This document shows, piece after piece, positions 1 through 64,000 of a stretch of DNA of 64,000 bases. Source of the DNA: Rhodamnia argentea (lineage: Eukaryota > Streptophyta > Magnoliopsida > Myrtales > Myrtaceae); NCBI RefSeq assembly GCF_020921035.1, contig NC_063156.1, forward strand, positions 3,658,001 to 3,722,000, read 5' to 3'. Numbering within the stretch: position 1 is the stretch's first letter; each line of letters opens with the position of its first letter. A model generated the notes under the pieces. The model had not been told where the DNA came from and searched no databases. It worked only from the letters and a program-made list of their open reading frames with translations. The position numbers and the translations under genes were made by a program.

Positions 1-311
1 TTGAACTCGTTCGTCTCGTACATGTTGATGTCGTGCTTTGACAATAGAGAGAAAGATTCGATCTTGAACACATAATGCGCCGGCGACATCACTCTCCTCT
101 CCGTAGTTATCTCTGCTCAGTCACAACTCCCCCCAAAATCACAAACAGCGAAACAGCAATAACCCCAGAAAGGGAAAAAGAAATCAACTGAAGAAGATCG
201 TTGTTTTTAGTTGTTTTTGGGGAGAAACTCGAAGAGGGAAGTGGTACCATCATGTTCGTCGTCCCCTTCAGCAGCATTTGAATCTATTGCTTCTCTTTTT
301 ATCTTCGACAT
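1..311 (-). CDS. Two-MATH-domain protein, 5' end only (gene A)
   Basis: This is the first part of a MATH-domain gene that runs off the left edge. Exon 1 is 248-311 (ATG at 311, MSKIKREAIDSN start, 64 nt). It ends at a GATG|GTACCA donor. Exon 2 is 1-112, after a gagcag acceptor, and encodes the start of MATH domain 1 (SPAHYVFKIESFSLL, then YETNEF). The phase-1 junction gives a Glu codon, as in the other copies. The longer exon-1 form seen in the 6,203-8,208 gene is not possible here, because a deletion brings a stop after LPKNN; the 64-nt form stays open. MATH domains bind peptides and partner proteins and in plants often act as adaptors. The function of these MATH-only proteins is not established. 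A hAT element sits about 165 bp upstream of the ATG and may have changed the promoter. Whether the gene is intact outside the window is unknown. Confidence 0.72.
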
Positions 312-474
312 AGTCGGGGTTCTTCGAGTAGCCACAGCACGGATGATGCTTGATGACTCTCGTGGTGTTTGCCGGTGTGAGAGAAATGGAAGAAAAAAGA
401 CTGCTTTTTACTTTCGTTCCCCAAGATTGAGTCGCTTCGTTCCGAAGAAATCATCATTGAGGAGAGATAAGAGA

Positions 475-482
475 ACTGAAAC
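475..482. repeat. Left target-site duplication of the hAT element
   Basis: ACTGAAAC immediately precedes the left terminal repeat; the identical octamer follows the right terminal repeat at 3342-3349. Confidence 0.93.
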
Positions 483-3341
483 TAGACATGGCCAAAATGG
501 AACCATGGCCCGGAATCGGCTCGGAACCGGCTCGTTTACCGGCCTAGAATCGGCCCGTTGACCGGGCCCACGGTTCCGGGCCAGTTCCAACCTGTTTATT
601 TTAAAAAAATAAAAAGGTGGGTGGTTGGCCCAGTGGGGAAAGAGCCGTTGGGTTCTTCCCCAACCCCCGCGGCCCCCGCGACCCCCCTAAAACAAACGGC
701 TCTTTGGGCCGCCGTTGCATGCACACAAAAAAAGTTAAATAACTCTCCCCTTCTCTATAAATATCTATCATCTCACTTTCATTTTTCTCACAAATCATCT
801 CAACAATTTTCTCAATTCTCTCAAATTCTCTCAATCCCGCCTCAATTCTCTCAATCGGATTTCCGATCAATTCTCTCAAAAATGACAAGTGGAAGCAGAA
901 ATACTCAAAAGGCCAAGATGGCGATAGGAGATTCCGAGTATTCTATTCCTGGATATGATTATGATCCTCGTGAGTATGCATGTTGGGAAAACGACAACGA
1001 TAATATCAACGTTGTTCCCATTCCAAACGTCGAGCACGTCCCAACACAAGAAAGTCTTCATCATTCCACCGATGTCGAAGAAATGTCAACGTCAAATGAG
1101 CCGGAACGGAAGTGCCGAGAGAGTACATCCGACTTGTGGCTGCATTTCAACAAGGTACGTGATGAAAGCGAAGGTAAGTATAATATAACTTGTAAATATT
1201 GTTCGCAAACATACAAATTTACGAAAGGAGACGGTTACGTAACATTCCGTCGGCATCTAACGAAAAAACATCCAACTCAAGCGGGGAGCGACACTACGCA
1301 ACAACAAATTTTCGGGTACGCAAATTTTAATATTCATCCTTTATTCCGTTACACCGATGTACTTTATAAACAAACATTAGCTGAATACGTTGCCCTTGAT
1401 CATGCTCCGTTTACTACCGGTGAAAATTTTAATTTGAAATATTTGATAAATACTGCGTTGGTTCCGCAAACACCATTTATTTCAAAAAATACTCTCAAAC
1501 GCGAACTTTTGCATCTTTATAAAAAATAAAAAAATCTTTAGCAAATTTTTTTGTGAAATTCAATGGATGTGTGCATTTAGGTAGCGATATTTGGAGTGAT
1601 CCTTGGCAAATTCATTCTTATATGGGTGTCACGTGTCATTGGATAGGTGACGACTAGACCATTAAAAAAAAACTTATTGCATTTCGAGTTTTTGATAAAA
1701 ACATTTGGCTCATAATATTTATAGAATAATTAGGCAAGTTTTAGAAGAGTATAATTTGATAAATAAAGTATTTTCAATTAATTTTGATAATGCCGCCGCA
1801 AATACCACTTTCATTTCCGAATTAGAAAATATTTGCAAACTCTATTTTGGTGGACAATTTTTTCACATTAGATGTGATTGCCATGTTTTAAATTTATGTG
1901 TATAAGATGTTTTATGACTCTTGACACTTCTCTCACCCTAATAAATTATGCAATTAAATTTTTATGGAGTCGTGCTCATTTTATGAAAGCATGAGGAAAA
2001 TTTTGCAAACAACATGGGAGAAGGGCAAAAAGGTTTTCAAAAGATATTCCGACTCGTTGGAATTCTACCTACGAGTTGTTTCGTCAAACTTTTGATTACA
2101 AAGATTTATTATGTATGTTTATTTCACAAAATATTTCCGAAATTGCTTTACTTCCGCAACATTGGGACGTTTGCAAAAAAAAAAAATAGATTTTTTGAAA
2201 ATTTTTAATGATGCTACTAATAATTTATCTGGTATTTATTATACTACTATGTATTTATTTTTAATAGAGTGTGTTAATATTGGTGGTGTTTTTAGTGAAT
2301 ATGAAAAAAAATACTGAATTAGATCGGACTATTTTAGTAATGCGAGAAAAATGATTACATTATTATTTCAAAATTCCTCTTGTCTATTTAGTTGGTATTA
2401 TTTTTTATCCACGTATTAAATTAGACAGTTTACTAGATTATTTGAATGTGTATTATTATGATTGTTTACATTTGAAAGATTCAATAGATATTTCAAATAT
2501 AAAATAAGATGTTAAAGAATCTATAGTAGTATTATATGGAAAATTTTATACTAGATATGGTTTAAGTGATTGTGGATCTTTACAATCTATCGCCTCACGA
2601 AGCGAAGCTGGTAATTCGCTTAGTAGATGGTACAATATGCTCAAGAGTAGACAAAAAAAAAATGGGCAACAGGTAGTATTTCTGAATTAGAAAAATATTT
2701 AACCACTCAATTTGAGTTTCGTGATACAAAACATAGTACAGATTTCCAAATCCTGGAGTGGTGGAAGAGTCACTCAATTGATTACCCAGTTCTCGCCCTC
2801 ATCGCTCGCCGGATATTAGCAACCCCTTCTTCAACGGTTGTAGTTAAACAAGCATTTAGTGCTGGAGGATTAATTTTGAACTCTCGCCGTTCAAGATTAA
2901 GTTCGAGTCCTGTGGAAGCTCAAGCTTATGTCGACGATTGGACGAATGCTAGATTTCGACACCAAGAGCTGGATCGAGAATACAAATTTTTTAGTGAGGA
3001 TTGTGGAGATATCACCACCACGGGTATCACAACGGGTAGCAATGATTGACAATGAGGTAAGTTGGGGTTATCAAAGGTAAAAGAACTATAAGGGCTTTGA
3101 TTTTTTTATCCCTAAGAAGATATGTAGACGTTTAATGATAATTCATTAAGTTCAAGCCTATTCATCCTCTCTCTCTTTTTTCTCCACATTTTATTACAAT
3201 GTACAATTTGATTATAATTTATAATTTATTATGTTTATTTTATTATTTATTATTTTAAAAATTAAAATTAAAAAACGAAACCGGAACCGGCCCGTAACCA
3301 CCTGTTCCACCTTTTCGTGGAATCGGAACTGGCCATGTCTA
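483..3341 (+). mobile_element. hAT DNA transposon, full length but non-functional
   Basis: A 2,859-bp element with short terminal inverted repeats: the left end begins TAGACATGGCC and the right end finishes GGCCATGTCTA. It is flanked by a perfect 8-bp target duplication, ACTGAAAC, at 475-482 and 3342-3349. Eight-base duplications are the hAT superfamily hallmark. GC-rich CGGAACCGG-type subterminal repeats lie just inside both ends. The internal gene encodes a BED zinc finger and a hAT dimerisation region but is broken. It interrupts the 5' flank of the MATH gene at 1-311; the host sequence resumes at 3350 and matches the uninterrupted flank near 8,340-8,420. Confidence 0.93.
882..3049 (+). 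pseudogene. hAT transposase (BED zinc finger, RICESLEEPER/DAYSLEEPER type), degraded
   Basis: The transposase starts at ATG 882, downstream of a TATA-like CTATAAATA near 755 and a leader rich in CTCTCAATT repeats. The first 216 codons (882-1529) are open. They contain a BED-type zinc finger: CKYC, then HLTKKH about 25 residues later, within a DLWLHFNKV context. After the stop at 1527-1529, recognisable hAT core sequence continues in fragments: GSDIWSDPW near 1,580, and an open stretch at 1705-1905 with FDNAAANT and HIRCDCHVLNL. The C-terminal dimerisation region at about 2,690-3,049 includes WWKSHSIDYPVLALIARRIL and AFSAGG. Stops and frameshifts between these blocks rule out a functional enzyme. 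Movement would have needed a transposase from elsewhere. Confidence 0.9.
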
Positions 3342-3349
3342 ACTGAAAC
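3342..3349. repeat. Right target-site duplication of the hAT element
   Basis: ACTGAAAC directly after the right terminal repeat, identical to 475-482. Confidence 0.93.
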
Positions 3350-3418
3350 TCTAGTTTGGTTCGATTCATATTCAATCTTCTCTTCGTTTTATGTGCGTAG
3401 TCGAAAATGAATCATCCC

Positions 3419-3990
3419 TAGACTTGGCAATGGGCCGGTTTGGGCCCGGAACCGGCCCATGGACTAATCGAAACCTGCCCTTTGATAGGGCCGGTCGGTT
3501 CCGAACCAAAACTAGCACGGCCCCTCACATGCTGGTTACGGTTAGAAAAGAATTCAGAATAGGTTCCGGGCCGGTTCCGAACCGCCTTATAGCCGTTGGG
3601 TAGGCCCAAAAAAAAAAAAAAAAGGAAAGAGCCGTGGCTCTTTCCCCCAATGGGCCGTTGCATTGTAACGGCCGAATACCCTATTCCATTTTTTTCTCTT
3701 AACCAATTTATCCTAAATTCTCTATAAATACCATTCTCCCTTTCATTTTTTCTCACAATTTCTCTCAAATTTTTTTTAATTCTCTCAATCTGCTCAATTC
3801 TTTCAATTTTCTGAATCGGCTTTCTGCTCAATTCTTTGAAAAAAAATGGCAAGTGGAAGCAAAGCTAATGACAAGGGAAAGAGCCCGATAGGGATGGGGC
3901 AATCCAATTATCCTCAACCTCATGATCAATATGATTCTCGTGAGTTTACATGTTGAGTAGACGCTGATAATAATATCAATTATATTTTTC
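3419..3990 (+). mobile_element. Second hAT-like element, 5' end only, truncated
   Basis: It starts TAGACTTGGCAATGGGCC, similar to but distinct from the left end of the element at 483, and has the same arrangement: CGGAACCGG repeats, an A-run, a TATA-like CTCTATAAATA at 3,720, a CTCTCAATT leader, and an ATG at 3846. The start of the BED transposase (MASGSKANDKGKSP) hits an in-frame stop near 3,955. Sequence identity with the first element is lost at about 3,990, where a MATH pseudogene begins. No right terminus or target duplication can be seen. It lies only 77 bp from the first element. Confidence 0.75.
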
Positions 3991-4670
3991 AGAAATTAAT
4001 TTCGAGGAAAATGTTAAACGCAATTCTGATTATAACTTCTAAAAAGGTTACACTTGCGATATTAAGGGAACACGAGGAGGTTTTGCGCGATGAGGTCCAA
4101 GGGGGGTATTTCAAGATTTGTGCCTCTAGAAAATTTCAAGGATCAGTCGAACGGGTACCTTGTTGACGACACCCGTGTCTTCGGTGCGGAGGTTTTTTGT
4201 CATCAAGAACTTGGGCATAGGTGAATGTGTAACACTAAGAAATGATATTTCCTCACAGACTCATGAATGGAAGATACCAAATTTCTCAAGTTAGGTAAAA
4301 GAGTCCTCCGATTCTGAAATATTCTTTGCTGGAGATCAGGAATGGTAGTCTTTGCTCGGTCATTAAAAGGCTGATTTCTACAAAGGTCTTCACTAAATAA
4401 GTCGCGCCGCCCGTTAATTAGTAGCGAATTCGGTTTGTTCATATAGTCCGTGTAATCAGAATCTACTGAAATATCTCAATGTGTCTAAACTGTAATTTTC
4501 TGCACCCTTGGCCTTGTCTTTGCTACTTTGCAGCCTGTAATGTATGGTTGAGTAGCTCCATCCCGAACTGGGGTTGGCCGTCTCTCGTGCCGCTGAAACG
4601 GTTCAGGTAATGCTTGACAGATGATTCATGTGTCCTTGAAGCCTAAGTCACTGTGCTCGGCGCAGTTATC
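3991..4670 (+). pseudogene. Chimeric MATH-gene fragment
   Basis: Homology to intron 3 of the 28,484-29,889 gene starts at about 3,992. An exon-4 equivalent starts at 4,067 (MRSKGGISRFVPLENF, then NGYLVDDT) and is broken by frameshifts near 4,195 and 4,295. Exon 5 is missing. The sequence then switches to an intron and last exon of the 21,240-22,901 type (exon from about 4,541, reading NVWLSSSIPNWGWPS), with stops after KRFR and in LEA*VTVLGAV. Two subfamilies are therefore joined in one dead copy. The left boundary coincides with the truncated hAT element. Confidence 0.8.
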
Positions 4671-5610
4671 TGCAGGCTTCTCTGCCTTTGGTCAGATTTC
4701 TCCCAAACAGTACTCATTAATCATTTCGATCGTCCTAACATGTTGCAACTTTGTTAACAACTTGATTCATTTGCATCGTAAGATATCATCCGTATATCAA
4801 AGAGCACAAGGATTACTCATGCTTCCAGTGCATCGCACGGGTTTAAACAAAAGCCAAAAACTTGTATACCAAATCAAATCAAGCCCGACCAAAACAAGAC
4901 CTCTACGACGAGTCAACAGGGACTCGTTATCAATGAAACAGCATGCATCCATGAGATAAAACGGTTGGTTCTTGAAAGAGTATACAGATGATAGACCATC
5001 ATCTAAGGAGTCTCTCAGAACCCAAAAAGCCAAAACTGCCCAAGCATCCTGTACAACGAAAGGGCATCATCCCGAATCCTTGAATATATTCCCACTCTCA
5101 GACCTGATGTAGAGCTAATCAGAATTAGCAAATGCATGCATCAGCGAGATTGATCGAGTTGAGAGCTTCGAATTTCTTGTAATATTAATAAAAGAAAGCA
5201 ATTAGTTAGATCGTGGATGACATATTTTAAGGTCTTGGCAAGGAGTGTCTCCGAGGCTCCGAGTAACCCTACCTAACAAAGAAATATTGTCATTTTTAAT
5301 GAACCGACTCTGCAAACGAAGCAGCTGAATCTTTAACAAAGACAAAGAAGCTCTCTGTATAACATTTCTTCTTCCATTTAGTACCTAATCACCACTGACT
5401 AGAGACCATCAAGGATCATCAAAAGTCGGAAGTCCCTGAAACAGAACAACAAAGAAAGAAATACTACAACAATGAAACGGGCAACGAAGCTGATAATGCC
5501 ATTTAGTTTCGCTCCTGATTTCTCTCTTTGTTTATGGGGGTAGATTTTAACAGAGCAGGAAAAACCACAGAGTACACAGATCTCTCTCTCTCTCAAAGAG
5601 TTAGATATCC
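4671..5610. other. 3' flanking block shared by several MATH copies; no gene
   Basis: Non-coding. The stretch at about 4,780-5,300 recurs downstream of the copies ending at 37,532 and 48,561 (compare 37,800-38,310 and 48,780-49,250): the same AAATCAAGCCCGACC motif, CGACGAGTC and TCCTTGCAT-like segments. This marks it as part of the duplicated unit. Short open frames here are not conserved between copies. Confidence 0.7.
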
Positions 5611-5614
5611 ACTA

Positions 5615-5890
5615 GAGCATTTGGATCTTGAAAATAACATCACCAGCATCACTTGAAGATGGTTTATAACATCTGATTGTACTCTTATCGTTGAGAAGTT
5701 GAACCTGTTCAGACTCTTTAGGACAATAACTGGATTCTTGTTTACAAACTTGGTATCTAATGCTTTTTCCTCGTTGATGGTGTAAAAGCTCTACCTGCTT
5801 GAATTGCAGATCCGCAAATGAAGTGACAAAGACTCAGTCTGGCCATTTTGATTCTAAAATCGACACCCGCTTTTGGGCTTCAAATCTGAA
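5615..5890 (-). other. Conserved block downstream of the KRKRE-type MATH genes
   Basis: Reverse-complement reading resembles 31,800-32,060 (-) and 42,460-42,660 (+). In all three cases it lies 300-600 bp downstream of a MATH gene stop codon. The 31,807-31,995 copy has an open frame (QVELLYHGQGKSADAKF, ending KPLSGDAGDVVF). The present copy keeps recognisable pieces but is frameshifted. It could be a remnant exon of an ancestral longer gene or a conserved 3' UTR; I cannot tell which. Confidence 0.5.
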
Positions 5891-6202
5891 GGGGAAAGGA
5901 AAAAAGAACTACACAGGCAAAATGATTCAGCATCTTGACTGTAACACAACGCAAGAAGCATAGACATATATATGTTCATAGCAATCACAATCTTTGAGAG
6001 GTGAGGCAGACGAAAAAGTTTGCAGTTATATTTCCCACCTTGCCTTAAGAGGATCAAGATTTGGTTAACAAACTGTCACAATACACTAATAACCCAAAAG
6101 TTATCCAACAAGGGATGTCCTAACCCAAGAGGAAGAAAAAAAAACATGCTCAACCCACGGAAGAAACATAAGTTAGTTATTGATCATGAACTCAGCAATA
6201 AA

Positions 6203-8208
6203 TCATGGCAGTTTACTCACTGTGCCAAGAACTTTCACTTCAGCCTCCACGACACACGCATTGCCAACTAAGTAATCTTGAACAGCTTTCAGCGGAAAGA
6301 AGGAGGGCCAACCCCACTCTTTATTTGGACCACCAAACCAATTAAGACCTGCAAAAGAAGAATTAGCTGTGATAATGAGAACAATGATGGCAAAACAAAT
6401 AAATCAGATCAAATACTTAGTAATTTGGCGTGATTATGCTACAGTGAGAAAGGGGGATATGAGCTATAACATGTTTCATTATAATGATATTCCAGTTATC
6501 TTTCCATTCATTTGTGATATAATTAAGATTAGCTAAAGATTTTGTGCTCGCCATCCATTTTAGATCAGCAGTCACCACCTGTCCGCTGATACATCTTGCC
6601 AGCTTCCCCTCTCAACCGAATGGTAAAAGTGGCTTTGACTTTCTGATCACCTGAATTTACTAAACAAAGAAGAATCGAAAGATTTTTGTCCCTGTTACGC
6701 CCATCACCCCTTGGATGTAGATGTAACTTCCTGAACATAAGGAGAAACACAACCAAGCAATGATAAAAGATCAGAACAAAGGACTATGCAAAAGCAAAAA
6801 AAAAAAAAAAAAAAAAGGAAAGAAAGAAAGAAAGGCTACGGGTAATATATGAACTACCAGTTGTGATTCCCCGCCGTGAATACTTCAGAGTAGCAGTCAT
6901 TCACCAAAGTGGAGAAGTTTGACATCTTCCATTCGTGACTAACAGACTTCGGACTCACTTTTAGGGTCAAGCATTCACCCAGACCTAAACTTTTGACAAC
7001 AAAAACCTCCACTCCAAACACACAAGTGTCATCAACAAGGTAGCCGTTTGACGGATTGATGAAAGTTTTTAGCGGCATAAATCTTGGAATACCCCATTTA
7101 GACTTCAATGCATGAAACCTCCTGTCTTTCCCTGCAACATATGAAGCGAGTGTTCTCCAAGCTACCAAAGGTGTAAATCAATTTTTCTTTAAAAGATGTA
7201 GGGATCAAAAGTACCTTCTTTAAACAAGTATTCATCGTGAATTTGATCAAACACAAAGAACCTAACAGTTGCAATTATCTCCCAGCCAACTTTCAGAGGA
7301 TTGGCCTCAGAAACTGCCAGATATAGGGACACGTGATCTTCTCCCTTCTTGTTCTTGTCTCCATTAGGATAGAGAATCAATCTCCTACACCATGACAAAG
7401 CATCAGATTCAAGAAACATATACCCATGAAGAGTTTCCTTTCTTAGCTGGATAACAATTGATTTGCCCATTAAGAGATCTTCAATTTTGAGACCGTTGAG
7501 CAAACTTTCTCTAACACAATTGGAGCTTTTGTTTCTTTCAATGAAGGACCGCATCACTATGCATAATTAGCAATCGTGTAGTCACCAATAATCACATGAA
7601 ACAACCCACCTTAACCACATCTTTGCTTGGATACCCGCATACACCAGATACATCTGAGCCTCCTAAAATGTGGATTCAATCAGAAAGAACAACACAACCT
7701 AAAAGACACCCTCATGCCTTTTTTATGACAACATATATACCGCAATTCTTGCTGTCAATGTTACGAAACAATACAACCTAGAAGACACAGAGCGTGGAGT
7801 AGCACAAAAATTTGTGCTTGCAGAGAGAGGTTATAGATATACCACTTCTGGTCACCAACTTTGAAATCGTTCGTCTCATGCATGGTGATGTCGTTCTTTG
7901 ATAATTGAGAGAAAGACTCGATCTTGAACACATAATGCGCCGGCAAGATCTCTCTCGTCGCCGTTGTTATCTCTGCTCAGTTAAACCCGCCCCAAAATCA
8001 CAAACAGCGAAACAGCAATAACCCCAGAAAGGGAAAAAGAAATCAAACTGAAGAAGATCAATAGACCCATCGTCAAGCCATAAAACTCCACAAGTTTATC
8101 TTTATTAGTTGTTTTAGGGAGAAAATCAAAGAGGGAAATGGTACCATCATGTTCGTCGCCCCCATCAGCAACATTTGAATCTGTTGCTTCTCTTTTCCTC
8201 TTTTGCAT
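6203..8208 (-). CDS. Two-MATH-domain protein, intact (gene C, 337 aa)
   Basis: Six exons: 8067-8208, 7843-7972, 7215-7384, 6858-7131, 6579-6730 and 6203-6348. All introns are GT-AG, the phases close (1,2,1,2,1), and the total is 1,014 nt including TGA. The N-terminus (MQKRKREATDSN) is basic and could be a nuclear-localisation signal; this is inference. MATH domain 1 covers about residues 60-197 (HYVFKIESFS, RLILYPNGD, SLYLAV, FFVFDQI, GYLVDDTCVFGVEVF). MATH domain 2 covers about 213-333 (HEWKMSNFS, KLHLHPRGD, LSILLCLV, FTIRLRG, then VVEAEVKVLGTVSKLP at the end). Both domains are interrupted at the same Trp codon. A second in-phase donor at 8144/8143 (GATG|GTACCA) could shorten exon 1 to 64 nt, as in the 40,182-42,121 gene. 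No catalytic domain is present; an adaptor or ligand-binding role is inferred from the MATH family. Confidence 0.86.
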
Positions 8209-8440
8209 CGTATTATGCTTGATGACTCCGATGGTCTTTGCCGGTGCGAGAGAAATGGAGGAAAAAAGACTCCTTTTTTTTCATCGCAAGATTCAGTCGC
8301 TCCGCTCCGAGGAAATCATCATTGAGGAGGCAGAGACATAGAGAACTGATACTGTGGTTTGGTTCGATAGATATTCGAAGCTCTCTTCGTTTTCTGTCCT
8401 TAGTCGAGAATGCATCATCGCCCCGCACCCGCACCCGCCG
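8209..8440. promoter_or_regulatory. 5' flank of the KRKRE-type MATH gene C
   Basis: This upstream stretch is conserved with the flanks at 320-482 plus 3,350-3,418, 34,290-34,500, 34,915-35,150 and 40,040-40,180. Shared features are the TGATGACTC/AGCATCATC segment, a pyrimidine tract, and the TCAGTCGCT/GAAATCATCATTGAGGAGG stretch. Conservation across copies suggests promoter and 5' UTR, but no clear TATA box could be placed. Confidence 0.5.
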
Positions 8441-8829
8441 GGGCTAGGAAAAAAAGAAACGCTCAAAATCTCCCAACTTTGCCACCCTTGCATGGTACTC
8501 GGCATTCCTGACTTTCGATAAGTTACAGATTATTTCCTCGATTTTAGCATCTTTTCTGTTTTTCATTTTTTTTTCTTTTTCGCATGTGGCCCATCTCCGG
8601 CGATGATCGGTGACCGGCGAAGCCCCGAGTGGGCTGGATGAGGCCACTCTCAAAGTAGCTAGCAAGGGTTGCCTCACCCAAGTGCAACCGGTGAGGGCTT
8701 GGCCCCTAGTGCCCAACTAGGGTTATTGGGTCGCCGAGTCCTCGTCTGTCATAGCAACAAAAAAAAAAAAAGAAAAAAGAAAACAATGAGCAAAAAATAA
8801 AAATTTAAAATTAAAATTGTCTTTAGAGA

Positions 8830-9000
8830 AAAATGCCTTTGACCGGTTGGAGTATTTAGCCGGCTAGCAAGGGAAGCCTTTATTTAAAATTGTCATAATC
8901 ACTTCAGGCCTTTATTTGATATGGTCACTTAAGATATTCATTTGAAATAAAGTCCACTTTAGGTTTTTATTTGAAAAAAATAAAAGCATTTCAAGCTCTT
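8830..9000. repeat. TTATTTGAAATAA-type dispersed repeat
   Basis: Several tandem-like phrases of CCTTTATTTGAAAT/TGTCACTT separated by 25-40 bp. The same phrases occur at 14,150-14,260, 14,700-14,850 and 26,340-26,450, and in one copy at 53,795-53,850. They probably come from a family of non-autonomous elements; I could not define termini. Confidence 0.5.
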
Positions 9001-9039
9001 ATTTTCCTTTGAACTTTGATTTTTTTTTTTTTTAGGAAT

Positions 9040-10780
9040 AGTTAATTTTTATCACCATGGATGAATTATCTCGTTTTTCTTACCAAAATAATCATCATTG
9101 AATATTTCAACTCCATTTACAATGCATATTCACCATTTTCTAACTTTTTTTTTTTTGTCAAAAGAAAGATGCTGTTTATATCATAATAATAGTTTAAGAG
9201 TTATATTTTTCAAGTCTAACAAATTCCAAATAACTCTTGAACAAAACAGAAGCTGGAATGCAAGAAACAAAATATAATCTGCAGTTAGAAACACACTCTC
9301 ATCCCTCAAGGACAAATTCATCGTAGAACTTTCGCGATCGATCACTTTATTTAGTGATAAGCATGTGCTAAGATCTCCCACTCTTTTTGCAACTACTTGT
9401 CATGTGCGTCTAGGTTCGACGTCATCATCATCATCATCATCATTGTGCAAAAGCACCAACATCAGTATGTTGAAATACTTATAGGGAACTCCCAGAACAA
9501 TATTTATATTTAGCTTGGGAGAGTAAAATTCTCAAAACTTGACATAAATTTACATAGGGAGAGAAGAGAGGCCTAATTTTGGAAAAGTTGTGGAGCCACG
9601 TCATGAACATTCTCCTAAGCATCTATCGTTAGATGGATGGCTTGACTAATCTTCACGATCACTCAAAATCAGCTGCAGAAATTTATTCACGCAAATAAAA
9701 TGAAAACTTCAAAGAGGGAAGGGGAAAGCAAGAAAGTAAAGTGGGAAGGGAGGTCCCTCGACGGGAGACTGGCGGTTATTTTTCCAAGTGAAGGGGCAAA
9801 GGGAGGAATCCCCAGAAGAGAGAGAGAGAGAGAGAGAAATGTAAAAATAAAATAAAATATGATGCAAATGTATCAAAGTTAAATAGATATAATCTATACT
9901 TTTAATGGATTTATTGTGAATATAAAGATGATTTTGCGCAATTATCCCAAACAAATATTTAAGTTGATTCTTGTGGCTAAAGAGACATCATTTTCTAAAG
10001 AAGCCTTCTCGAGTTGTGCGACTTTACTGTTTTTCTCCTATGTGAAGTAATTTTTTTTTTTGAACCACTCTGTGAAGTGCGTTACAATCTCAAAAAAATC
10101 AAATATCTTGGAAAAAAAATTGCCTAGGTAGTCATCTCGGTATGTCTGAATACAAAAAAAGTAGTTAGACAATCTTCGTAAAGAATGCTGCAGACGTTCA
10201 AAAATTCAAAGATGATTTCATTATGTGCAAGATCATTCGCAGTTTATGAACTTGCAGTGTCAGAAAATGACAATTAGACAAAGCTTTATAGCAACAACGG
10301 TAACCAGGATCATAATGAGATGGATACATTTGACTTGAGAACGAGACAAATCGGCTTACCTAATCCACTTTGCGCTTTTTTTTTTTTTGTCTCCCTATCC
10401 TTTAATTCACATTTATTCCTAAATCTTGTTTTGTTTTTCCTTTCTTTTAAATACAAATACATTTGATCTGATAAAATGCTTGTATGTTTATGAGCCATAT
10501 AATTTATCATGGAGTTATATTATGTACATGTATCTGTACACGTGCATCTGTACATATTAATAGGCCGAGTACCAAAGATAGTGATCCTGCTGGTTCTTGG
10601 ATCCATGATAACATAAACGCATAGATCTACATGTTCACCATAATTAATTCATCTCAAATAGGTAAACACAATTAACGAAGGAGATTGCTAATTTCATGAA
10701 CTTGGCAAGACAGTGATAATTAATCCATCTTGTATAGGATCAAAATCTTTCTGTGCTGCAAAGAACTGACAGATCAAAAG
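9040..10780. other. Non-coding part of duplication copy 1
   Basis: No gene recognised. It holds a minus-strand open frame at 9,181-9,381 (MGDLSTCLSLNKVI start) that is also open in the paralogous block at 26,646-26,900, an (ATC)n run near 9,428, a (GA)n run at 9,816-9,838, and AT-rich sequence. The segment 10,330-10,700 also has an inverted copy at 39,060-39,470. Confidence 0.6.
9816..9838. repeat. (AG)n microsatellite
   Basis: An uninterrupted AG run; the paralogous site near 27,292-27,306 is shorter. Confidence 0.95.
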
Positions 10781-10890
10781 AGCGACACCAACCAACTAGT
10801 TCCAAAAGAACAATTCCACAAGTTTACTGTCTTAATACTATCAGCCCAGCGCGCGGAGGAAACGGCGGTAGAAATCGTCTGATCATGGAC

Positions 10891-12051
10891 TCAGAATCGT
10901 ATTTGTGATGTCAGTTTACCAGAAGTGTGTAGGACGGTGACTTCGGCCTCAATGACGCATTCATCATTGACTAGGCAGTCTCGAAAGTGTTCTAGCAGCA
11001 TAAAACAAGATGACCCCCATGAAGAGCTTGAACGACCGAACCATCGTGAACCTGCAAAGTGAACTGTTAGCCACATTTACTAATACAAACTAGATTATGG
11101 AAAGACTGAGCGAAGGACTTTGTAGAACTGGGGATTTATGTTTCCCAATTTGTCAATGATAATACCTTTTCGGCCCTCATGGACAGCACCATCTTGGCCT
11201 CTCAACCGAAAGCTGTACCTTGCTTTAACTTTCTGCTGACGTGCTAGTTCCTTTGAATAGAAATATCGAAAGGCTTTTGCTCCTTCCTCTCCAATCACCC
11301 TTTGCATAGAGACGCACCTTCCTGAATAGATGATTAGTCCCACAACCGTTAAAAGATCCTAGAAAGCAAAAAAAAAAAAAAAAAAATGACAAGCAGACAT
11401 CAAATATATCATTCCTAAATAAGTTAAACAGATTCAAGAAATTTAAGTTACCATTTCTGATCTCCAGCAATAAAAATTTCAAAAGAGCAGGACTCTTCTA
11501 TCAAACTTGAGAAATTTGGAATCTTCCATGCATGTGTCCGTGAGAATATACCCTTTTTTAGTGCTAGACATTCACCTATGCCCGAGTTCTTGATGACGAA
11601 AGCCTCCACTCCAAAAATGCAGGTGTCGTCGACAAGGTACCAGTTCATCCGATGCTTAAAAGTTTCTAGATTCACAAATCTTGGAATACCCCATTTGGAC
11701 CTCATGCCGCGAAACCTCCTGTTGCTCCCTTGATATCATAAGGGTAATTTTTTTTGAAGTTATAATCAAAGTTGCATTTAGCATTTTCCTTAAAATTAAT
11801 GCGTGGAAATGATTATCTCGCTTTACCAAGTATATGTCACGAATTTGATCAAACACAAAGAACCTAATGATTGCATTCATATCCGAGCCAATCTGCAAAG
11901 GACCAGGTCTCGGAAACTGCTAGATATATAGACACAAAACCTTTTCCATTTCTGCTCGTCTCCATTGGGATAGAAAATCGATCTCCTGCAACAATCGGAG
12001 AACTTTAAGCAATAATTCCCACAGATCTCATCAGTCAGATATATCATACAC

Positions 12052-12086
<35 letters not shown>

Positions 12087-12358
12087 ACCATTTGTGGCCT
12101 TCAGATTCGAACTCATTAGTTTCATACATGTCTATGTCGTTCTCCGAAAACAGAGAGGAGGACTCTATCTTGAACACATAATCCGCAGGCGAGACATGTG
12201 CGTACTCTGTATTTATTCCAGCTCGGTTCAAAATCAAGCCCAATGAACAAAGTGAGAGAAATCAACTGACATGTTCATGTTCAAGAAACAAAAAATTGTC
12301 TCCAGATTTGGAAATACTTAATGCGAAGCTACGTACCATAATGAGCTTCGTTGTCCAT
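10891..12358 (-). pseudogene. Two-MATH-domain gene, broken (gene D)
   Basis: Paralogue of the intact gene at 28,484-29,889. Exon 1 is 12337-12358 (MDNEAHY) and exon 2 is 12089 to about 12,229. Four lesions are visible. (1) The exon-2 acceptor GCAG has become GCTG; an AG three bases upstream could rescue it in frame. (2) Exon 3 has a 2-base loss at GGAGACGAGC near 11,960 and a compensating-looking extra base near 11,905, leaving the frame wrong. (3) The donor after LVKR is lost near 11,820. (4) Exon 5 has lost bases after SLSIFLF near 11,250. The last exon (10,891-11,051) has also lost its normal stop (ACATGA to ACATCA) and reads on to a TGA at 10,891. MATH motifs such as WGIPRFVNLETF, YLVDDTCIFGVEAF and VIEAEVTVL remain clear. 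It is too damaged to encode the usual protein. Confidence 0.85.
12055..12085. repeat. (GA)n microsatellite beside a splice donor
   Basis: About 31 bp of GA, a few bases from the exon-2 donor of the pseudogene. The paralogous site at 29,586-29,601 has about half the length. Confidence 0.95.
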
Positions 12359-12664
12359 TTCCCTGTATTTATATTTATTTCTTTTTCTATTTCTCGGACT
12401 TCCACTTTTGAAGATTCTTGATGGTTTCTGGTAAGCGGTATTACGTAGTGAATGGAAGAAGAAACACAGTAAGGGCCTTCTTCTTCTCTTTTCCAGGCTT
12501 CTTTTGGGAAGAGAAATAGAGCGACGAAATCACGAGGAGAAGTGTGTGGCGATTTTTTAGTATATTTCTCAGGATTTTCAGTATCTCTTTTGATTATGCA
12601 CATCTGATTTAATTTCCTATGATAATTATATAATAAAGCATATAAATAAGCTCATCTACTATTA

Positions 12665-12666
<2 letters not shown>

Positions 12667-12695
<29 letters not shown>
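12667..12695. repeat. (TA)n microsatellite
   Basis: Uninterrupted TA run of about 29 bp. Confidence 0.95.
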
Positions 12696-12697
<2 letters not shown>

Positions 12698-12699
12698 AA

Positions 12700-13600
12700 T
12701 TACACAGAAATTCCTCCTCAAAATATGTACCCACATTATTCTGAAAGCAGAGGATGCATAACCCTATGTAAAGTTTGAACATTAGCAATGTTTCGCAATA
12801 AATGTTAAAAGAGAAATTAACTTTGACAATTTGGTTGTAGCCGCAAATTTTTCTGTTTGCATAGTAATTAATTACAAGAAAACCTCCATGGCATGATTAA
12901 CAGAGAAAAGAAGAGATAGAGGGGATGCATAGTCAATGTAGTTAAAAACATTTTGTTAAGAAAGACAAGGTAATTCATCTTCGGTAACACATAATATAGC
13001 TATGAAGAGAAAACAAAAATCGGGGAATGTAATGAAAATTGAGGTCATTTCAAAATTTAAGAAAGATTGCGCAATGATGCCTAAAATCGAGGAAATAATC
13101 TTTAACTTTTCCAAAAAGTTGGGATTATGAAAATACAAAAGACAGTTATACCACAAAATAAATAAATAAGTAAACAAGTAAAAACTAATTTTATGAATGG
13201 TCTCGATTTTACCCTGACTTTCTTTTTGTCTCATGTAAAATCACAAACTGCCAGTTTATCTTTCTATCATAAAACTATCTTGTGTTTATCACAAGTCCTG
13301 CGAAGCCGATCTCATTCAAACCTTGTTTATCTTTCTATCATAAAGTATCTCTTGTCAATAGTAACAGTGTTCTGATGCTATTTCGTGGGTCCTTGGGCAG
13401 TCTCCTGCTTGTGATGTCTTAATGTAATTTAAACAGTGTACCTACTTATGATCGTCCATCTAATTTAGCTACTCCAGAAATATTCTGGTTAAACCTCTAG
13501 TTTGATCTGGTTTTCTCCTGGTGATCGCGATGCCCAGCTAGCAAACTGACATACTGGTTTTGTTAGCTCTTGATGCCTAATTTTCTGAAGAGTTTTCCTA
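12700..13600. other. Intergenic, nothing recognised
   Basis: AT-rich, with short unconserved open frames and local repeats of the phrase TTTATCTTTCTATCATAAA at 13,256 and 13,325. Confidence 0.5.
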
Positions 13601-13607
13601 TTTCCGA

Positions 13608-13870
13608 AATGTTAGGTTGGAGATGGAAGCAGATCATATTGGTTTGCTGCTAATGGCTTCTACTGGGTATGATCCTCGTGTGACAATTGAAGCGATTGAG
13701 GAGTCGGATGGTGACTCGGCGGGGGAAGACTGCCTTAATGACCATCCGAGAAAAAGAGATTGCAGATGATGGCGCAAGTCCTGGAAGATGCTCTCACTTC
13801 GGATAGGAATAATGCCCCAAACAACCGACACACGTACAAGTGTAAGTTGCAAGATGGTAGTAAGCAAGAA
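13608..13870 (+). pseudogene. Fragment of an M48 metallopeptidase (OMA1-like)
   Basis: Reading the plus strand from about 13,614 gives RLEMEADHIGLLLMASTGYD followed by PRV. The EAD.IGLLLMA..GYDPR pattern is a hallmark of the M48 (OMA1/HtpX) peptidase family just after the zinc-binding helix. Later pieces (LNDHPRKR, then MAQVLEDALTSDR in another frame) match the expected THPSG.KR and AQ..EEAL region. The HEXXH motif and everything upstream are absent, and a frameshift lies near 13,765. It is probably the last exon of a copied gene. Confidence 0.55.
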
Positions 13871-13924
13871 CAATAATTGAGAGTGGAAATCCAATTAGTG
13901 TAAGATCTTTATCCTATTTCCCAA

Positions 13925-14880
13925 AAAATGACATGCTCGCCGGCGCCCACCACTGCCCGCCACAGACCACCTCCCACCGACCATTGCAGCCCCATGCCTA
14001 CCACCACCGCCCGCCGCCGCGACCATCACGACCACGACCACGACCACGACCACCGCTTGCTGCCCCTAGCTACCGACCATCGCTCGCAGCCACCCACCAC
14101 TAACAATCGCCGGCTGTCGCCGTCCCCCACTACAAACCATTGACCACCACCGCCCATTGCGGTCGATACTTCTTATTTCAAATAAGAACTCGAATTGCTT
14201 TCTTTGTCTCAAATAAGGGTCCTAAGTGATCGTGCCTATTTTAAATAAGGGTCTGACCTCGCCAGTTGGCCAAATATTATGGCCGATCAAGGGTTCGTCT
14301 AAACATAACTTTAACCTAATTTTTAGTTAAATTATATTAAAAACTAAAAAAATAAAATATATACAAGTGAGAGGGGTTGCTGGCTCCTCGACGAGGGGCA
14401 GCAGGACCTTGCCAAAGCCGGGAGAGGGCCGTGACCCTCTGCTAGATCTAGGTGAGGGTCACCACCCTCGCCCTCGATTGTTTCCTCGGCTCGCAGCAGG
14501 CGTTAGAGACCCCGCCGGCCATGGCCGCCTCTTCACCGGTGGTGGGGGCGGCGGCCACAGTGCGTAGGGCAGCCTCCTTCCTCCTATATGTCTTTATTTA
14601 TATATTGGAAAATTAAAAAGGAAAAAATAAATAAAAAATAAAAAATACTAAATGACTAAAATTCCCCTATTACCGATGAACTAAGTCCTTTTTTGAGACT
14701 GAAAATGTCACTTTAGGCCTTTATTTGAAACAATATTCACTTCATGCCCTTATTTATGACAATGAGGGCACTATAGGCCCTTATTTGAAATAATGTTAAC
14801 TTCATACCCTTATTTAAAAAAAAAAAGAAGGCACTTTGGACACTTTTTTGAAAATTTTCCTTTTTTGTTTAAGCACAAAG
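13925..14880. repeat. GC-rich probable non-autonomous element
   Basis: A GC-rich core (CGACCAC hexanucleotide runs at 14,020-14,055; proline/arginine-rich nonsense frames) is bordered on both sides by TTATTTGAAATAA/AAATAAGGG phrases: 14,165-14,260 in one orientation and 14,700-14,830 in the other. The arrangement suggests a transposable element, possibly one with acquired GC-rich DNA. No target duplication found. Confidence 0.4.
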
Positions 14881-15010
14881 TTCTTTGGTCAGTAGCCATT
14901 CCATTATGTACTTTGTGTTGAGAAAAACCCTAATAGATTTTGAAGTACACAGAATAATCCAAATTCTCTAATATCTGAGTTAATTCAATAAAATACTATT
15001 TTGCAAATTG

Positions 15011-15057
<47 letters not shown>

Positions 15058-16320
15058 TAATGTTAAAAAATAGTTACACAGGATTGAATTTGGCAAAGAA
15101 AGCTCAAATGCTGTTTAGAGAGCCTAGACGTTGAGTGGTGGAGCTCAGACTTTGTTCGCAGCTCAAGATCCGAGAGAGTATTTTACATGCAACGATCAGA
15201 TTATTATGAGATATATTCGAGATGATATAATTGGGATGTTATATTATCATAATGGCTAGCAAATCGTACTGGATTCACTCTTGAAGATTATCAATCATGA
15301 AGTCAAAGTCCTAGGCGCTACTGTTAAACTAACATGACAAATACAACGTGACAAATACGATGCTGAGGCCAATGATCAGAAGATTTCTACTGCTGTTTTC
15401 CCACTAGCTAAACGAAGAAGACAGTTTCGTGCTAATAGGCAATTCTCGTCATATCTATGTTAAAACCGGACCCGTCAGAATGCTCGCTCATGTACTCGCC
15501 GCGTGGAATTTAACTGTACCTTCGTGATTGGCATGTGGCAAATATATGTCATAATGGCTTCGCATGGCTCATATTCGACCAATCAGCATTAGCCTAGCAT
15601 TTTCAACTTCAAACTTCTATCACTCATCAAACTTAAATCTAGAAATGAAAGAAAGTATTTTAACGTGTGAAGTACAGGTCGGCAAAGCAGTAATTGAAGC
15701 TCTGATAGGGACATCTGTCACCTATCCATTTGATATACAGATGCAACACTTATTTTAACATGCCGGCGTCTGCGCACCCCGCTTTTCCAATTGAGAGAAA
15801 ATATTTTTTCTTCATATTATTCCAGAGAATACTCTCGAATTTTAGTTTAGGGACATGCCTAGATCCAAACTTCTATCACTTATCAAACTTAAATCTAGAA
15901 ATGAAAGAAAGTACTTTCGTATTCCGCCAATGAAATATATAAGGTAAAATATTTTCAAAACAAAATTATATTGTCCTTCTCCAACAATTATCTTTTTAGA
16001 CTAATCTCCTTGATTTTAAATTTGTAGAAAAAGAACAGATATAGATAAAGAATCTTTAAACATGTAGTCTATACCTTAAATAAAAAATAAATTAAAGATT
16101 AAAAATATATCTTATTACATGAGTAAAAATAAATTTGAAGAATAACTTTTGTTCATTACGAGTAATCGGATGCATTATTTATCGATTCAATTAAAAAATA
16201 AGTCAAAGCAATTAGAAGTATAACTTTTATTATTATTTGAATAAATTTCACTTAATTTTGACTAGATTTAAACATTACATTAAAATGAAAAATATTGCTA
16301 CTTAGTTGGGACAAGCATCT
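14881..16320. other. Intergenic, AT-rich; local 50-bp repeat
   Basis: No gene seen. It contains a TA microsatellite (15,016-15,055) and two near-identical copies of CAAACTTCTATCACT..AAATGAAAGAAAGTA at about 15,608-15,660 and 15,868-15,915. Confidence 0.5.
15016..15055. repeat. (TA)n microsatellite
   Basis: About 40 bp of uninterrupted TA. Confidence 0.95.
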
Positions 16321-16326
16321 TCACGT

Positions 16327-16932
16327 CTCATTTCCGTTTGTTTCACGAAAAATGAGTTGTCTATGGAAAATACTTTTTTGTAAAATGACCATATTTTCTT
16401 GTGTCTGGCTAAAATATGAAAAAAAAAAAAAAAAATATTTAAGTTGTTCCGTCTGGAAAATTGGATTTAATTTTTCTTCGTGTACTCCTTTCAATAATTT
16501 TTTGTTTTGTTGTTTCTTCTTTTCTTTTGTTAAAATAAAAAATGAAAATTTTTAATGTTTTAATTATTTATCTTACCCTTTTCCCTTTTTTCTCTTTTCT
16601 TTTTTTCTTTTTTATGTTTTTATTTTTTTTCTATTCCAATTTTCTACCGGTCGCCGGCCATGGCAATAGCCAAAAATTTCTAGCTTGGCCTTGATCAAGG
16701 CGGCCGATGAAGAACAAGGAATTTTTTTTTTGAATTTTGAAAAAACAAATAAAAATGAAAGGAAAGTAAAGAAATAATTAAAAAGAAAGAAAATGTCAAA
16801 GAGGGGAGGAAGGAAATATGATGCAAAAGTTTTCCTCTTCTCAAAAACAGGAAAATATTTTCCCCACTTCCGGAAAATGTGTTTTGAAAAATGTTTTCCG
16901 GAAAGTTATTTTTTGCGAAATAAATAGAGCCT
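16327..16932. mobile_element. MITE-like element with degenerate terminal inverted repeats
   Basis: The left end CCGTTTGTTTCACGAAAAAT followed by GGAAAATAC is inverted at the right end as GTTTTCCGGAAAGTTATTTT then TTGCGAAATAAATAGAGCC. Internal GGAAAAT/TTTTCC palindromes near the right end reinforce the fold-back. There is no coding capacity, and the length is about 600 bp. Similar 'GTTTGTTTCGCGGAAAATG' elements are common non-autonomous DNA transposons in plants. No target duplication could be fixed. Confidence 0.6.
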
Positions 16933-17416
16933 TAGTTTTGATTATTTTCCTTTTCTTTTGAAGATCTTCTTATTTTAAATGTAGCATATATCATTTGAAG
17001 CAAATTTGTTTAGCTAAAAATTGAAAATGCACATAATTTTGTCCAAAATCCACTTAGTTTGAACTAGATTGGACGTTTATTTAATCCAAAATCATAGAGG
17101 ACAAATCATAAACTAGCCAAGTAGGTTCAACTATGAGGATCTCTTCCTCTCTATAAATGGGAGACTCCTCCATTTGTTTTGACACCGTTGATCGACGGAG
17201 ACATATGAAAAGTCAAGGGAATTCTTGGAGGATTGAAAATTCATGAGGTTCGACAAGAATTTAAGCCGTCAATGCCCTTGAATTATGCTAAAAAGAAGAA
17301 AGAATCACAACATTTTCGCAGTTCCATATTGCAATATGAGTCCGTAGAACATTTAATGAAACGAATACAGTTCATCTACATTTGTTGATCTTGAATTTGA
17401 TTTCCGTAAAAACATA

Positions 17417-17421
17417 TGTAG
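17417..17421. repeat. Target duplication left of the solo LTR
   Basis: TGTAG, repeated at 19,510-19,514. Confidence 0.85.
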
Positions 17422-19509
17422 TGTAACACCCCAAATTCCTAGCAAAAAAAAGGAATGACACAGCTGTCCTCCCATCCAAAGGACGCAGCCTTAAGCCACC
17501 CAAAATCGAACTTCCAAAAATCACCATTGATAATGCTCTGGCTCTATTGGCAACCTGAAAGATTGGAAAAGAAAGGGATGAGCAACCACAGCTCAGTGAG
17601 TAGTGCGTACCTCTTCTAAGCGGATCGAGCACCCACTATGCATATTTACAAAATCATAACCGAACTCAATAATCCCAAACTCGCTTGATAATATGAGCAC
17701 AACTACAAATATAAATTATTTACTTTCATCGGTCATAATACACACTAAAGTACGCGGTCACGTGAATAACAAAGTCTTTAAATACATGTTACTTTTAGCT
17801 ATCACAGTTCATATATATACAAAACCAAAAGTGAGTTATATCTTTCTACAATAACTTTATAAATATCAAAAATCTTCATTTAAATCAACAAACTTCAAAT
17901 CAAATATCAATGGTCTATTCCATTGATTAATCTCATACATAATCAATGACGATGGTCCATTCCATCGACTAATCTCAAATCACATGTCAATAGTCCATTC
18001 TATTGACCAAACTCATGCTCAAATATCTAATTATGGTCACGTATAACGCCTCGTGACAAGGCGACCAAGATTCCCCCCTTGGCAAGGTCTCCACCTATAA
18101 TGCCGGTGGCTCGGCCCACAAGGATATCCTAACATTAGTATGCGCATACCCACAAGTCCCTCAATGGGCTCATAGCGATATTGAGCATCAACACAACTCA
18201 TAGTAGTATTTTTACAATTCACAAAACAATTCAGAATCAATATCACAAGTTGGTCTCTCAACTAACACCGATAGCCTTTTCGCAAAAACTCACCGCTAGA
18301 AATACTTTTGTAAAGTACTTCCCAAATCATTTTCGAAACTCATTCCACAAGCTAGTTTGCAACTTAATTCACATGTATATAAACAAGTATATAATGAAAA
18401 TGACTTTCATCATACCTTTCATAACACATTTATAAAACTATTCACAAATTAGTACAAATAACCTTTCGTAATGGCTGTCATACGGACTTTTTAAACCATT
18501 TCAAATAGCAAATGGGGTAGCAAATGCCCGATCCGAAGTTATGCATTAAATATGCTATAAACATCACTTTTCCCTTTTAGCGAAATCACACTTTTCACAT
18601 AATACATCTCATACTTTTTATTTTTCAAAATATGCATTTACTAATTCAAAGAAGAGATAGCACCACTCACCTGGAAAAGCCAAAAACTAACTTAGGATTG
18701 TTACTCGAGCCGACACACTCGTGTTCCTATCAGATATAATGAAAACCATTATCAAAAACTGAATAACAAGCTACTCTACAGCATGAATTGACTGAAAAAT
18801 GTCTATTTGTCACTAAGACGACACCTACGCACCAACAAAACGCTCGCTCATGAGGAACACGCATGTTGTCCGCTACATGCAGCTTGCGCGTTAAACTTAA
18901 ACGAACCATAACTCCCTCCTCCGAGCTTCGATTTAAACGAACTTATAGTCCAAAGAAAGCTCTTTTAATGTACAACAAAACCCCCAACACAGCTCGTCCA
19001 GAATCTATCCAAAAATCGGCAAGAACGGGCGCAACATGTTCTGGTCGCGCACTGTTCACTGCACGTGTCAAACTTCCAATTTTTGTTTCGGACAAACCAC
19101 AAGTCCAAATCGAGTTCTGTAAAGTCCCACAGCACCACAACAACCTAAACTATCGTTACCCTAAAGAATCTCAACTTAACGACTCCAAAATCTGACTTCG
19201 CCGCTCAACTTTCCCATAAATCCGAATTTGAGCCCTAAAAACGAAAACCATTCCGATTATACGAACGAGGAGCGTAAGCACTTACCGAACCTTGTGAATC
19301 GAAGTTGAATCGTCTTGAAGGGCATCCGATTCTCGTACGCCATCTCTTTCTTCTTCTTCTTCTTTTTCTTCTTCTTCTCTGCCGAGTGTTTTCTCTCTCT
19401 CCGTTGCTGCCCCTCTTTTCTTTTATAATATGAGCCCCTTTTCTTCTTTGACTTTTCAACCCTTTCCTTTTTTTTTTTTTTTTTGACTTTGTCAAAACCA
19501 TATTTTACA
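17422..19509 (-). mobile_element. Solo LTR of an LTR retrotransposon (probably Ty3/gypsy)
   Basis: A 2,088-bp sequence bounded by TGTAACACCCC at the left and ATATTTTACA at the right, flanked by a 5-bp duplication TGTAG. Read on the minus strand it begins TGTAAAATATGG and ends GGGGTGTTACA, the typical form of plant gypsy LTRs. The minus strand also holds a promoter-like TATTATAAAAG near 19,425, followed by a GA-rich leader. No gag or pol is present and there is no second LTR, so it is a solo LTR left by LTR-LTR recombination. It sits inside an R1 repeat, which reads continuously across the gap. Confidence 0.88.
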
Positions 19510-19725
19510 TGTAGAGTTATGTTTACGAGTATATGCTTATGCAAAGCGTGAGCCATCCAATAAATCTATAGTTAAAGTCATATGACATTTTGCTTTGCGT
19601 CTATGATTGTCATATGGCAAGACACGTGGCGCAAAGACGAATATGAGATGAGCAGAAATGTGGATGCATGATGAAGCTTTTATGGTAGGATTGAACCTCA
19701 GAGTTTCGGTTTTTCAAGCGAACTC

Positions 19726-20350
19726 GGATTGGTGATGGAAGTGGGTGAAGCGAAAGGTTTCTTCTGTTTGTGAAGTAGCAAGAATTTTGATTTGGATTTT
19801 CGATCTTGAATTTCGTAGTTTATTTTTTCTTCTTCTTTATTTTGGGCTTAAAGAAAAGTATCTCTCTCTTTTTTGTTTGTTTGTTATTTTCAATAAATGT
19901 GGGTCCACTCTTGCAGATCACGGTACGAAGAAATGGGTTTATTGCTTTTTAGGTTGGACCAAGGAAAAACTTCGGTGGAAGAAAATTGCCATGTAAAATA
20001 AGGAGGGCAATTTTAATAGTATGGTCATAGGAATTGAGAGTAAAAAGCATAGCAAGCAGCTTAAATTTTGTTTTCTCCTTGGCTCGTGATTAAATTTAGG
20101 GGCCCTGTCATTATGATCATCCTAATACATCGATCGATAGTGAAATTGACAATCTTCTAATTGATGATTTTCCTTAAACGTGCATGAGCTCCCATCTTTT
20201 CTAAAATTACTCGTCCGGTCGAAATTTATTCTATCTTAATCTAATAGCTAAGATTGAACGGGACAGCGGCCGTGTTTTTGTATTCTGGGCCATAGAATTT
20301 CCCTGAGTAATTACATCGAACTTTACTCATATATAGTTAACTTTTTTTTA
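19726..20350. other. Intergenic, nothing recognised
   Basis: AT-rich sequence with no gene-like open frame. Confidence 0.5.
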
Positions 20351-20499
20351 TCAAATATGAAGTCACAAGATGAAACCCAACTTTCCGTCTTTCTATGTTT
20401 CTCTTGCCAGGCAAGAATCCAAGAATCTAGTGAATTGATAAAGATGGATCAGGCAAAGAATTTGGATAGAGTCAGGCCGTTCTTCCCCTCGCGCTCCTC

Positions 20500-20795
20500 A
20501 ATTCCCAGAATCGTACAGTTTCAGGATAAAGCAACCTGTGGAAACCAAGAGAATGAAGCAAACTGCATCTTGAAAACGAAGAACAAACGAAAGCTGTCGT
20601 TATAAATAATCTCCAATGAATACCTCCAGAATCACAATTCGATCGACCCTCGAAACTCCAAATTGAGTTGAACATCTCCGACTTTGAAAATGACATCTTC
20701 TGAGAAACACAGGGAAGCCGACTGTGGTACATCGCCTTAAATATAACCCCATATAGTTCATGTGTTGCATGAGTTTCTATCTTATTTTGTGGTAA
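20500..20795. repeat. Segment shared with 35,400-35,640
   Basis: Common phrases include GAAAATGACATCTTCT/GAAAATGACTTCTTTA, ACAGGGAAGCCGAC/ACAGAGAAGCCAAC and CATATAGTTCATGTGTTGCAT/CATAGTTCATATGCTGCAT. Both copies precede MATH genes on the plus strand (at 21,240 and 35,768), so this is part of that duplicated unit. Confidence 0.65.
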
Positions 20796-20799
20796 ATAA

Positions 20800-21085
20800 T
20801 GTTGAAGTTGTTGTATCACGTCGCTTAAGAAAGGGTTTATATGCTCTTTATATTCATGCGGTCTTCCTCCACCTGTCAGCTTAAGTTTTTGGATTAGACT
20901 TTTTAACATGGTATCGTAGTCGGTGTTAGTGGGCATGTTCACTCCCCATTAGTCAAATTCCACATGCCTTGTTGTCCCACATCGTTTAAGTATGGGTTTT
21001 ATATATTCTTTATATTCATGTGGTCTTCTTCCAGTATCAGCTTAACATGTTCTTTATATTCATGCGATCTTCCTCCACTATAAAG
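20800..21085. repeat. Tandem LTR/TRIM-like fragments
   Basis: The phrase GGGTTTATAT(G/A)(C/T)TCTTTATATTCATG(C/T)GGTCTTC occurs at about 20,831 and 20,995, and a shorter version is at 21,047. One copy follows TTGTCCCACATCG, a phrase often seen in plant LTR and TRIM elements. ACATGGTATCGTAGTCGG at 20,907 resembles a degenerate primer-binding region. These look like decayed retroelement ends. Confidence 0.5.
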
Positions 21086-21239
21086 AATTTTTCAATTACT
21101 ACATGAATAAGTTGGGAGAGTCTTGGATATAATGTGCGCTCGGGATTGAAGTAACTATTAGAACTCAGTTCGGTTGATTGGTTTCATCTGGTTTTGGACG
21201 ACACAGTAACTTGGTTTCATCTGGTTTTGGACGACACAG

Positions 21240-22901
21240 TAACGACGAAGGAGATTAGAGATGTCGCACCGGCGCATTATGTGCTCCACTTTAAGTCCTT
21301 CTCTTTGTTCGCCAAGAACAACATGGAGAAGTATGAATCGAGCGAGTTCGAAGCAGGAGGCTGTAAATGGTTCGTTTCTCTTCTCTTTAGCTCCACCTTA
21401 CACTCTCACATTCAGAGGTATTAAAAGAACTACATAAATATAGCGGTTCGACATAGCCGGTTAATTAATTTTCAACGTGCTCCAAATTTAGGCCTTTCTT
21501 CCAGAAGATGGTTTAAATGCTTTCCAGGCATATTTCTGTTACTGCTAAAGATATGATGTTTGAACCCTTTTGTAGTTTTGTAAATTCATACAGAATAAGG
21601 TAATCTTCTTTATGATGAAGAAATTGCTGTGAAATAAATGTTGATTCAGCAATCAGGAGCTGTACGGCACTTCTTGATTCTGCAGGAAACTGATCCTTTA
21701 TCCCAATGGAGACAAGAGCCGAAACGGAGAAGACCACATCTCCGTATATCTGGCAGTTTCCGGGACGAGTCCTTTCCAACTTGGCGGGGAGATTCACGTG
21801 GCCGCCAGGTTCTCTTTGTATGATCAACTCTGCGATAGATATCTAACCGAACAAGGTAAAAAGCACTGAAGTAACAGCAAAAGGCAATAAATTGTCACCT
21901 TCTGAACACTAATAGTGAATCGCTGAATCTTCGCTTGTGAATTGAAGTAAGAGCCGCAAGATTGCACGCGTTGAAAGCCGAATGTGGGGTCCCGAGATTC
22001 ATGCCGCTTAAAATTTTCGCCGACCCGTCCAATGGGTACCTCGTGGACGACACCTGTGTCTTCGGTGTGGAGGTCTTCGTCATCAAGAGTTCGGGAGTTG
22101 GCGAACGTTTGACGCTAAAGGAGAGCACATCGTATACTCATGAATGGAAGATATCGGGGCTGTCAAAGTTGGGGGATGAATATCTGGTCTCTGATGTATT
22201 CACTCTTGGAGACCACGAATGGTAGCTTCTATTTACAAACTTCCTTTCAAAACGATTGCTATTGCCTTTGCGGATACATAATTTTTCCTATCTGTTGCTA
22301 CTATTTTCATTTTCTTCCCCAGTAAGGTGTTCCTATACCCGAGGGGTAACTTGCGTTACAGGGGTCAAAGCCTTTCGATCTTTCTCATTTTAAAGGATGT
22401 GGGCAAATGGGCTACTGGTCAGAAAGAGAACACGAGTTTCACCTTTCGGTTAAAAGGCCGAGACGACGTTGTACACCATCAGAAGGGTAAGTGTTTGTTC
22501 TCGTGAGTGGGATGAGCGCTGCACTTCAAGGTCACTGTAAATAGTAGCAAAAACAGGAAGTCCAGAGCGATACACAATTTCAATCTCGGCTTCTCTCTTG
22601 CCGCACTACAACTGCCAAATAAATCGCACCCGTTAATAAGTAGCAAATTCGGTTTGTTCACGTAGTCTGCATAATTAGAAAATGCCGGAATATCTCAACG
22701 TTTCTAGACTGTAATTTTCTGCACTCTTGCCCTTGTCTTTGCTACTTTGCAGCTGGTACTGCATGGTTGAGTAGCTCCACCTACTACTGCGGTTGGGGAT
22801 CTTTCATGCCGCTGAAAACGGTTCACGAATGCCTGACGGAGGACTGGTGTGTCATTGAGGTCGAAGTCGCCGTGCTCGGCACAGTTAGCAAATTGCCATG
22901 A
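21240..22901 (+). CDS. Two-MATH-domain protein, first exon not located (gene F)
   Basis: Exons 21240-21369, 21686-21855, 21948-22221, 22323-22486 and 22753-22901 have the standard lengths (130, 170, 274, 164, 149), standard phases, and a TGA stop. The exon at 21240 begins in phase 1 after ACACAG, so a small upstream exon supplying the ATG is required. None of the MDDEAY or KRKRE type is visible nearby, and the upstream in-frame sequence has a stop at 21,152 with no ATG. MATH 1 reads HYVLHFKSFSLFAKNN, KLILYPNGDKS and NGYLVDDTCVFGVEVF; MATH 2 reads HEWKISGLSKL, SLSIFLIL and FTFRLKGRD. The Trp at the exon 4/5 junction, conserved in other copies, is Cys here. A 33-bp tandem duplication carries the acceptor twice (21,205/6 and 21,238/9), both in frame. 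It could be a real gene with an unusual start, or one silenced by loss of exon 1. Confidence 0.6.
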
Positions 22902-24149
22902 CAACAATGTATGGTCTGCATGTGTTCATAAACGGACAACCACCGTCAGTTCTTTCCTCATGACAATAGTACATGTTGATTTCATCCATTTCTATCTCTG
23001 GTCTCAGTGGTTTAGACTATGGCCGGAACCTCCAAATGCTATGCCTGCCTCGGTTTCATCTAATCTAACGCTTACATTTAGTCTTCGATCCTGATTCACT
23101 TCGTTACCTCTATATAGATCGATGTAAAGCTCGAATCTCTGTCATTGAGTAATGTTCACGGTCACCGGAAAAATCCATGGAAAGCAGAGCGCACATGCTG
23201 TCTGAATGTCGACGGGTTGAAGATATCGAAAGTGATGGCTGGCCTTGAATTGTCCAAATAGATTGCAGCTTTGATTAGATTTTGCTCAGATGCTGTTCAA
23301 TGCTTTCATGGAGGCATTTTCAGTGAAGAAAAGCATGAGAGAGGTTAGAGAGCTGAGAAGGCTCGTGAATTCTGGGATAGGAGGACCGAAGATGAAAGAA
23401 GAAATTTAGACAAATAAATAGAAATACCAAAATAAGAAATGAAATAATAATGACGATGACGACGATAAATACAGGAAAAAAAAAGATAATGACAAAAAAA
23501 TAAAGGATAGGAAAAATGCAGCCCTCAGTTATGTCTTAGGATTTAAAGCTTCACTAATTGATGTTCATAGAGTTTAGGATACTGAATTTCATGATATTTA
23601 GGGCAATTTTAATTTTGGATAATTTTTATCTAGATGAAATAGATAGGATATTCTTTTGATAAGAATTAAAAGATTAATAAGTGCTTTTGGCATTTATATT
23701 TAGGATTACGATTAAGAGGATTAGCTGATGGGGACCAAGTCGCGATGCTCGATAATACGGCCATGTCTATTATTGTTCGACTCGTATCGAATTATTTTAC
23801 CGCTCTTTTCCTTTTATCACATCAAAGTGACCTAAGGTTCCGATTTTAGCTTATGGGCATTATGTCTAAGGGCTTCTAATAAGGCCATGGAATATCTTTT
23901 GCCTGACTTGTATCAGATTCATATTCCTTACTTAAAACTCTTTTACTTGACTTTCGATATCTATTTGATGTTTTGGTTGTTATGTTTCGATTTTTCTAGC
24001 TTCGTTCAACCATTAGGACGCACCATAGGAGTAGCTCAATGCGAACAATCGTGTATAAGCACTTAGTAGAAACAAAATTCGGATTCCATGATTCGACAAG
24101 ACCGCATGAACCACTTTGTGGGCAAAAAATAGAAAAAAAAATCATGATT
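22902..24149. other. 3' flank and intergenic; nothing recognised
   Basis: The first few hundred bases resemble the 3' flanks of related copies (CATGACAACAATGTATGGTCTGCATGTGTTCATAAACGGACAA, compare 37,531-37,570). The rest is AT-rich with no gene. Confidence 0.5.
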
Positions 24150-24550
24150 CGGGTATTGAAAGAGCATTAATAGCATTCTAGTTCATAGGAAGTAGAATTT
24201 ATTAGCAAAAGTCTGATACCTTCATCAATGATATCGTCAAAATGGAGCCCAAATTAGAACCTATTAACATATTTAGTTCGATCCACTTTCACTCAAAAGC
24301 TTAAACCAATTAGTAATGTGCTAGCTGGGATAACATTGACTGCTTAGCATCATGCTAATTTTTCGATGCGGGATGTCTCTAATATGAGTCCTAACGATGC
24401 CAACCCTCAAAATCGGATTGGGAATCTCCAACCCAAACAACAGTTTTTCTGGAGGTTGTACTGAGTTAGTCCACCGATTCTAGTTGAGAGAATTACCAGT
24501 AGTCATCTACTCCTCATAAACAGTTCCATCTTCGCCTCTCAACCGTAACC
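24150..24550 (-). pseudogene. Fragment of a MATH gene with an inserted repeat
   Basis: 24,440-24,545 is the reverse complement of the exon-5 end and following intron of the 46,735-48,561 type (exon part encodes RLRGEDGTVYEE). 24,150-24,440 matches 30,925-31,160, an inserted sequence with LTR-like GGGATGTCTCTAATATGAG phrases. Everything else of the gene is missing. Confidence 0.6.
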
Positions 24551-26139
24551 ATATATTCTAAAAATTGAAGGGAGGGGGGGCGCCGGACGCATGACTCGCA
24601 CGTGCCTCTTTTCCGTTTCCCCCGACGCGTGGGGCCCTCGTCCACTTTTAGCCGGACAAGTGGCGGCGCGGGGTGTCTTTCGGGGACTTTTACGCGCGAG
24701 CGAGACTGCAACGAGGACAGACGGGACGGAGAGGAGTTGAGTTTGGTTACCGCCGAGGAATTGCAGACGTCGCCCGTGGAGTGTAAGACACGACCTGAAC
24801 GAGCAAAAATGTCCCACGCCTTCTGAAAATTTTAGAGGAAGGATCCTGTATAGAAAGAAACAACAAAACTGCAATGAACGGGCCCTAACATGTTTCAAAA
24901 CAAAAAATCTAGAAGTAGGGGTCGTAAAGGAGGTCTTTCCCATCAAGAGGCGGCCAACATGCCAGTGAACGAGCGAGCGCGTATGGATCTCTCAATTCCT
25001 CCACCGTTCAGTAAAACCCTCGTGTGCTCATTTTTCCATAGAAATTGCTGACTCCAGCGATGATGCGTAAAGACTAAAATCACTATAACAACGTCACGGG
25101 CCCAAATTAGCCATCGTACCACAAGAATCAATTTAGTGATGTTTGTATGTGGGCATTGTGGAACTACGTTATTTGTTTAGGCTCGTGGTCGACCCACGCA
25201 CGACGAAGATTCCGATGTATGAACATGTACACAGCTGAGGTGATTCTCGTGTCTTAATCATTGCTTATGTGGCTTTCATGGCATAACCACAGCCAATACG
25301 GGTTTCGGGCCTTGTCGTCCGGCGAGATATGGTCGCGGGATTCTTCACACGAGCATTGGCATCACCACTTAAGATGGGCGGCATTCACGTTAGCTATCTT
25401 CGTTCAAAATTGATAGGGTAGACTATATTGATAAATTGTCAAAATATTTAGTACTAAATTGATTATATTAAATAAGATTGAGTTGGCATAAATGCCGGCT
25501 CTGTTTTGCTAGCATGGACGAAGTGTTACTCCCGATGTCGTAATTTTGAATCATGCGATGAGCGGGCCCTAAAGGGGTTGTTTATTTTGTTCAAACAATT
25601 CAATCAGCGAAAATTTTCGTCATTAGTGAAAATGAAATATATTCTTACTCGATTTCATTTTTATAAGCGATAGAAACGATAATTTTATAAGACATTATTT
25701 CAAATCATTACTATTTCGAGAAAGAAAATCAGTATGATTAACTTTCTGGAGACCTTCGACAGATCGGCAATGACCAATGAGATATATTTCATTCCCCAAA
25801 GCACGCGGGATAAGCCACGAAGTAGCAAAAGGGTTCATTGTCATCAAGGACAGTTGCTAGACGGGTGAATAGAGCGCTAACAAAGCTGTGAACATGGACA
25901 ACAGGATGAATCCAGACGGTGAAACTCCAATTTTCTAACACTGCGAACATCGTCATCGTGCGGAAACCGACAGCAACGGCCAACGGGCGAAATGCCAACA
26001 TTTCACGATACTTTACTATCTTCGCGGTCACGAGCAAATCGCTCTCCACAACTGAGAGAACTCCAATCCTAGTGTGTAATTGGAGCACGCATCACATACA
26101 TAACCAAGTGAAAAAACTGAATCTCAAGCATTTCCTCGA
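24551..26139. other. Intergenic; GC-rich patch, no recognised gene
   Basis: 24,560-24,830 is GC-rich with open frames on both strands but no start context or family similarity that I recognise. A 99-codon minus-strand frame at 25,789-26,088 is also unrecognised, so it is not called. Confidence 0.4.
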
Positions 26140-29100
26140 GAAGTAGCCAGCAAGGGTTGCCTAACCCAGACGCGGCCGGCGAGGTTCTGGCTCCTAGCGT
26201 CCAACCAAGGTTGCTGGGGTAGCCAAGCTCACGTCGATCGCAGCAAAGAAAAGAAAAAAATGGGGGAAAAAATAAAAATTTAAAATTAAAATTGTCTTTA
26301 GACAAAAATGCCTTGGACTGATTAGAGTATTTAGCCGGCCAACGAAAGAAGCCCTTATTTGAAATTGTCATAATCACTTCAGACCTTTATTTGATATGGC
26401 CACTTAAGGTATTATTTGAAATAAAGTTCACTTTAGGCTTTTATTTAAGAAAATAAAAACATTTCAAGTTCTTATTTTCCTTTAAACTTTAATTCTTTTA
26501 GGAGTAGTTAATTTTTATCCCCAGTGATGAATTGCCTCGCTTTTCTTATCATAATAATCTTCATCGAATATTTTAACTCCATTGACAATGCCTATTCACC
26601 ATTTTCTAACCCTTTTTTTTGGTCGAGAGAAAGATGTCACTTATATCATAATAATAGTTTAAGAGTTACATCTTTCAAGTCTAGCAAATTCCAAACAACT
26701 CTTGAACAAAACAGAAGCTGGAAAACAGAAAACAAAACACAATCTGCCGTTAGAAATACACTCTCATCCCTCAAGGACAAATCTATCGTAAAACGTCGGC
26801 GGCCTATCACTAGATTCAGTGATAAGCACGTGCTAAGATCTCCCATTCTTTTCGCAACTACTTGCGGGTGTGAGTCTAGGTTCGACGTCCTCATCATCAT
26901 TGTCGTGCAGAGACACCAACATCAATATGTTGAAAGAACACATAAATAATACCTATAGGGACCTCCCAGAACAATATTTATATTTAGCGTAGGAGAGTAA
27001 AATCCCCAAAACTTGACCTAAATCTAAATCGGGAGAAATGAGCGGCCCTAATTTTAGAAAAGTTATGGAGCCACGTCACAAATATCCTCCTCAGCATCCG
27101 TCGCTAGACGGATGGCCTAACTAATCTCCACGCTCACTCAAAATCAACTGGAGAAATTTATTCACGCAAATAAAATGAAAACTTCAAAGAGGGAAGAGGA
27201 AAGCAAGAAAGTAAAGTGGGAAGGGAGGTCCCTCAAAGGGAGAGTAGCGGTTATTTTTCCAAGTGGAGGGGCAAAGGAAGGAAACCCTAGCAGAGAGAGA
27301 GAGAGAAGTCGGGAAAAAATAAAAAATAAAAAAATATAATGCAAATGTATCAAAGTTAAAGAGATATAATCTATACTTTTAACGGATCTATTGTGAATTT
27401 AAAGATGATTTTGAGCGATTATCCCAAACAAATATTTAAGTTGATTCTTGTCGCTAAAGAGGCGTCATTTTCTAAAAAAGCCTTCTCAAGTTGTGCGACT
27501 TTAACGTTTTTCTGTTATGTGAAGTATGTTTTTTTGAAAAAGTATGTTTTTTTTTTTTGGAACCATTCTGTGAAGTATGTTACAATCTCAAAAAAATTGA
27601 ATATCTTGTGAAAAGAATTTCCGAGGTAGTCATCTCGATATATCTGAATCCCGAAAAAGTAGTTAGACAATCTCCGTAAAGAATGCTGCAGATGTTTAAA
27701 AATTCAAAGCGATTTCATTATGTGCAACATCATTCGCAGTTCATAAACTTGCAATGTCAGAAAACATGACAATTAGTCAAAACTTTATAACAACAACGGT
27801 AACCATGATCATAATGAGATGGATACACTTGACTTGAGAACGAGACAAATTGCAATAACCTAATTAGGGAGGTATGTCCAAAAAAGAGAGAGAACAAAAG
27901 GATGAAAAGAATTTTTTTTTTTTCCAACTTCCTAGGGGCAGAGTAGTGAGACACTCTAAATAGGTGCAAGTGGGATTGGATAACCCAATCTACTTCGTGC
28001 TTTTTTTTTTTGTCTCCCTATCCTTTAATTCACTTTTATTCCTAAATTTTGTTTTGTTTTTCCTTTCTTTTAAATACAGATACATTTGATCTGATAAAAT
28101 GTTTGTATGTTTATGAGCCATGATAAATATGTACATGTATGTGTACATGTGTTCCTAGTGGGCCGAGTACCAAAGGTGGTGATCCTGTTAGCTCTTGGAT
28201 CCATAATAATATAAAAATGTAGATCTATATGTTTACGATAATTAATCCATCTCAAATAGGTAATTCTAATTAATGAAGGAGATTACCAATTTTATGAACT
28301 TGGCAAGACAGTGATAATCAAAAACTTTCTGTGCTGCAAAGAACTAACGTATCAAAAGAGTGACGGCAATCAACTAGTTCCAAAAGAACAATTCCATGAG
28401 TTTACTGCCTTAAAACTACCAGCCTAGTACGAGGAGGAAACGGCGGTAGAAATCGTCCGATCATGGACTCAGAATCGTATTTGTCATGTCAGTTTGCCAG
28501 AAGTGCCTAGGACGGTGACTTCAGCCTCGACGACGCATTCATCATTGACTAGGAAATCTCGAACGCGTTCTAGCAGCATAAAACAAGACCACCCCCATGA
28601 AGAGCTTGAACGACCGAACCATCGTGAACCTGCAAAGTGAACTGTTAGCCACATTTATTAATGCAAACTAAATTTATGATTCCTAATTTGTCAATGATAA
28701 TACCTTTCGGGCCCTCATGGACAGCACCATCTTGGCCTCTCAACCGAAAGCTGTACCTTGCGCTAACTTGAGGAGCTAGTTTCTTTGAATCCACCAAAAC
28801 AAGAAATATCGAAAGGCTTTTGTTCCTTTCTCTCCAGTCACCCCTTGGATAGAGACGCACCTTCCTGCATAGATGAATAGTCCCACAACCATTAAAGATC
28901 CCGGAAAGCAGAAAAAAAAAAAAAATCTACAAGCAGATATGAAAGATATCATTCCTACAGAAATTTAACAGATTCAAGAAATTTAAGTTACCATTCCTGA
29001 TCTCCAGCAATGAATATTTTAGAATAGCATGACTCTTCTACCAAACTTGAGAAATTTGGAATCTTCCATTCATGTGTATGTGAGGATGTACCCTTTTTTA

Positions 29101-30230
29101 GTCTTAGACATTCACCGATGCCTGAGTTCTTGATGACAAAAACCTCCACACCGAAGACACACGTGTCATCAACAAGGTACCCGTTCGACTGATCCTTGAA
29201 ATTTTCTAGAGGCACAAATCTTGGAATTCCCCACTTGGACCTCATTGCGCGAAACCTCGTAGAGCTCCCTTAATATCATAAGTGTATATTTTTTACAAAG
29301 TTACAACCAAAGTTGCATTTAGCATTTTGCTCGAAATTAATATGTGGAATTGGTTACCTTGTTTTACCAAGTATACGTCGCGAATTTGATCAAACACAAA
29401 GAACCTAACGATTGCATTCACGTCCGAGCCAACCTTCAAAGGACTGGTCTCGGAAACTGCCAGATATATAGACACATGACCTTCTCCATTTCTGCTCTTG
29501 TCTCCATTGGGATAGAGAATCAGTCTCCTGCAACAATAGACAACGTTTAAGCAGTAATAACCACAGATCTCATGCACACACATTGAGAGAGAGAGAGAGA
29601 GCACCATTTGTGGCCTCCAGATTCAAAGTCATTAGTTTCATATATGTCCATGCCGTTGTCTGAAAACAGAGAGAAGGACTTAATCTTGAACACATAATGT
29701 GCAGGTGAGACATCTGTGTACTCCGTAGTTATTCCTGCTCAGTTTAAATCAAGCCCAATTAACAAAGAGAGAGAAACCAACTGACGGGTTCATGTCCGAG
29801 AATAGAATAAAAAAAAAGAAAAGAAATTGTCTCCGGATGTAGAAAAGCTAAATGCGAAGCTACGTACCATAATAAGCTTCGTCGTCCATTTCCCTGTCTT
29901 TATATTTCTTTCTTCTTCTGTTTCTCGGACTTCTACTTCTGAAGATTCTTGATGGTTTCTGGTCAGCGGTGTTACGTACTGAATGGAAGAAGAAATACAG
30001 CAAGGGGCTTCTTCTTGTTTTTCCAGGGTCGCTTCGTTTCTGGCAAAAGAAATAGAAGAGAAGGGCGTCGCCATCCAAATTGCTTTGCTTTTCAGCGACA
30101 TTGCATTGAGATATTTAGTTATATTCTAGAGATTTTTAGGACATTTTTTTTTTTTCTGATTTTCAATATCTCTTTTGATCATGCACATCTGATTTGTTTT
30201 CCTTTGATAGTCATATAATAAAGCATGTAA
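26140..30230. repeat. Segmental duplication, copy 2 (about 4 kb)
   Basis: Colinear with 8,640-12,620. The left boundary is near GTAGCCAGCAAGGGTTGCCT. Copy 2 carries an intact MATH gene at 28,484-29,889 and an extra 120 bp at about 27,850-27,975. The non-coding part, 26,450-28,340, has no recognised gene except a conserved short open frame at 26,646-26,900 (-). Confidence 0.85.
28484..29889 (-). CDS. Two-MATH-domain protein, intact (gene E, 301 aa)
   Basis: Six exons: 29868-29889 (22 nt), 29605-29734, 29358-29527, 28992-29268, 28704-28864 and 28484-28629. The total is 906 nt with TGA; phases are 1,2,1,2,1. The first exon encodes only MDDEAYY plus one base. MATH 1 (about residues 20-155) reads HYVFKIKSFSLF, RLILYPNGDKSRNGEGH, SIYLAV and GYLVDDTCVFGVEVF. 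MATH 2 (about 173-297) reads HEWKIPNFSSL, RLYPRGDWRERNKSLS and FRLRGQDG, and ends VVEAEVTVLGTSGKLT. It lies in duplication copy 2; its partner at 10,891-12,358 is dead. The role is probably as an adaptor or ligand-binding protein, inferred only from the MATH fold. Confidence 0.86.
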
Positions 30231-30689
30231 TCTATACAGGATTCAGTCTCTTCGTGTCCGGGAAAAGAAAGAGAAGAGACGGGTGCGGCGATCCAAATTG
30301 CTTTGCTTTTCCCGAAAATGCCGTGTTAGAGAGATATTTAGATATATTCTAAAGATTTTTAGGATATTTCCTTGGATCACATCTGATTTTTTAAAATCGA
30401 GGAAATAATCTCTGCCTTTTCCAAAAATCCGGATTACGATGCAGTGGTGGCAAAGTTGGGGAGATTTTGAGCGATTTTCGACTAAGCACAGACAAAGAAG
30501 AGATGTCTCTCTGCCTCCGCAATGATGATTTCCTCAGACCGAAGCGTCTGAACCTTGTGGAGAAAAAAAATAAAAAATAAAAAATAAAAAATCAGTCTTT
30601 TTTTCTTACACCTCTCTCACACCAGCAAAGACAATCAGACCTATCAAGCATCATCATCTGCGCTGTAGCTACTTGGATAACCGTACAAT

Positions 30690-30930
30690 GTCAAAAAGAA
30701 ACAGAGAAGCAGCAGATTCAATTGCTGCTGAAGTTTTGAGACAAACATGATGGTAGTGGCTTGACGATATCTCTATCGATCTTCTGTGGGGGGGGGGTAG
30801 GGGGCGGTGGCGTTGTTCTTGAATTGAGCAGAGATAACTACGGAGACGAGAGAGATCTCGCCCACGCATTATGTGCTCGAGACGAGTCTTTCTCTCTATT
30901 GTAACAAAACGGCAAGTTTTACCATACAGA
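30690..30930 (+). pseudogene. Fragment of KRKRE-type MATH gene, exons 1-2
   Basis: ATG at 30,690 starts MSKRNREAADSIAAEV, then a frameshift (GTTTTGAGACAAAC). Most of exon 1 after DG is deleted. A short intron-like stretch with a run of G leads to TTGAGCAG|AGATAACTACGGAGACGAGAG, the start of exon 2, which loses frame after CCCACGCATTATGTGCTCGAG and ends near 30,930. The rest of the gene is absent. Confidence 0.75.
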
Positions 30931-31254
30931 ATCAAGAATTTATTAGCAAAAGTCTAATACCATCATTAGTGAGATCGTCAAAAGGGTTCTCAAATCAGAA
31001 TCCATTAATATATCGAGCTCGATCCACCTTCACTTAAACGCTTAACCAATGAGTTGTGGGCTAACTAGGATAACGTTGACCACTTAGCACCATTACTAAT
31101 TTTCTAATGTGGGACATCTCTAACATAACTCATATGCATCCTAACAATGCCAACCCTCAAAAGGAATCGGATTTGGAACCTCCAACCCAAACGACAGCTT
31201 TTCTAGAGGTTGTGTTGAGTTAGTCCACCGATTCTCGTTGAGAGAATTACCAGA

Positions 31255-31380
31255 AGTCATCTACTCCTCATAAACAGTTCCATCTTCGCCTCCCAACCGA
31301 ATGGTGAAGCTTGCGTTAAATTTCTGCCCAAGATCAAGTTTTCCCTGAATCAGCCAAACAAAGATATATTGAATGGGGGG
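31255..31380 (-). pseudogene. MATH gene exon-5 fragment
   Basis: The minus strand reads SIYLCLADSGKLDLGQKFNA then SFTIRLGGEDGTVYEE, matching exon 5 of the 46,735-48,561 gene. It is preceded and followed by intron-like and inserted sequence (30,925-31,250 resembles 24,150-24,545). No other exons are present. Confidence 0.7.
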
Positions 31381-32361
31381 GGTTGGGTTCGTTTTTACAG
31401 CCCGTCAGAGTTAGCAAACGCGTGCATTCGTGAAGATTAGTCGAGTTGAGAAATTCCAATTACTTGCGCTATAAAAAGGGTCTTAGCAACTGTAACATTT
31501 GCTAATCGTACCTCACAAAGAAACATTTTGTTTCTCTTTGCCTTGATCGTGCATAACGTGAGAAGATCAAGCTTAGAAAATGAGAAATTTTTTCGTTATT
31601 TGGATGTTTAACGAGTGTCCCTACAGATCCAGTGCCTAAAGATGCAAAGCCAAAAAAAGTCCACATTGGTACCGTAATTTTCATTTTATTCTTCCGGTCT
31701 AAAGGAAAATCAGTGGGCTAGCGGGGGTTAATGCATAGGCAGGAAAAGAAGGAAGTTTTCAATGAAATGAACAGCAACTCTTTGACATCAACTAGAGCGC
31801 TTGGATCTAGAAAACAACATCCCCAGCATCACCTGACAACGGTTTAAAACATCTGATTGTACTATTATGGGCTGTGAAGTTGAACCTGTGAAGACTCTTT
31901 AGGTCGAGAACAGTATTCTTGTTCACAAACTTAGCATCTGCGCTTTTTCCTTGTCCATGGTATAGAAGCTCTACCTGCGAATTGTAGATCCGCAAAATGA
32001 AGTGACGAAGACTCTGTCGGCCATTTTGATTCTAAAAGTGACGCCCACTTTCGGGCTTTTAATCTAAAGAGGAGAGCAACATAGGAGTAATCAATCGTGA
32101 CATGTTCGCTGAAAAAAAAAAAATCCTTTTGTAGCGATAGCAGTCTTTGAGAGGTAAGGCAGACAAAGAGTTTTCAGCTATATTGCCCACCTTGCCTTAA
32201 GAAGATCACGATCCTATGGTGAACAAACTATCAAAATACACTAATGACCCAGAAGTTCTGTAACGAGGGAAGTCCTAACCCAAGAGGAAAAAAAGAAAAA
32301 AAACATGTTCCAACCTTGGAACAAACATTATTTAGTGATTGATCATGTACTCAGCAACAAA
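31381..32361. other. 3' flanking blocks of MATH copies; no gene called
   Basis: 31,400-31,700 resembles 38,120-38,420. 31,800-32,060 (-) is the best-preserved copy of the conserved downstream block also found at 5,615-5,890 and 42,460-42,660. Its 62-codon open frame (31,807-31,995) is discussed as a finding. Confidence 0.55.
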
Positions 32362-34280
32362 TCATGGCAGTTTACTCACTGTGCCAAGAACTTTCACTTC
32401 AGGCTCCACGACGCACACATCGCCAACTAAGTAATTTTGAACGGTTTTCAGCGGCAAGGAGGGCCAACCCCGTCCTTTATTTGGACCATTGAACCAATTA
32501 GAACCTGCAAAAGAAGTATTAGCTGCATTAATGAGAATGATGGTGGCAAACCAAATAAATCATATTAAATACTGACATTCCAGTTATCTTTCCATTCATT
32601 TTGATATAATTAAGCTTAGCTAAAGATTTTGTGCTCGCCATCCATTTTAGATCAGCAGTAACCACCTGTCCGCTGATGCATCTTGCCGTCTTTCCCTTTT
32701 AACCGAATGGCATAAGTGGCTTTGACTGTCTCATCAGCTGAATCTGCTAAACAAAGAAAATCGAAAGGTTTTCGTCCCAGATACGCCCAACACCCCTTGG
32801 ATACAGATTTAACTTCCTGAACATAGGGAGAAACGCAACCAAGCAAAGATCAGGACAAAGGAATATGCAAAAGCAAAACAGGAAAACAAAAAAGGCTATG
32901 GGTAATATAAGAGGTACCAGTTGTGATTCCCCGCAGTGAGTACTTCAGAGTAGCACTCATTCCCCAAAGTAGAGAAGTTTGATATCTTCCATTCGTGACA
33001 AACAGAGTTCGGACTCGCTTTTAGTGTCAAGCATTCACCCAGACCTAAACTTTTGGCAACAAAAACCTCCACTCTGAACACACAAGTGTCATCAACAAGG
33101 TAGCCATTCAACGGATTGATGAAAGTTTTGAGTGGCATAAATCTTGGAATACCCCATTTGGACTTCATTGCATGAAACCTCCTGTTTTTCCCTGCAACAT
33201 ATGAAGCGAGAGTTCTCCAAGCAACCAGAGGTGTAAATCACTTTTTCTTTAAAAGGATGTTGGGAACAAAAGTTCCTTCTTTTATCAAGTAGTCATTGCG
33301 AATTTGATCAAACACGAAGAACCTAACAGTTGCATTTATCTCCCAGCCAACTTTCATAGGATTGGCGTCAGAAAGAGCCAGATATAGGGACACGTGTTCT
33401 CCCTTCTCGCTCTTGTCTCCATTAGGATAGAGAATCAATCTCCTACACAATGACAAAACACCAGGTTCAAGAAACATATACCGATGAAGAGTTTCCGTAG
33501 TTAGCTGAATAACGAATGGATTTGCCCGTTAAGAGATCTTCAATTTTGAGACCTTCGCGCAAACTTTCTCTCCTCACCAAACACGATTGGAGCCTCTGTT
33601 TCTTTCAATGAAGGACCGCATCACAATGCATAATTAGCGATTGTGTAGTCACCAATAATCGCATGAAACAACCCACCTTGACCACATCTTTGCTTGGATA
33701 CCCGGATACACTAGATTCATCTGAGCCTCCTAAGCCGTGGATTCAATCAGAAACAACAACACAACCTAAAAGACACCCTCAAACCTTTTTTATGACAATA
33801 GATAAACCATAATCTTCGCTGTCAATGTTAAGAAACAATACAACCTGGACGACACCGAGCATGGAGTAGCACAAAAAATTTGTGCTTGCAGAGACAGAGA
33901 GAGATAAGAGAATACCACTTCTGGTCACCAACTTTGAACTCGTTTGTCTCGTACATGTTGATATCGTTCTTTGATAATAGAGAGAAAGACTCGATCTTGA
34001 ACACATAATGCGCCGGCGATATCTCTCTCGTCTCCGTAGTTATCTCTGCTCAGTCCAAACCCCCCGAAAATCACAAACAGCGAAACAGCGATAACCCCAG
34101 AAAGGGAAAAAGAAATCAACTGAAGAAGATCAATAGACAAATTGTCAAGCCATAAAACTCAACAAGTTCATTTTTATTAGTTGCTTTAGGGTGAAACTCA
34201 AAGAGGGAAATGGTACCATAATGTGCGTCGCCCCCCATCAGCAGCATTTGGATCAGTTGCTTCTCTTTTTCTTCACGTAG
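32362..34280 (-). pseudogene. Two-MATH-domain gene, broken (gene I)
   Basis: Close relative of the intact 6,203-8,208 gene. Exon equivalents are about 34,130-34,280, 33916-34045, 33276-33442, 32918-33191, 32666-32816 and 32362-32504. Lesions: the start codon is gone (GTGAAGAAAAAG in place of ATGGCAAAG); exon 1 has an extra G in GATGGGGGGCGAC; the donor after exon 3 is GA instead of GT (AAAGAAG|GAACTT near 33,275); and exon 5 has lost one base in CTTTCGATTTTCTTTG near 32,765. The MATH motifs (RLILYPNGDKSEKGE, KWGIPRFMPLKTFINP, NGYLVDDTCVF, VVEPEVKVLGTVSKLP) are otherwise well kept, so the loss looks recent. Confidence 0.88.
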
Positions 34281-35155
34281 CTACAGCACAGATGATGCTT
34301 GATGGGTCTGATGGTGTTTGCTGACGTGAGTGAGATGAAAGAAAAAAAAAGACTGTTTTTCTTCTTTTTTTTCAGACGCTTCGTTCGGAGGAAATCATGA
34401 TCGAGGAGGCAGAGAGATAGAGAACTGAAACTTTGGTTTGAATCGATTCATATTCAAACTCCTCTTCCTTCTCTTGGCTCAGTTGAAAATCGCTCAAAAT
34501 CTCCCAAACTTCGCCACCATTGCATCGTATAATCGTAATCCCAACTTTTTTGCAATCTTTGTACAATTTTTCTTAAATTTTAAAATTGCCTTGTGCCATT
34601 CATTAGATAGAGAAGAACGCTAAGACTTCGTGATCCGCTGCCAAATTTACTTCAATTTAATGAGTATTCTTAATATCAAAATATTTATTTTGATAACTTA
34701 CCTCGTTTTCCTAGCAAAATTATCTAGTTTTTCCTAACAAAATATTTTTTTGATAACTCATGATAGCTATGCAGAGAAAAAAAAAATCAGCGAATATAAC
34801 AAGAATCTAAGTTTACGAGGAAATTTCAAAATTTAAGGAAGTTCGTGCAAAGATTGTGAAAAGTTGGGATTACGATTACGGTGCAATGGTGGGAAAGTAT
34901 GGGGATGGGGGACTTTGAGCGATGACTGAGCCAAGAGACAGGAGAGGTTTGAATATGAATCGATCCAAACCAAAGTTTCAGTTATCTATCTCTCCGCTTC
35001 CTCAATCATGATTTCCTCCGAGCGAAGCGACTGAATCCTGGGAAACGGGGGAAAAAAAAAAAGCAGTCTTTTTTCTTCCATCTCTCTCACACCAGCAAAG
35101 ACCATCATACCCATCAAGCATCATCTGTGCTGTAGCTACTTGAATAACCATACAA
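34270..35155. repeat. Inverted repeat of the KRKRE-type MATH promoter region
   Basis: 34,270-34,510 is repeated in reverse complement at about 34,915-35,150. The shared stretch includes GTAGCTACAGCACAGATGATGCTTGATGGG, a purine tract, CGCTTCGTTCGGAGGAAATCATGAT and GAGAACTGAAACTTTGGTTTG. The arms face each other across about 400 bp and carry the 5' flanks of two divergently oriented broken MATH copies. Confidence 0.8.
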
Positions 35156-35450
35156 TGTCAAAAAGAAACAGAGAAGCATCGGACTCAATTGCTGCTGAAG
35201 TTTGCGACAAACATGATGGTACAATTTCTCTATCTGAGTTTCTCCCAAAACCCAGAAAATAAGATGAACTTGTGGAATTCTGTGGCTTGACGATATCTCG
35301 ATCGATCTTCTTCAGTTGGTTTCCTTTTCCTTTTCTGGGGTTTTTGTTGTTTCCACTGGTTGTGATTTTGGGGGGGTTTGCATTGACCAGAGATAACTTT
35401 CTCTCTATTGTCACAGAACAGAACCACATCAAACTGTATCTTGGAAATGA
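35155..35450 (+). pseudogene. Fragment of KRKRE-type MATH gene, exons 1-2
   Basis: ATG 35,155 opens MSKRNREASDSIAAEVCDKH then DGTISLSEFLPKPRK and a TAA stop, followed by DELVEFCGLTIS. After an intron, GACCAG|AGATAAC begins exon 2, but about 55 bp are deleted and only TTTCTCTCTATTGTCA remains. The sequence then runs into the block shared with 20,500-20,795. Confidence 0.78.
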
Positions 35451-35767
35451 ATCATGTGATTAATAATCTCTATTGATCCCCTCTACAACCATCATTCAAT
35501 CGACTCTCAAACTTTGGTCAAGTTGAAAATCTCAAAACTTTAGAAAATGACTTCTTTAAAATTTACAGAGAAGCCAACGGTTCTATGTCCTCTCAAGTGT
35601 ACCAACATAGTTCATATGCTGCATCAGTCTATCTTGTTGGTGGTAGAAAGACTGTCAATATACTAGGATTTTTCCAATTTGGAGTTGCGGATATAATTCG
35701 CACTCGGGATCGAAGTAACTGTTAGAACTCGTGGGTTGATTGGTTCCTTCTGGTTTTGTTGATGCAG

Positions 35768-37532
35768 TGATGACGGAGCTTAGAGATGTCGCGCAGGCGC
35801 ATTTTGTGCTCAAGATTAAGTCCTTCTCTTTGTTTGCCAAGAACAACACAGAGAAGTACGAATCGGGTGAGTTTGAAGCAGGAGGACATAAATGGTTTCG
35901 TTTCTGTTCTCTCTAGTCTCCACCTCACACTCTCACATTCGCAGGCATAAAAGAACCATTTACAGTGGTTTAACATCGCCGGCCAAAAACGTCTGTCGAC
36001 TAAATTTTGAAGAGATTGTCCATCATATGGAATCCCATGGCTATGCCCCAAATTTCGGGCCTTTCTTTCAGAGGATGGTTTATAAGTACTTTACAGGCAT
36101 TAATTTCCGTTACTGCTAAGAGTCTGGTGTTTGGACCTTCTGTATATTCATCCAAAACAAGGTGACCTTTTCTAAGATAAAGACCTCGTTGCGGGAGTAA
36201 ATGTTGCATCAGTAATCAGAAGTCGAAGCACTCCAAAGATCCTAAGAATAATTATGGTCAATTCACGACTGGAAACTTTTCATGTACATTCCGTGATCGG
36301 GAGCATCTTGATTCTGCAGGAAACTGATCCTCTATCCCAGTGGAGACGAGCCGAAACGGAGAAGAGCACATCTCCATATATCTGGCGGCTTCTGGGGCGA
36401 GTCCTTTCCAACTCGGTGGGGAGATTCATGCAGCCGTCAGGTTCTGTTTGTATGATCAAATCTGCGATAGGTATTTGACCGAACAGGGTAAGAGCTCTTT
36501 AATGAGAGCAAAAGGGCGAGATATTGTCGCCTTCTGAACACTAACATAAAATCGACCAAACTTCACTTGTGAAATGAAGGGAGAGTCACGAGGTTTCAAA
36601 CGTTGAAAACCGAGTGGGGATTTCCGAGATACATGCAATTGAAAACTTTCATCAACCCGTCAAACGGGTTCCTTGTGCACGACACCTGCATCTTCGGAGT
36701 GGGGGTTTTCGTCATCGAGATTTCGGGAGTCGGCGAATGCTTGACCCTGAAAGGGAGCGCAACTTATGCTCATGTATGGAAGATATCGGGGCTGTCAAGC
36801 TTGGGGGATGAATCTTTCTCTGATGTGTTCACCGTTGGAGACCACAAATGGTAGCTCCTATTTACAAACTTCCTTTCAGTGATGACTCTTGTTTTTGTTG
36901 ATTTATTGGCGGTCCTATCTACCATCACTATTTTCAATCTTTTCGCAGGAAGGTGTTGCTGTACCAAGGGTGATATAAATAACAAGGGCCAAAACCTTTC
37001 GATCTTTCTCCGTTTAGATGATGTGGACAAATTTGCTTCTGATCAGAAAGTGAACACGAGATTCACCTTCCGGTTAAAAAGGCCAAAACAATGTTGTATA
37101 CCGTAAGGGGGAAGGTATGTGTTTGTTCTTACGAGCGGGATGAGCGCCGCACTTCAAGGCCATCGTAAATAGAAGCGAAAACAGAAAGTCATACTGATGC
37201 TCAATTTCAATCACACAACGGGCTTCTGTCTCGCCACAGTACACTGCTAAATAAATCGCACCTGTTAGTCGATAATGAGTTTGGTTTTTTCATGCAGTCA
37301 TATAATTAGAAACTGCTGAAATCTCTCTATGTTTTCAAACTGAAATTTTCTGCATTCTCGCCCTTGTCTTTGTTGCTTCGCAGCTGGTAATGTATGGTTG
37401 AGTAGCTCTGCCAGGAGCTGGGGTTGGTCGGCTTTCATGCCGCTGAAAATGGTTTCGGAATGCCTAAAGGATGATTCGTGTGTCATTGAAGCCGAAGTCA
37501 CGGTGCTTGGCACAGTTAGCAAATTGCCATGA
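35768..37532 (+). pseudogene. Two-MATH-domain gene, broken (gene G)
   Basis: Closest relative of the 21,240-22,901 gene. Exons are 35768-35894 (an ATG at 35,770 could serve as start), 36320-36487, 36580-36850, about 36,950-37,110 and 37384-37532. The second exon has lost 2 bases in GGAGACGAGCCG (near 36,345; the relative has GGAGACAAGAGCCG). The exon starting at GAAGGTGTTGCTGTAC has lost bases in CCAAGGGTGATATAAA (near 36,980), giving an immediate TGA in the expected frame. The remaining motifs are clear: WGFPRYMQLKTFINPSNGF, HVWKISGLSSLGDESFSD, NKGQNLSIFLRL, VIEAEVTVLGTVSKLP. Two independent frameshifts make it a pseudogene unless the assembly is wrong. Confidence 0.82.
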
Positions 37533-39055
37533 CAGCAATATATGTACTGCATGTGTTCATAAACAGACAATCACGGAGAGTTCTTTCCTCAGGACACCAA
37601 TTCATGGGTTGGATGTATTCATGCATTAAGGTCTATGCAAGCTTCCCTGCCTCTAGTCAGATGCTCATATAGATTACTCGTTAGTCATGTTGATACTCGT
37701 TGAACAAGTTGCAACTATTGGCATTTTTCACCTGAGTATCCATATGGCAGAGCCGAAAGTGCAAGTTGTCGACAACTCAGATTTGCTTGCATCGTAGGAT
37801 ATCATCAGCATTTGTAAAGAATACAAGGATCGGTGACGCACCCGGTGCATGGCACCCAATGCGGGGTTGCTACAAGAGCCGAAAACTCATGACCTAATCG
37901 AATCAAGCCCGACCAAAGCAAACATGCTATGACGAGTCGAAGAGTCTTGTTATTGAGTGAGACAGCACACATCCAAGGGACAAAACGTCTGATGTTTGAA
38001 AAAGTATATATGCTGCTGATTGACCGTCTTCTAAGGAGTCTCTTTGAACCCAACAGTCCAAAACTTTCCAACCATCCTTTAGAATGAAAGAGCGTGATTC
38101 CAAATCCTTGCATGTAATCCAAATCCTAATGTAGAGCCCATCAGAATTAGCAAATGCTTGCATTGGTAGAACTTGGTTGGGTTAAGAGATTCGCATTTCT
38201 TGTAACGACAGATAAAAAAAAAATGCAATTAATTTCATTGTACATGACAAATTATAAAAAGGTCCTTTGTAAGGAGTGTCTCTCGGCATTGGTTAACAAT
38301 ACCTAATAAGGAACTATGTTAATCTCAAATGCACCCAAAAAGACGATGCTTTGAAAATGAGAAATTTTCTTTATCCGGATGTTTACCAAATGCCTTCGAG
38401 GTAATCGTAATTGACGGGTGTGCCAGTTTGGAGATTTTACTCTCTGCGATGTCATGATCAGACGATATATACTTCTGGTTCCGCTGCGAACTAGGCTGAT
38501 AGTTTTAAGACAGTAAACTGGCGGGATTGTGCTTTTGCAACTAGTTGATTGATGTCTCTCTTTTAATCTGTCGGTTCTTTGTAGCACAGAGTTTTTGATC
38601 CGATACTCCTGTCCGTTCACGTTCGCGACTATTACCCGACCGCAGAAAGTGCTACATTCCAGCAACCCAATGTCCTGACGTAACAGAAAACCGAGCAGGA
38701 AGAAAAAAAAAAAATGCCCTGAGATAACAGAAAATCGATTCGTTTCATACGAGGCCAAGATATTCCAAATAAGTTGCAGACCATGTCAAAAAAAAAAAAA
38801 AAAAACATCGTGACCCCACATTTATTCGAAGAATCACATTGCAACAAATTTCAAAATGCCGAAACAAAAAAAGTTTAGAGACTAAATGACCATCGAGTCA
38901 AAGGTTAATGCTGACCACGCGATGTTGTGGTTGGCAAACATATATGAATTAAACAATGATAATATTGTCATAATTCTTTTACGTAAAAGAAATATGTATG
39001 CGAAAAATACGAATATGTATATTAACTCATACAATTGATTAGAGATCAGTGAAAT
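37533..39055. other. 3' flank of gene G and intergenic
   Basis: 37,800-38,320 belongs to the 3' block also at 4,780-5,300 and 48,780-49,250. 38,480-38,650 resembles 52,820-52,960. An open frame of 151 codons on the minus strand (38,303-38,758) covers these non-coding repeats and is not called. Confidence 0.55.
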
Positions 39056-39059
39056 TTTT

Positions 39060-39470
39060 TTACTCTTGACTCGTCTTAACAGGTTCATAAAATTACTAAA
39101 ATGCTTCACAAGTTGGTTTTACCAATCTTAGATGAAATATCTCTATCGTAAACATATAATAGAGATCTATACATGTATCTTATTATGGTCCAAGAGCTAG
39201 AAATACCGTTGTCTTTGGTGCTCGGCATATGCTCCATTAGTATGTGTACATACAAAACATAACGGCATGATAAAATATATGTGGCTCATAAACATACATA
39301 TATTTTATACGAATACATTTCATCTAGCTGTAATTAAAAGGAAGGAAAAACAAAACAAAGTTGAGGGGAAAAATAGAATTAAAGGATATAAAGGGAGAAA
39401 AAAAAAGCACAAGGTGGATTAGCCAATCCTACTCTCACCTATTTATAGTCTCACTATTCTCACCAAGTAA
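39060..39470 (-). repeat. Inverted partial copy of the 10,330-10,700 / 27,980-28,310 sequence
   Basis: The reverse complement shares TTTGTTTTGTTTTTCCTTCCTTTTAA, TATGTTTATGAGCCA, a GTACATGTA-type stretch, GAGCACCAAAGA, and GAACTTGGCAAG-like phrases with the two duplication copies. It is the only part of the 4-kb block found here. Confidence 0.65.
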
Positions 39471-39479
39471 GTTAAAAAA

Positions 39480-39995
39480 AAGAAGAAGTCAACGTCACGA
39501 AAAATTTCAAACTAATATTTTTGTGATAAATTATCCCAAATTAATTTTTTGGTATAAAAAAACTCAAACTGATACACTTACGATAAATTTACCCAAAATT
39601 AATATAAATGTGATAAATTTACCCTTCATTAGTTTCCGTTAGATTTTACCTTCTTATTGCTGAATCGGAGAACACGTAACAATTAGCGGATTTATTAGTC
39701 TGGGGTATTTTACTCTCCGTTTTCACATGTGTACCAATTTGAAGTTTTTCATGGTATCAATTCAATTTTAAGAAAATCAACGGAGGGTAAATTTGTTATA
39801 TGTATACGGTTTGAGGTAAATTTGTCACAAATATTCGATTTTAGATTTTTTATGGTCAAAAAAATAGTTTGGGCCTTTGGATTAAATTGATTATAGGTGT
39901 ACTAATTTGCAACTTTTGATGATCAAAAATTAGTTTATGATAAATTTGTCATGTGTGTGTCAATTTAAGATTTTTCATGACATTTAAAAAAAAAC
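39480..39995. repeat. Dispersed repeat with recurring 'GATAAATTTACCC' phrases
   Basis: Phrases such as GTGATAAATTTACCC, AAATTTGTCA and CAATTTGAAGTTTTTCATGGT recur every 40-70 bp in mixed orientation. This type of repeat is frequent in plant intergenic DNA. No termini resolved. Confidence 0.5.
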
Positions 39996-40181
39996 CCCCC
40001 CTTTTTACATTTTTTTTTCCTCTCTTTGTTTTGGACATTTTTTGGTCCTCACAACGAAGCGGCTGAATTATTGGGAAACGAAAAGAAAGAAGTCTTTTTC
40101 CTTCCATTCCTTTTCGCACCACCAAAGACCATCAGAGCCATCAAGCATCCTCTGTACTGTAGCTGCTTGAAGAACCACACA

Positions 40182-42121
40182 ATGGCAAAGAGAAAGAGAG
40201 AAGCAACGGATTCGAATGCTGCTGAAGGGGGCGACGAAGATGATGGTACAGTTCTCCTCTTCGTGTTTCTCCCGATAAAGCAAAGGATGCGATGTGTCTG
40301 TTGATATTCTTCAGTTGATTTCTTTTTCCCTTTCTGGGGTTTTTGTTGTTTATACTGTTTGTGATTTTTGGGGGGTTTTGAACTGAGCAGAGATAACGAC
40401 GGAGACGAGAGAGATATCGCCGGCGCATTATGTGTTCAAGATCGAGTCTTTCTCTCTGCTTTCAAAGAACGACATCACCATGTATGAGACGAACGATTTC
40501 AAAGTTGGTGACCAGAAGTGGTATATCTATAATCTCTCTCTGCAAGCTCAAGTTTTCGTCCTACTCCATGCTTGTTGTCTTCTAAGGTGTATTGTTTCTT
40601 GACATTGACAGCAGAGACTACGGTGTATATATTGTCATAAAAAAGGCATGAGGGTGTCTTTTAGGTTTTCTTGTTCTTTCAGATTGAATCGACATTTTAG
40701 GAGGCTCAGATGAATCTCGTGTATCTTGGTATCCAAGTAAAGACGTGGTTAATGTGGGTTGTTTCGTGCGATTATTGGTAACTACCCGATTGCTGAGTGA
40801 TGCGGTCCTTCATTGAAAGAAACAAAGGCTCCAATCGCGTTTGGCGATGATAGAGAGTTTGATCAAAGGTGTCAAAACTGAAGATCTTTTAATGGGCAAA
40901 TCTATTCTTATTCAGCTAACAACGGAAACTCTTCATGGGTATATGTTTCTTCAATCTGACGTTTTGTCATTGTGTAGGAGATTGATTATCTATCCTGATG
41001 GAGACAAGAGTAACAAGGGAGAAGATCACGTGTCCCTGTATCTGGCTGTTTCTGAGGCTGATCCTCTGAAAGTTGACGGGGAGATAAATGCAACTGTTAG
41101 GTTCTTTGTGTTTGATCAAATACGCGATGAATACTTGTTAAGAGAAGGTATGTTTGTTCCCTTAAATTTATAAAGGAAAATTGATTTACACCTTTGGTAG
41201 CTTGGAGAACTCTCGCTTTATATGTTGCAGGGAAAAACAGGAGGTTTCGTGCAATGAAGCACAAATGGGGTATTCCAAGATTTTTGCCGCTGAAAACTTT
41301 CATCAATCCATCAAATGGCTACCTTGTTGATGACACTTGTGTGTTCGGAGTGGAGGTATTTGTTGCCAAAAGTTTAGGTCTGGGTGAATGCTTGACACTA
41401 AAAGCGAGTCCAAACTCTGTTTGTCACAAATGGAAGATATCAACCTTCTCTACATCGGGGAATGGGCGCTGCTCTGAAGTTTTCACTGCAGGGAATCACA
41501 ACTGGTAGCTCTTATATTAACCATAGCTTCCCCCCCTTTTTTTGCATATTCCTTTGTTCTGATTTTCCTATCATTGCTCGGTTGCGTTTCTCCTTATGTG
41601 TTCAGGAGGTTACATCTATATCCAAGGGGTGACCAGCATAACAAGGACAAAAACCTTTCGGTATATCTCTGTTTAGTAGATTCTGGTGATCAGAAAGTCA
41701 AAGCCACTTATACCATCCGGTTAAAAGGGAAATCTGGCGAGACGCATCAGATGACAGGAGGTAACTTCAGATCTAAAATGGATGGCCAGCACAAAATCTT
41801 TAGCTAAGCTTAATTATATTGAAATGGAATGGAAAGATAGCTGGAATGCTGATTATAACGAAACATGTTATAGATCTGATCCTCCTTCCTCTTCAGCTAA
41901 GTATGATCTGACTTATTTGGTTTGCCACCATTGTTGTTGAGTTTAAGATTGATACAGTTAATTCCTTTTTAGCAGATTATTGGTTTACTGGTCCAACTAA
42001 AAAGTGTGGTATGCCCTCCTCCTCCTTGCCGCTGACAACCGTTCAAGATGACTTAGCTGGTAATGATTTTGTCGTGGAGGCTGAAGTGGAAGTTCTTGGC
42101 ACAGTGAGTAAACTTCCATGA
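40182..42121 (+). CDS. Two-MATH-domain protein, probably intact (gene H, 312 aa)
   Basis: Exons: 40182-40245, 40391-40520, 40978-41147, 41231-41504, 41606-41760 and 41976-42121; 939 nt with TGA. Exon 1 (MAKRKREATDSNAAEGGDED) is modelled with the GATG|GTACAG donor. The longer exon-1 form is destroyed here by a deletion after LLFVFLP that would lead to a stop. MATH 1: HYVFKIESFSLLSKND, RLIIYPDGDKS, SLYLAVSEADP, NGYLVDDTCVFGVEVF. MATH 2: HKWKISTFSTS, RLHLYPRGDQHNKDKNLS, YTIRLKGKSGE, ending VVEAEVEVLGTVSKLP. The last exon has some divergence (TKKCGMPSSSLPL instead of WGWPSFMPL). It is a paralogue of the minus-strand genes at 6,203 and 32,362. The main doubt is exon 1. Confidence 0.72.
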
Positions 42122-42459
42122 TTGTTGCTGAGTTAATGATCAGACAATCACTTAATGATGTTTCTTTCATGGGTTGAGTATGTCTTTTCTTGTGCTTAGA
42201 CCACCCTTGTTGGACTACTTCTGGGTTGAATAGTCCATTTTGATAGTTAGTCTTCAAAGGGTCATGGTTCTCTCTGCGCTAGAAAGGCTGGGTGGGGGAG
42301 TGTAATTGCAAACTCTTTTGTCTGCGTCACCTTTCAAAGATTGCGATTGCTATGAAATATTAGTCTCTGCTTCTGGCGTTGCGTTGCAGTCAAAACTCAA
42401 GCTGCTGAATCGTTTTGCCTGTTTAGTTTTAGTTCTTTTCTGCAAGCCCGAAAGTCGGT

Positions 42460-42665
42460 GTCACATTTAGAATCCAAACCACCGACTGAGTCTTCGTAAA
42501 TTCATTTGCGGATCCGCAATCGAGGTGGTGGAGCTTTTGTGTTGTCGACAATAAGAATCTAGTTCTTGTCCTGAATAGTTTGAACTGGTCAACTTCTCTC
42601 CGATCAGATGTTCTTAAAACTGCCAGGTGATGTTGGGGATGCTATTTAAGAGATCCAAATGCTGT
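42460..42665 (+). other. Conserved block downstream of KRKRE-type MATH genes, third copy
   Basis: Same orientation relative to its gene as 31,800-32,060 and 5,615-5,890. It reads as frameshifted pieces of the same frame (CACATTTAGAATCCAA, GGTGGTGGAGCTTTTGTG, GTGATGTTGGGGATGC). Not open throughout. Confidence 0.5.
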
Positions 42666-43269
42666 ATTTGATGTCGAACTTTCTCCGTTACGGATCGGAT
42701 GAGTTCCGTTCATTCGATTGAGAACTTAAGGTTGTTCAAAAGAAAGCAAGTAAAGACCAAGGACTCTTCTTTTTGCACCAGACGACCAAGGACTTGAGTA
42801 ATGTCACATAATTTTCAAGATGGTTCTCCATTTTTAAATGGAAAAAATATTGAGGAGTACCTTGGTGTTTTCAATTTGAATTAAAAAGCGAAGTTCTTGA
42901 AATGTATAATCCTCTAATTTCTGAAATGTTTGGAAAGGTGGTCTTTCTAATCTCTAGGAAACTGTAGGACAACTTCATGGAGAAGTCTAAACAACAATAC
43001 ATGGACCAGAAAAAAGAAGCGATTGAATGAACGGAGCGGCACTCTTTGCTCTGTTAAACCTACTCCAACGAAGAGTTGGACCTTGCGGCCTGACCAATCC
43101 ATGGCAACGCCCTACCAATTTTCATCTTTCTTTCCATCCCGGCCAGTCAATTTCAAAGCAGCTCTCATCGGCAACCTTTGTATTTCTCTGTATCCTCAAA
43201 TAAAGTGTTATGGGCTTGTCCAACCCTAACAATCCCTTTGAGACACCCGAATCATAAGAAACCGCTTGT
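42666..43269. other. Intergenic, nothing recognised
   Basis: No gene, RNA or element that I can support. Confidence 0.45.
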
Positions 43270-44274
43270 TGTTTAGCAAAAACTAAATAAAGTCCACCTA
43301 ATTTGAAATAGACTGGACATTTGTTTAATCAGAGTTATGAATGGAAAATCTCGAATTGGCCAATTAGGTTCAAGTACAAGGATCTCTTTCTCGCTATAAA
43401 TTGGAGGCTCCTCCATTTATTTTTGACCGAAGGGGAAATATCCAAAGTAATTCTGCAAAGTTCTGCCAGATTCCAAACTTGCAATGTTCAATTTGAAATT
43501 AGGCCATCAATGCCCTCGAATTGTGCTTGAGAGGAGAAAGAATAAGGGCATTTTGCGGTTTGGTATTGTAATCATAGTTTGAAATACATTGAAATTAAGA
43601 CAATTTATGTCCATGTTCCGATCTAGAGTTCGACTTGTATAATTTACATATATAAAGATATGCCTACGGATATATGCTTGTGCAAAGCGCTAGCTGTGCG
43701 ATAAATATATAGTTAAAAATAAGTTAAGGGAGTGTTTGCTTATGTTCTCCCAATATAACATTTCATTTATCTTTGTGATTGCCATGTTGCAAGACAAATG
43801 ACAAAGTTTTACTACGTGACCCAAGCTTGCATCTCTAATTAAGTTTAAAGTTCAAAGATAAGGATAAAAAGAAAGTAACTTAAGTGATGCATTTTATTTG
43901 ATTCTACTAAAACTATGCAACGATGGATGAAATTCTCTTATCTTAAGCGTAACTTAACTCAATCCAAAAACTCCATTTCGAAGAATATAAAAAATGATAG
44001 TAATTAAATGTAAAGTGCGCTTGCTTAATCCTTGATTTGAAATTGACTAGTATAAAATAGATAAGTGAGAAGTCCATCAGTTTTAATTTATCTCTATAAC
44101 TTAAACTTACAAAATACATTTGTAGTATGCATAATCTCAAAGAAAAACATAAGGAAATCCTACTCTAGTTAGGGGAAATAACAAAGCCAATCAAGCTTCC
44201 TAAATTGGAAAAGCAAATAGTGAAACAAGGCCAATCCCTACCCTACACCACCCTTTCCTCTTACCTCCTAACTG

Positions 44275-44296
44275 ATGAGTATGCCCTAAGGGCATG
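44275..44296. promoter_or_regulatory. Conserved inverted-repeat motif, unit 1
   Basis: ATGCCCTAAGGGCAT (44,281-44,295): 7-bp arms around a single A, about 110 bp upstream of the ATG at 44,400. The TGCCCTAAGGGCA core recurs at the same place in units 2 and 3. It is a candidate transcription-factor site; the factor is unknown. Confidence 0.5.
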
Positions 44297-44399
44297 TCTT
44301 GTCTCTGATATGTTACATCTTCAATTCACATTCATTGATCGTCAACTACATTCGACCATCCTCTACACCAAGTTCAAAGAGAAAGAGTCTAGTGTAAAC

Positions 44400-45285
44400 A
44401 TGGATGATGAAGCTTATAGTATTTATGTCTCCCTCTTAGTTTCTCAAACGTGCACGTGTTCCTGTTTCTCTTGTTTCATAGATTGTTTTTGTCTTGTCTG
44501 ATTTTTGGGTTTGATTCTAGGAATAACTACTGAGATTAGAGTGGTCTCGCATGCACACTATGTGTTCAAGATCAAGTCTTTCTCTTTGTTTTCGAAGAAC
44601 AACGTGTATGAGACGAACGAGTTTGAAGCTAGAGATCAGAAGTGGTATGTCTCTCTTTCTGTAATATAATTCCGTGAAGACTTTCATCTTCTTTTCGCCA
44701 TGAACAGAAATGACCTGTGCCACAAAGTGTGGGAGTGTGCCAAATTTTTTCTATTTCCCTTTTTTTTTCATTGTGAGTGCACTGACCTGGTTCAATAGGA
44801 CTAAATTAATACTAATACAATAAGTTTAGTACTTTTTTGGTACTTTTCCGTTACTCAGGCTTAAGAGTTAATGAAGGGTAGTATGGAGTTTTCCTTAAAA
44901 AACAAGATTTTATAATTTTTATTATCCGTTAGCGCTAAAAGTTGCTTCACAAATTCGAAGTTGGGAACTAGAGAAATTACTGGGCTCGTTAGTGTTTATA
45001 CGGGATCGGTCGCGCATGTGGATCGTTTGATAGAAAGGGAAAAAAGTGGTCCATCATATCTATTTTGCGAAATCGATTTTCTGTCACGACTTAAAAATAT
45101 TGAAGGAAATTCACAGACGAGGCATCTTGATATCCTGCCGTTAGCGACTCTAGACCGACCCTTTGAGCCGGTGCCTAGTCGACGACACCGCATTCACGGA
45201 GGAGGCTGTTGTCACCAAGGGCTGGGGAATAGGCGAATGCTTGAACTGAAAGAGAACAGCATATCATCACAGTTTGAAGTATAGC
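44400..45285 (+). pseudogene. Two-MATH-domain gene, mostly deleted (unit 1)
   Basis: Exon 1 is 44400-44418 (ATG, MDDEAY) and exon 2 is 44521-44644 (SHAHYVFKIKSFSLFSKNN, two codons shorter than usual); both look usable. Exon 3 is missing. A strongly degraded exon 4 lies at about 45,105-45,285 (recognisable CTAGTCGACGACACC and GGCGAATGCTTGAACTGAAAGAG). Nothing of MATH 2 remains before unit 2 begins. Confidence 0.75.
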
Positions 45286-46604
45286 TTTTGTTTAATAGGT
45301 GAATTAGTGCAGTATTATCCATTCATATGTAAAACAAATGAAAACAATTAGATGGATGACTTATCTTAGCATATGAATAAATGTCACTTAATATTAACCG
45401 GAGTAAAATCTTACAATAAAAGAACAAAATTGCAACTTAGTAGTAGCATACCTGTTCACATTTCATTAAGTTTTACTTGTTTATCTTGAATTATCCAAAT
45501 AGGTTCAAGTATGAGGATCGCCCTCTCTCTACAAATGGAGTCTCCTCCATTTAGTTTGACACCCATGATAGACGAAGATATATCGGAAGTAATTCTGCAA
45601 AGTAATTTCGAATTGTGCTTGAGAGGAGAAAGAATCATAGCATTTTTGTGGTTAGATATGGTAATTAGAAATTGCAATACACTTATTCAAGTTAATACTA
45701 TTGATGTACAATTTCTGATCCAGAGTTTGATTTGGGTGTTTACATACGTAAATATATGTCTACCGATATATGCCCGTGCCACGCCATAAGTATATATTTT
45801 AGCAATATAGTTAAGGGAATGTTGGCTTATGTGCTTGCAATAGAACATTTCATTTCTACGTGACCCAAGTTCATCCAATTAGTATTTACTTTATGACTTT
45901 TTCATCCGAAACTTGAATATCTCATTAAGATTTAATTTCAAAAGATAAGGGTAAAAAGAAAGCATCTTAAGTGATATATTTTATTTGATTCTACTAATTC
46001 TATACAACTATGAATGAAATAGATAATCTGATATATTTCAGTTAACAATATCTATCCTGCTAAGAGTAAAGTATAAGCATGAATAATATGATTTTTCCGA
46101 TGATATACAGTCTGTGATTTTTTTGATGATATTTTCTACAATGAAACAAAAACTATTTAGCTAAAAATGAAACCAATGATTTTGTTTATTAATATAGCAT
46201 AATTTTAAATAAAAAAAATTATTTAACCAAGAAAGAAATGGTTTATTCAATTCGACAAACATTACGAAAATCACATTATAATTTTTTTGGCGCTACGCAT
46301 TCTTTAGTATCCTTTGCTTTTATTCTACTAAGAATGAATGAAGTATACTATTTATTTAATTTGGCAAAACTTGAAGGGAGAAGTTAACTTAAATTAACAG
46401 ATTAGTGAGGAGTCCCTCAGCTTTAATTTATCTCTAAAATTTAACTCATAAAACACTTTCATGGTAAACAGAATCTCAAAGATAGCATAAAGAAATCCTA
46501 TTCTGGTTCGGGGAAGTAAGAAAGCAAATCAAACTTCCTGAATTTGAAAAGCTCGGCAAATCCCTATCCTACACCACCTTATTCCCTTGCCTCCAAACTG
46601 ATGA

Positions 46605-46624
46605 GTTTGCCCTAAGGGCATGTC
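46605..46624. promoter_or_regulatory. Conserved inverted-repeat motif, unit 2
   Basis: TGCCCTAAGGGCA at 46,608-46,620, about 115-125 bp upstream of ATG 46,735 and about 20 bp upstream of a TATATATTT stretch that could be the TATA box. Confidence 0.5.
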
Positions 46625-46734
46625 CTGTCTCTTATATATTTACCTCTTCCATTCACATTAATTCATACCATGTTCGTCAACTTCATTCGATCATCCACTA
46701 CACCAAATTGAAAAAGATATAGTCTACTGCAGAC

Positions 46735-48561
46735 ATGGATGATGAAGCTTGTGGTATTTATGTCGCCCTCATAGTTTCTCAAGCGTGCACTTGTTGTGAG
46801 ACATTCTTGTTTCACAGATTGTTTTCGTTTTGTCTGATTTTTGGGTTTGATTCTACTGAGCAGGAATAACTACGGTGATTAGAGTGGTCTCGCCGGCACA
46901 CTATGTGTTCAAGATAGAGTCTTTCTCTTTGCTGTCGAAGAACAAAGTCGATGTGTATGAGACGAACGATTTTGAAGCTGGAGATCAGAAGTGGTATATC
47001 TCTCTTTCCATAGAATAATTCCTCAGAGACTCCCATCTCGTTTTCACCATGAAAACAAATAATCTGCGCGGCAAAGTGTTGGAGTGCGCCAAATTGACTT
47101 TACTCCTGGACTGTTCGTATAGTATAAGAGTGGATTTCATGCATCGTTCTCATGTGAGGACATTGAATTTGATTCTGGTTGATCAAGCTAAAGACAGAAA
47201 ATAAAGTCAATCAAGTATCTAAAAGTTATATAATCATGGCACTGACAAAATTTTGGACTCCTCTTTCTTCTGTTCATTTGGTGTAAAGTCCGCGTATTGT
47301 GCAGGAGACTGATTCTACATCCCAAAGGAGACAAAAACAGAAACGGAGGAGATCACCTGTCTATATATCTAGCGATTTCCAACAAGTCTCCTTTGAAAGT
47401 TGGCTCCGAGATAAATGCGACAGTTAGGTTCTTTGTGTTAGACAGAATTCGCAACCGGTACTTGATGAAAGAAGGTAATTCCATCAACATCGATCCAAAA
47501 AGAAAAGGCAAAATTCAACCTTTGGTTACTCACGTGTATGTTTTGCCCTTATGATGTTAAAGGGAGACCTACAAGGTTTCACACGACCCAGTCTCAATGG
47601 GGCATTCCGAGATTTATACCATTAGCAACTTTCATTGACCCATCCAATGGATACCTCATTGACGACACCTGCGTTTTTGGAGTGGAGGTTCTTGTCATCA
47701 AGAATTCGGGCTTGGGAGAATGTTTCACACCAAAAGAGGGTACATCATATACACATAAATGGAAGATATCAAGGTTCTCGAGTTTGAAACAAGAGTCCTG
47801 CTGGTCCAAGCCATTTTTGGCTGGCAATCAGAAATGGTTGACTTGATTCTTGAGTGTTAAAATTTCCATATGAATGTTAACTTCGCTTCCAAGCATCCTC
47901 ATTGGTTAAGTTTCTTCATCTGCTCAGGAAGTTGCATCTATATCCGAGGGGAGATTTAGCAGAGAGGAACAAAAGCCTTTCAATATATCTTTGGTTGGCC
48001 GATTCAGGGAAACTCGATCTTGGGCAGAAAGTTAACGCAAGCTTCACCATTCGGTTGAGAGGCAAAGATGGCACTGTTCTTGGGGAGCGGATGAGTAAAG
48101 GTAATTCTCTCAACTGAAATTGGTGGACTAACTCAATACAATCTCCAGAAAAGCTGTTTTGTTTGGGTGGAGATACTAAATCCGATTCCTTTGAGGGTTG
48201 GCATCGTTATCCGAAATCAGGGCGATCTTTCAAGTTCCCCGTTCCACAAATTCTTCGCCAGGTACTTCCTTACATTTGTCTTAACGTGGCTATAAATGTT
48301 CTCTTTGCAGGTTCGTTTTGGTTCAGTCAATCGACCAATTCGTCAGGTTGGTCCTGTTTTGCGTCCCTGAATAGGGTGCGAGATTCTCTGCACTGCATAT
48401 CAAAGAATCGAAGGGTTAGTCATGCACCCGGTGCATTGCACCCAATGCGGCGTTGGTCGTCTTTCATGCCCTTGAAAACAGTTCGGGAATGGCTGACAGG
48501 TGATTCCTGTGTCATTGAAGCCGAAGTCACGGTGCTAGGCACAACTAGCAAGTTGCCATGA
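46735..48561 (+). CDS. Two-MATH-domain protein with a longer, chimeric last exon (gene J, 338 aa)
   Basis: Exons: 46735-46753 (19 nt), 46864-46993, 47305-47474, 47563-47836, 47928-48100 and 48311-48561; 1,017 nt with TGA. Exon 1 encodes MDDEAC plus one base. MATH 1: HYVFKIESFSLLSKNKVDVY, RLILHPKGDKNRNGGDH, SIYLAI, GYLIDDTCVFGVEVLV. MATH 2: HKWKISRFSSL, KLHLYPRGDLAERNKSLSIY, FTIRLRGKDG. The last exon is 251 nt, about 105 nt longer than in the other copies. It starts like the 52,597 exon (SFWFSQS...WSCFASLNRVRDS), then has about 60 nt resembling 3' flanking DNA of other copies (CATGCACCCGGTGCATTGCACCCAATGCGG, compare 37,835-37,865), then a second exon-6 end (SSFMPLKTVREWLTGDSCV to TTSKLP). The frame is open across the join, but part of MATH 2 is duplicated, so folding may be affected. 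Confidence 0.78.
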
Positions 48562-51024
48562 CAGCATTATATTTACTGGATGTGTTCACGCAACAAGATC
48601 TCTGTAGGCATCTCTGCCTCTGGCTAGATTTTCGTAGACATTACTTAGGCAGATTTTCGTAGACATTACTTATTTATCATGTTGATCCTCCTTATTGAAC
48701 AAGTTGCGACATTTTGCATTTTTGACAGCGTCTTCGTATGCCATAGCTGAAAGTGCAAAGTGTTAATAACTCAGATTCATTTGCATTATGAGATATCCTC
48801 AGCATATCAAACGAATACAAGGATTAATTGGGTGAAATGTTCACTTTTATACCAAATTGAATCAAGTCCGACCAAAACATACCCTTCGAGACGAGTCGAA
48901 GGGACTCGCTATTCAGGGAAACAACAATCATCCAAGAGATAAAACGGTTCACTTTTGAAAAAAAAAATTCGGATGAGACACCATTGTCAAAAGAGTTTCT
49001 CTAGACCCAACAAGCCAAAACTTTCCAAATCCTTTGGAATTAAAAGGGCATACTTCCGAATCCTTGCATGTATTCCCACTCTAAAACCCTAATATATAGC
49101 CAATCAAAATTACTGGCCAAGTTGAGAGACTCGAATTTCTTGTGATGTTAAATTAAAAGTACCCATGAATTCATTGTTTGTTGACTGGCTTCATATAATT
49201 TGGATATTTCACATTGTAATGGACTTTTGAGGTTATCATTCTCAAACATCTTTCTTTTATGACTTATTGCACAGGTTTTAAATTTGAAAAAAATCAAATA
49301 TATTTACAGTACATCCGAATATATATAGTCTATCTATTAAATTTGAAAACAAGTCAAAAAATATCTCTCATGTATAATCACAATTTGAAGTATAGCTTTT
49401 GTTTATTATGTGAATAAATGCATTATTTATCCATTCATATTAAAGTAAATGAAAACAATTAGAAGGATGACTTATCTGACTATATGAACAAATGGGTCAT
49501 TTAATATTGACTGGAATAAAATATGAGAATAAAAGAACAAAAATTGGAACTTAGTATAACATGCATGCTCGCATTTTATTGAGTTTTACTTAATTTGTTA
49601 CTTTAGGATTCACTTATTTCTAACAAAGCTTATATCATTTGAAGCAAAATTGTTTAGAGAAAACCAAATATGAAAATAATTTTTCCAATATCCACTTAAT
49701 TTGAAACAGATTGGACATTTGCTTAATCAGAATTATGAATGGAAAATCTTGAATTAGTCAATTAGGTTCAAGTGTGAGGATCTCTTTCTCTTTACAAATG
49801 GGAGACTCTTGCATTTGTTTGACACCCATGACAGACGGAGATATATGGAAAGTAGTTCTACAAAGTTTTGCTAGATTCCAAACTCGTTATGTTTGATTTG
49901 AAATTAGGTCGTCCATGCCCAAGAATTGTGCTTGAGAGGAGAAATTAAAGAATAATAGCATTTTTACGATTCGTTGTTATAGTCAGAAATTGAAATACAT
50001 TTTTTTTTTGAAGTTAATACAATTTATATACATTTATGATCTAGAGTTTGATTAATGTATTTACATATGTAAAGATATGTCTATGGATATATGCTCGTGC
50101 AAAGCACTAGCCATGCACAAATATATTGTTACAAATGATGTTAGGGAATGTTGCTTATGTGCTTGCAGTATAATATTTCATTTACCTCTGTGATGGCAAG
50201 ACACACGACACATTTTTACTTCATGACCCAAGTTCATCCAATTAGTAGCAATTTATGGCTTTGTCATCCCAAACTTTTAACTCTAATAAAGTTTAAATTT
50301 CAAAAGATAAGGATAAAAAGAAAGTATCGCAATTGATATATTTTATTTGATTCTACTAAATCTATACAACTATGAAGATAAATAGGTAATCCACTATACT
50401 TCAATTAACAATATCTATATCTTGCAAAGATTTAAGTAGATTCATGAATGAAATGATTTGCTCGATGATATACATTCTATTTAATGAAACCAAAATTAGT
50501 TAACTACAAATTATACCATTGATATTGTTCATTTAGTTTAGATAACCTTTTTAAAAAATTATTTAAACAGGAATGAAATGAATGATGGATGCTATTTAGT
50601 TAATTTGGAAAAAAGCATTAAGATAATATAAGTACAGGTTATTGAAAATAACATACTACATACTGCATTCCATTTTATTTTATTTTCTACTTCTAAGATT
50701 CTCTTATCTTGAGCATATCTTAAAACAATCCAAAAACTCCAATTCGAAGAATATAAAAACTGAAAGTAATTTAATCTAAAGTGCCTTTACTTTGAAATTA
50801 ACTTAAATAGAACAGATAAGTGAGAAGTCCATTAGCTTTAATTTATCTCTAAAATTCAACTTATAAAATCCGGTATACACAATCTCAAGGAAAAACATAA
50901 GGAAATCCTATTCTGGTTGGGGAAATAACAAAGCCAATCGAATTTCCTAAATTTGAAAAGAAAATAGTGAAACAAGGCCAATCCCTATCCTGCACCACCC
51001 TATTCTCTTGCCTCCTAACTGAGG

Positions 51025-51045
51025 AGTTTGCCCTAAGGGCATGTC
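51025..51045. promoter_or_regulatory. Conserved inverted-repeat motif, unit 3
   Basis: TGCCCTAAGGGCA at 51,029-51,041, about 105-115 bp upstream of ATG 51,143; followed within 20 bp by TGATATATTC, a possible TATA box. Confidence 0.5.
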
Positions 51046-51142
51046 TTGTCTCTGATATATTCACATTCGTTCATACCTCGTTCGTCAACTACACTCGGCC
51101 ATCCTATATACCAAGTTGAAAGAGAAATAGTCTACTGTAAAT

Positions 51143-52742
51143 ATGGATGATGAAGCTTACGGTATTTATGTCGCCCTCTTAGTATCTCAAACGTGCACTT
51201 GCTCTGGTTTCTCTTGTTTCACATATTGTTTTTGTTTTGTCTGATTTTTGGGTTTGATCCTACTAAGCAGGAATAACTATGGAGATTAGAGAGGTCTCGC
51301 CGGCTCACTATGTGTTCAAGATCGAATCTTTCTCTTCATTGTCAAAGAACAACATCGACATGTATGAGACGAACAACTTTGAAGCTGGAGATCAGAAGTG
51401 GTGTGTCTCTCTTTCTATAAAACAATTATGTAGAGACTACCGTGGTCTTTTCACTATGAAAACAAATAATCTGTGCTGCAAAGTGTTGGAGTGCGCCAAA
51501 TTGACTTTCTTCGTGGACTGTTCATATAGTATAACAATGAATTTCATGTATATCAAGCTATGGATACAATCATGTAGAACTATACGATCATTGTACTCAC
51601 ACATTTTTGTGCAGGAGATTGATTCTGTATCCCAAAGGAGACAAAAGCAGAAACGGAGGAGATCACCTATCTATATATCTGGCGATTCCCAAGACGTCTC
51701 CTTTGACAATTGGCTCCGAGATAAATGCCACTGTTAGATTCTTTGTATTGGACAGAATTCGCGACCAGTACTTGATGAAACAAGGTAATTTCCATCCACA
51801 TCGATCCAAAGAGAAAAGGCAAAATTCAGCCTTTGGTTACTTATGTATAAGTTTCTCCATTATGGTGTTAAAGGGAGAGATACGAGGTTTAGCGCGATGC
51901 AGTCTCAATGGGGCATTCCCAGATTTATGCCACTAGCGGCTTTCACCGACCCGTCCAATGGATACCTCCTTGACGACACCTGCATTTTCGGAGTGGAGGT
52001 CTTCGTCATCAAGAATTCGGGGTTGGGCGAATGTTTCACACCAAAAGAGGCTACATCATATACACATGAATGGAAGATATCAAAGTTCTCGACTTTGGAG
52101 GAAGAGCACTGCCGGTCCGAGCCGTTTTTTGCTGGCAGTGAGAAATGGTTGACTTGATTCTTGAGAGTTAAAATTTCCATATGAATGTTAACTTCGTTTC
52201 CAAGCATCCTCATTGGTTAAGTTGCTTCATCTGTTCAGGAAGTTGCATCTATATCCGAGGGGAGCTTCAGCAGCGAGGAACGAAAGCCTTTCAATATTTC
52301 TTTGTTTGGCCGATTCAGGGAAACTCGATCTTGGGCAGAAAGTTAACGCAAGCTTCACCATTCAGTTGAGAGGCGAAGACGGCACTGTTTATCGGGAGCG
52401 CACGTCAAGTAATTCTCTCTCAACTAAAATTGGTTGACTAACTCAAGAGCACAATCTCTAGAGAAGCTGTTTGTTTGGGTTGGAGATACTAAAGATCCGA
52501 AATCAGGGCGATCTTTCAAGTTCCTGATTCCACGAATTCTTCGCCTGGTATTTCCATACATTTGTCTTAACGTGGCTATCAATGTCCGCTTTGCAGGTCC
52601 GCTATGGTTCAGTCGATCGAGCCCTGGGTGGGGTTGGTCTTCTTTTGCCTCGCTGAAGAGGGTCCAAGAATACCTCGTGGATGATCTCTGCGTCATTGAG
52701 GCCAAAGTCGCCTTCCTTGGCACAGCTAGACGACTGCCCTGA
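51143..52742 (+). CDS. Two-MATH-domain protein, intact (gene K, 302 aa)
   Basis: Exons: 51143-51161 (19 nt), 51271-51400, 51615-51784, 51874-52147, 52239-52408 and 52597-52742; 909 nt with TGA. Exon 1 encodes MDDEAY plus one base. MATH 1 (about residues 19-155): HYVFKIESFSSLSKNNIDMY, RLILYPKGDKSRNGGDH, SIYLAIPKTSP, FFVLDRIRDQYL, GYLLDDTCIFGVEVF. MATH 2 (about 172-298): HEWKISKFSTL, KLHLYPRGASAARNESLSIF, FTIQLRGEDG, then GWSSFASLKRVQEYLVDD and IEAKVAFLG. The exon-5 donor is CAA|GTAATT, two bases shorter than in unit 2 but still in phase. The gene is the downstream end of the array. The protein is probably soluble, with no signal peptide or membrane segment. Confidence 0.87.
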
Positions 52743-54037
52743 TAATTGGGTTGGCGCTCATGATAAGGCAATTCCTACCTCTGTTTCCGCCGCCTACTGC
52801 TAGCAGTTTCAAGCCAGTAAAACTTGTCGAACTGCCCTTTCGCTACTAGTTGAGTCGATGTTATCCTCTCTTTTAATTCACGATTTCCACTAGCATAGAC
52901 GAACTGTCGATCCTATACTCTCCTCCTTGCTTGCGGTCACAAATTTAGTGGCTGATTCCGACTTTAGAAAGATTTCCTGTGAAGCAACTCCCAATTGCAG
53001 CTCCCTTTCGAGGCGTTCTTTTGCTGTCACATGCTTCGCACAATTATCTCGGGCCGCATCAAGGTTAACCAATTTCAAAAGGGTCGCTGGCCGGCACTGT
53101 GGGTCACACATCTTCAGGAGTTCATGATATGTTACCGCTTAAGAGCTAATAAAGAGTAAAGTGGCGTTCATGATCCGTTTCACTAATTAAAAGTTGGGGA
53201 ATTGGGGAAATCAAATGGGCCCATGGGATCATACCAACATAAGCAATTTCGATATTTTCATTTGGTAGATTAAGCTTCTAAGCAAAAACTTAATGTGATA
53301 GGTTTCCCTTGATAGTGTTACGCATGATTCACATGTTAAAATACTTTGACATTGACTACTTTGTTTTGACTTTTTTTTTCTAATTATTACCTTACGTCTC
53401 ACACGCTAATTTTCACAATCTAATTATAAGTTCCGGCCATAACAAATAACAAAGTGGTAACCCATTTAATCTTGTCTATTACCTTAGAAGGACTTTTCAA
53501 TGGTCTCAAACATGGTATTTATCCTATTTTCAATCGTCAAGTGAGTCTAATCTAAACTTTCCATTGAATTGACAAAAGTTCGAGATACGATTAAATTTAC
53601 AGCACCATAGTCCTATTGAAAAATATAAAAAAAATGTTTTTTTTTGTAAAGTAAAATTTTTTATTTCTCTCTGTTATTTCAAAAAAGAATATGTGATACA
53701 AGAAGTCAACCTGTGTATCAATGTTACCAAGAATTAATTGAAAAATCTCCCAAAATTTATTCTTTTCCTTAATAGAGATCCGGCCACCATAATCTCATGA
53801 TTTGTCTCAAATAAAAATCTATGGCCGAGCAAGGGATTAGATTATTACTTGACTTCAATCTAATTGGGCCCTTCGAGGTGTTTAAGGCAAATACGACCTT
53901 CGCATGAAAGACTACCAAAGGACTTGTCCTCTAGAAAATATCTTCTTTATCTGTGTATTATCCACTTGATCCGACACAAACACGATGGACAGTCGCCGTG
54001 TTCTGCACTGATCTGTATTCTTGCTTTGCCCAGTTCC
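52743..54037. other. 3' flank of gene K and intergenic
   Basis: 52,820-52,960 resembles 38,510-38,650 from another MATH 3' flank. Beyond that the sequence is AT-rich, with one TTATTTGAGA-type phrase near 53,795. No gene seen. The promoter of the G6PDH gene presumably lies at its right end. Confidence 0.5.
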
Positions 54038-56309
54038 ATGGCCGGACACATGAGTCCCTGTTCTTCTTCTTCTTCTTCTTCTTCTTCCGCAATGACCTTC
54101 TCCCACGCTACTTCATCCGAATTCCACAAGAGTCTGGATAAGTTTCTTGTTTTCCCGAGAAAAACGCCGGAGTCTTCATGGGTTTCGCGGATTCGATCAA
54201 GAAATCGCTCGAGAAAGAGTTTCCAGCTCAAATCCTCCAATGAGCATCCGGTGAGCTCTGTTTCTTTGCACGACGGTGAGTGCTTGAATCCTCTCAAGGC
54301 TGAACATTTTCAGCGATTTGTCGAGTAAAGTTGCAATCTTTGTGGTGTTTTGGAGTATGGTTATGCAGGAAGCTCTCTTGCCAAAGAACATTCCATGCCT
54401 AGTGTGAAGGAAAGTTTGTCTCCTGTTAATTCAGAATCAGAGAAGTTTGAATCAACTTATAGCATCACCGTCGTTGGAGCTTCTGGGGACCTTGCGAAAA
54501 AGAAGATTTTTCCGGCCATCTTCGCACTCTTCTATGAAGATTGTCTACCTAAGGTCTTGATCTTACATCCTCGAATAGTTCTAGTGCAAGGTTGATTCAT
54601 GCAGTTTTCTCAGGTATGTAGCAATGTCCGTTGTAAAAATGGTACTGGGTTACTGCAGAATTTTACGGTGTTCGGTTACGCCCGGACTAAAATGACGGAC
54701 GAGGACTTGAGGACGATGATTAGCAAAACGCTGACTTGTAGAATTGATAAGAGGTACTTTCTGTGTTGCTATTTTCGTGGAATGCTGGATCCATTTACTT
54801 TTTTCTTGGTTCTTCCTTTATCTATTTCCGGGTGGATTTTTTTTAGGGAAAACTGTGAAGATAAAATGACTCAGTTCCTAAAGAGATGCTTCTACCATTC
54901 TGGTCAGTATAATTCGGAGGAGAACTTCAGAGAATTGGACATTAAGCTAAAAGAGAAGGAGGTGATGGTTCCCTGTTCTGGTCTAAATGTTGTGGATTCT
55001 AATTGTGGTACTTCATTTCCAGTTCCGATTAGCCGATTTGTAGGGGTTGCTAATTTTCTTAAGTCAAGGTTGCAACTTTGCGTTTTATGCAGAACAAACG
55101 CATGTACGGCATATTAATTTGAGGAGACAGTGATTTGTAGCTGGCAAGTGAATTTAATGATGTTGCTTTCCTTATTATTAGTATGTCTCAAATTGCTCCT
55201 TCAGGCTGGAAAATTGGCCAATAGGTTATTTTACCTATCAATACCTCCAAATATATTCGTGGATGTGGTGAGATGTGCTAGCATTACTGCTTCTTCGACA
55301 AGTGGATGGACCAGGGTCATTGTTGAAAAGCCATTTGGTCGTGATTCAGAATCATCTGGTGAGCTGACTAGATGTTTGAAGCAATACCTGAGTGAGGATC
55401 AAATATTTAGGTACCTTCTATCTATGGGGTTGCTTTGTCTATTTTCGAGCAAGAACTTGGTTGTGACCAGAAACTTGATCTCGTGATTATATAGGATTGA
55501 TCATTACCTAGGGAAGGAACTTGTTGAAAATCTGTCAGTTCTCCGATTTTCCAATCTGGTTTTCGAGCCATTATGGTCTCGAAACTACATTCGCAGTGTG
55601 CAGCTGATATTTTCTGAAGATTTTGGTACGGAAGGCCGTGGAGGGTGAGTTCCATAGATCCACTGCTGGTACTCTTGTTTCTGGAATGTCCTCTCAAAAT
55701 AAGAAGTTGCTGATTCTATAACTCTCTTCTTGTCATCAGTTATTTCGACCATTATGGTATAATACGAGATATAATGCAAAATCATCTGCTGCAAATATTG
55801 GCGCTCTTTGCAATGGAGACACCTGTCAGCTTAGATGCTGAAGACATTAGGAATGAGAAGGTGCTGAGAGAGCTACTACGTTATAACCTGTTTTAGTTGT
55901 TTGCTGATGTTGCTTGTTTCATATTACCTTTCCAGAGGTGCATTTCTATCTTACGCGAGCCATGAGCAAACAGGGTCTGCCCTCTCTCATTTGGGGATGT
56001 AGGCTTCCATTGCAAGACTGCAATTGTAAAAAGTATATTTTAACAGAGTGGTTCTGGTTCTTGAATAGGTGAAAGTGTTAAGGTCAATGAGACCACTACA
56101 ACTGGAAGATGTAATTGTGGGCCAATACAAGGGCCACAGTAAGGGTGGTAAATCTGTTCCTGGGTATACGGATGACCCGACTGTACCGAAGGATAGTCTC
56201 ACACCGACATTTGCTGCTGCAGCTCTTTTTGTAAACAATGCCAGATGGGATGGAGTTCCATTCCTTTTGAAAGCTGGCAAGGCTCTCCACACTAAGAGGT
56301 AATCATAAC

Positions 56310-56341
<32 letters not shown>

Positions 56342-57266
56342 GCCCTGCACACTGGCTCATTAGTAATTACAATCCGAAAGACCTTGAATTGCTGCTTGCT
56401 AAATTCCAGGGCAGAGATTAGAGTTCAATTCAGACATGTCCCTGGGAACCTGTACAAAAGAAACTTTGGAACTGATTTAGATAAGGCAACAAATGAGCTG
56501 GTGCTTCGTGTACAACCTGATGAAGCTATATATCTGAAGATCAACAATAAAGTTCCTGGCCTTGGAATGAGATTGGATCGCAGCGACCTCAATCTTTTCT
56601 TTAAAGCAAGGTACTGAGCCCATGAAACTGCTAGACAGCATTTCCTATAAACGTGCGGATGCTCTATGTATGGCACAAGTTCACACAACTGCTATGTGAT
56701 GCATTGGATCCTTGATCCATTTGATCCAATCAGTGTGGATCCAATACCAGAAGTCATATAGAAATCTTAATAGGTAGCAATTGTATCATTCTATTTTCTT
56801 TTTCCAGTGTTTATATGCTCTTGGGACACTGGTTGAATGCGATTTTGTTACTGAAGTGGCAAAATATATGGTTGATGAAAAAGGATAGTCACAATGTCGA
56901 GTTCAACCATGCTCTAGATCAAGTATAAAGCGGGAAAATTTATGCCTCTACATCATGCCTGCAATTTACAGTGTTCTTTACAAAACTGACCGAGATTCTT
57001 CTGTGATGCATAGGTATCCTAGGGAAATACCCGATGCATATGAGAGGTTACTTTTGGATGCAATAGAAGGAGAGCGTCGGTTGTTCATAAGAAGTGATGA
57101 GCTCGATGCTGCTTGGGCATTATTCACTCCGTTACTGAAGGAGCTGGAGGAAAAGAAGATAGTCCCCGAGCTCTACCCTTATGGCAGCAGAGGACCAGTT
57201 GGTGCGCATTATCTTGCTGCAAAGCACAATGTTCGGTGGGGGGATGTTGGCGGTGAGGAGTCATGA
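54038..57266 (+). CDS. G6PD: Plastidic glucose-6-phosphate 1-dehydrogenase (597 aa)
   Basis: This enzyme oxidises glucose 6-phosphate with NADP+ to 6-phosphogluconolactone, the first step of the oxidative pentose-phosphate pathway, here in plastids. Ten exons: 54038-54275, 54369-54553, 54659-54753, 54847-54961, 55205-55410, 55495-55644, 55740-55860, 56069-56298, 56410-56610 and 57014-57266; 1,794 nt, all GT-AG, frame closed. The N-terminal ~60 residues are Ser/Arg-rich, like a transit peptide, with nine Ser in a row (9-17). The NADP-binding [10 protein letters not shown] lies at about 116-125. Cys168 and Cys176 ([12 protein letters not shown]) have the 8-residue spacing of the redox-regulatory pair in plastidic P1/P2 enzymes. 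[10 protein letters not shown], then the catalytic-site RIDHYLGKE at about 280-288, and [18 protein letters not shown] follow. The end is [19 protein letters not shown] then RWGD. It resembles the active plastidic isoforms, not the cytosolic type; exact P1 or P2 class is not certain. Confidence 0.95.
54062..54088 (+). repeat. (TTC/TCT)n run inside the transit-peptide exon
   Basis: Eight TCT codons and one TCC encode nine consecutive serines. In-frame length variation is likely and probably tolerated in a transit peptide. Confidence 0.9.
56310..56342. repeat. (TCTCTG)n/(TC)n microsatellite in a G6PDH intron
   Basis: CTCTGT hexamer repeats followed by a TC run, just after the exon ending at 56,298. 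Confidence 0.9.
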
Positions 57267-58750
57267 GATGATGATAAGCAGTCGTCAAAAGTTTGAAGCT
57301 GGAACTTCCTAGTATTTTTCATCCTCATGCTGAATTATGCAGTCTCTTTTGCATCTCCTACCCTGAAATACGCACGAAAAGAAGCCATTTTTCGGAGATT
57401 TTCCACATGATAAAGGAATGGTTTTTGTCATTCCTGATGGCAAAAGGCTCGCAGTGCTTCCTTTGCATGCCGTGCTGGTTGTATTGATACATTACGATAA
57501 AAGTGTGCCACTAAACAATTCGTGGATAGTTGTTTTTACATGCCAGTCATATCATACTTCATAATTAAATTGCCAACTAGCGATGGTTTCCAAGTTACTA
57601 ATCAGAAAAGACTGTGAAAAAGGTCTTCATATCTCGTCCAATACACATGTTATAGCGTCCTTAAAATTGAGGTAGGTCTTGCTTTTTTGTAGGGAAAATG
57701 ACATGATTGATTTCTAAATTTTGATCTAATATGCAATGTGCTTCCTGAACATTAAATTTTTTAAATTTTGTTCGTGGACTTTAGCTCAATACCTTTTCTA
57801 GTTTGATTTATCTCGTCCAATTCTTTTACTTACGAAACGCAGTTTGATTTGTTGTACAATACCCTTTTCAATTTCCTTCCCTGAAATCCAAGGACTGGTG
57901 TGGGCCCAATTTCCTATATTGGCTGGTCATTTTTACTTAGTTGAGCAAGATTTCTCCACTGTAAATATGATTTGGCCAACCTACAATCATCCCAACTAGG
58001 TAACTTTGGAAGATCATTCAGAAGACACGTTTTTACTTTTATAGAAGACATAGTTAAACAGCAACTTACGGTCACCTTTTTGGTTTTCATACTAGTTTTC
58101 TTAGCAATTTGAAATGCAAAGTGACATCCAACTGCCCTTGGGCTTTTGTCAAGTAACCAATCAAGGAAATTCCGCAGTCTTGGATATATTATCATCGGAC
58201 GTTAAAGGCGCAACCAATATTCTGCTATTTAATTAGCCATATTAAATACGCGTAATAAGTATTTTGAATCTCTTTTTAACATGACCCTTACTGTGCAATA
58301 CGTGTAGATGCCGAGAAAGTCGAAGCAGGTATAGAGAAGGTTGAAGCTTGTGGAGATTCATGTTCGGGTGATTGCAGGACTTCTACATGCCGCCGGGTCC
58401 ATCACCAATCCAATCACGCCGTCTTACGAAGATTGTAAGTCTGTAACAGCATGCACATGCCATCAGGAGAACCGTGACGAATCAGATGATCGTGGTGTCA
58501 AATGACTGCGAATAAGAGTTGTCGATGGGCGATCACTGGTCAGTCTAAACTTGCATGCATTCAGATGCAATGGGGTTCGGTCCTATTCGACAGGGAAGTA
58601 CTCCATTTGTTTACGTAATCGAGTGCCCTGCTGAACAAGGCGATGAGAAAATTGTGGCTATCCTGCAGGAGTTCGCTATGTTGCCTATGAGTAAATATAA
58701 AGAGGATCAAATTTTCCGGTTCGCGCTGAGCAGAGAGGAAGATATTCTGA
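57267..58750. other. 3' flank of G6PDH and intergenic
   Basis: The G6PDH 3' UTR presumably lies in the first few hundred bases; AAATAAT/AATTAAA-like signals are present but not decisive. A 99-codon plus-strand frame at 58,555-58,854 overlaps the start of the next pseudogene and is not recognised. Nothing else is supported. Confidence 0.5.
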
Positions 58751-61640
58751 TTGGCCCCTTCTTCGAAATGCCTCTTCATGCTTTTGTTGTCCCTTTCTCC
58801 ACTAGCAGTAATGGCGGATTCGCCTCCCCCTTCCCAGCATCCGCTGTGCAGTGACCATGAGAAGCTTGCCTTGTTGCGGTTCAAGCAAAGCTTTGCGATT
58901 GAAATTTCTGATTCTTGTGACTTCTCGAGAGTAGAATCATGGGGCTCAGAGGACGAGAGCGGAGATTGCTGCTCGTGGGGCGGGATCCGCTGCGACAAGG
59001 ATGCCGACCATGTGGTCGGCCTTGATCTCAGTTACAGTTGCCTCCATGGTTCTCCCAGTCCAAACAGCACTCTCTTCAGCCTTGTGCACCTCCAAGAACT
59101 TAGTCTAGCCAAGAACCACTTCAATTTCTTCGAAATCCCATCATCGTTTTCCCGGTTGACAAAGCTGAAGTACCTCAACTTGTCCAAATCTTTCTTCGCC
59201 GGGCAAGTCCCGCTAGAGATATCCATGCTCTCGGACTTGGGGTCTCTTGATCTGTCCGTGGACAATGTCTCGTCTTTCGATCATCCGTCGGAATTGAGTG
59301 GTCCTGGTTTCGGGAACCTAGTTCAGAACCTGAGCGGAGTACAGGAACTTCACCTTGGTTGGCTCACCTAAATTCCTCGGTTCCTGATACTATGGCAAAC
59401 CTATCTTCTTTGAGATCACTCCTCCTGACAGATAGTGGGTTACATGGGGATCTCCCGGAAAGGATTTGTCATCTGCCGAACTTACAATTTCTCGATGCCG
59501 GGTATCAACAGGACCTCGCTGGCCATTTCCCCGAATTCCCTAGCGGAAGTCTACTCCGGTCTTTGAGGCTAACAGGAACTAGTCTTTCAGGCCAGCTGCC
59601 TAGCTTGATAGGATCTCTGAACCTTTTAGGTAAGCTGTTCATCAAAGATTGCCATTTCTCGGGCTCTCTTCCATCTTCGATTAGCAATCTCGCTAAGCTG
59701 GTGGTCCTAGACCTCTCAAACAATACCCTGAGTGGCAGAATCCCTTCTTTGGAAAACCTCACTGAACTCACTTATTTGACCCTCGACACCAATAACTTTA
59801 CCAGTGGGAGCTTCCAATGGATAGGGAGGCTATCCAAACTAACCACTTTGGATCTCAGTGCCATCGCCATCAATGGCGAAATCCCATCTTCTTTTGCAAA
59901 TCTAAGCTGAATTTCTTACTTAGGCCTAGGCTTCTGTCGTTTACGTGGTTGCATTCCGCCGTGGCTGATGAATATGACCTACTTGACCGGGTTGCAGCTC
60001 CTGTACAATGATTTGGAAGGTTCGATCCCAACCTCGCTCTCTAGACTTGTGAAACTCAGGTATCTTAACCTTTACTCGAATATGCTGAATGGAACGCTGT
60101 CCTTAGACACACTCGCTCCCCTCAAACAACTGAGCATCCTGCATCTTTCGGGCAACCATATCATGCTATTGCACAGTAGTGCCAATACTACACTGGCCAA
60201 GTTGACCATCTTGGGATTGTCCAAGTGCAACTTGAGTGGGTTCCCCAAATTTTTTACGGAGCCAACATGAGCTGGAGTGGATGGACTTATCGTGCAATGA
60301 CATAAGCGGTCAGGTGCCTCGGTGGTTCTTAAGCATAAGTAGAGGAACCCTGCAGTATCTGAATGTTTCTCATAATCGTCTAACCGGATTTGAACAGAAA
60401 CCAAAGTTCTTCCCTTGGACTGGGTCGCACACTGTAGACTTAGATTTAATATGTTCCAAGGGCCGGTCCTGATTCCACCTGCAACCAGCCTCTACTTTTT
60501 ACTCTCAAACAACAGATTTATGGGGGAGATACCGCCAATGATCTGCAATTTGGATTCTCTAATGGCGCTTGATTTGTCTTATAACAGATTAGGCAGCATG
60601 CTTCCGACATGTCTGGGCAACATCAGTGGTTCTCTTTCAATACTGAATCTTCGGAGCAACAACTTTCACTGTCCCATTCCTCGGAACTGGACGAACACGA
60701 GAAGCCTAAATATGGTCAATCTAAGTCAGAATAGACTCAAGGGGGAGGTACCCAGATCATTGGCAAGTTGCGACATGCTGGAGTTCCTGGATCTCAGAGA
60801 CAATCTGGTCAATGGTACTTTCCCTTCTTGGTTGGGAGCTAATCCTAGATTGAGCATTCTCATCCTGCAATCAAATGCATTCCACGGTCCAATTGGGAAG
60901 CCTAAAACCAGTCCGACTTCCCTAAGCTCCGTATCATCAATCTCTCGCATAACCAGTTTACAGGAGGGTTGCCATCTGAATGCTTCCAACGTTGGGAAGC
61001 CATGTGATTATCTGACAAAAAACTACTTGCAGATATGCAACAAAGTCTCCTGCCCACCACCGTGCCCATATACACGTACTATGGCGATTATGACTATTAC
61101 TTGTCAATCAACAACAAGGGCATGCAAATGGTTTGCATGAAGATTTTGGACGTTTTGATGGCCGTTGATTTGTCCACAAACCAATTTGAAGGAGAAATTC
61201 CTGAGAACATCGGGAATCTCAAAGGACTTCACGCTCTGAATCTCTCTCACAATGTGCTCACAGGTTGAATCCCATCTTCGTTGGGGAACATCGGAGCACT
61301 CGAATCGCTGGATCTGTCTCAGAACAAGCTGACAGGGGGAGTCCCGCAGCAGCTGACTCGGCTCAATTCCCTTGCCCTGTTTAACGTGTCTCATAACTTG
61401 CTTTCAGGACCGAGGGGAGGGCAATTTGATACGTTCCTCAATACTTCATATCTGGAGAATTCAGGACTTTGTGGGAGTCCGTTATCAAATGACTGTGGAG
61501 ACTCGGCGTCATTGCCACCGAGCGAGGAAGATGAAGATTCAGGGTTTTTGCTTGGTCTTAGTTGGCAAGCAGTTGTGATAGGATACGGTTGGACTAGTTA
61601 TTGGCCTCGCCTTTGACAGACGAAACCTGAGAAGTTTACC
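58751..61640 (+). pseudogene. LRR receptor-like protein (Cf/RLP type), heavily decayed
   Basis: The order of domains is that of a cell-surface receptor-like protein without kinase. It has a hydrophobic signal peptide (LFMLLLSLSPLAVMA), a Cys-paired N-cap (CSDHEKLALLRFKQSF ... DCCSWGGIRCD), many LRRs of the LxxLxxLxLSxNxLxGxIP type, a C-terminal cap (LENSGLCGSPLSNDC) and an acidic stretch before a membrane segment (LGLSWQAVVIGYG). Lesions: the expected start appears as TTG at 58,751 (next in-frame ATG 58,778); frameshift with TAA at 59,369; TGA at 59,908; frameshift with TGA at 60,268; further frameshifts near 60,440 and 60,910; TGA at 61,266; frameshift inside the membrane segment near 61,586. 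Intact relatives sense pathogen or developmental signals at the plasma membrane. This copy cannot make a full receptor. Confidence 0.93.
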
Positions 61641-64000
61641 GATGCTAGTAAAGTTCAAGTTTGCCCTTTTCTTATAGCTCGATGCTACTAAAGCTCGACT
61701 TTGCTTTTCGCTCATTGCTTAATGCAGGTAAAATATAACTAGGAAGTTTATTGTCGGACTATTTGTTGTGATTCTAGTTAGTGTTGGTCAAATGAGAACA
61801 TTGATTATTGCTCTGTATAATGCTTCCATTTAGCAGGGAAAGGAAGAGTGATGCAGTTCATTGCAATGGACAAGTTCACCTTATGAACTATTTGACTCTC
61901 CGAGAATCTCTATTGGCTCTTCCTATTACTTTCCTAATCACCAGGAAAATTTGTGACTTCTGGACGTTAATCCATTGTTAAGGTTCAGAGATCACTAGCT
62001 TGAAGTGAGATAACAGACTTAAATTTTCAAAAGAAGAAAGAAAACACAGACTAGTCAATGGGGACCCGTATGAGCGGAAAAAAATAGTCGGCACTGACCC
62101 TTGACGCACCATGGCGTAGACTCGCCGACAGGTTATGATGGTAGGTTCGTCTAGGCTGGAGGTAAACATAGATCATCTCTCACCATACAAGTTCTATCTG
62201 ATCTTTGAGTGGCCCATTTTCTCTTATTTGTTTTTTCTGCCCTGTTCCATCTGGATGTTACTTTTAATTCCTTGACTTGCACCTTGGAAATAGTATCAGG
62301 ACTAGAAAAGAGCATAACATCAAGGACCACGTCCTCCAAGTAACCTGCAGACTCTGCCGAAATGTTTGACAGCGACTAACAGGCCAGTCTCAGTACCAGC
62401 GATGATATATGCGTGCAAGATACTTAGGTCATGTCTGACACATGCAAATAGCGATGATTTGATAAGTCGCACATGGTATACTTTAACACCATACCATATA
62501 AAGACTTGCCTTTTCGGTAGATATTGAGCATCTCCCATCCACAATACAAGAGAGCTTGCTCCAGTTTTTCCAGTAAGCCCAGGTGTGACATGTAACAATC
62601 GACCTTGAATAAACAGGAGCTTTACAACTTGTTATGAAAATTACATGTGCCATGGAAAAGAAATCATTAAATAAGATAAATTGTACACAAATTTCATTGG
62701 GCTGCATCCATCTAAATTATGTTGTCACACGTAAATCAGTCCCAACGGAATTATTTCCTATATTATGGTAGAAGCTGGTTTTTTCGAAGAGCCTTCCAGA
62801 AGATCCTCTGCCTGACAAAAGCAACAAAACAAGTTCACATAAACATCAGATGCAAAAAAATAAAAGATCATGACACGATTTAGCATGTACAAATCATCAA
62901 TTACTAAAACTAACGGCTGCTTGCCAACAAGTAAAGGAGAAACATATTCATGATAGCTAGAGCCAGATGAACAGAACCAAGCAGGATGATGTATTACGGT
63001 AAAGGCTGGTCATGATGCTAAGTGTCGAGCCGAATGGATGGGCTATCATTTAAAGGAACAATGGATAACGTCAGAAAAATCTTCTAGAATCTAAATCATT
63101 GGCATCTAAGACGGGTTAAAACTGCACAATGAAACATGGAAAGCAACAGTCTTGACTAATGTCATTTTCAACAGAGGGAAACGACCTTGCTCGTGAACAA
63201 ATTGTCTTCGTTCATTGTTAGCGTTGCACAAATTTTGATGAAAGCAATTCAAATGCACAAATTTTGATGAAGGCTGAAAACCAGAAATATTACCAATCTC
63301 CCTTATGGTCCACCATACCACATGCAAGAAGCACTCAGTAAATCTTACCCCCGTGTACCAAATACTGCATCAGATGTAACTCTCACTTTATCCTTTTCGA
63401 AGGTTGTCCTGGTCCAACATTATAACCTGTGGCAGTGGTCATAGAGTGAGCAAAGTCACGCCAGAGAAGAGAGAAGCAGTGATAAACCAATAAATAATGC
63501 CTTTGAATTATTTGGAGCAACTAAAAGATTCACAATGTCCATAAAGGTCTATCAACTACTAAAAATGCAACATGAGTTGAATTGACTTTTGGATTCTTAG
63601 CCTTCCTCAAGCATAGGAAATCGAGTCGGAATGAAATCATGGAGAAAGAATTACACCCCTGAACTATTACATAAAAAGCACCTCTCTCATTGAAAACAAC
63701 CCTCACTAAGTAGAAAGAGTAATCAAACTTAGAGAAGGAAGGGAAAAGGCAGTACCTCATCTATTGAGTAATGTGTGGGATAGCTCTCGAGCTTATTACC
63801 AACCTACATCAACATCACCTTTATCCCATACTAGTTGGGGTCGGTGGTCGATGAACCCAAAAATAAATAAAATGGAAGCAAGACCGATTGAGGGAAAAGA
63901 AATAACTATATAAAATAAAAATAAAAAAATATATAAAAAAATAAAAAAAAAGTTGAGATAAGAGTTAAAATGACTTTCGGTCATTGAGACCGATAAACAA
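61641..64000. other. Intergenic, nothing recognised
   Basis: No gene-like frame. The phrase TTTATCCCATACTAGTTGGGGTCGG at 63,817-63,841 resembles a dispersed plant repeat often seen in non-autonomous retroelements, but no termini can be placed. An A/T-rich low-complexity run covers 63,905-63,955. Confidence 0.5.

Follow-up and report, generated by a model that had tools for sequence, protein, structure and literature searches.

A local birth-and-death array of MATH-only genes in Rhodamnia argentea, possibly pairing a constant first with a variable second MATH domain

Analysis of a 64,000-nucleotide stretch of the Rhodamnia argentea genome (contig NC_063156.1, positions 3,658,001 to 3,722,000; hereafter the window) revealed 16 full or partial copies of a double-MATH gene lying on both strands between positions 1 and 52,742, and the reading that we put forward, with confidence at about the even mark, is that of a local birth-and-death array of plant MATH-only adaptor genes with two MATH domains, the first (MATH1) constant and the second (MATH2) variable. 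The gene unit consists of six exons encoding a protein of approximately 300 amino acids that comprises the two domains. Fifteen copies or fragments came from the spliced alignment of as many regions and a sixteenth, copy Q, from self-BLAST, in agreement with the preliminary description of this DNA, which had counted about sixteen copies on both strands. Sixteen is a lower bound, because copy A (1..311, minus strand; exon 1 at 248-311 and part of exon 2 at 3-112, KRKRE-type, detected by tblastn and spliced alignment) runs past the left edge of the window. With seven overlapping MATH exon queries, tblastn gave 73 redundant matches in the window (E<1e-4), and 0 matches in each of 20 dinucleotide shuffles of it.

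Four copies have an uninterrupted reading frame from ATG to a TGA stop over six exons, with all introns GT-AG: the KRKRE-type copies D (6203..8208, minus strand; spliced alignment) and M (40182..42121, plus strand), and the MDDEAY-type copies H (28484..29889, minus strand) and P (51143..52742, plus strand). The fifth open copy, O (46735..48561, plus strand), is chimeric, being of N/O/P type as far as the middle of exon 6 and then passing into an L-type tail (83.6% identity to L vs 68.5% to P), with 35 extra in-frame codons inserted in this last exon. In a sixth, F (21240..22901, plus strand), exons 2-6 are open and exon 1 was not recognisable, with the intron-1 similarity to L persisting. Nine of the 15 assessable copies (A was left out, being at the window edge) were dead or fragmentary, so the earlier statement that more than half are dead holds. 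Copy C (4066..4679, plus strand) is a dead chimera with frameshifts and stops in which, with exon bounds set by hand, exon 4 is H-type (88.1%) and exon 6 is L/F-type (80.6% to L). Spliced alignment showed four frameshifts in the dead H-type copy E (10912..12358, minus strand); the dead KRKRE-type copy K (32362..34272, minus strand) has frameshifts in exons 1 and 5 and an intron-3 donor changed from GT to GA relative to D, the dead F/L-type copy L (35155..37532, plus strand) has two frameshifts (exons 3 and 5), and the dead N/O/P-type copy N (44400..45290, plus strand) retains exons 1-2 and a decayed exon 4. The others are fragments: Q (5364..5586, plus strand), an H-type 5' piece in which a degenerate exon 1 is followed by the first part of exon 2, matched by self-BLAST to 29996-29707 and 12464-12323; G (24194..24548, minus strand), the tail of exon 5 with its flank, 82.5% identical to the J region by self-BLAST; I (30688..31025, plus strand), a 5' piece holding exon 1 and part of exon 2 with one frameshift; and J (31142..31402, minus strand), exon 5 with its flank, 85.7% identical to O by self-BLAST.

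The array is of the plant MATH-only, two-MATH type, which is already known as tandem clusters. Pfam MATH_2 (PF22486) scored above the gathering threshold in five of six scanned MATH exon ORFs, the sixth falling just below, and two MATH_2 stretches were present in each of the five complete spliced proteins and in the exon 2-6 protein of F, with whole-protein E values of 6.9e-50 to 1.3e-63 for these six proteins (O as a preliminary model). MATH-type families alone were found at E<=0.01 in the six, giving the architecture of plant MATH-only (Class I or multiple-MATH) proteins with two MATH domains and no other; no BTB domain was found in them at the same cut-off, which separates them from the MATH-BTB (BPM) CUL3 adaptors. 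At 301-338 amino acids with five introns, D, H, M, P and O lie within the Class I range of approximately 280-400 amino acids and 4-5 introns, which is typical and not strict; in the part of the Brassica rapa survey covered, Class-I MATH-only proteins likewise have two tandem MATH domains, many entries falling in that range (280-400 amino acids, 4-5 introns; PMC3664471). The copies share their splice positions, which fall at corresponding points of MATH1 and MATH2. SPOP MATH structures were the top match for both domain profiles (best E 4e-9 for MATH1 and 8e-8 for MATH2), and the MATH (TRAF) domains of SPOP and USP7 are the best solved relatives of both, with the WG motif and cleft positions aligning, but SPOP has one MATH domain with BTB and BACK where two MATH domains and nothing else were recognised here. 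No relatives were found in the prokaryote and viral contig collections searched.

The copies fall into four subfamilies (A/D/K/M, E/H, N/O/P and F/L), which upholds the earlier report of several subfamilies and corrects its figure of at least three. Blocks of up to about 4 kb have been duplicated both directly and in inverted orientation, with inverted stretches of 84-92% identity (for example K vs M) and head-to-head pairs (K/L and H/I), and exon-by-exon identity identified at least two chimeras, O and C, in which the 3' end derives from a different subfamily. The array thus mixes paralogues that are intact, dead or recombinant, and birth-and-death expansion, as the preliminary description had proposed, is well supported by the block duplications, the four subfamilies, the nine dead copies or fragments and the chimeras.

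Pieces of a hAT transposase were found at 486-3049, inside the array interval. None of ten further ORFs inside the array, picked from 171 ORFs of at least 75 amino acids in the whole window, matched a Pfam family above cut-off. The first description saw no unrelated intact gene between the copies; on the ten ORFs scanned this is likely, though they do not prove it, and unrelated sequence does occur in the interval. No RNA families at gathering score and no tRNAs were found. Receptor-like-type LRR ORFs adjoin the array, and a G6PD gene neighbours it; the main text of the paper on a comparable Prunus cluster (PMC12238093) lacks the word "glucose".

As whole genes the copies are under purifying selection: omega was 0.21-0.60 (about 0.4) in all 36 pairs of nine copies, in a run using a preliminary model of O (alternative splice choices) with its chimeric tail unmasked. 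Gene-wide positive selection was rejected, with 36 of 36 pairs below 1. Recent pairs had omega of 0.40-0.60 vs 0.21-0.36 for old pairs. MATH1 is under stronger purifying selection than MATH2, as was shown with the corrected O model by omega values of 0.291 vs 0.560 (LRT 14.4, p 1.5e-4; synonymous rate ratio 1.01), and the difference was also seen after gap trimming (p 2.2e-4), with multi-nucleotide changes (1.1e-4), in nine copies (7.2e-6), without O (0.0027) and with one copy per subfamily (0.024). Within-subfamily pairs, again with the corrected O model, gave MATH2/MATH1 omega values of 0.66/0.39, 1.49/0.24, 0.62/0.32 and 0.73/0.28, higher for MATH2 in four of four (pooled Fisher p 5.7e-5, with a dead copy in two of the four pairs). 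The same direction was seen in all 14 pairs listed, which are non-independent and used the preliminary O model, and the only one of the pairs listed with a MATH2-alone omega above 1 was P/O, in which O is chimeric. The higher MATH2 omega of recent pairs owes partly to lower dS (MATH2 vs MATH1: P/O 0.105 vs 0.377; H/E 0.180 vs 0.391; F/L 0.329 vs 0.460), behind which gene conversion may lie, and dN was also lower in MATH2 for H/E (0.112 vs 0.127).

Codon site models favoured a few MATH2 codons with omega above 1, three of four beside SPOP-cleft positions, as judged from alignments of six open sequences, four of which (D, H, M and P) are beyond doubt. Comparison of M2a with M1a gave 2dlnL of 14.9-19.1 over five aligner settings (corrected O model), and at the best settings of a multi-nucleotide rate grid the six-copy values were 14.0, 15.1 and 16.2 (p<0.001; an untrimmed and two gap-trimmed alignments) and the nine-copy value was 11.3 (p 0.0035); by domain, 2dlnL was 15.2 for MATH2 alone and 0 for MATH1 alone, within which no positively selected class was found. 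The maximum of 60 simulated nulls was 8.97 (preliminary O model). The signal shrank to 6.7 at multi-nucleotide rates of 0.05/0.02 and, with the preliminary O model, was 3.75 at 0.1/0.05, 1.79 in nine copies, 0.47 after gap trimming and 0 at 0.3/0.3, one gap-trimmed set spanning 1.05-10.05 across the grid; heavier rates fitted worse than light ones. Four codons had a posterior >0.8, all in MATH2, and three of these lay within two columns of five SPOP-cleft equivalents (21 of 141 columns covered; p 0.010, post hoc); with eight weaker sites, 4/8 were near cleft equivalents (p 0.017, post hoc). The MATH2 equivalent of W131 in D, M, H, P, O and F is W, C, W, W, S and C respectively, and the absence of this Trp from M, O and F is compatible with decay and with diversification alike; in F the MATH1 equivalent is also C, and Cys takes the place of the Trp at the exon 4/5 junction. 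The dN/dS check proposed at the outset had a mixed outcome: it was negative gene-wide, with all 36 pairs below 1, but the two domains differed significantly and a few MATH2 codons fitted omega above 1. The fast-changing targets suggested for the family are supported in part, the gene-wide omega speaking against a general arms race, and the roughly twofold higher omega of MATH2 and the favoured site class speaking for this part of the claim.

That positive selection diversifies the rim of the MATH2 cleft, and that chimera formation spreads new versions between subfamilies through the last exon, where that part of the cleft is encoded, is a tentative proposal that we regard as rather unlikely. 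Genomic drift under relaxed constraint, with unequal exchange, no selection for new specificity and a MATH2 that is just less constrained, is possible, at a confidence that stays below even; it would account for the gene-wide omega, the higher omega of recent than of old pairs, the replacement of the MATH2 cleft Trp in three of the six open copies, the dependence of the site test on how multi-nucleotide changes are treated and a MATH2 dS below that of MATH1 in three of the four recent pairs. It sits less well with the omega >1 site class favoured under better-fitting settings, with three of the four best sites lying beside cleft equivalents (post hoc), and with the persistence of open frames, for which neutrality predicts 2.6-5.8 stops on average and a chance of none of 0.0025-0.064 per copy (branch lengths chosen from half the pairwise dS; preliminary O model). 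Misassembly is frequent in tandem arrays, and an artefact of haplotypes or a repeated contig was considered as the source of the array. This is very improbable: the lowest dS among the 36 pairs was 0.154 and the highest between-copy identity in any of exons 2-6 was 93.1% (11 copies), so no pair is similar enough for an assembly duplicate to be likely, and the dead copies carry distinct lesions and chimeric breakpoints are present.

The closest described counterpart is the Prunus PMC (PPVres MATHd-containing) cluster, including ParPMC1/2, which in the parts of the papers covered is tied to plum pox virus (PPV) susceptibility and is likewise MATH-only, two-MATH, tandem and variable in copy number, with one member a proposed pseudogene (PMC12238093, PMC5787289), but which has 4-9 genes in Prunus species (PMC12238093) vs the 16 copies or fragments here. 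An array of PMC type, whose copies would be host factors exploited by or guarding against pathogens, so that copy loss alters resistance, is a reading that we hold as possible and short of an even chance; it names a pathway and is compatible with the array interpretation that we prefer. It draws on the shared PMC architecture, on the adjoining receptor-like LRR ORFs and, as given in the parts of the sources covered, on the lowering of PPV by NbPMC silencing (PMC12238093) and the restriction of PPV long-distance movement by another MATH protein, RTM3 (PMC5787289). Against it, the covered part of PMC3664471 connects six MATH-only genes of Brassica with seed development. By analogy with the PMC cluster and RTM3 a pathogen role of the array may be envisaged; a self-recognition role, also raised earlier, is without support here. 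Dead copies might instead act in trans, their transcripts, several of them opposite-strand, silencing the open copies by way of small RNAs, in the manner that the covered part of PMC5787289 proposes for ParPMC2 acting on ParPMC1; the inverted K and M stretches and the head-to-head K/L and H/I pairs would suit this, but some 6-9 kb separates the K and M arms, and those of K and L, though closer, are just 77% alike, and we think it improbable.

In the covered part of a Solanaceae survey, tandem duplication similarly expanded the potato multiple-MATH group (PMC10218331); this and the Brassica rapa source are family surveys, and the named potato tandem runs hold five and four genes. Grass MATH-BTB families also combine MATH expansion with many pseudogenes (in rice, where likely functional genes number at least 74 and pseudogenes at least 40, as quoted in the covered part of PMC3664471), but carry the BTB domain that was not found here. 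The phrase "positive selection" is absent from the main text of PMC12238093, and in the covered parts of the PMC papers the two MATH domains are not compared with each other. Among the matches listed, no paper dealt with selection domain by domain in plant two-MATH proteins, which is weak evidence of absence as many subscription papers lay outside them.

In this birth-and-death array, copies have multiplied by direct and inverted block duplication, swapped 3' ends between subfamilies and mostly died. With a constant MATH1 and a variable MATH2, the protein would be a two-handed adaptor, MATH1 retaining a binding partner common to the family and MATH2 presenting a cleft whose rim residues vary from copy to copy, so that new copies could try new peptide ligands and failed ones decay to pseudogenes; such ligands may be components of stress, immune or virus-related pathways, a suggestion already made for the PMC genes of Prunus. 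Plant tandem MATH clusters are known, one of them tied to plum pox virus susceptibility, and according to the parts of the cited papers covered the function of the proteins is little understood. If MATH1 is indeed constant and MATH2 variable, the functional search narrows, as MATH1 would serve as bait for the shared partner and comparison of MATH2 would show what changes, and the intact, chimeric and dead copies of the array form a natural series in which the turnover of an adaptor family can be tracked.

Judging by its GT-AG introns, G6PD gene and LRR receptor-like ORFs, the window was read as nuclear DNA of a plant. The array of MATH-domain genes spanned positions 1 to 52,742 of the window, and five of the six MATH exon ORFs scanned passed the Pfam MATH_2 cut-off. 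By tblastn, seven overlapping exon queries gave 73 matches (E<1e-4) in the window and none in each of 20 dinucleotide shuffles. A custom spliced aligner, given trial runs on hand-built models of copies P and M, produced models of 15 copies or fragments, and self-BLAST added fragment Q (5364-5586), giving a total of 16 (designated A and C to Q) and agreeing with the preliminary description of about sixteen copies. No MATH exon was found in the approximately 8.5 kb from 12650 to 21150, where low-complexity stretches were present. Pieces of a hAT transposase lay on the plus strand at 486-3049, with the BED zinc finger and hAT dimerisation region in separate ORFs not joined by any one frame, and 3718-3979 was related to 751-1009 of this stretch (73%). 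A non-MATH repeat, perhaps a mobile element or the remnant of a lost copy, was observed upstream of copies N, O and P, with a further solitary occurrence at 16-17.4 kb (43289-43925, 45262-46240, 49233-50580 and 15971-17420; 70-84% alike). The right border of the array was marked by glucose-6-phosphate dehydrogenase exons (G6PD_N, G6PD_C; 54329-57266). Beyond them, at 58751-61616, lay LRR ORFs of the kind found in receptor-like proteins, with matches to LRRNT_2 and to several LRR models.

Array genes had six exons, encoding a first (MATH1, exons 2 to 4) and a second MATH domain (MATH2, from the end of exon 4 through exon 6). Exon 1 was short, at 64 nt in the type with a KRKRE protein start, whose basic KRKR is similar to a nuclear localisation signal, and 19-22 nt in the MDDEAY types. 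In open copies exons 2 to 5 measured 130, 170, 274-277 and 152-173 nt, and exon 6 140-146 nt except in O (248 nt). Introns interrupted both domains at equivalent places, in phase 2 inside the W codon before the R/K-L strand and in phase 1 ahead of the last third, which suggests that MATH1 and MATH2 derive from an old internal duplication.

In copies D, H, M and P the reading frame was uninterrupted between ATG and stop codon, and the introns were of GT-AG type. O was also open, its last exon switching from N/O/P type to L type with 35 additional in-frame codons, and F was open over exons 2-6, with Trp at the exon 4/5 junction replaced by Cys; exon 1 of F was sought and not found, similarity to L in intron 1 still being present. 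Frameshifts were found in E, K and L, with K also having lost the intron 3 donor, and C, N, G, I, J and Q were fragments or heavily decayed. Leaving out A, truncated by the window edge, 9 of the 15 assessable copies were dead or fragmentary, upholding the earlier view that more than half are dead. With branch lengths taken as about half of pairwise dS, neutral substitution predicted on average 2.6-5.8 stops in each of the six open copies (chance of zero 0.0025-0.064 each), so these copies have probably been kept open.

The copies fell into four subfamilies (A/D/K/M, E/H, N/O/P and F/L), where at least three had been described, with dS of 0.81-1.54 between and 0.15-0.37 within subfamilies (nine copies, 36 pairs). 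Duplicated blocks took in flanks: by self-BLAST, 8653-12645 matched 26141-30230 as two segments, at 84% and at 80%, whereas 5599-8313 matched 42680-40046 inverted (78%). Two copies were chimeras sharing an L/F-type 3' end, namely C, in which exon 4 was 88.1% identical to H and exon 6 80.6% identical to L, and O, whose exons 2-5 were 86-91% identical to P but whose tail was closer to L (83.6%) than to P (68.5%). Fragment I (30506-30914), nearest to L in its 5' region and exon 1 (81%) and to M at the start of exon 2 (90%), may be a third. K and L stood head to head, with inverted 5' regions approximately 77% alike (34038-34594 and 34815-35398) and about 220 bases between them. We read the family as one in birth-and-death turnover.

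The dN/dS comparison suggested in the preliminary description gave no gene-wide value above 1, pairwise omega being 0.21-0.60 in all 36 pairs (nine copies). The two domains did differ: with shared branch lengths, omega was 0.291 in MATH1 versus 0.560 in MATH2 (LRT 14.4, p 1.5e-4), while their synonymous rates stood in a ratio of 1.01. This difference was robust to gap trimming (p 2.2e-4) and to allowing multi-nucleotide changes (p 1.1e-4), and was found with nine copies (p 7.2e-6), when O was left out (p 0.0027) and when a single copy represented each subfamily (p 0.024). In the recent pairs P/O, H/E and F/L, dS was lower in MATH2 than in MATH1, so the domain difference there does not come from dN alone; in H/E, MATH2 dN was also slightly below MATH1 dN.

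At the level of sites, models for the six open copies favoured a class holding about 3% of codons, with omega of about 6 (2dlnL 18.8; 14.9-19.1 across five aligner settings). When multi-nucleotide rates were varied over a grid, the advantage of the best M2a over the best M1a was 14.0 with all columns, 15.1 and 16.2 after gap trimming, and 11.3 (p 0.0035) for nine copies; on such a grid MATH2 alone gave 15.2 and MATH1 alone 0. Simulated nulls (n=60) reached a maximum of 8.97 under a preliminary model of O with alternative splice choices, later replaced. The signal was weaker under heavier multi-nucleotide rates (6.7 at 0.05/0.02; with O in its preliminary form, 3.75 at 0.1/0.05, 1.79 for nine copies, 0.47 after gap trimming and 0 at 0.3/0.3), which fitted worse than light rates. 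Four columns, all in MATH2, exceeded a posterior of 0.8 in the six-copy run (residues in the order D/M/H/P/O/F): two just ahead of the WF pair (L/D/S/P/S/T and N/Y/R/L/F/A), one just ahead of the WG motif (E/K/S/G/S/Y) and one closer to the end (A/D/E/L/-/W, O masked).

SPOP was the top solved-structure match of the MATH1 and MATH2 profiles, the latter including one row with an incorrect start. According to a review, SPOP Y87, F102, Y123, W131 and F133 are critical, binding substrate motifs via the cleft (PMC9690554). In MATH2 the two residues ahead of WG aligned with the SPOP K-D pair preceding W (K129-D130, numbered by counting along the chain). Three of the four fast columns lay within two columns of cleft equivalents, a zone that takes up 21 of the 141 columns (post hoc hypergeometric test, p 0.010), as did four of a weaker set of eight sites (p 0.017, post hoc), with the Y123 equivalence picked by motif and uncertain by about two positions. 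As the MATH2 equivalent of W131 was W, C, W, W, S and C in D, M, H, P, O and F, the cleft of three copies may be altered or failing.

The array is of an already known kind, since two-MATH proteins and tandem clusters are known from other plants: they form Class I in Brassica rapa (PMC3664471), fall within the multiple-MATH group in Solanaceae, where one tandem run of five genes and one of four are described in potato (PMC10218331), and make up the Prunus PMC cluster of 4-9 genes, derived from one ancestral gene after Rosaceae emergence (PMC12238093). Plum pox virus was reduced on silencing of the N. benthamiana PMC orthologue (PMC12238093), and one Prunus member has been proposed as a pseudogene silencing its neighbour (PMC5787289). 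The number of copies or fragments in the present array exceeds the gene counts consulted for Prunus, which omit dead copies, so that decay is not comparable. No description of the MATH1/MATH2 asymmetry was found among the open-licence papers listed by literature searches, and it is the feature we consider worth following up. Involvement of the array proteins with pathogens is suggested by analogy only. Taking the proteins to be adaptors, as we assume from general knowledge of MATH domains, we read this as a MATH-only adaptor family in which one binding domain is more conserved and the other more changing, and from the sequences we infer that MATH1 and MATH2 would act as a constant and a variable arm.
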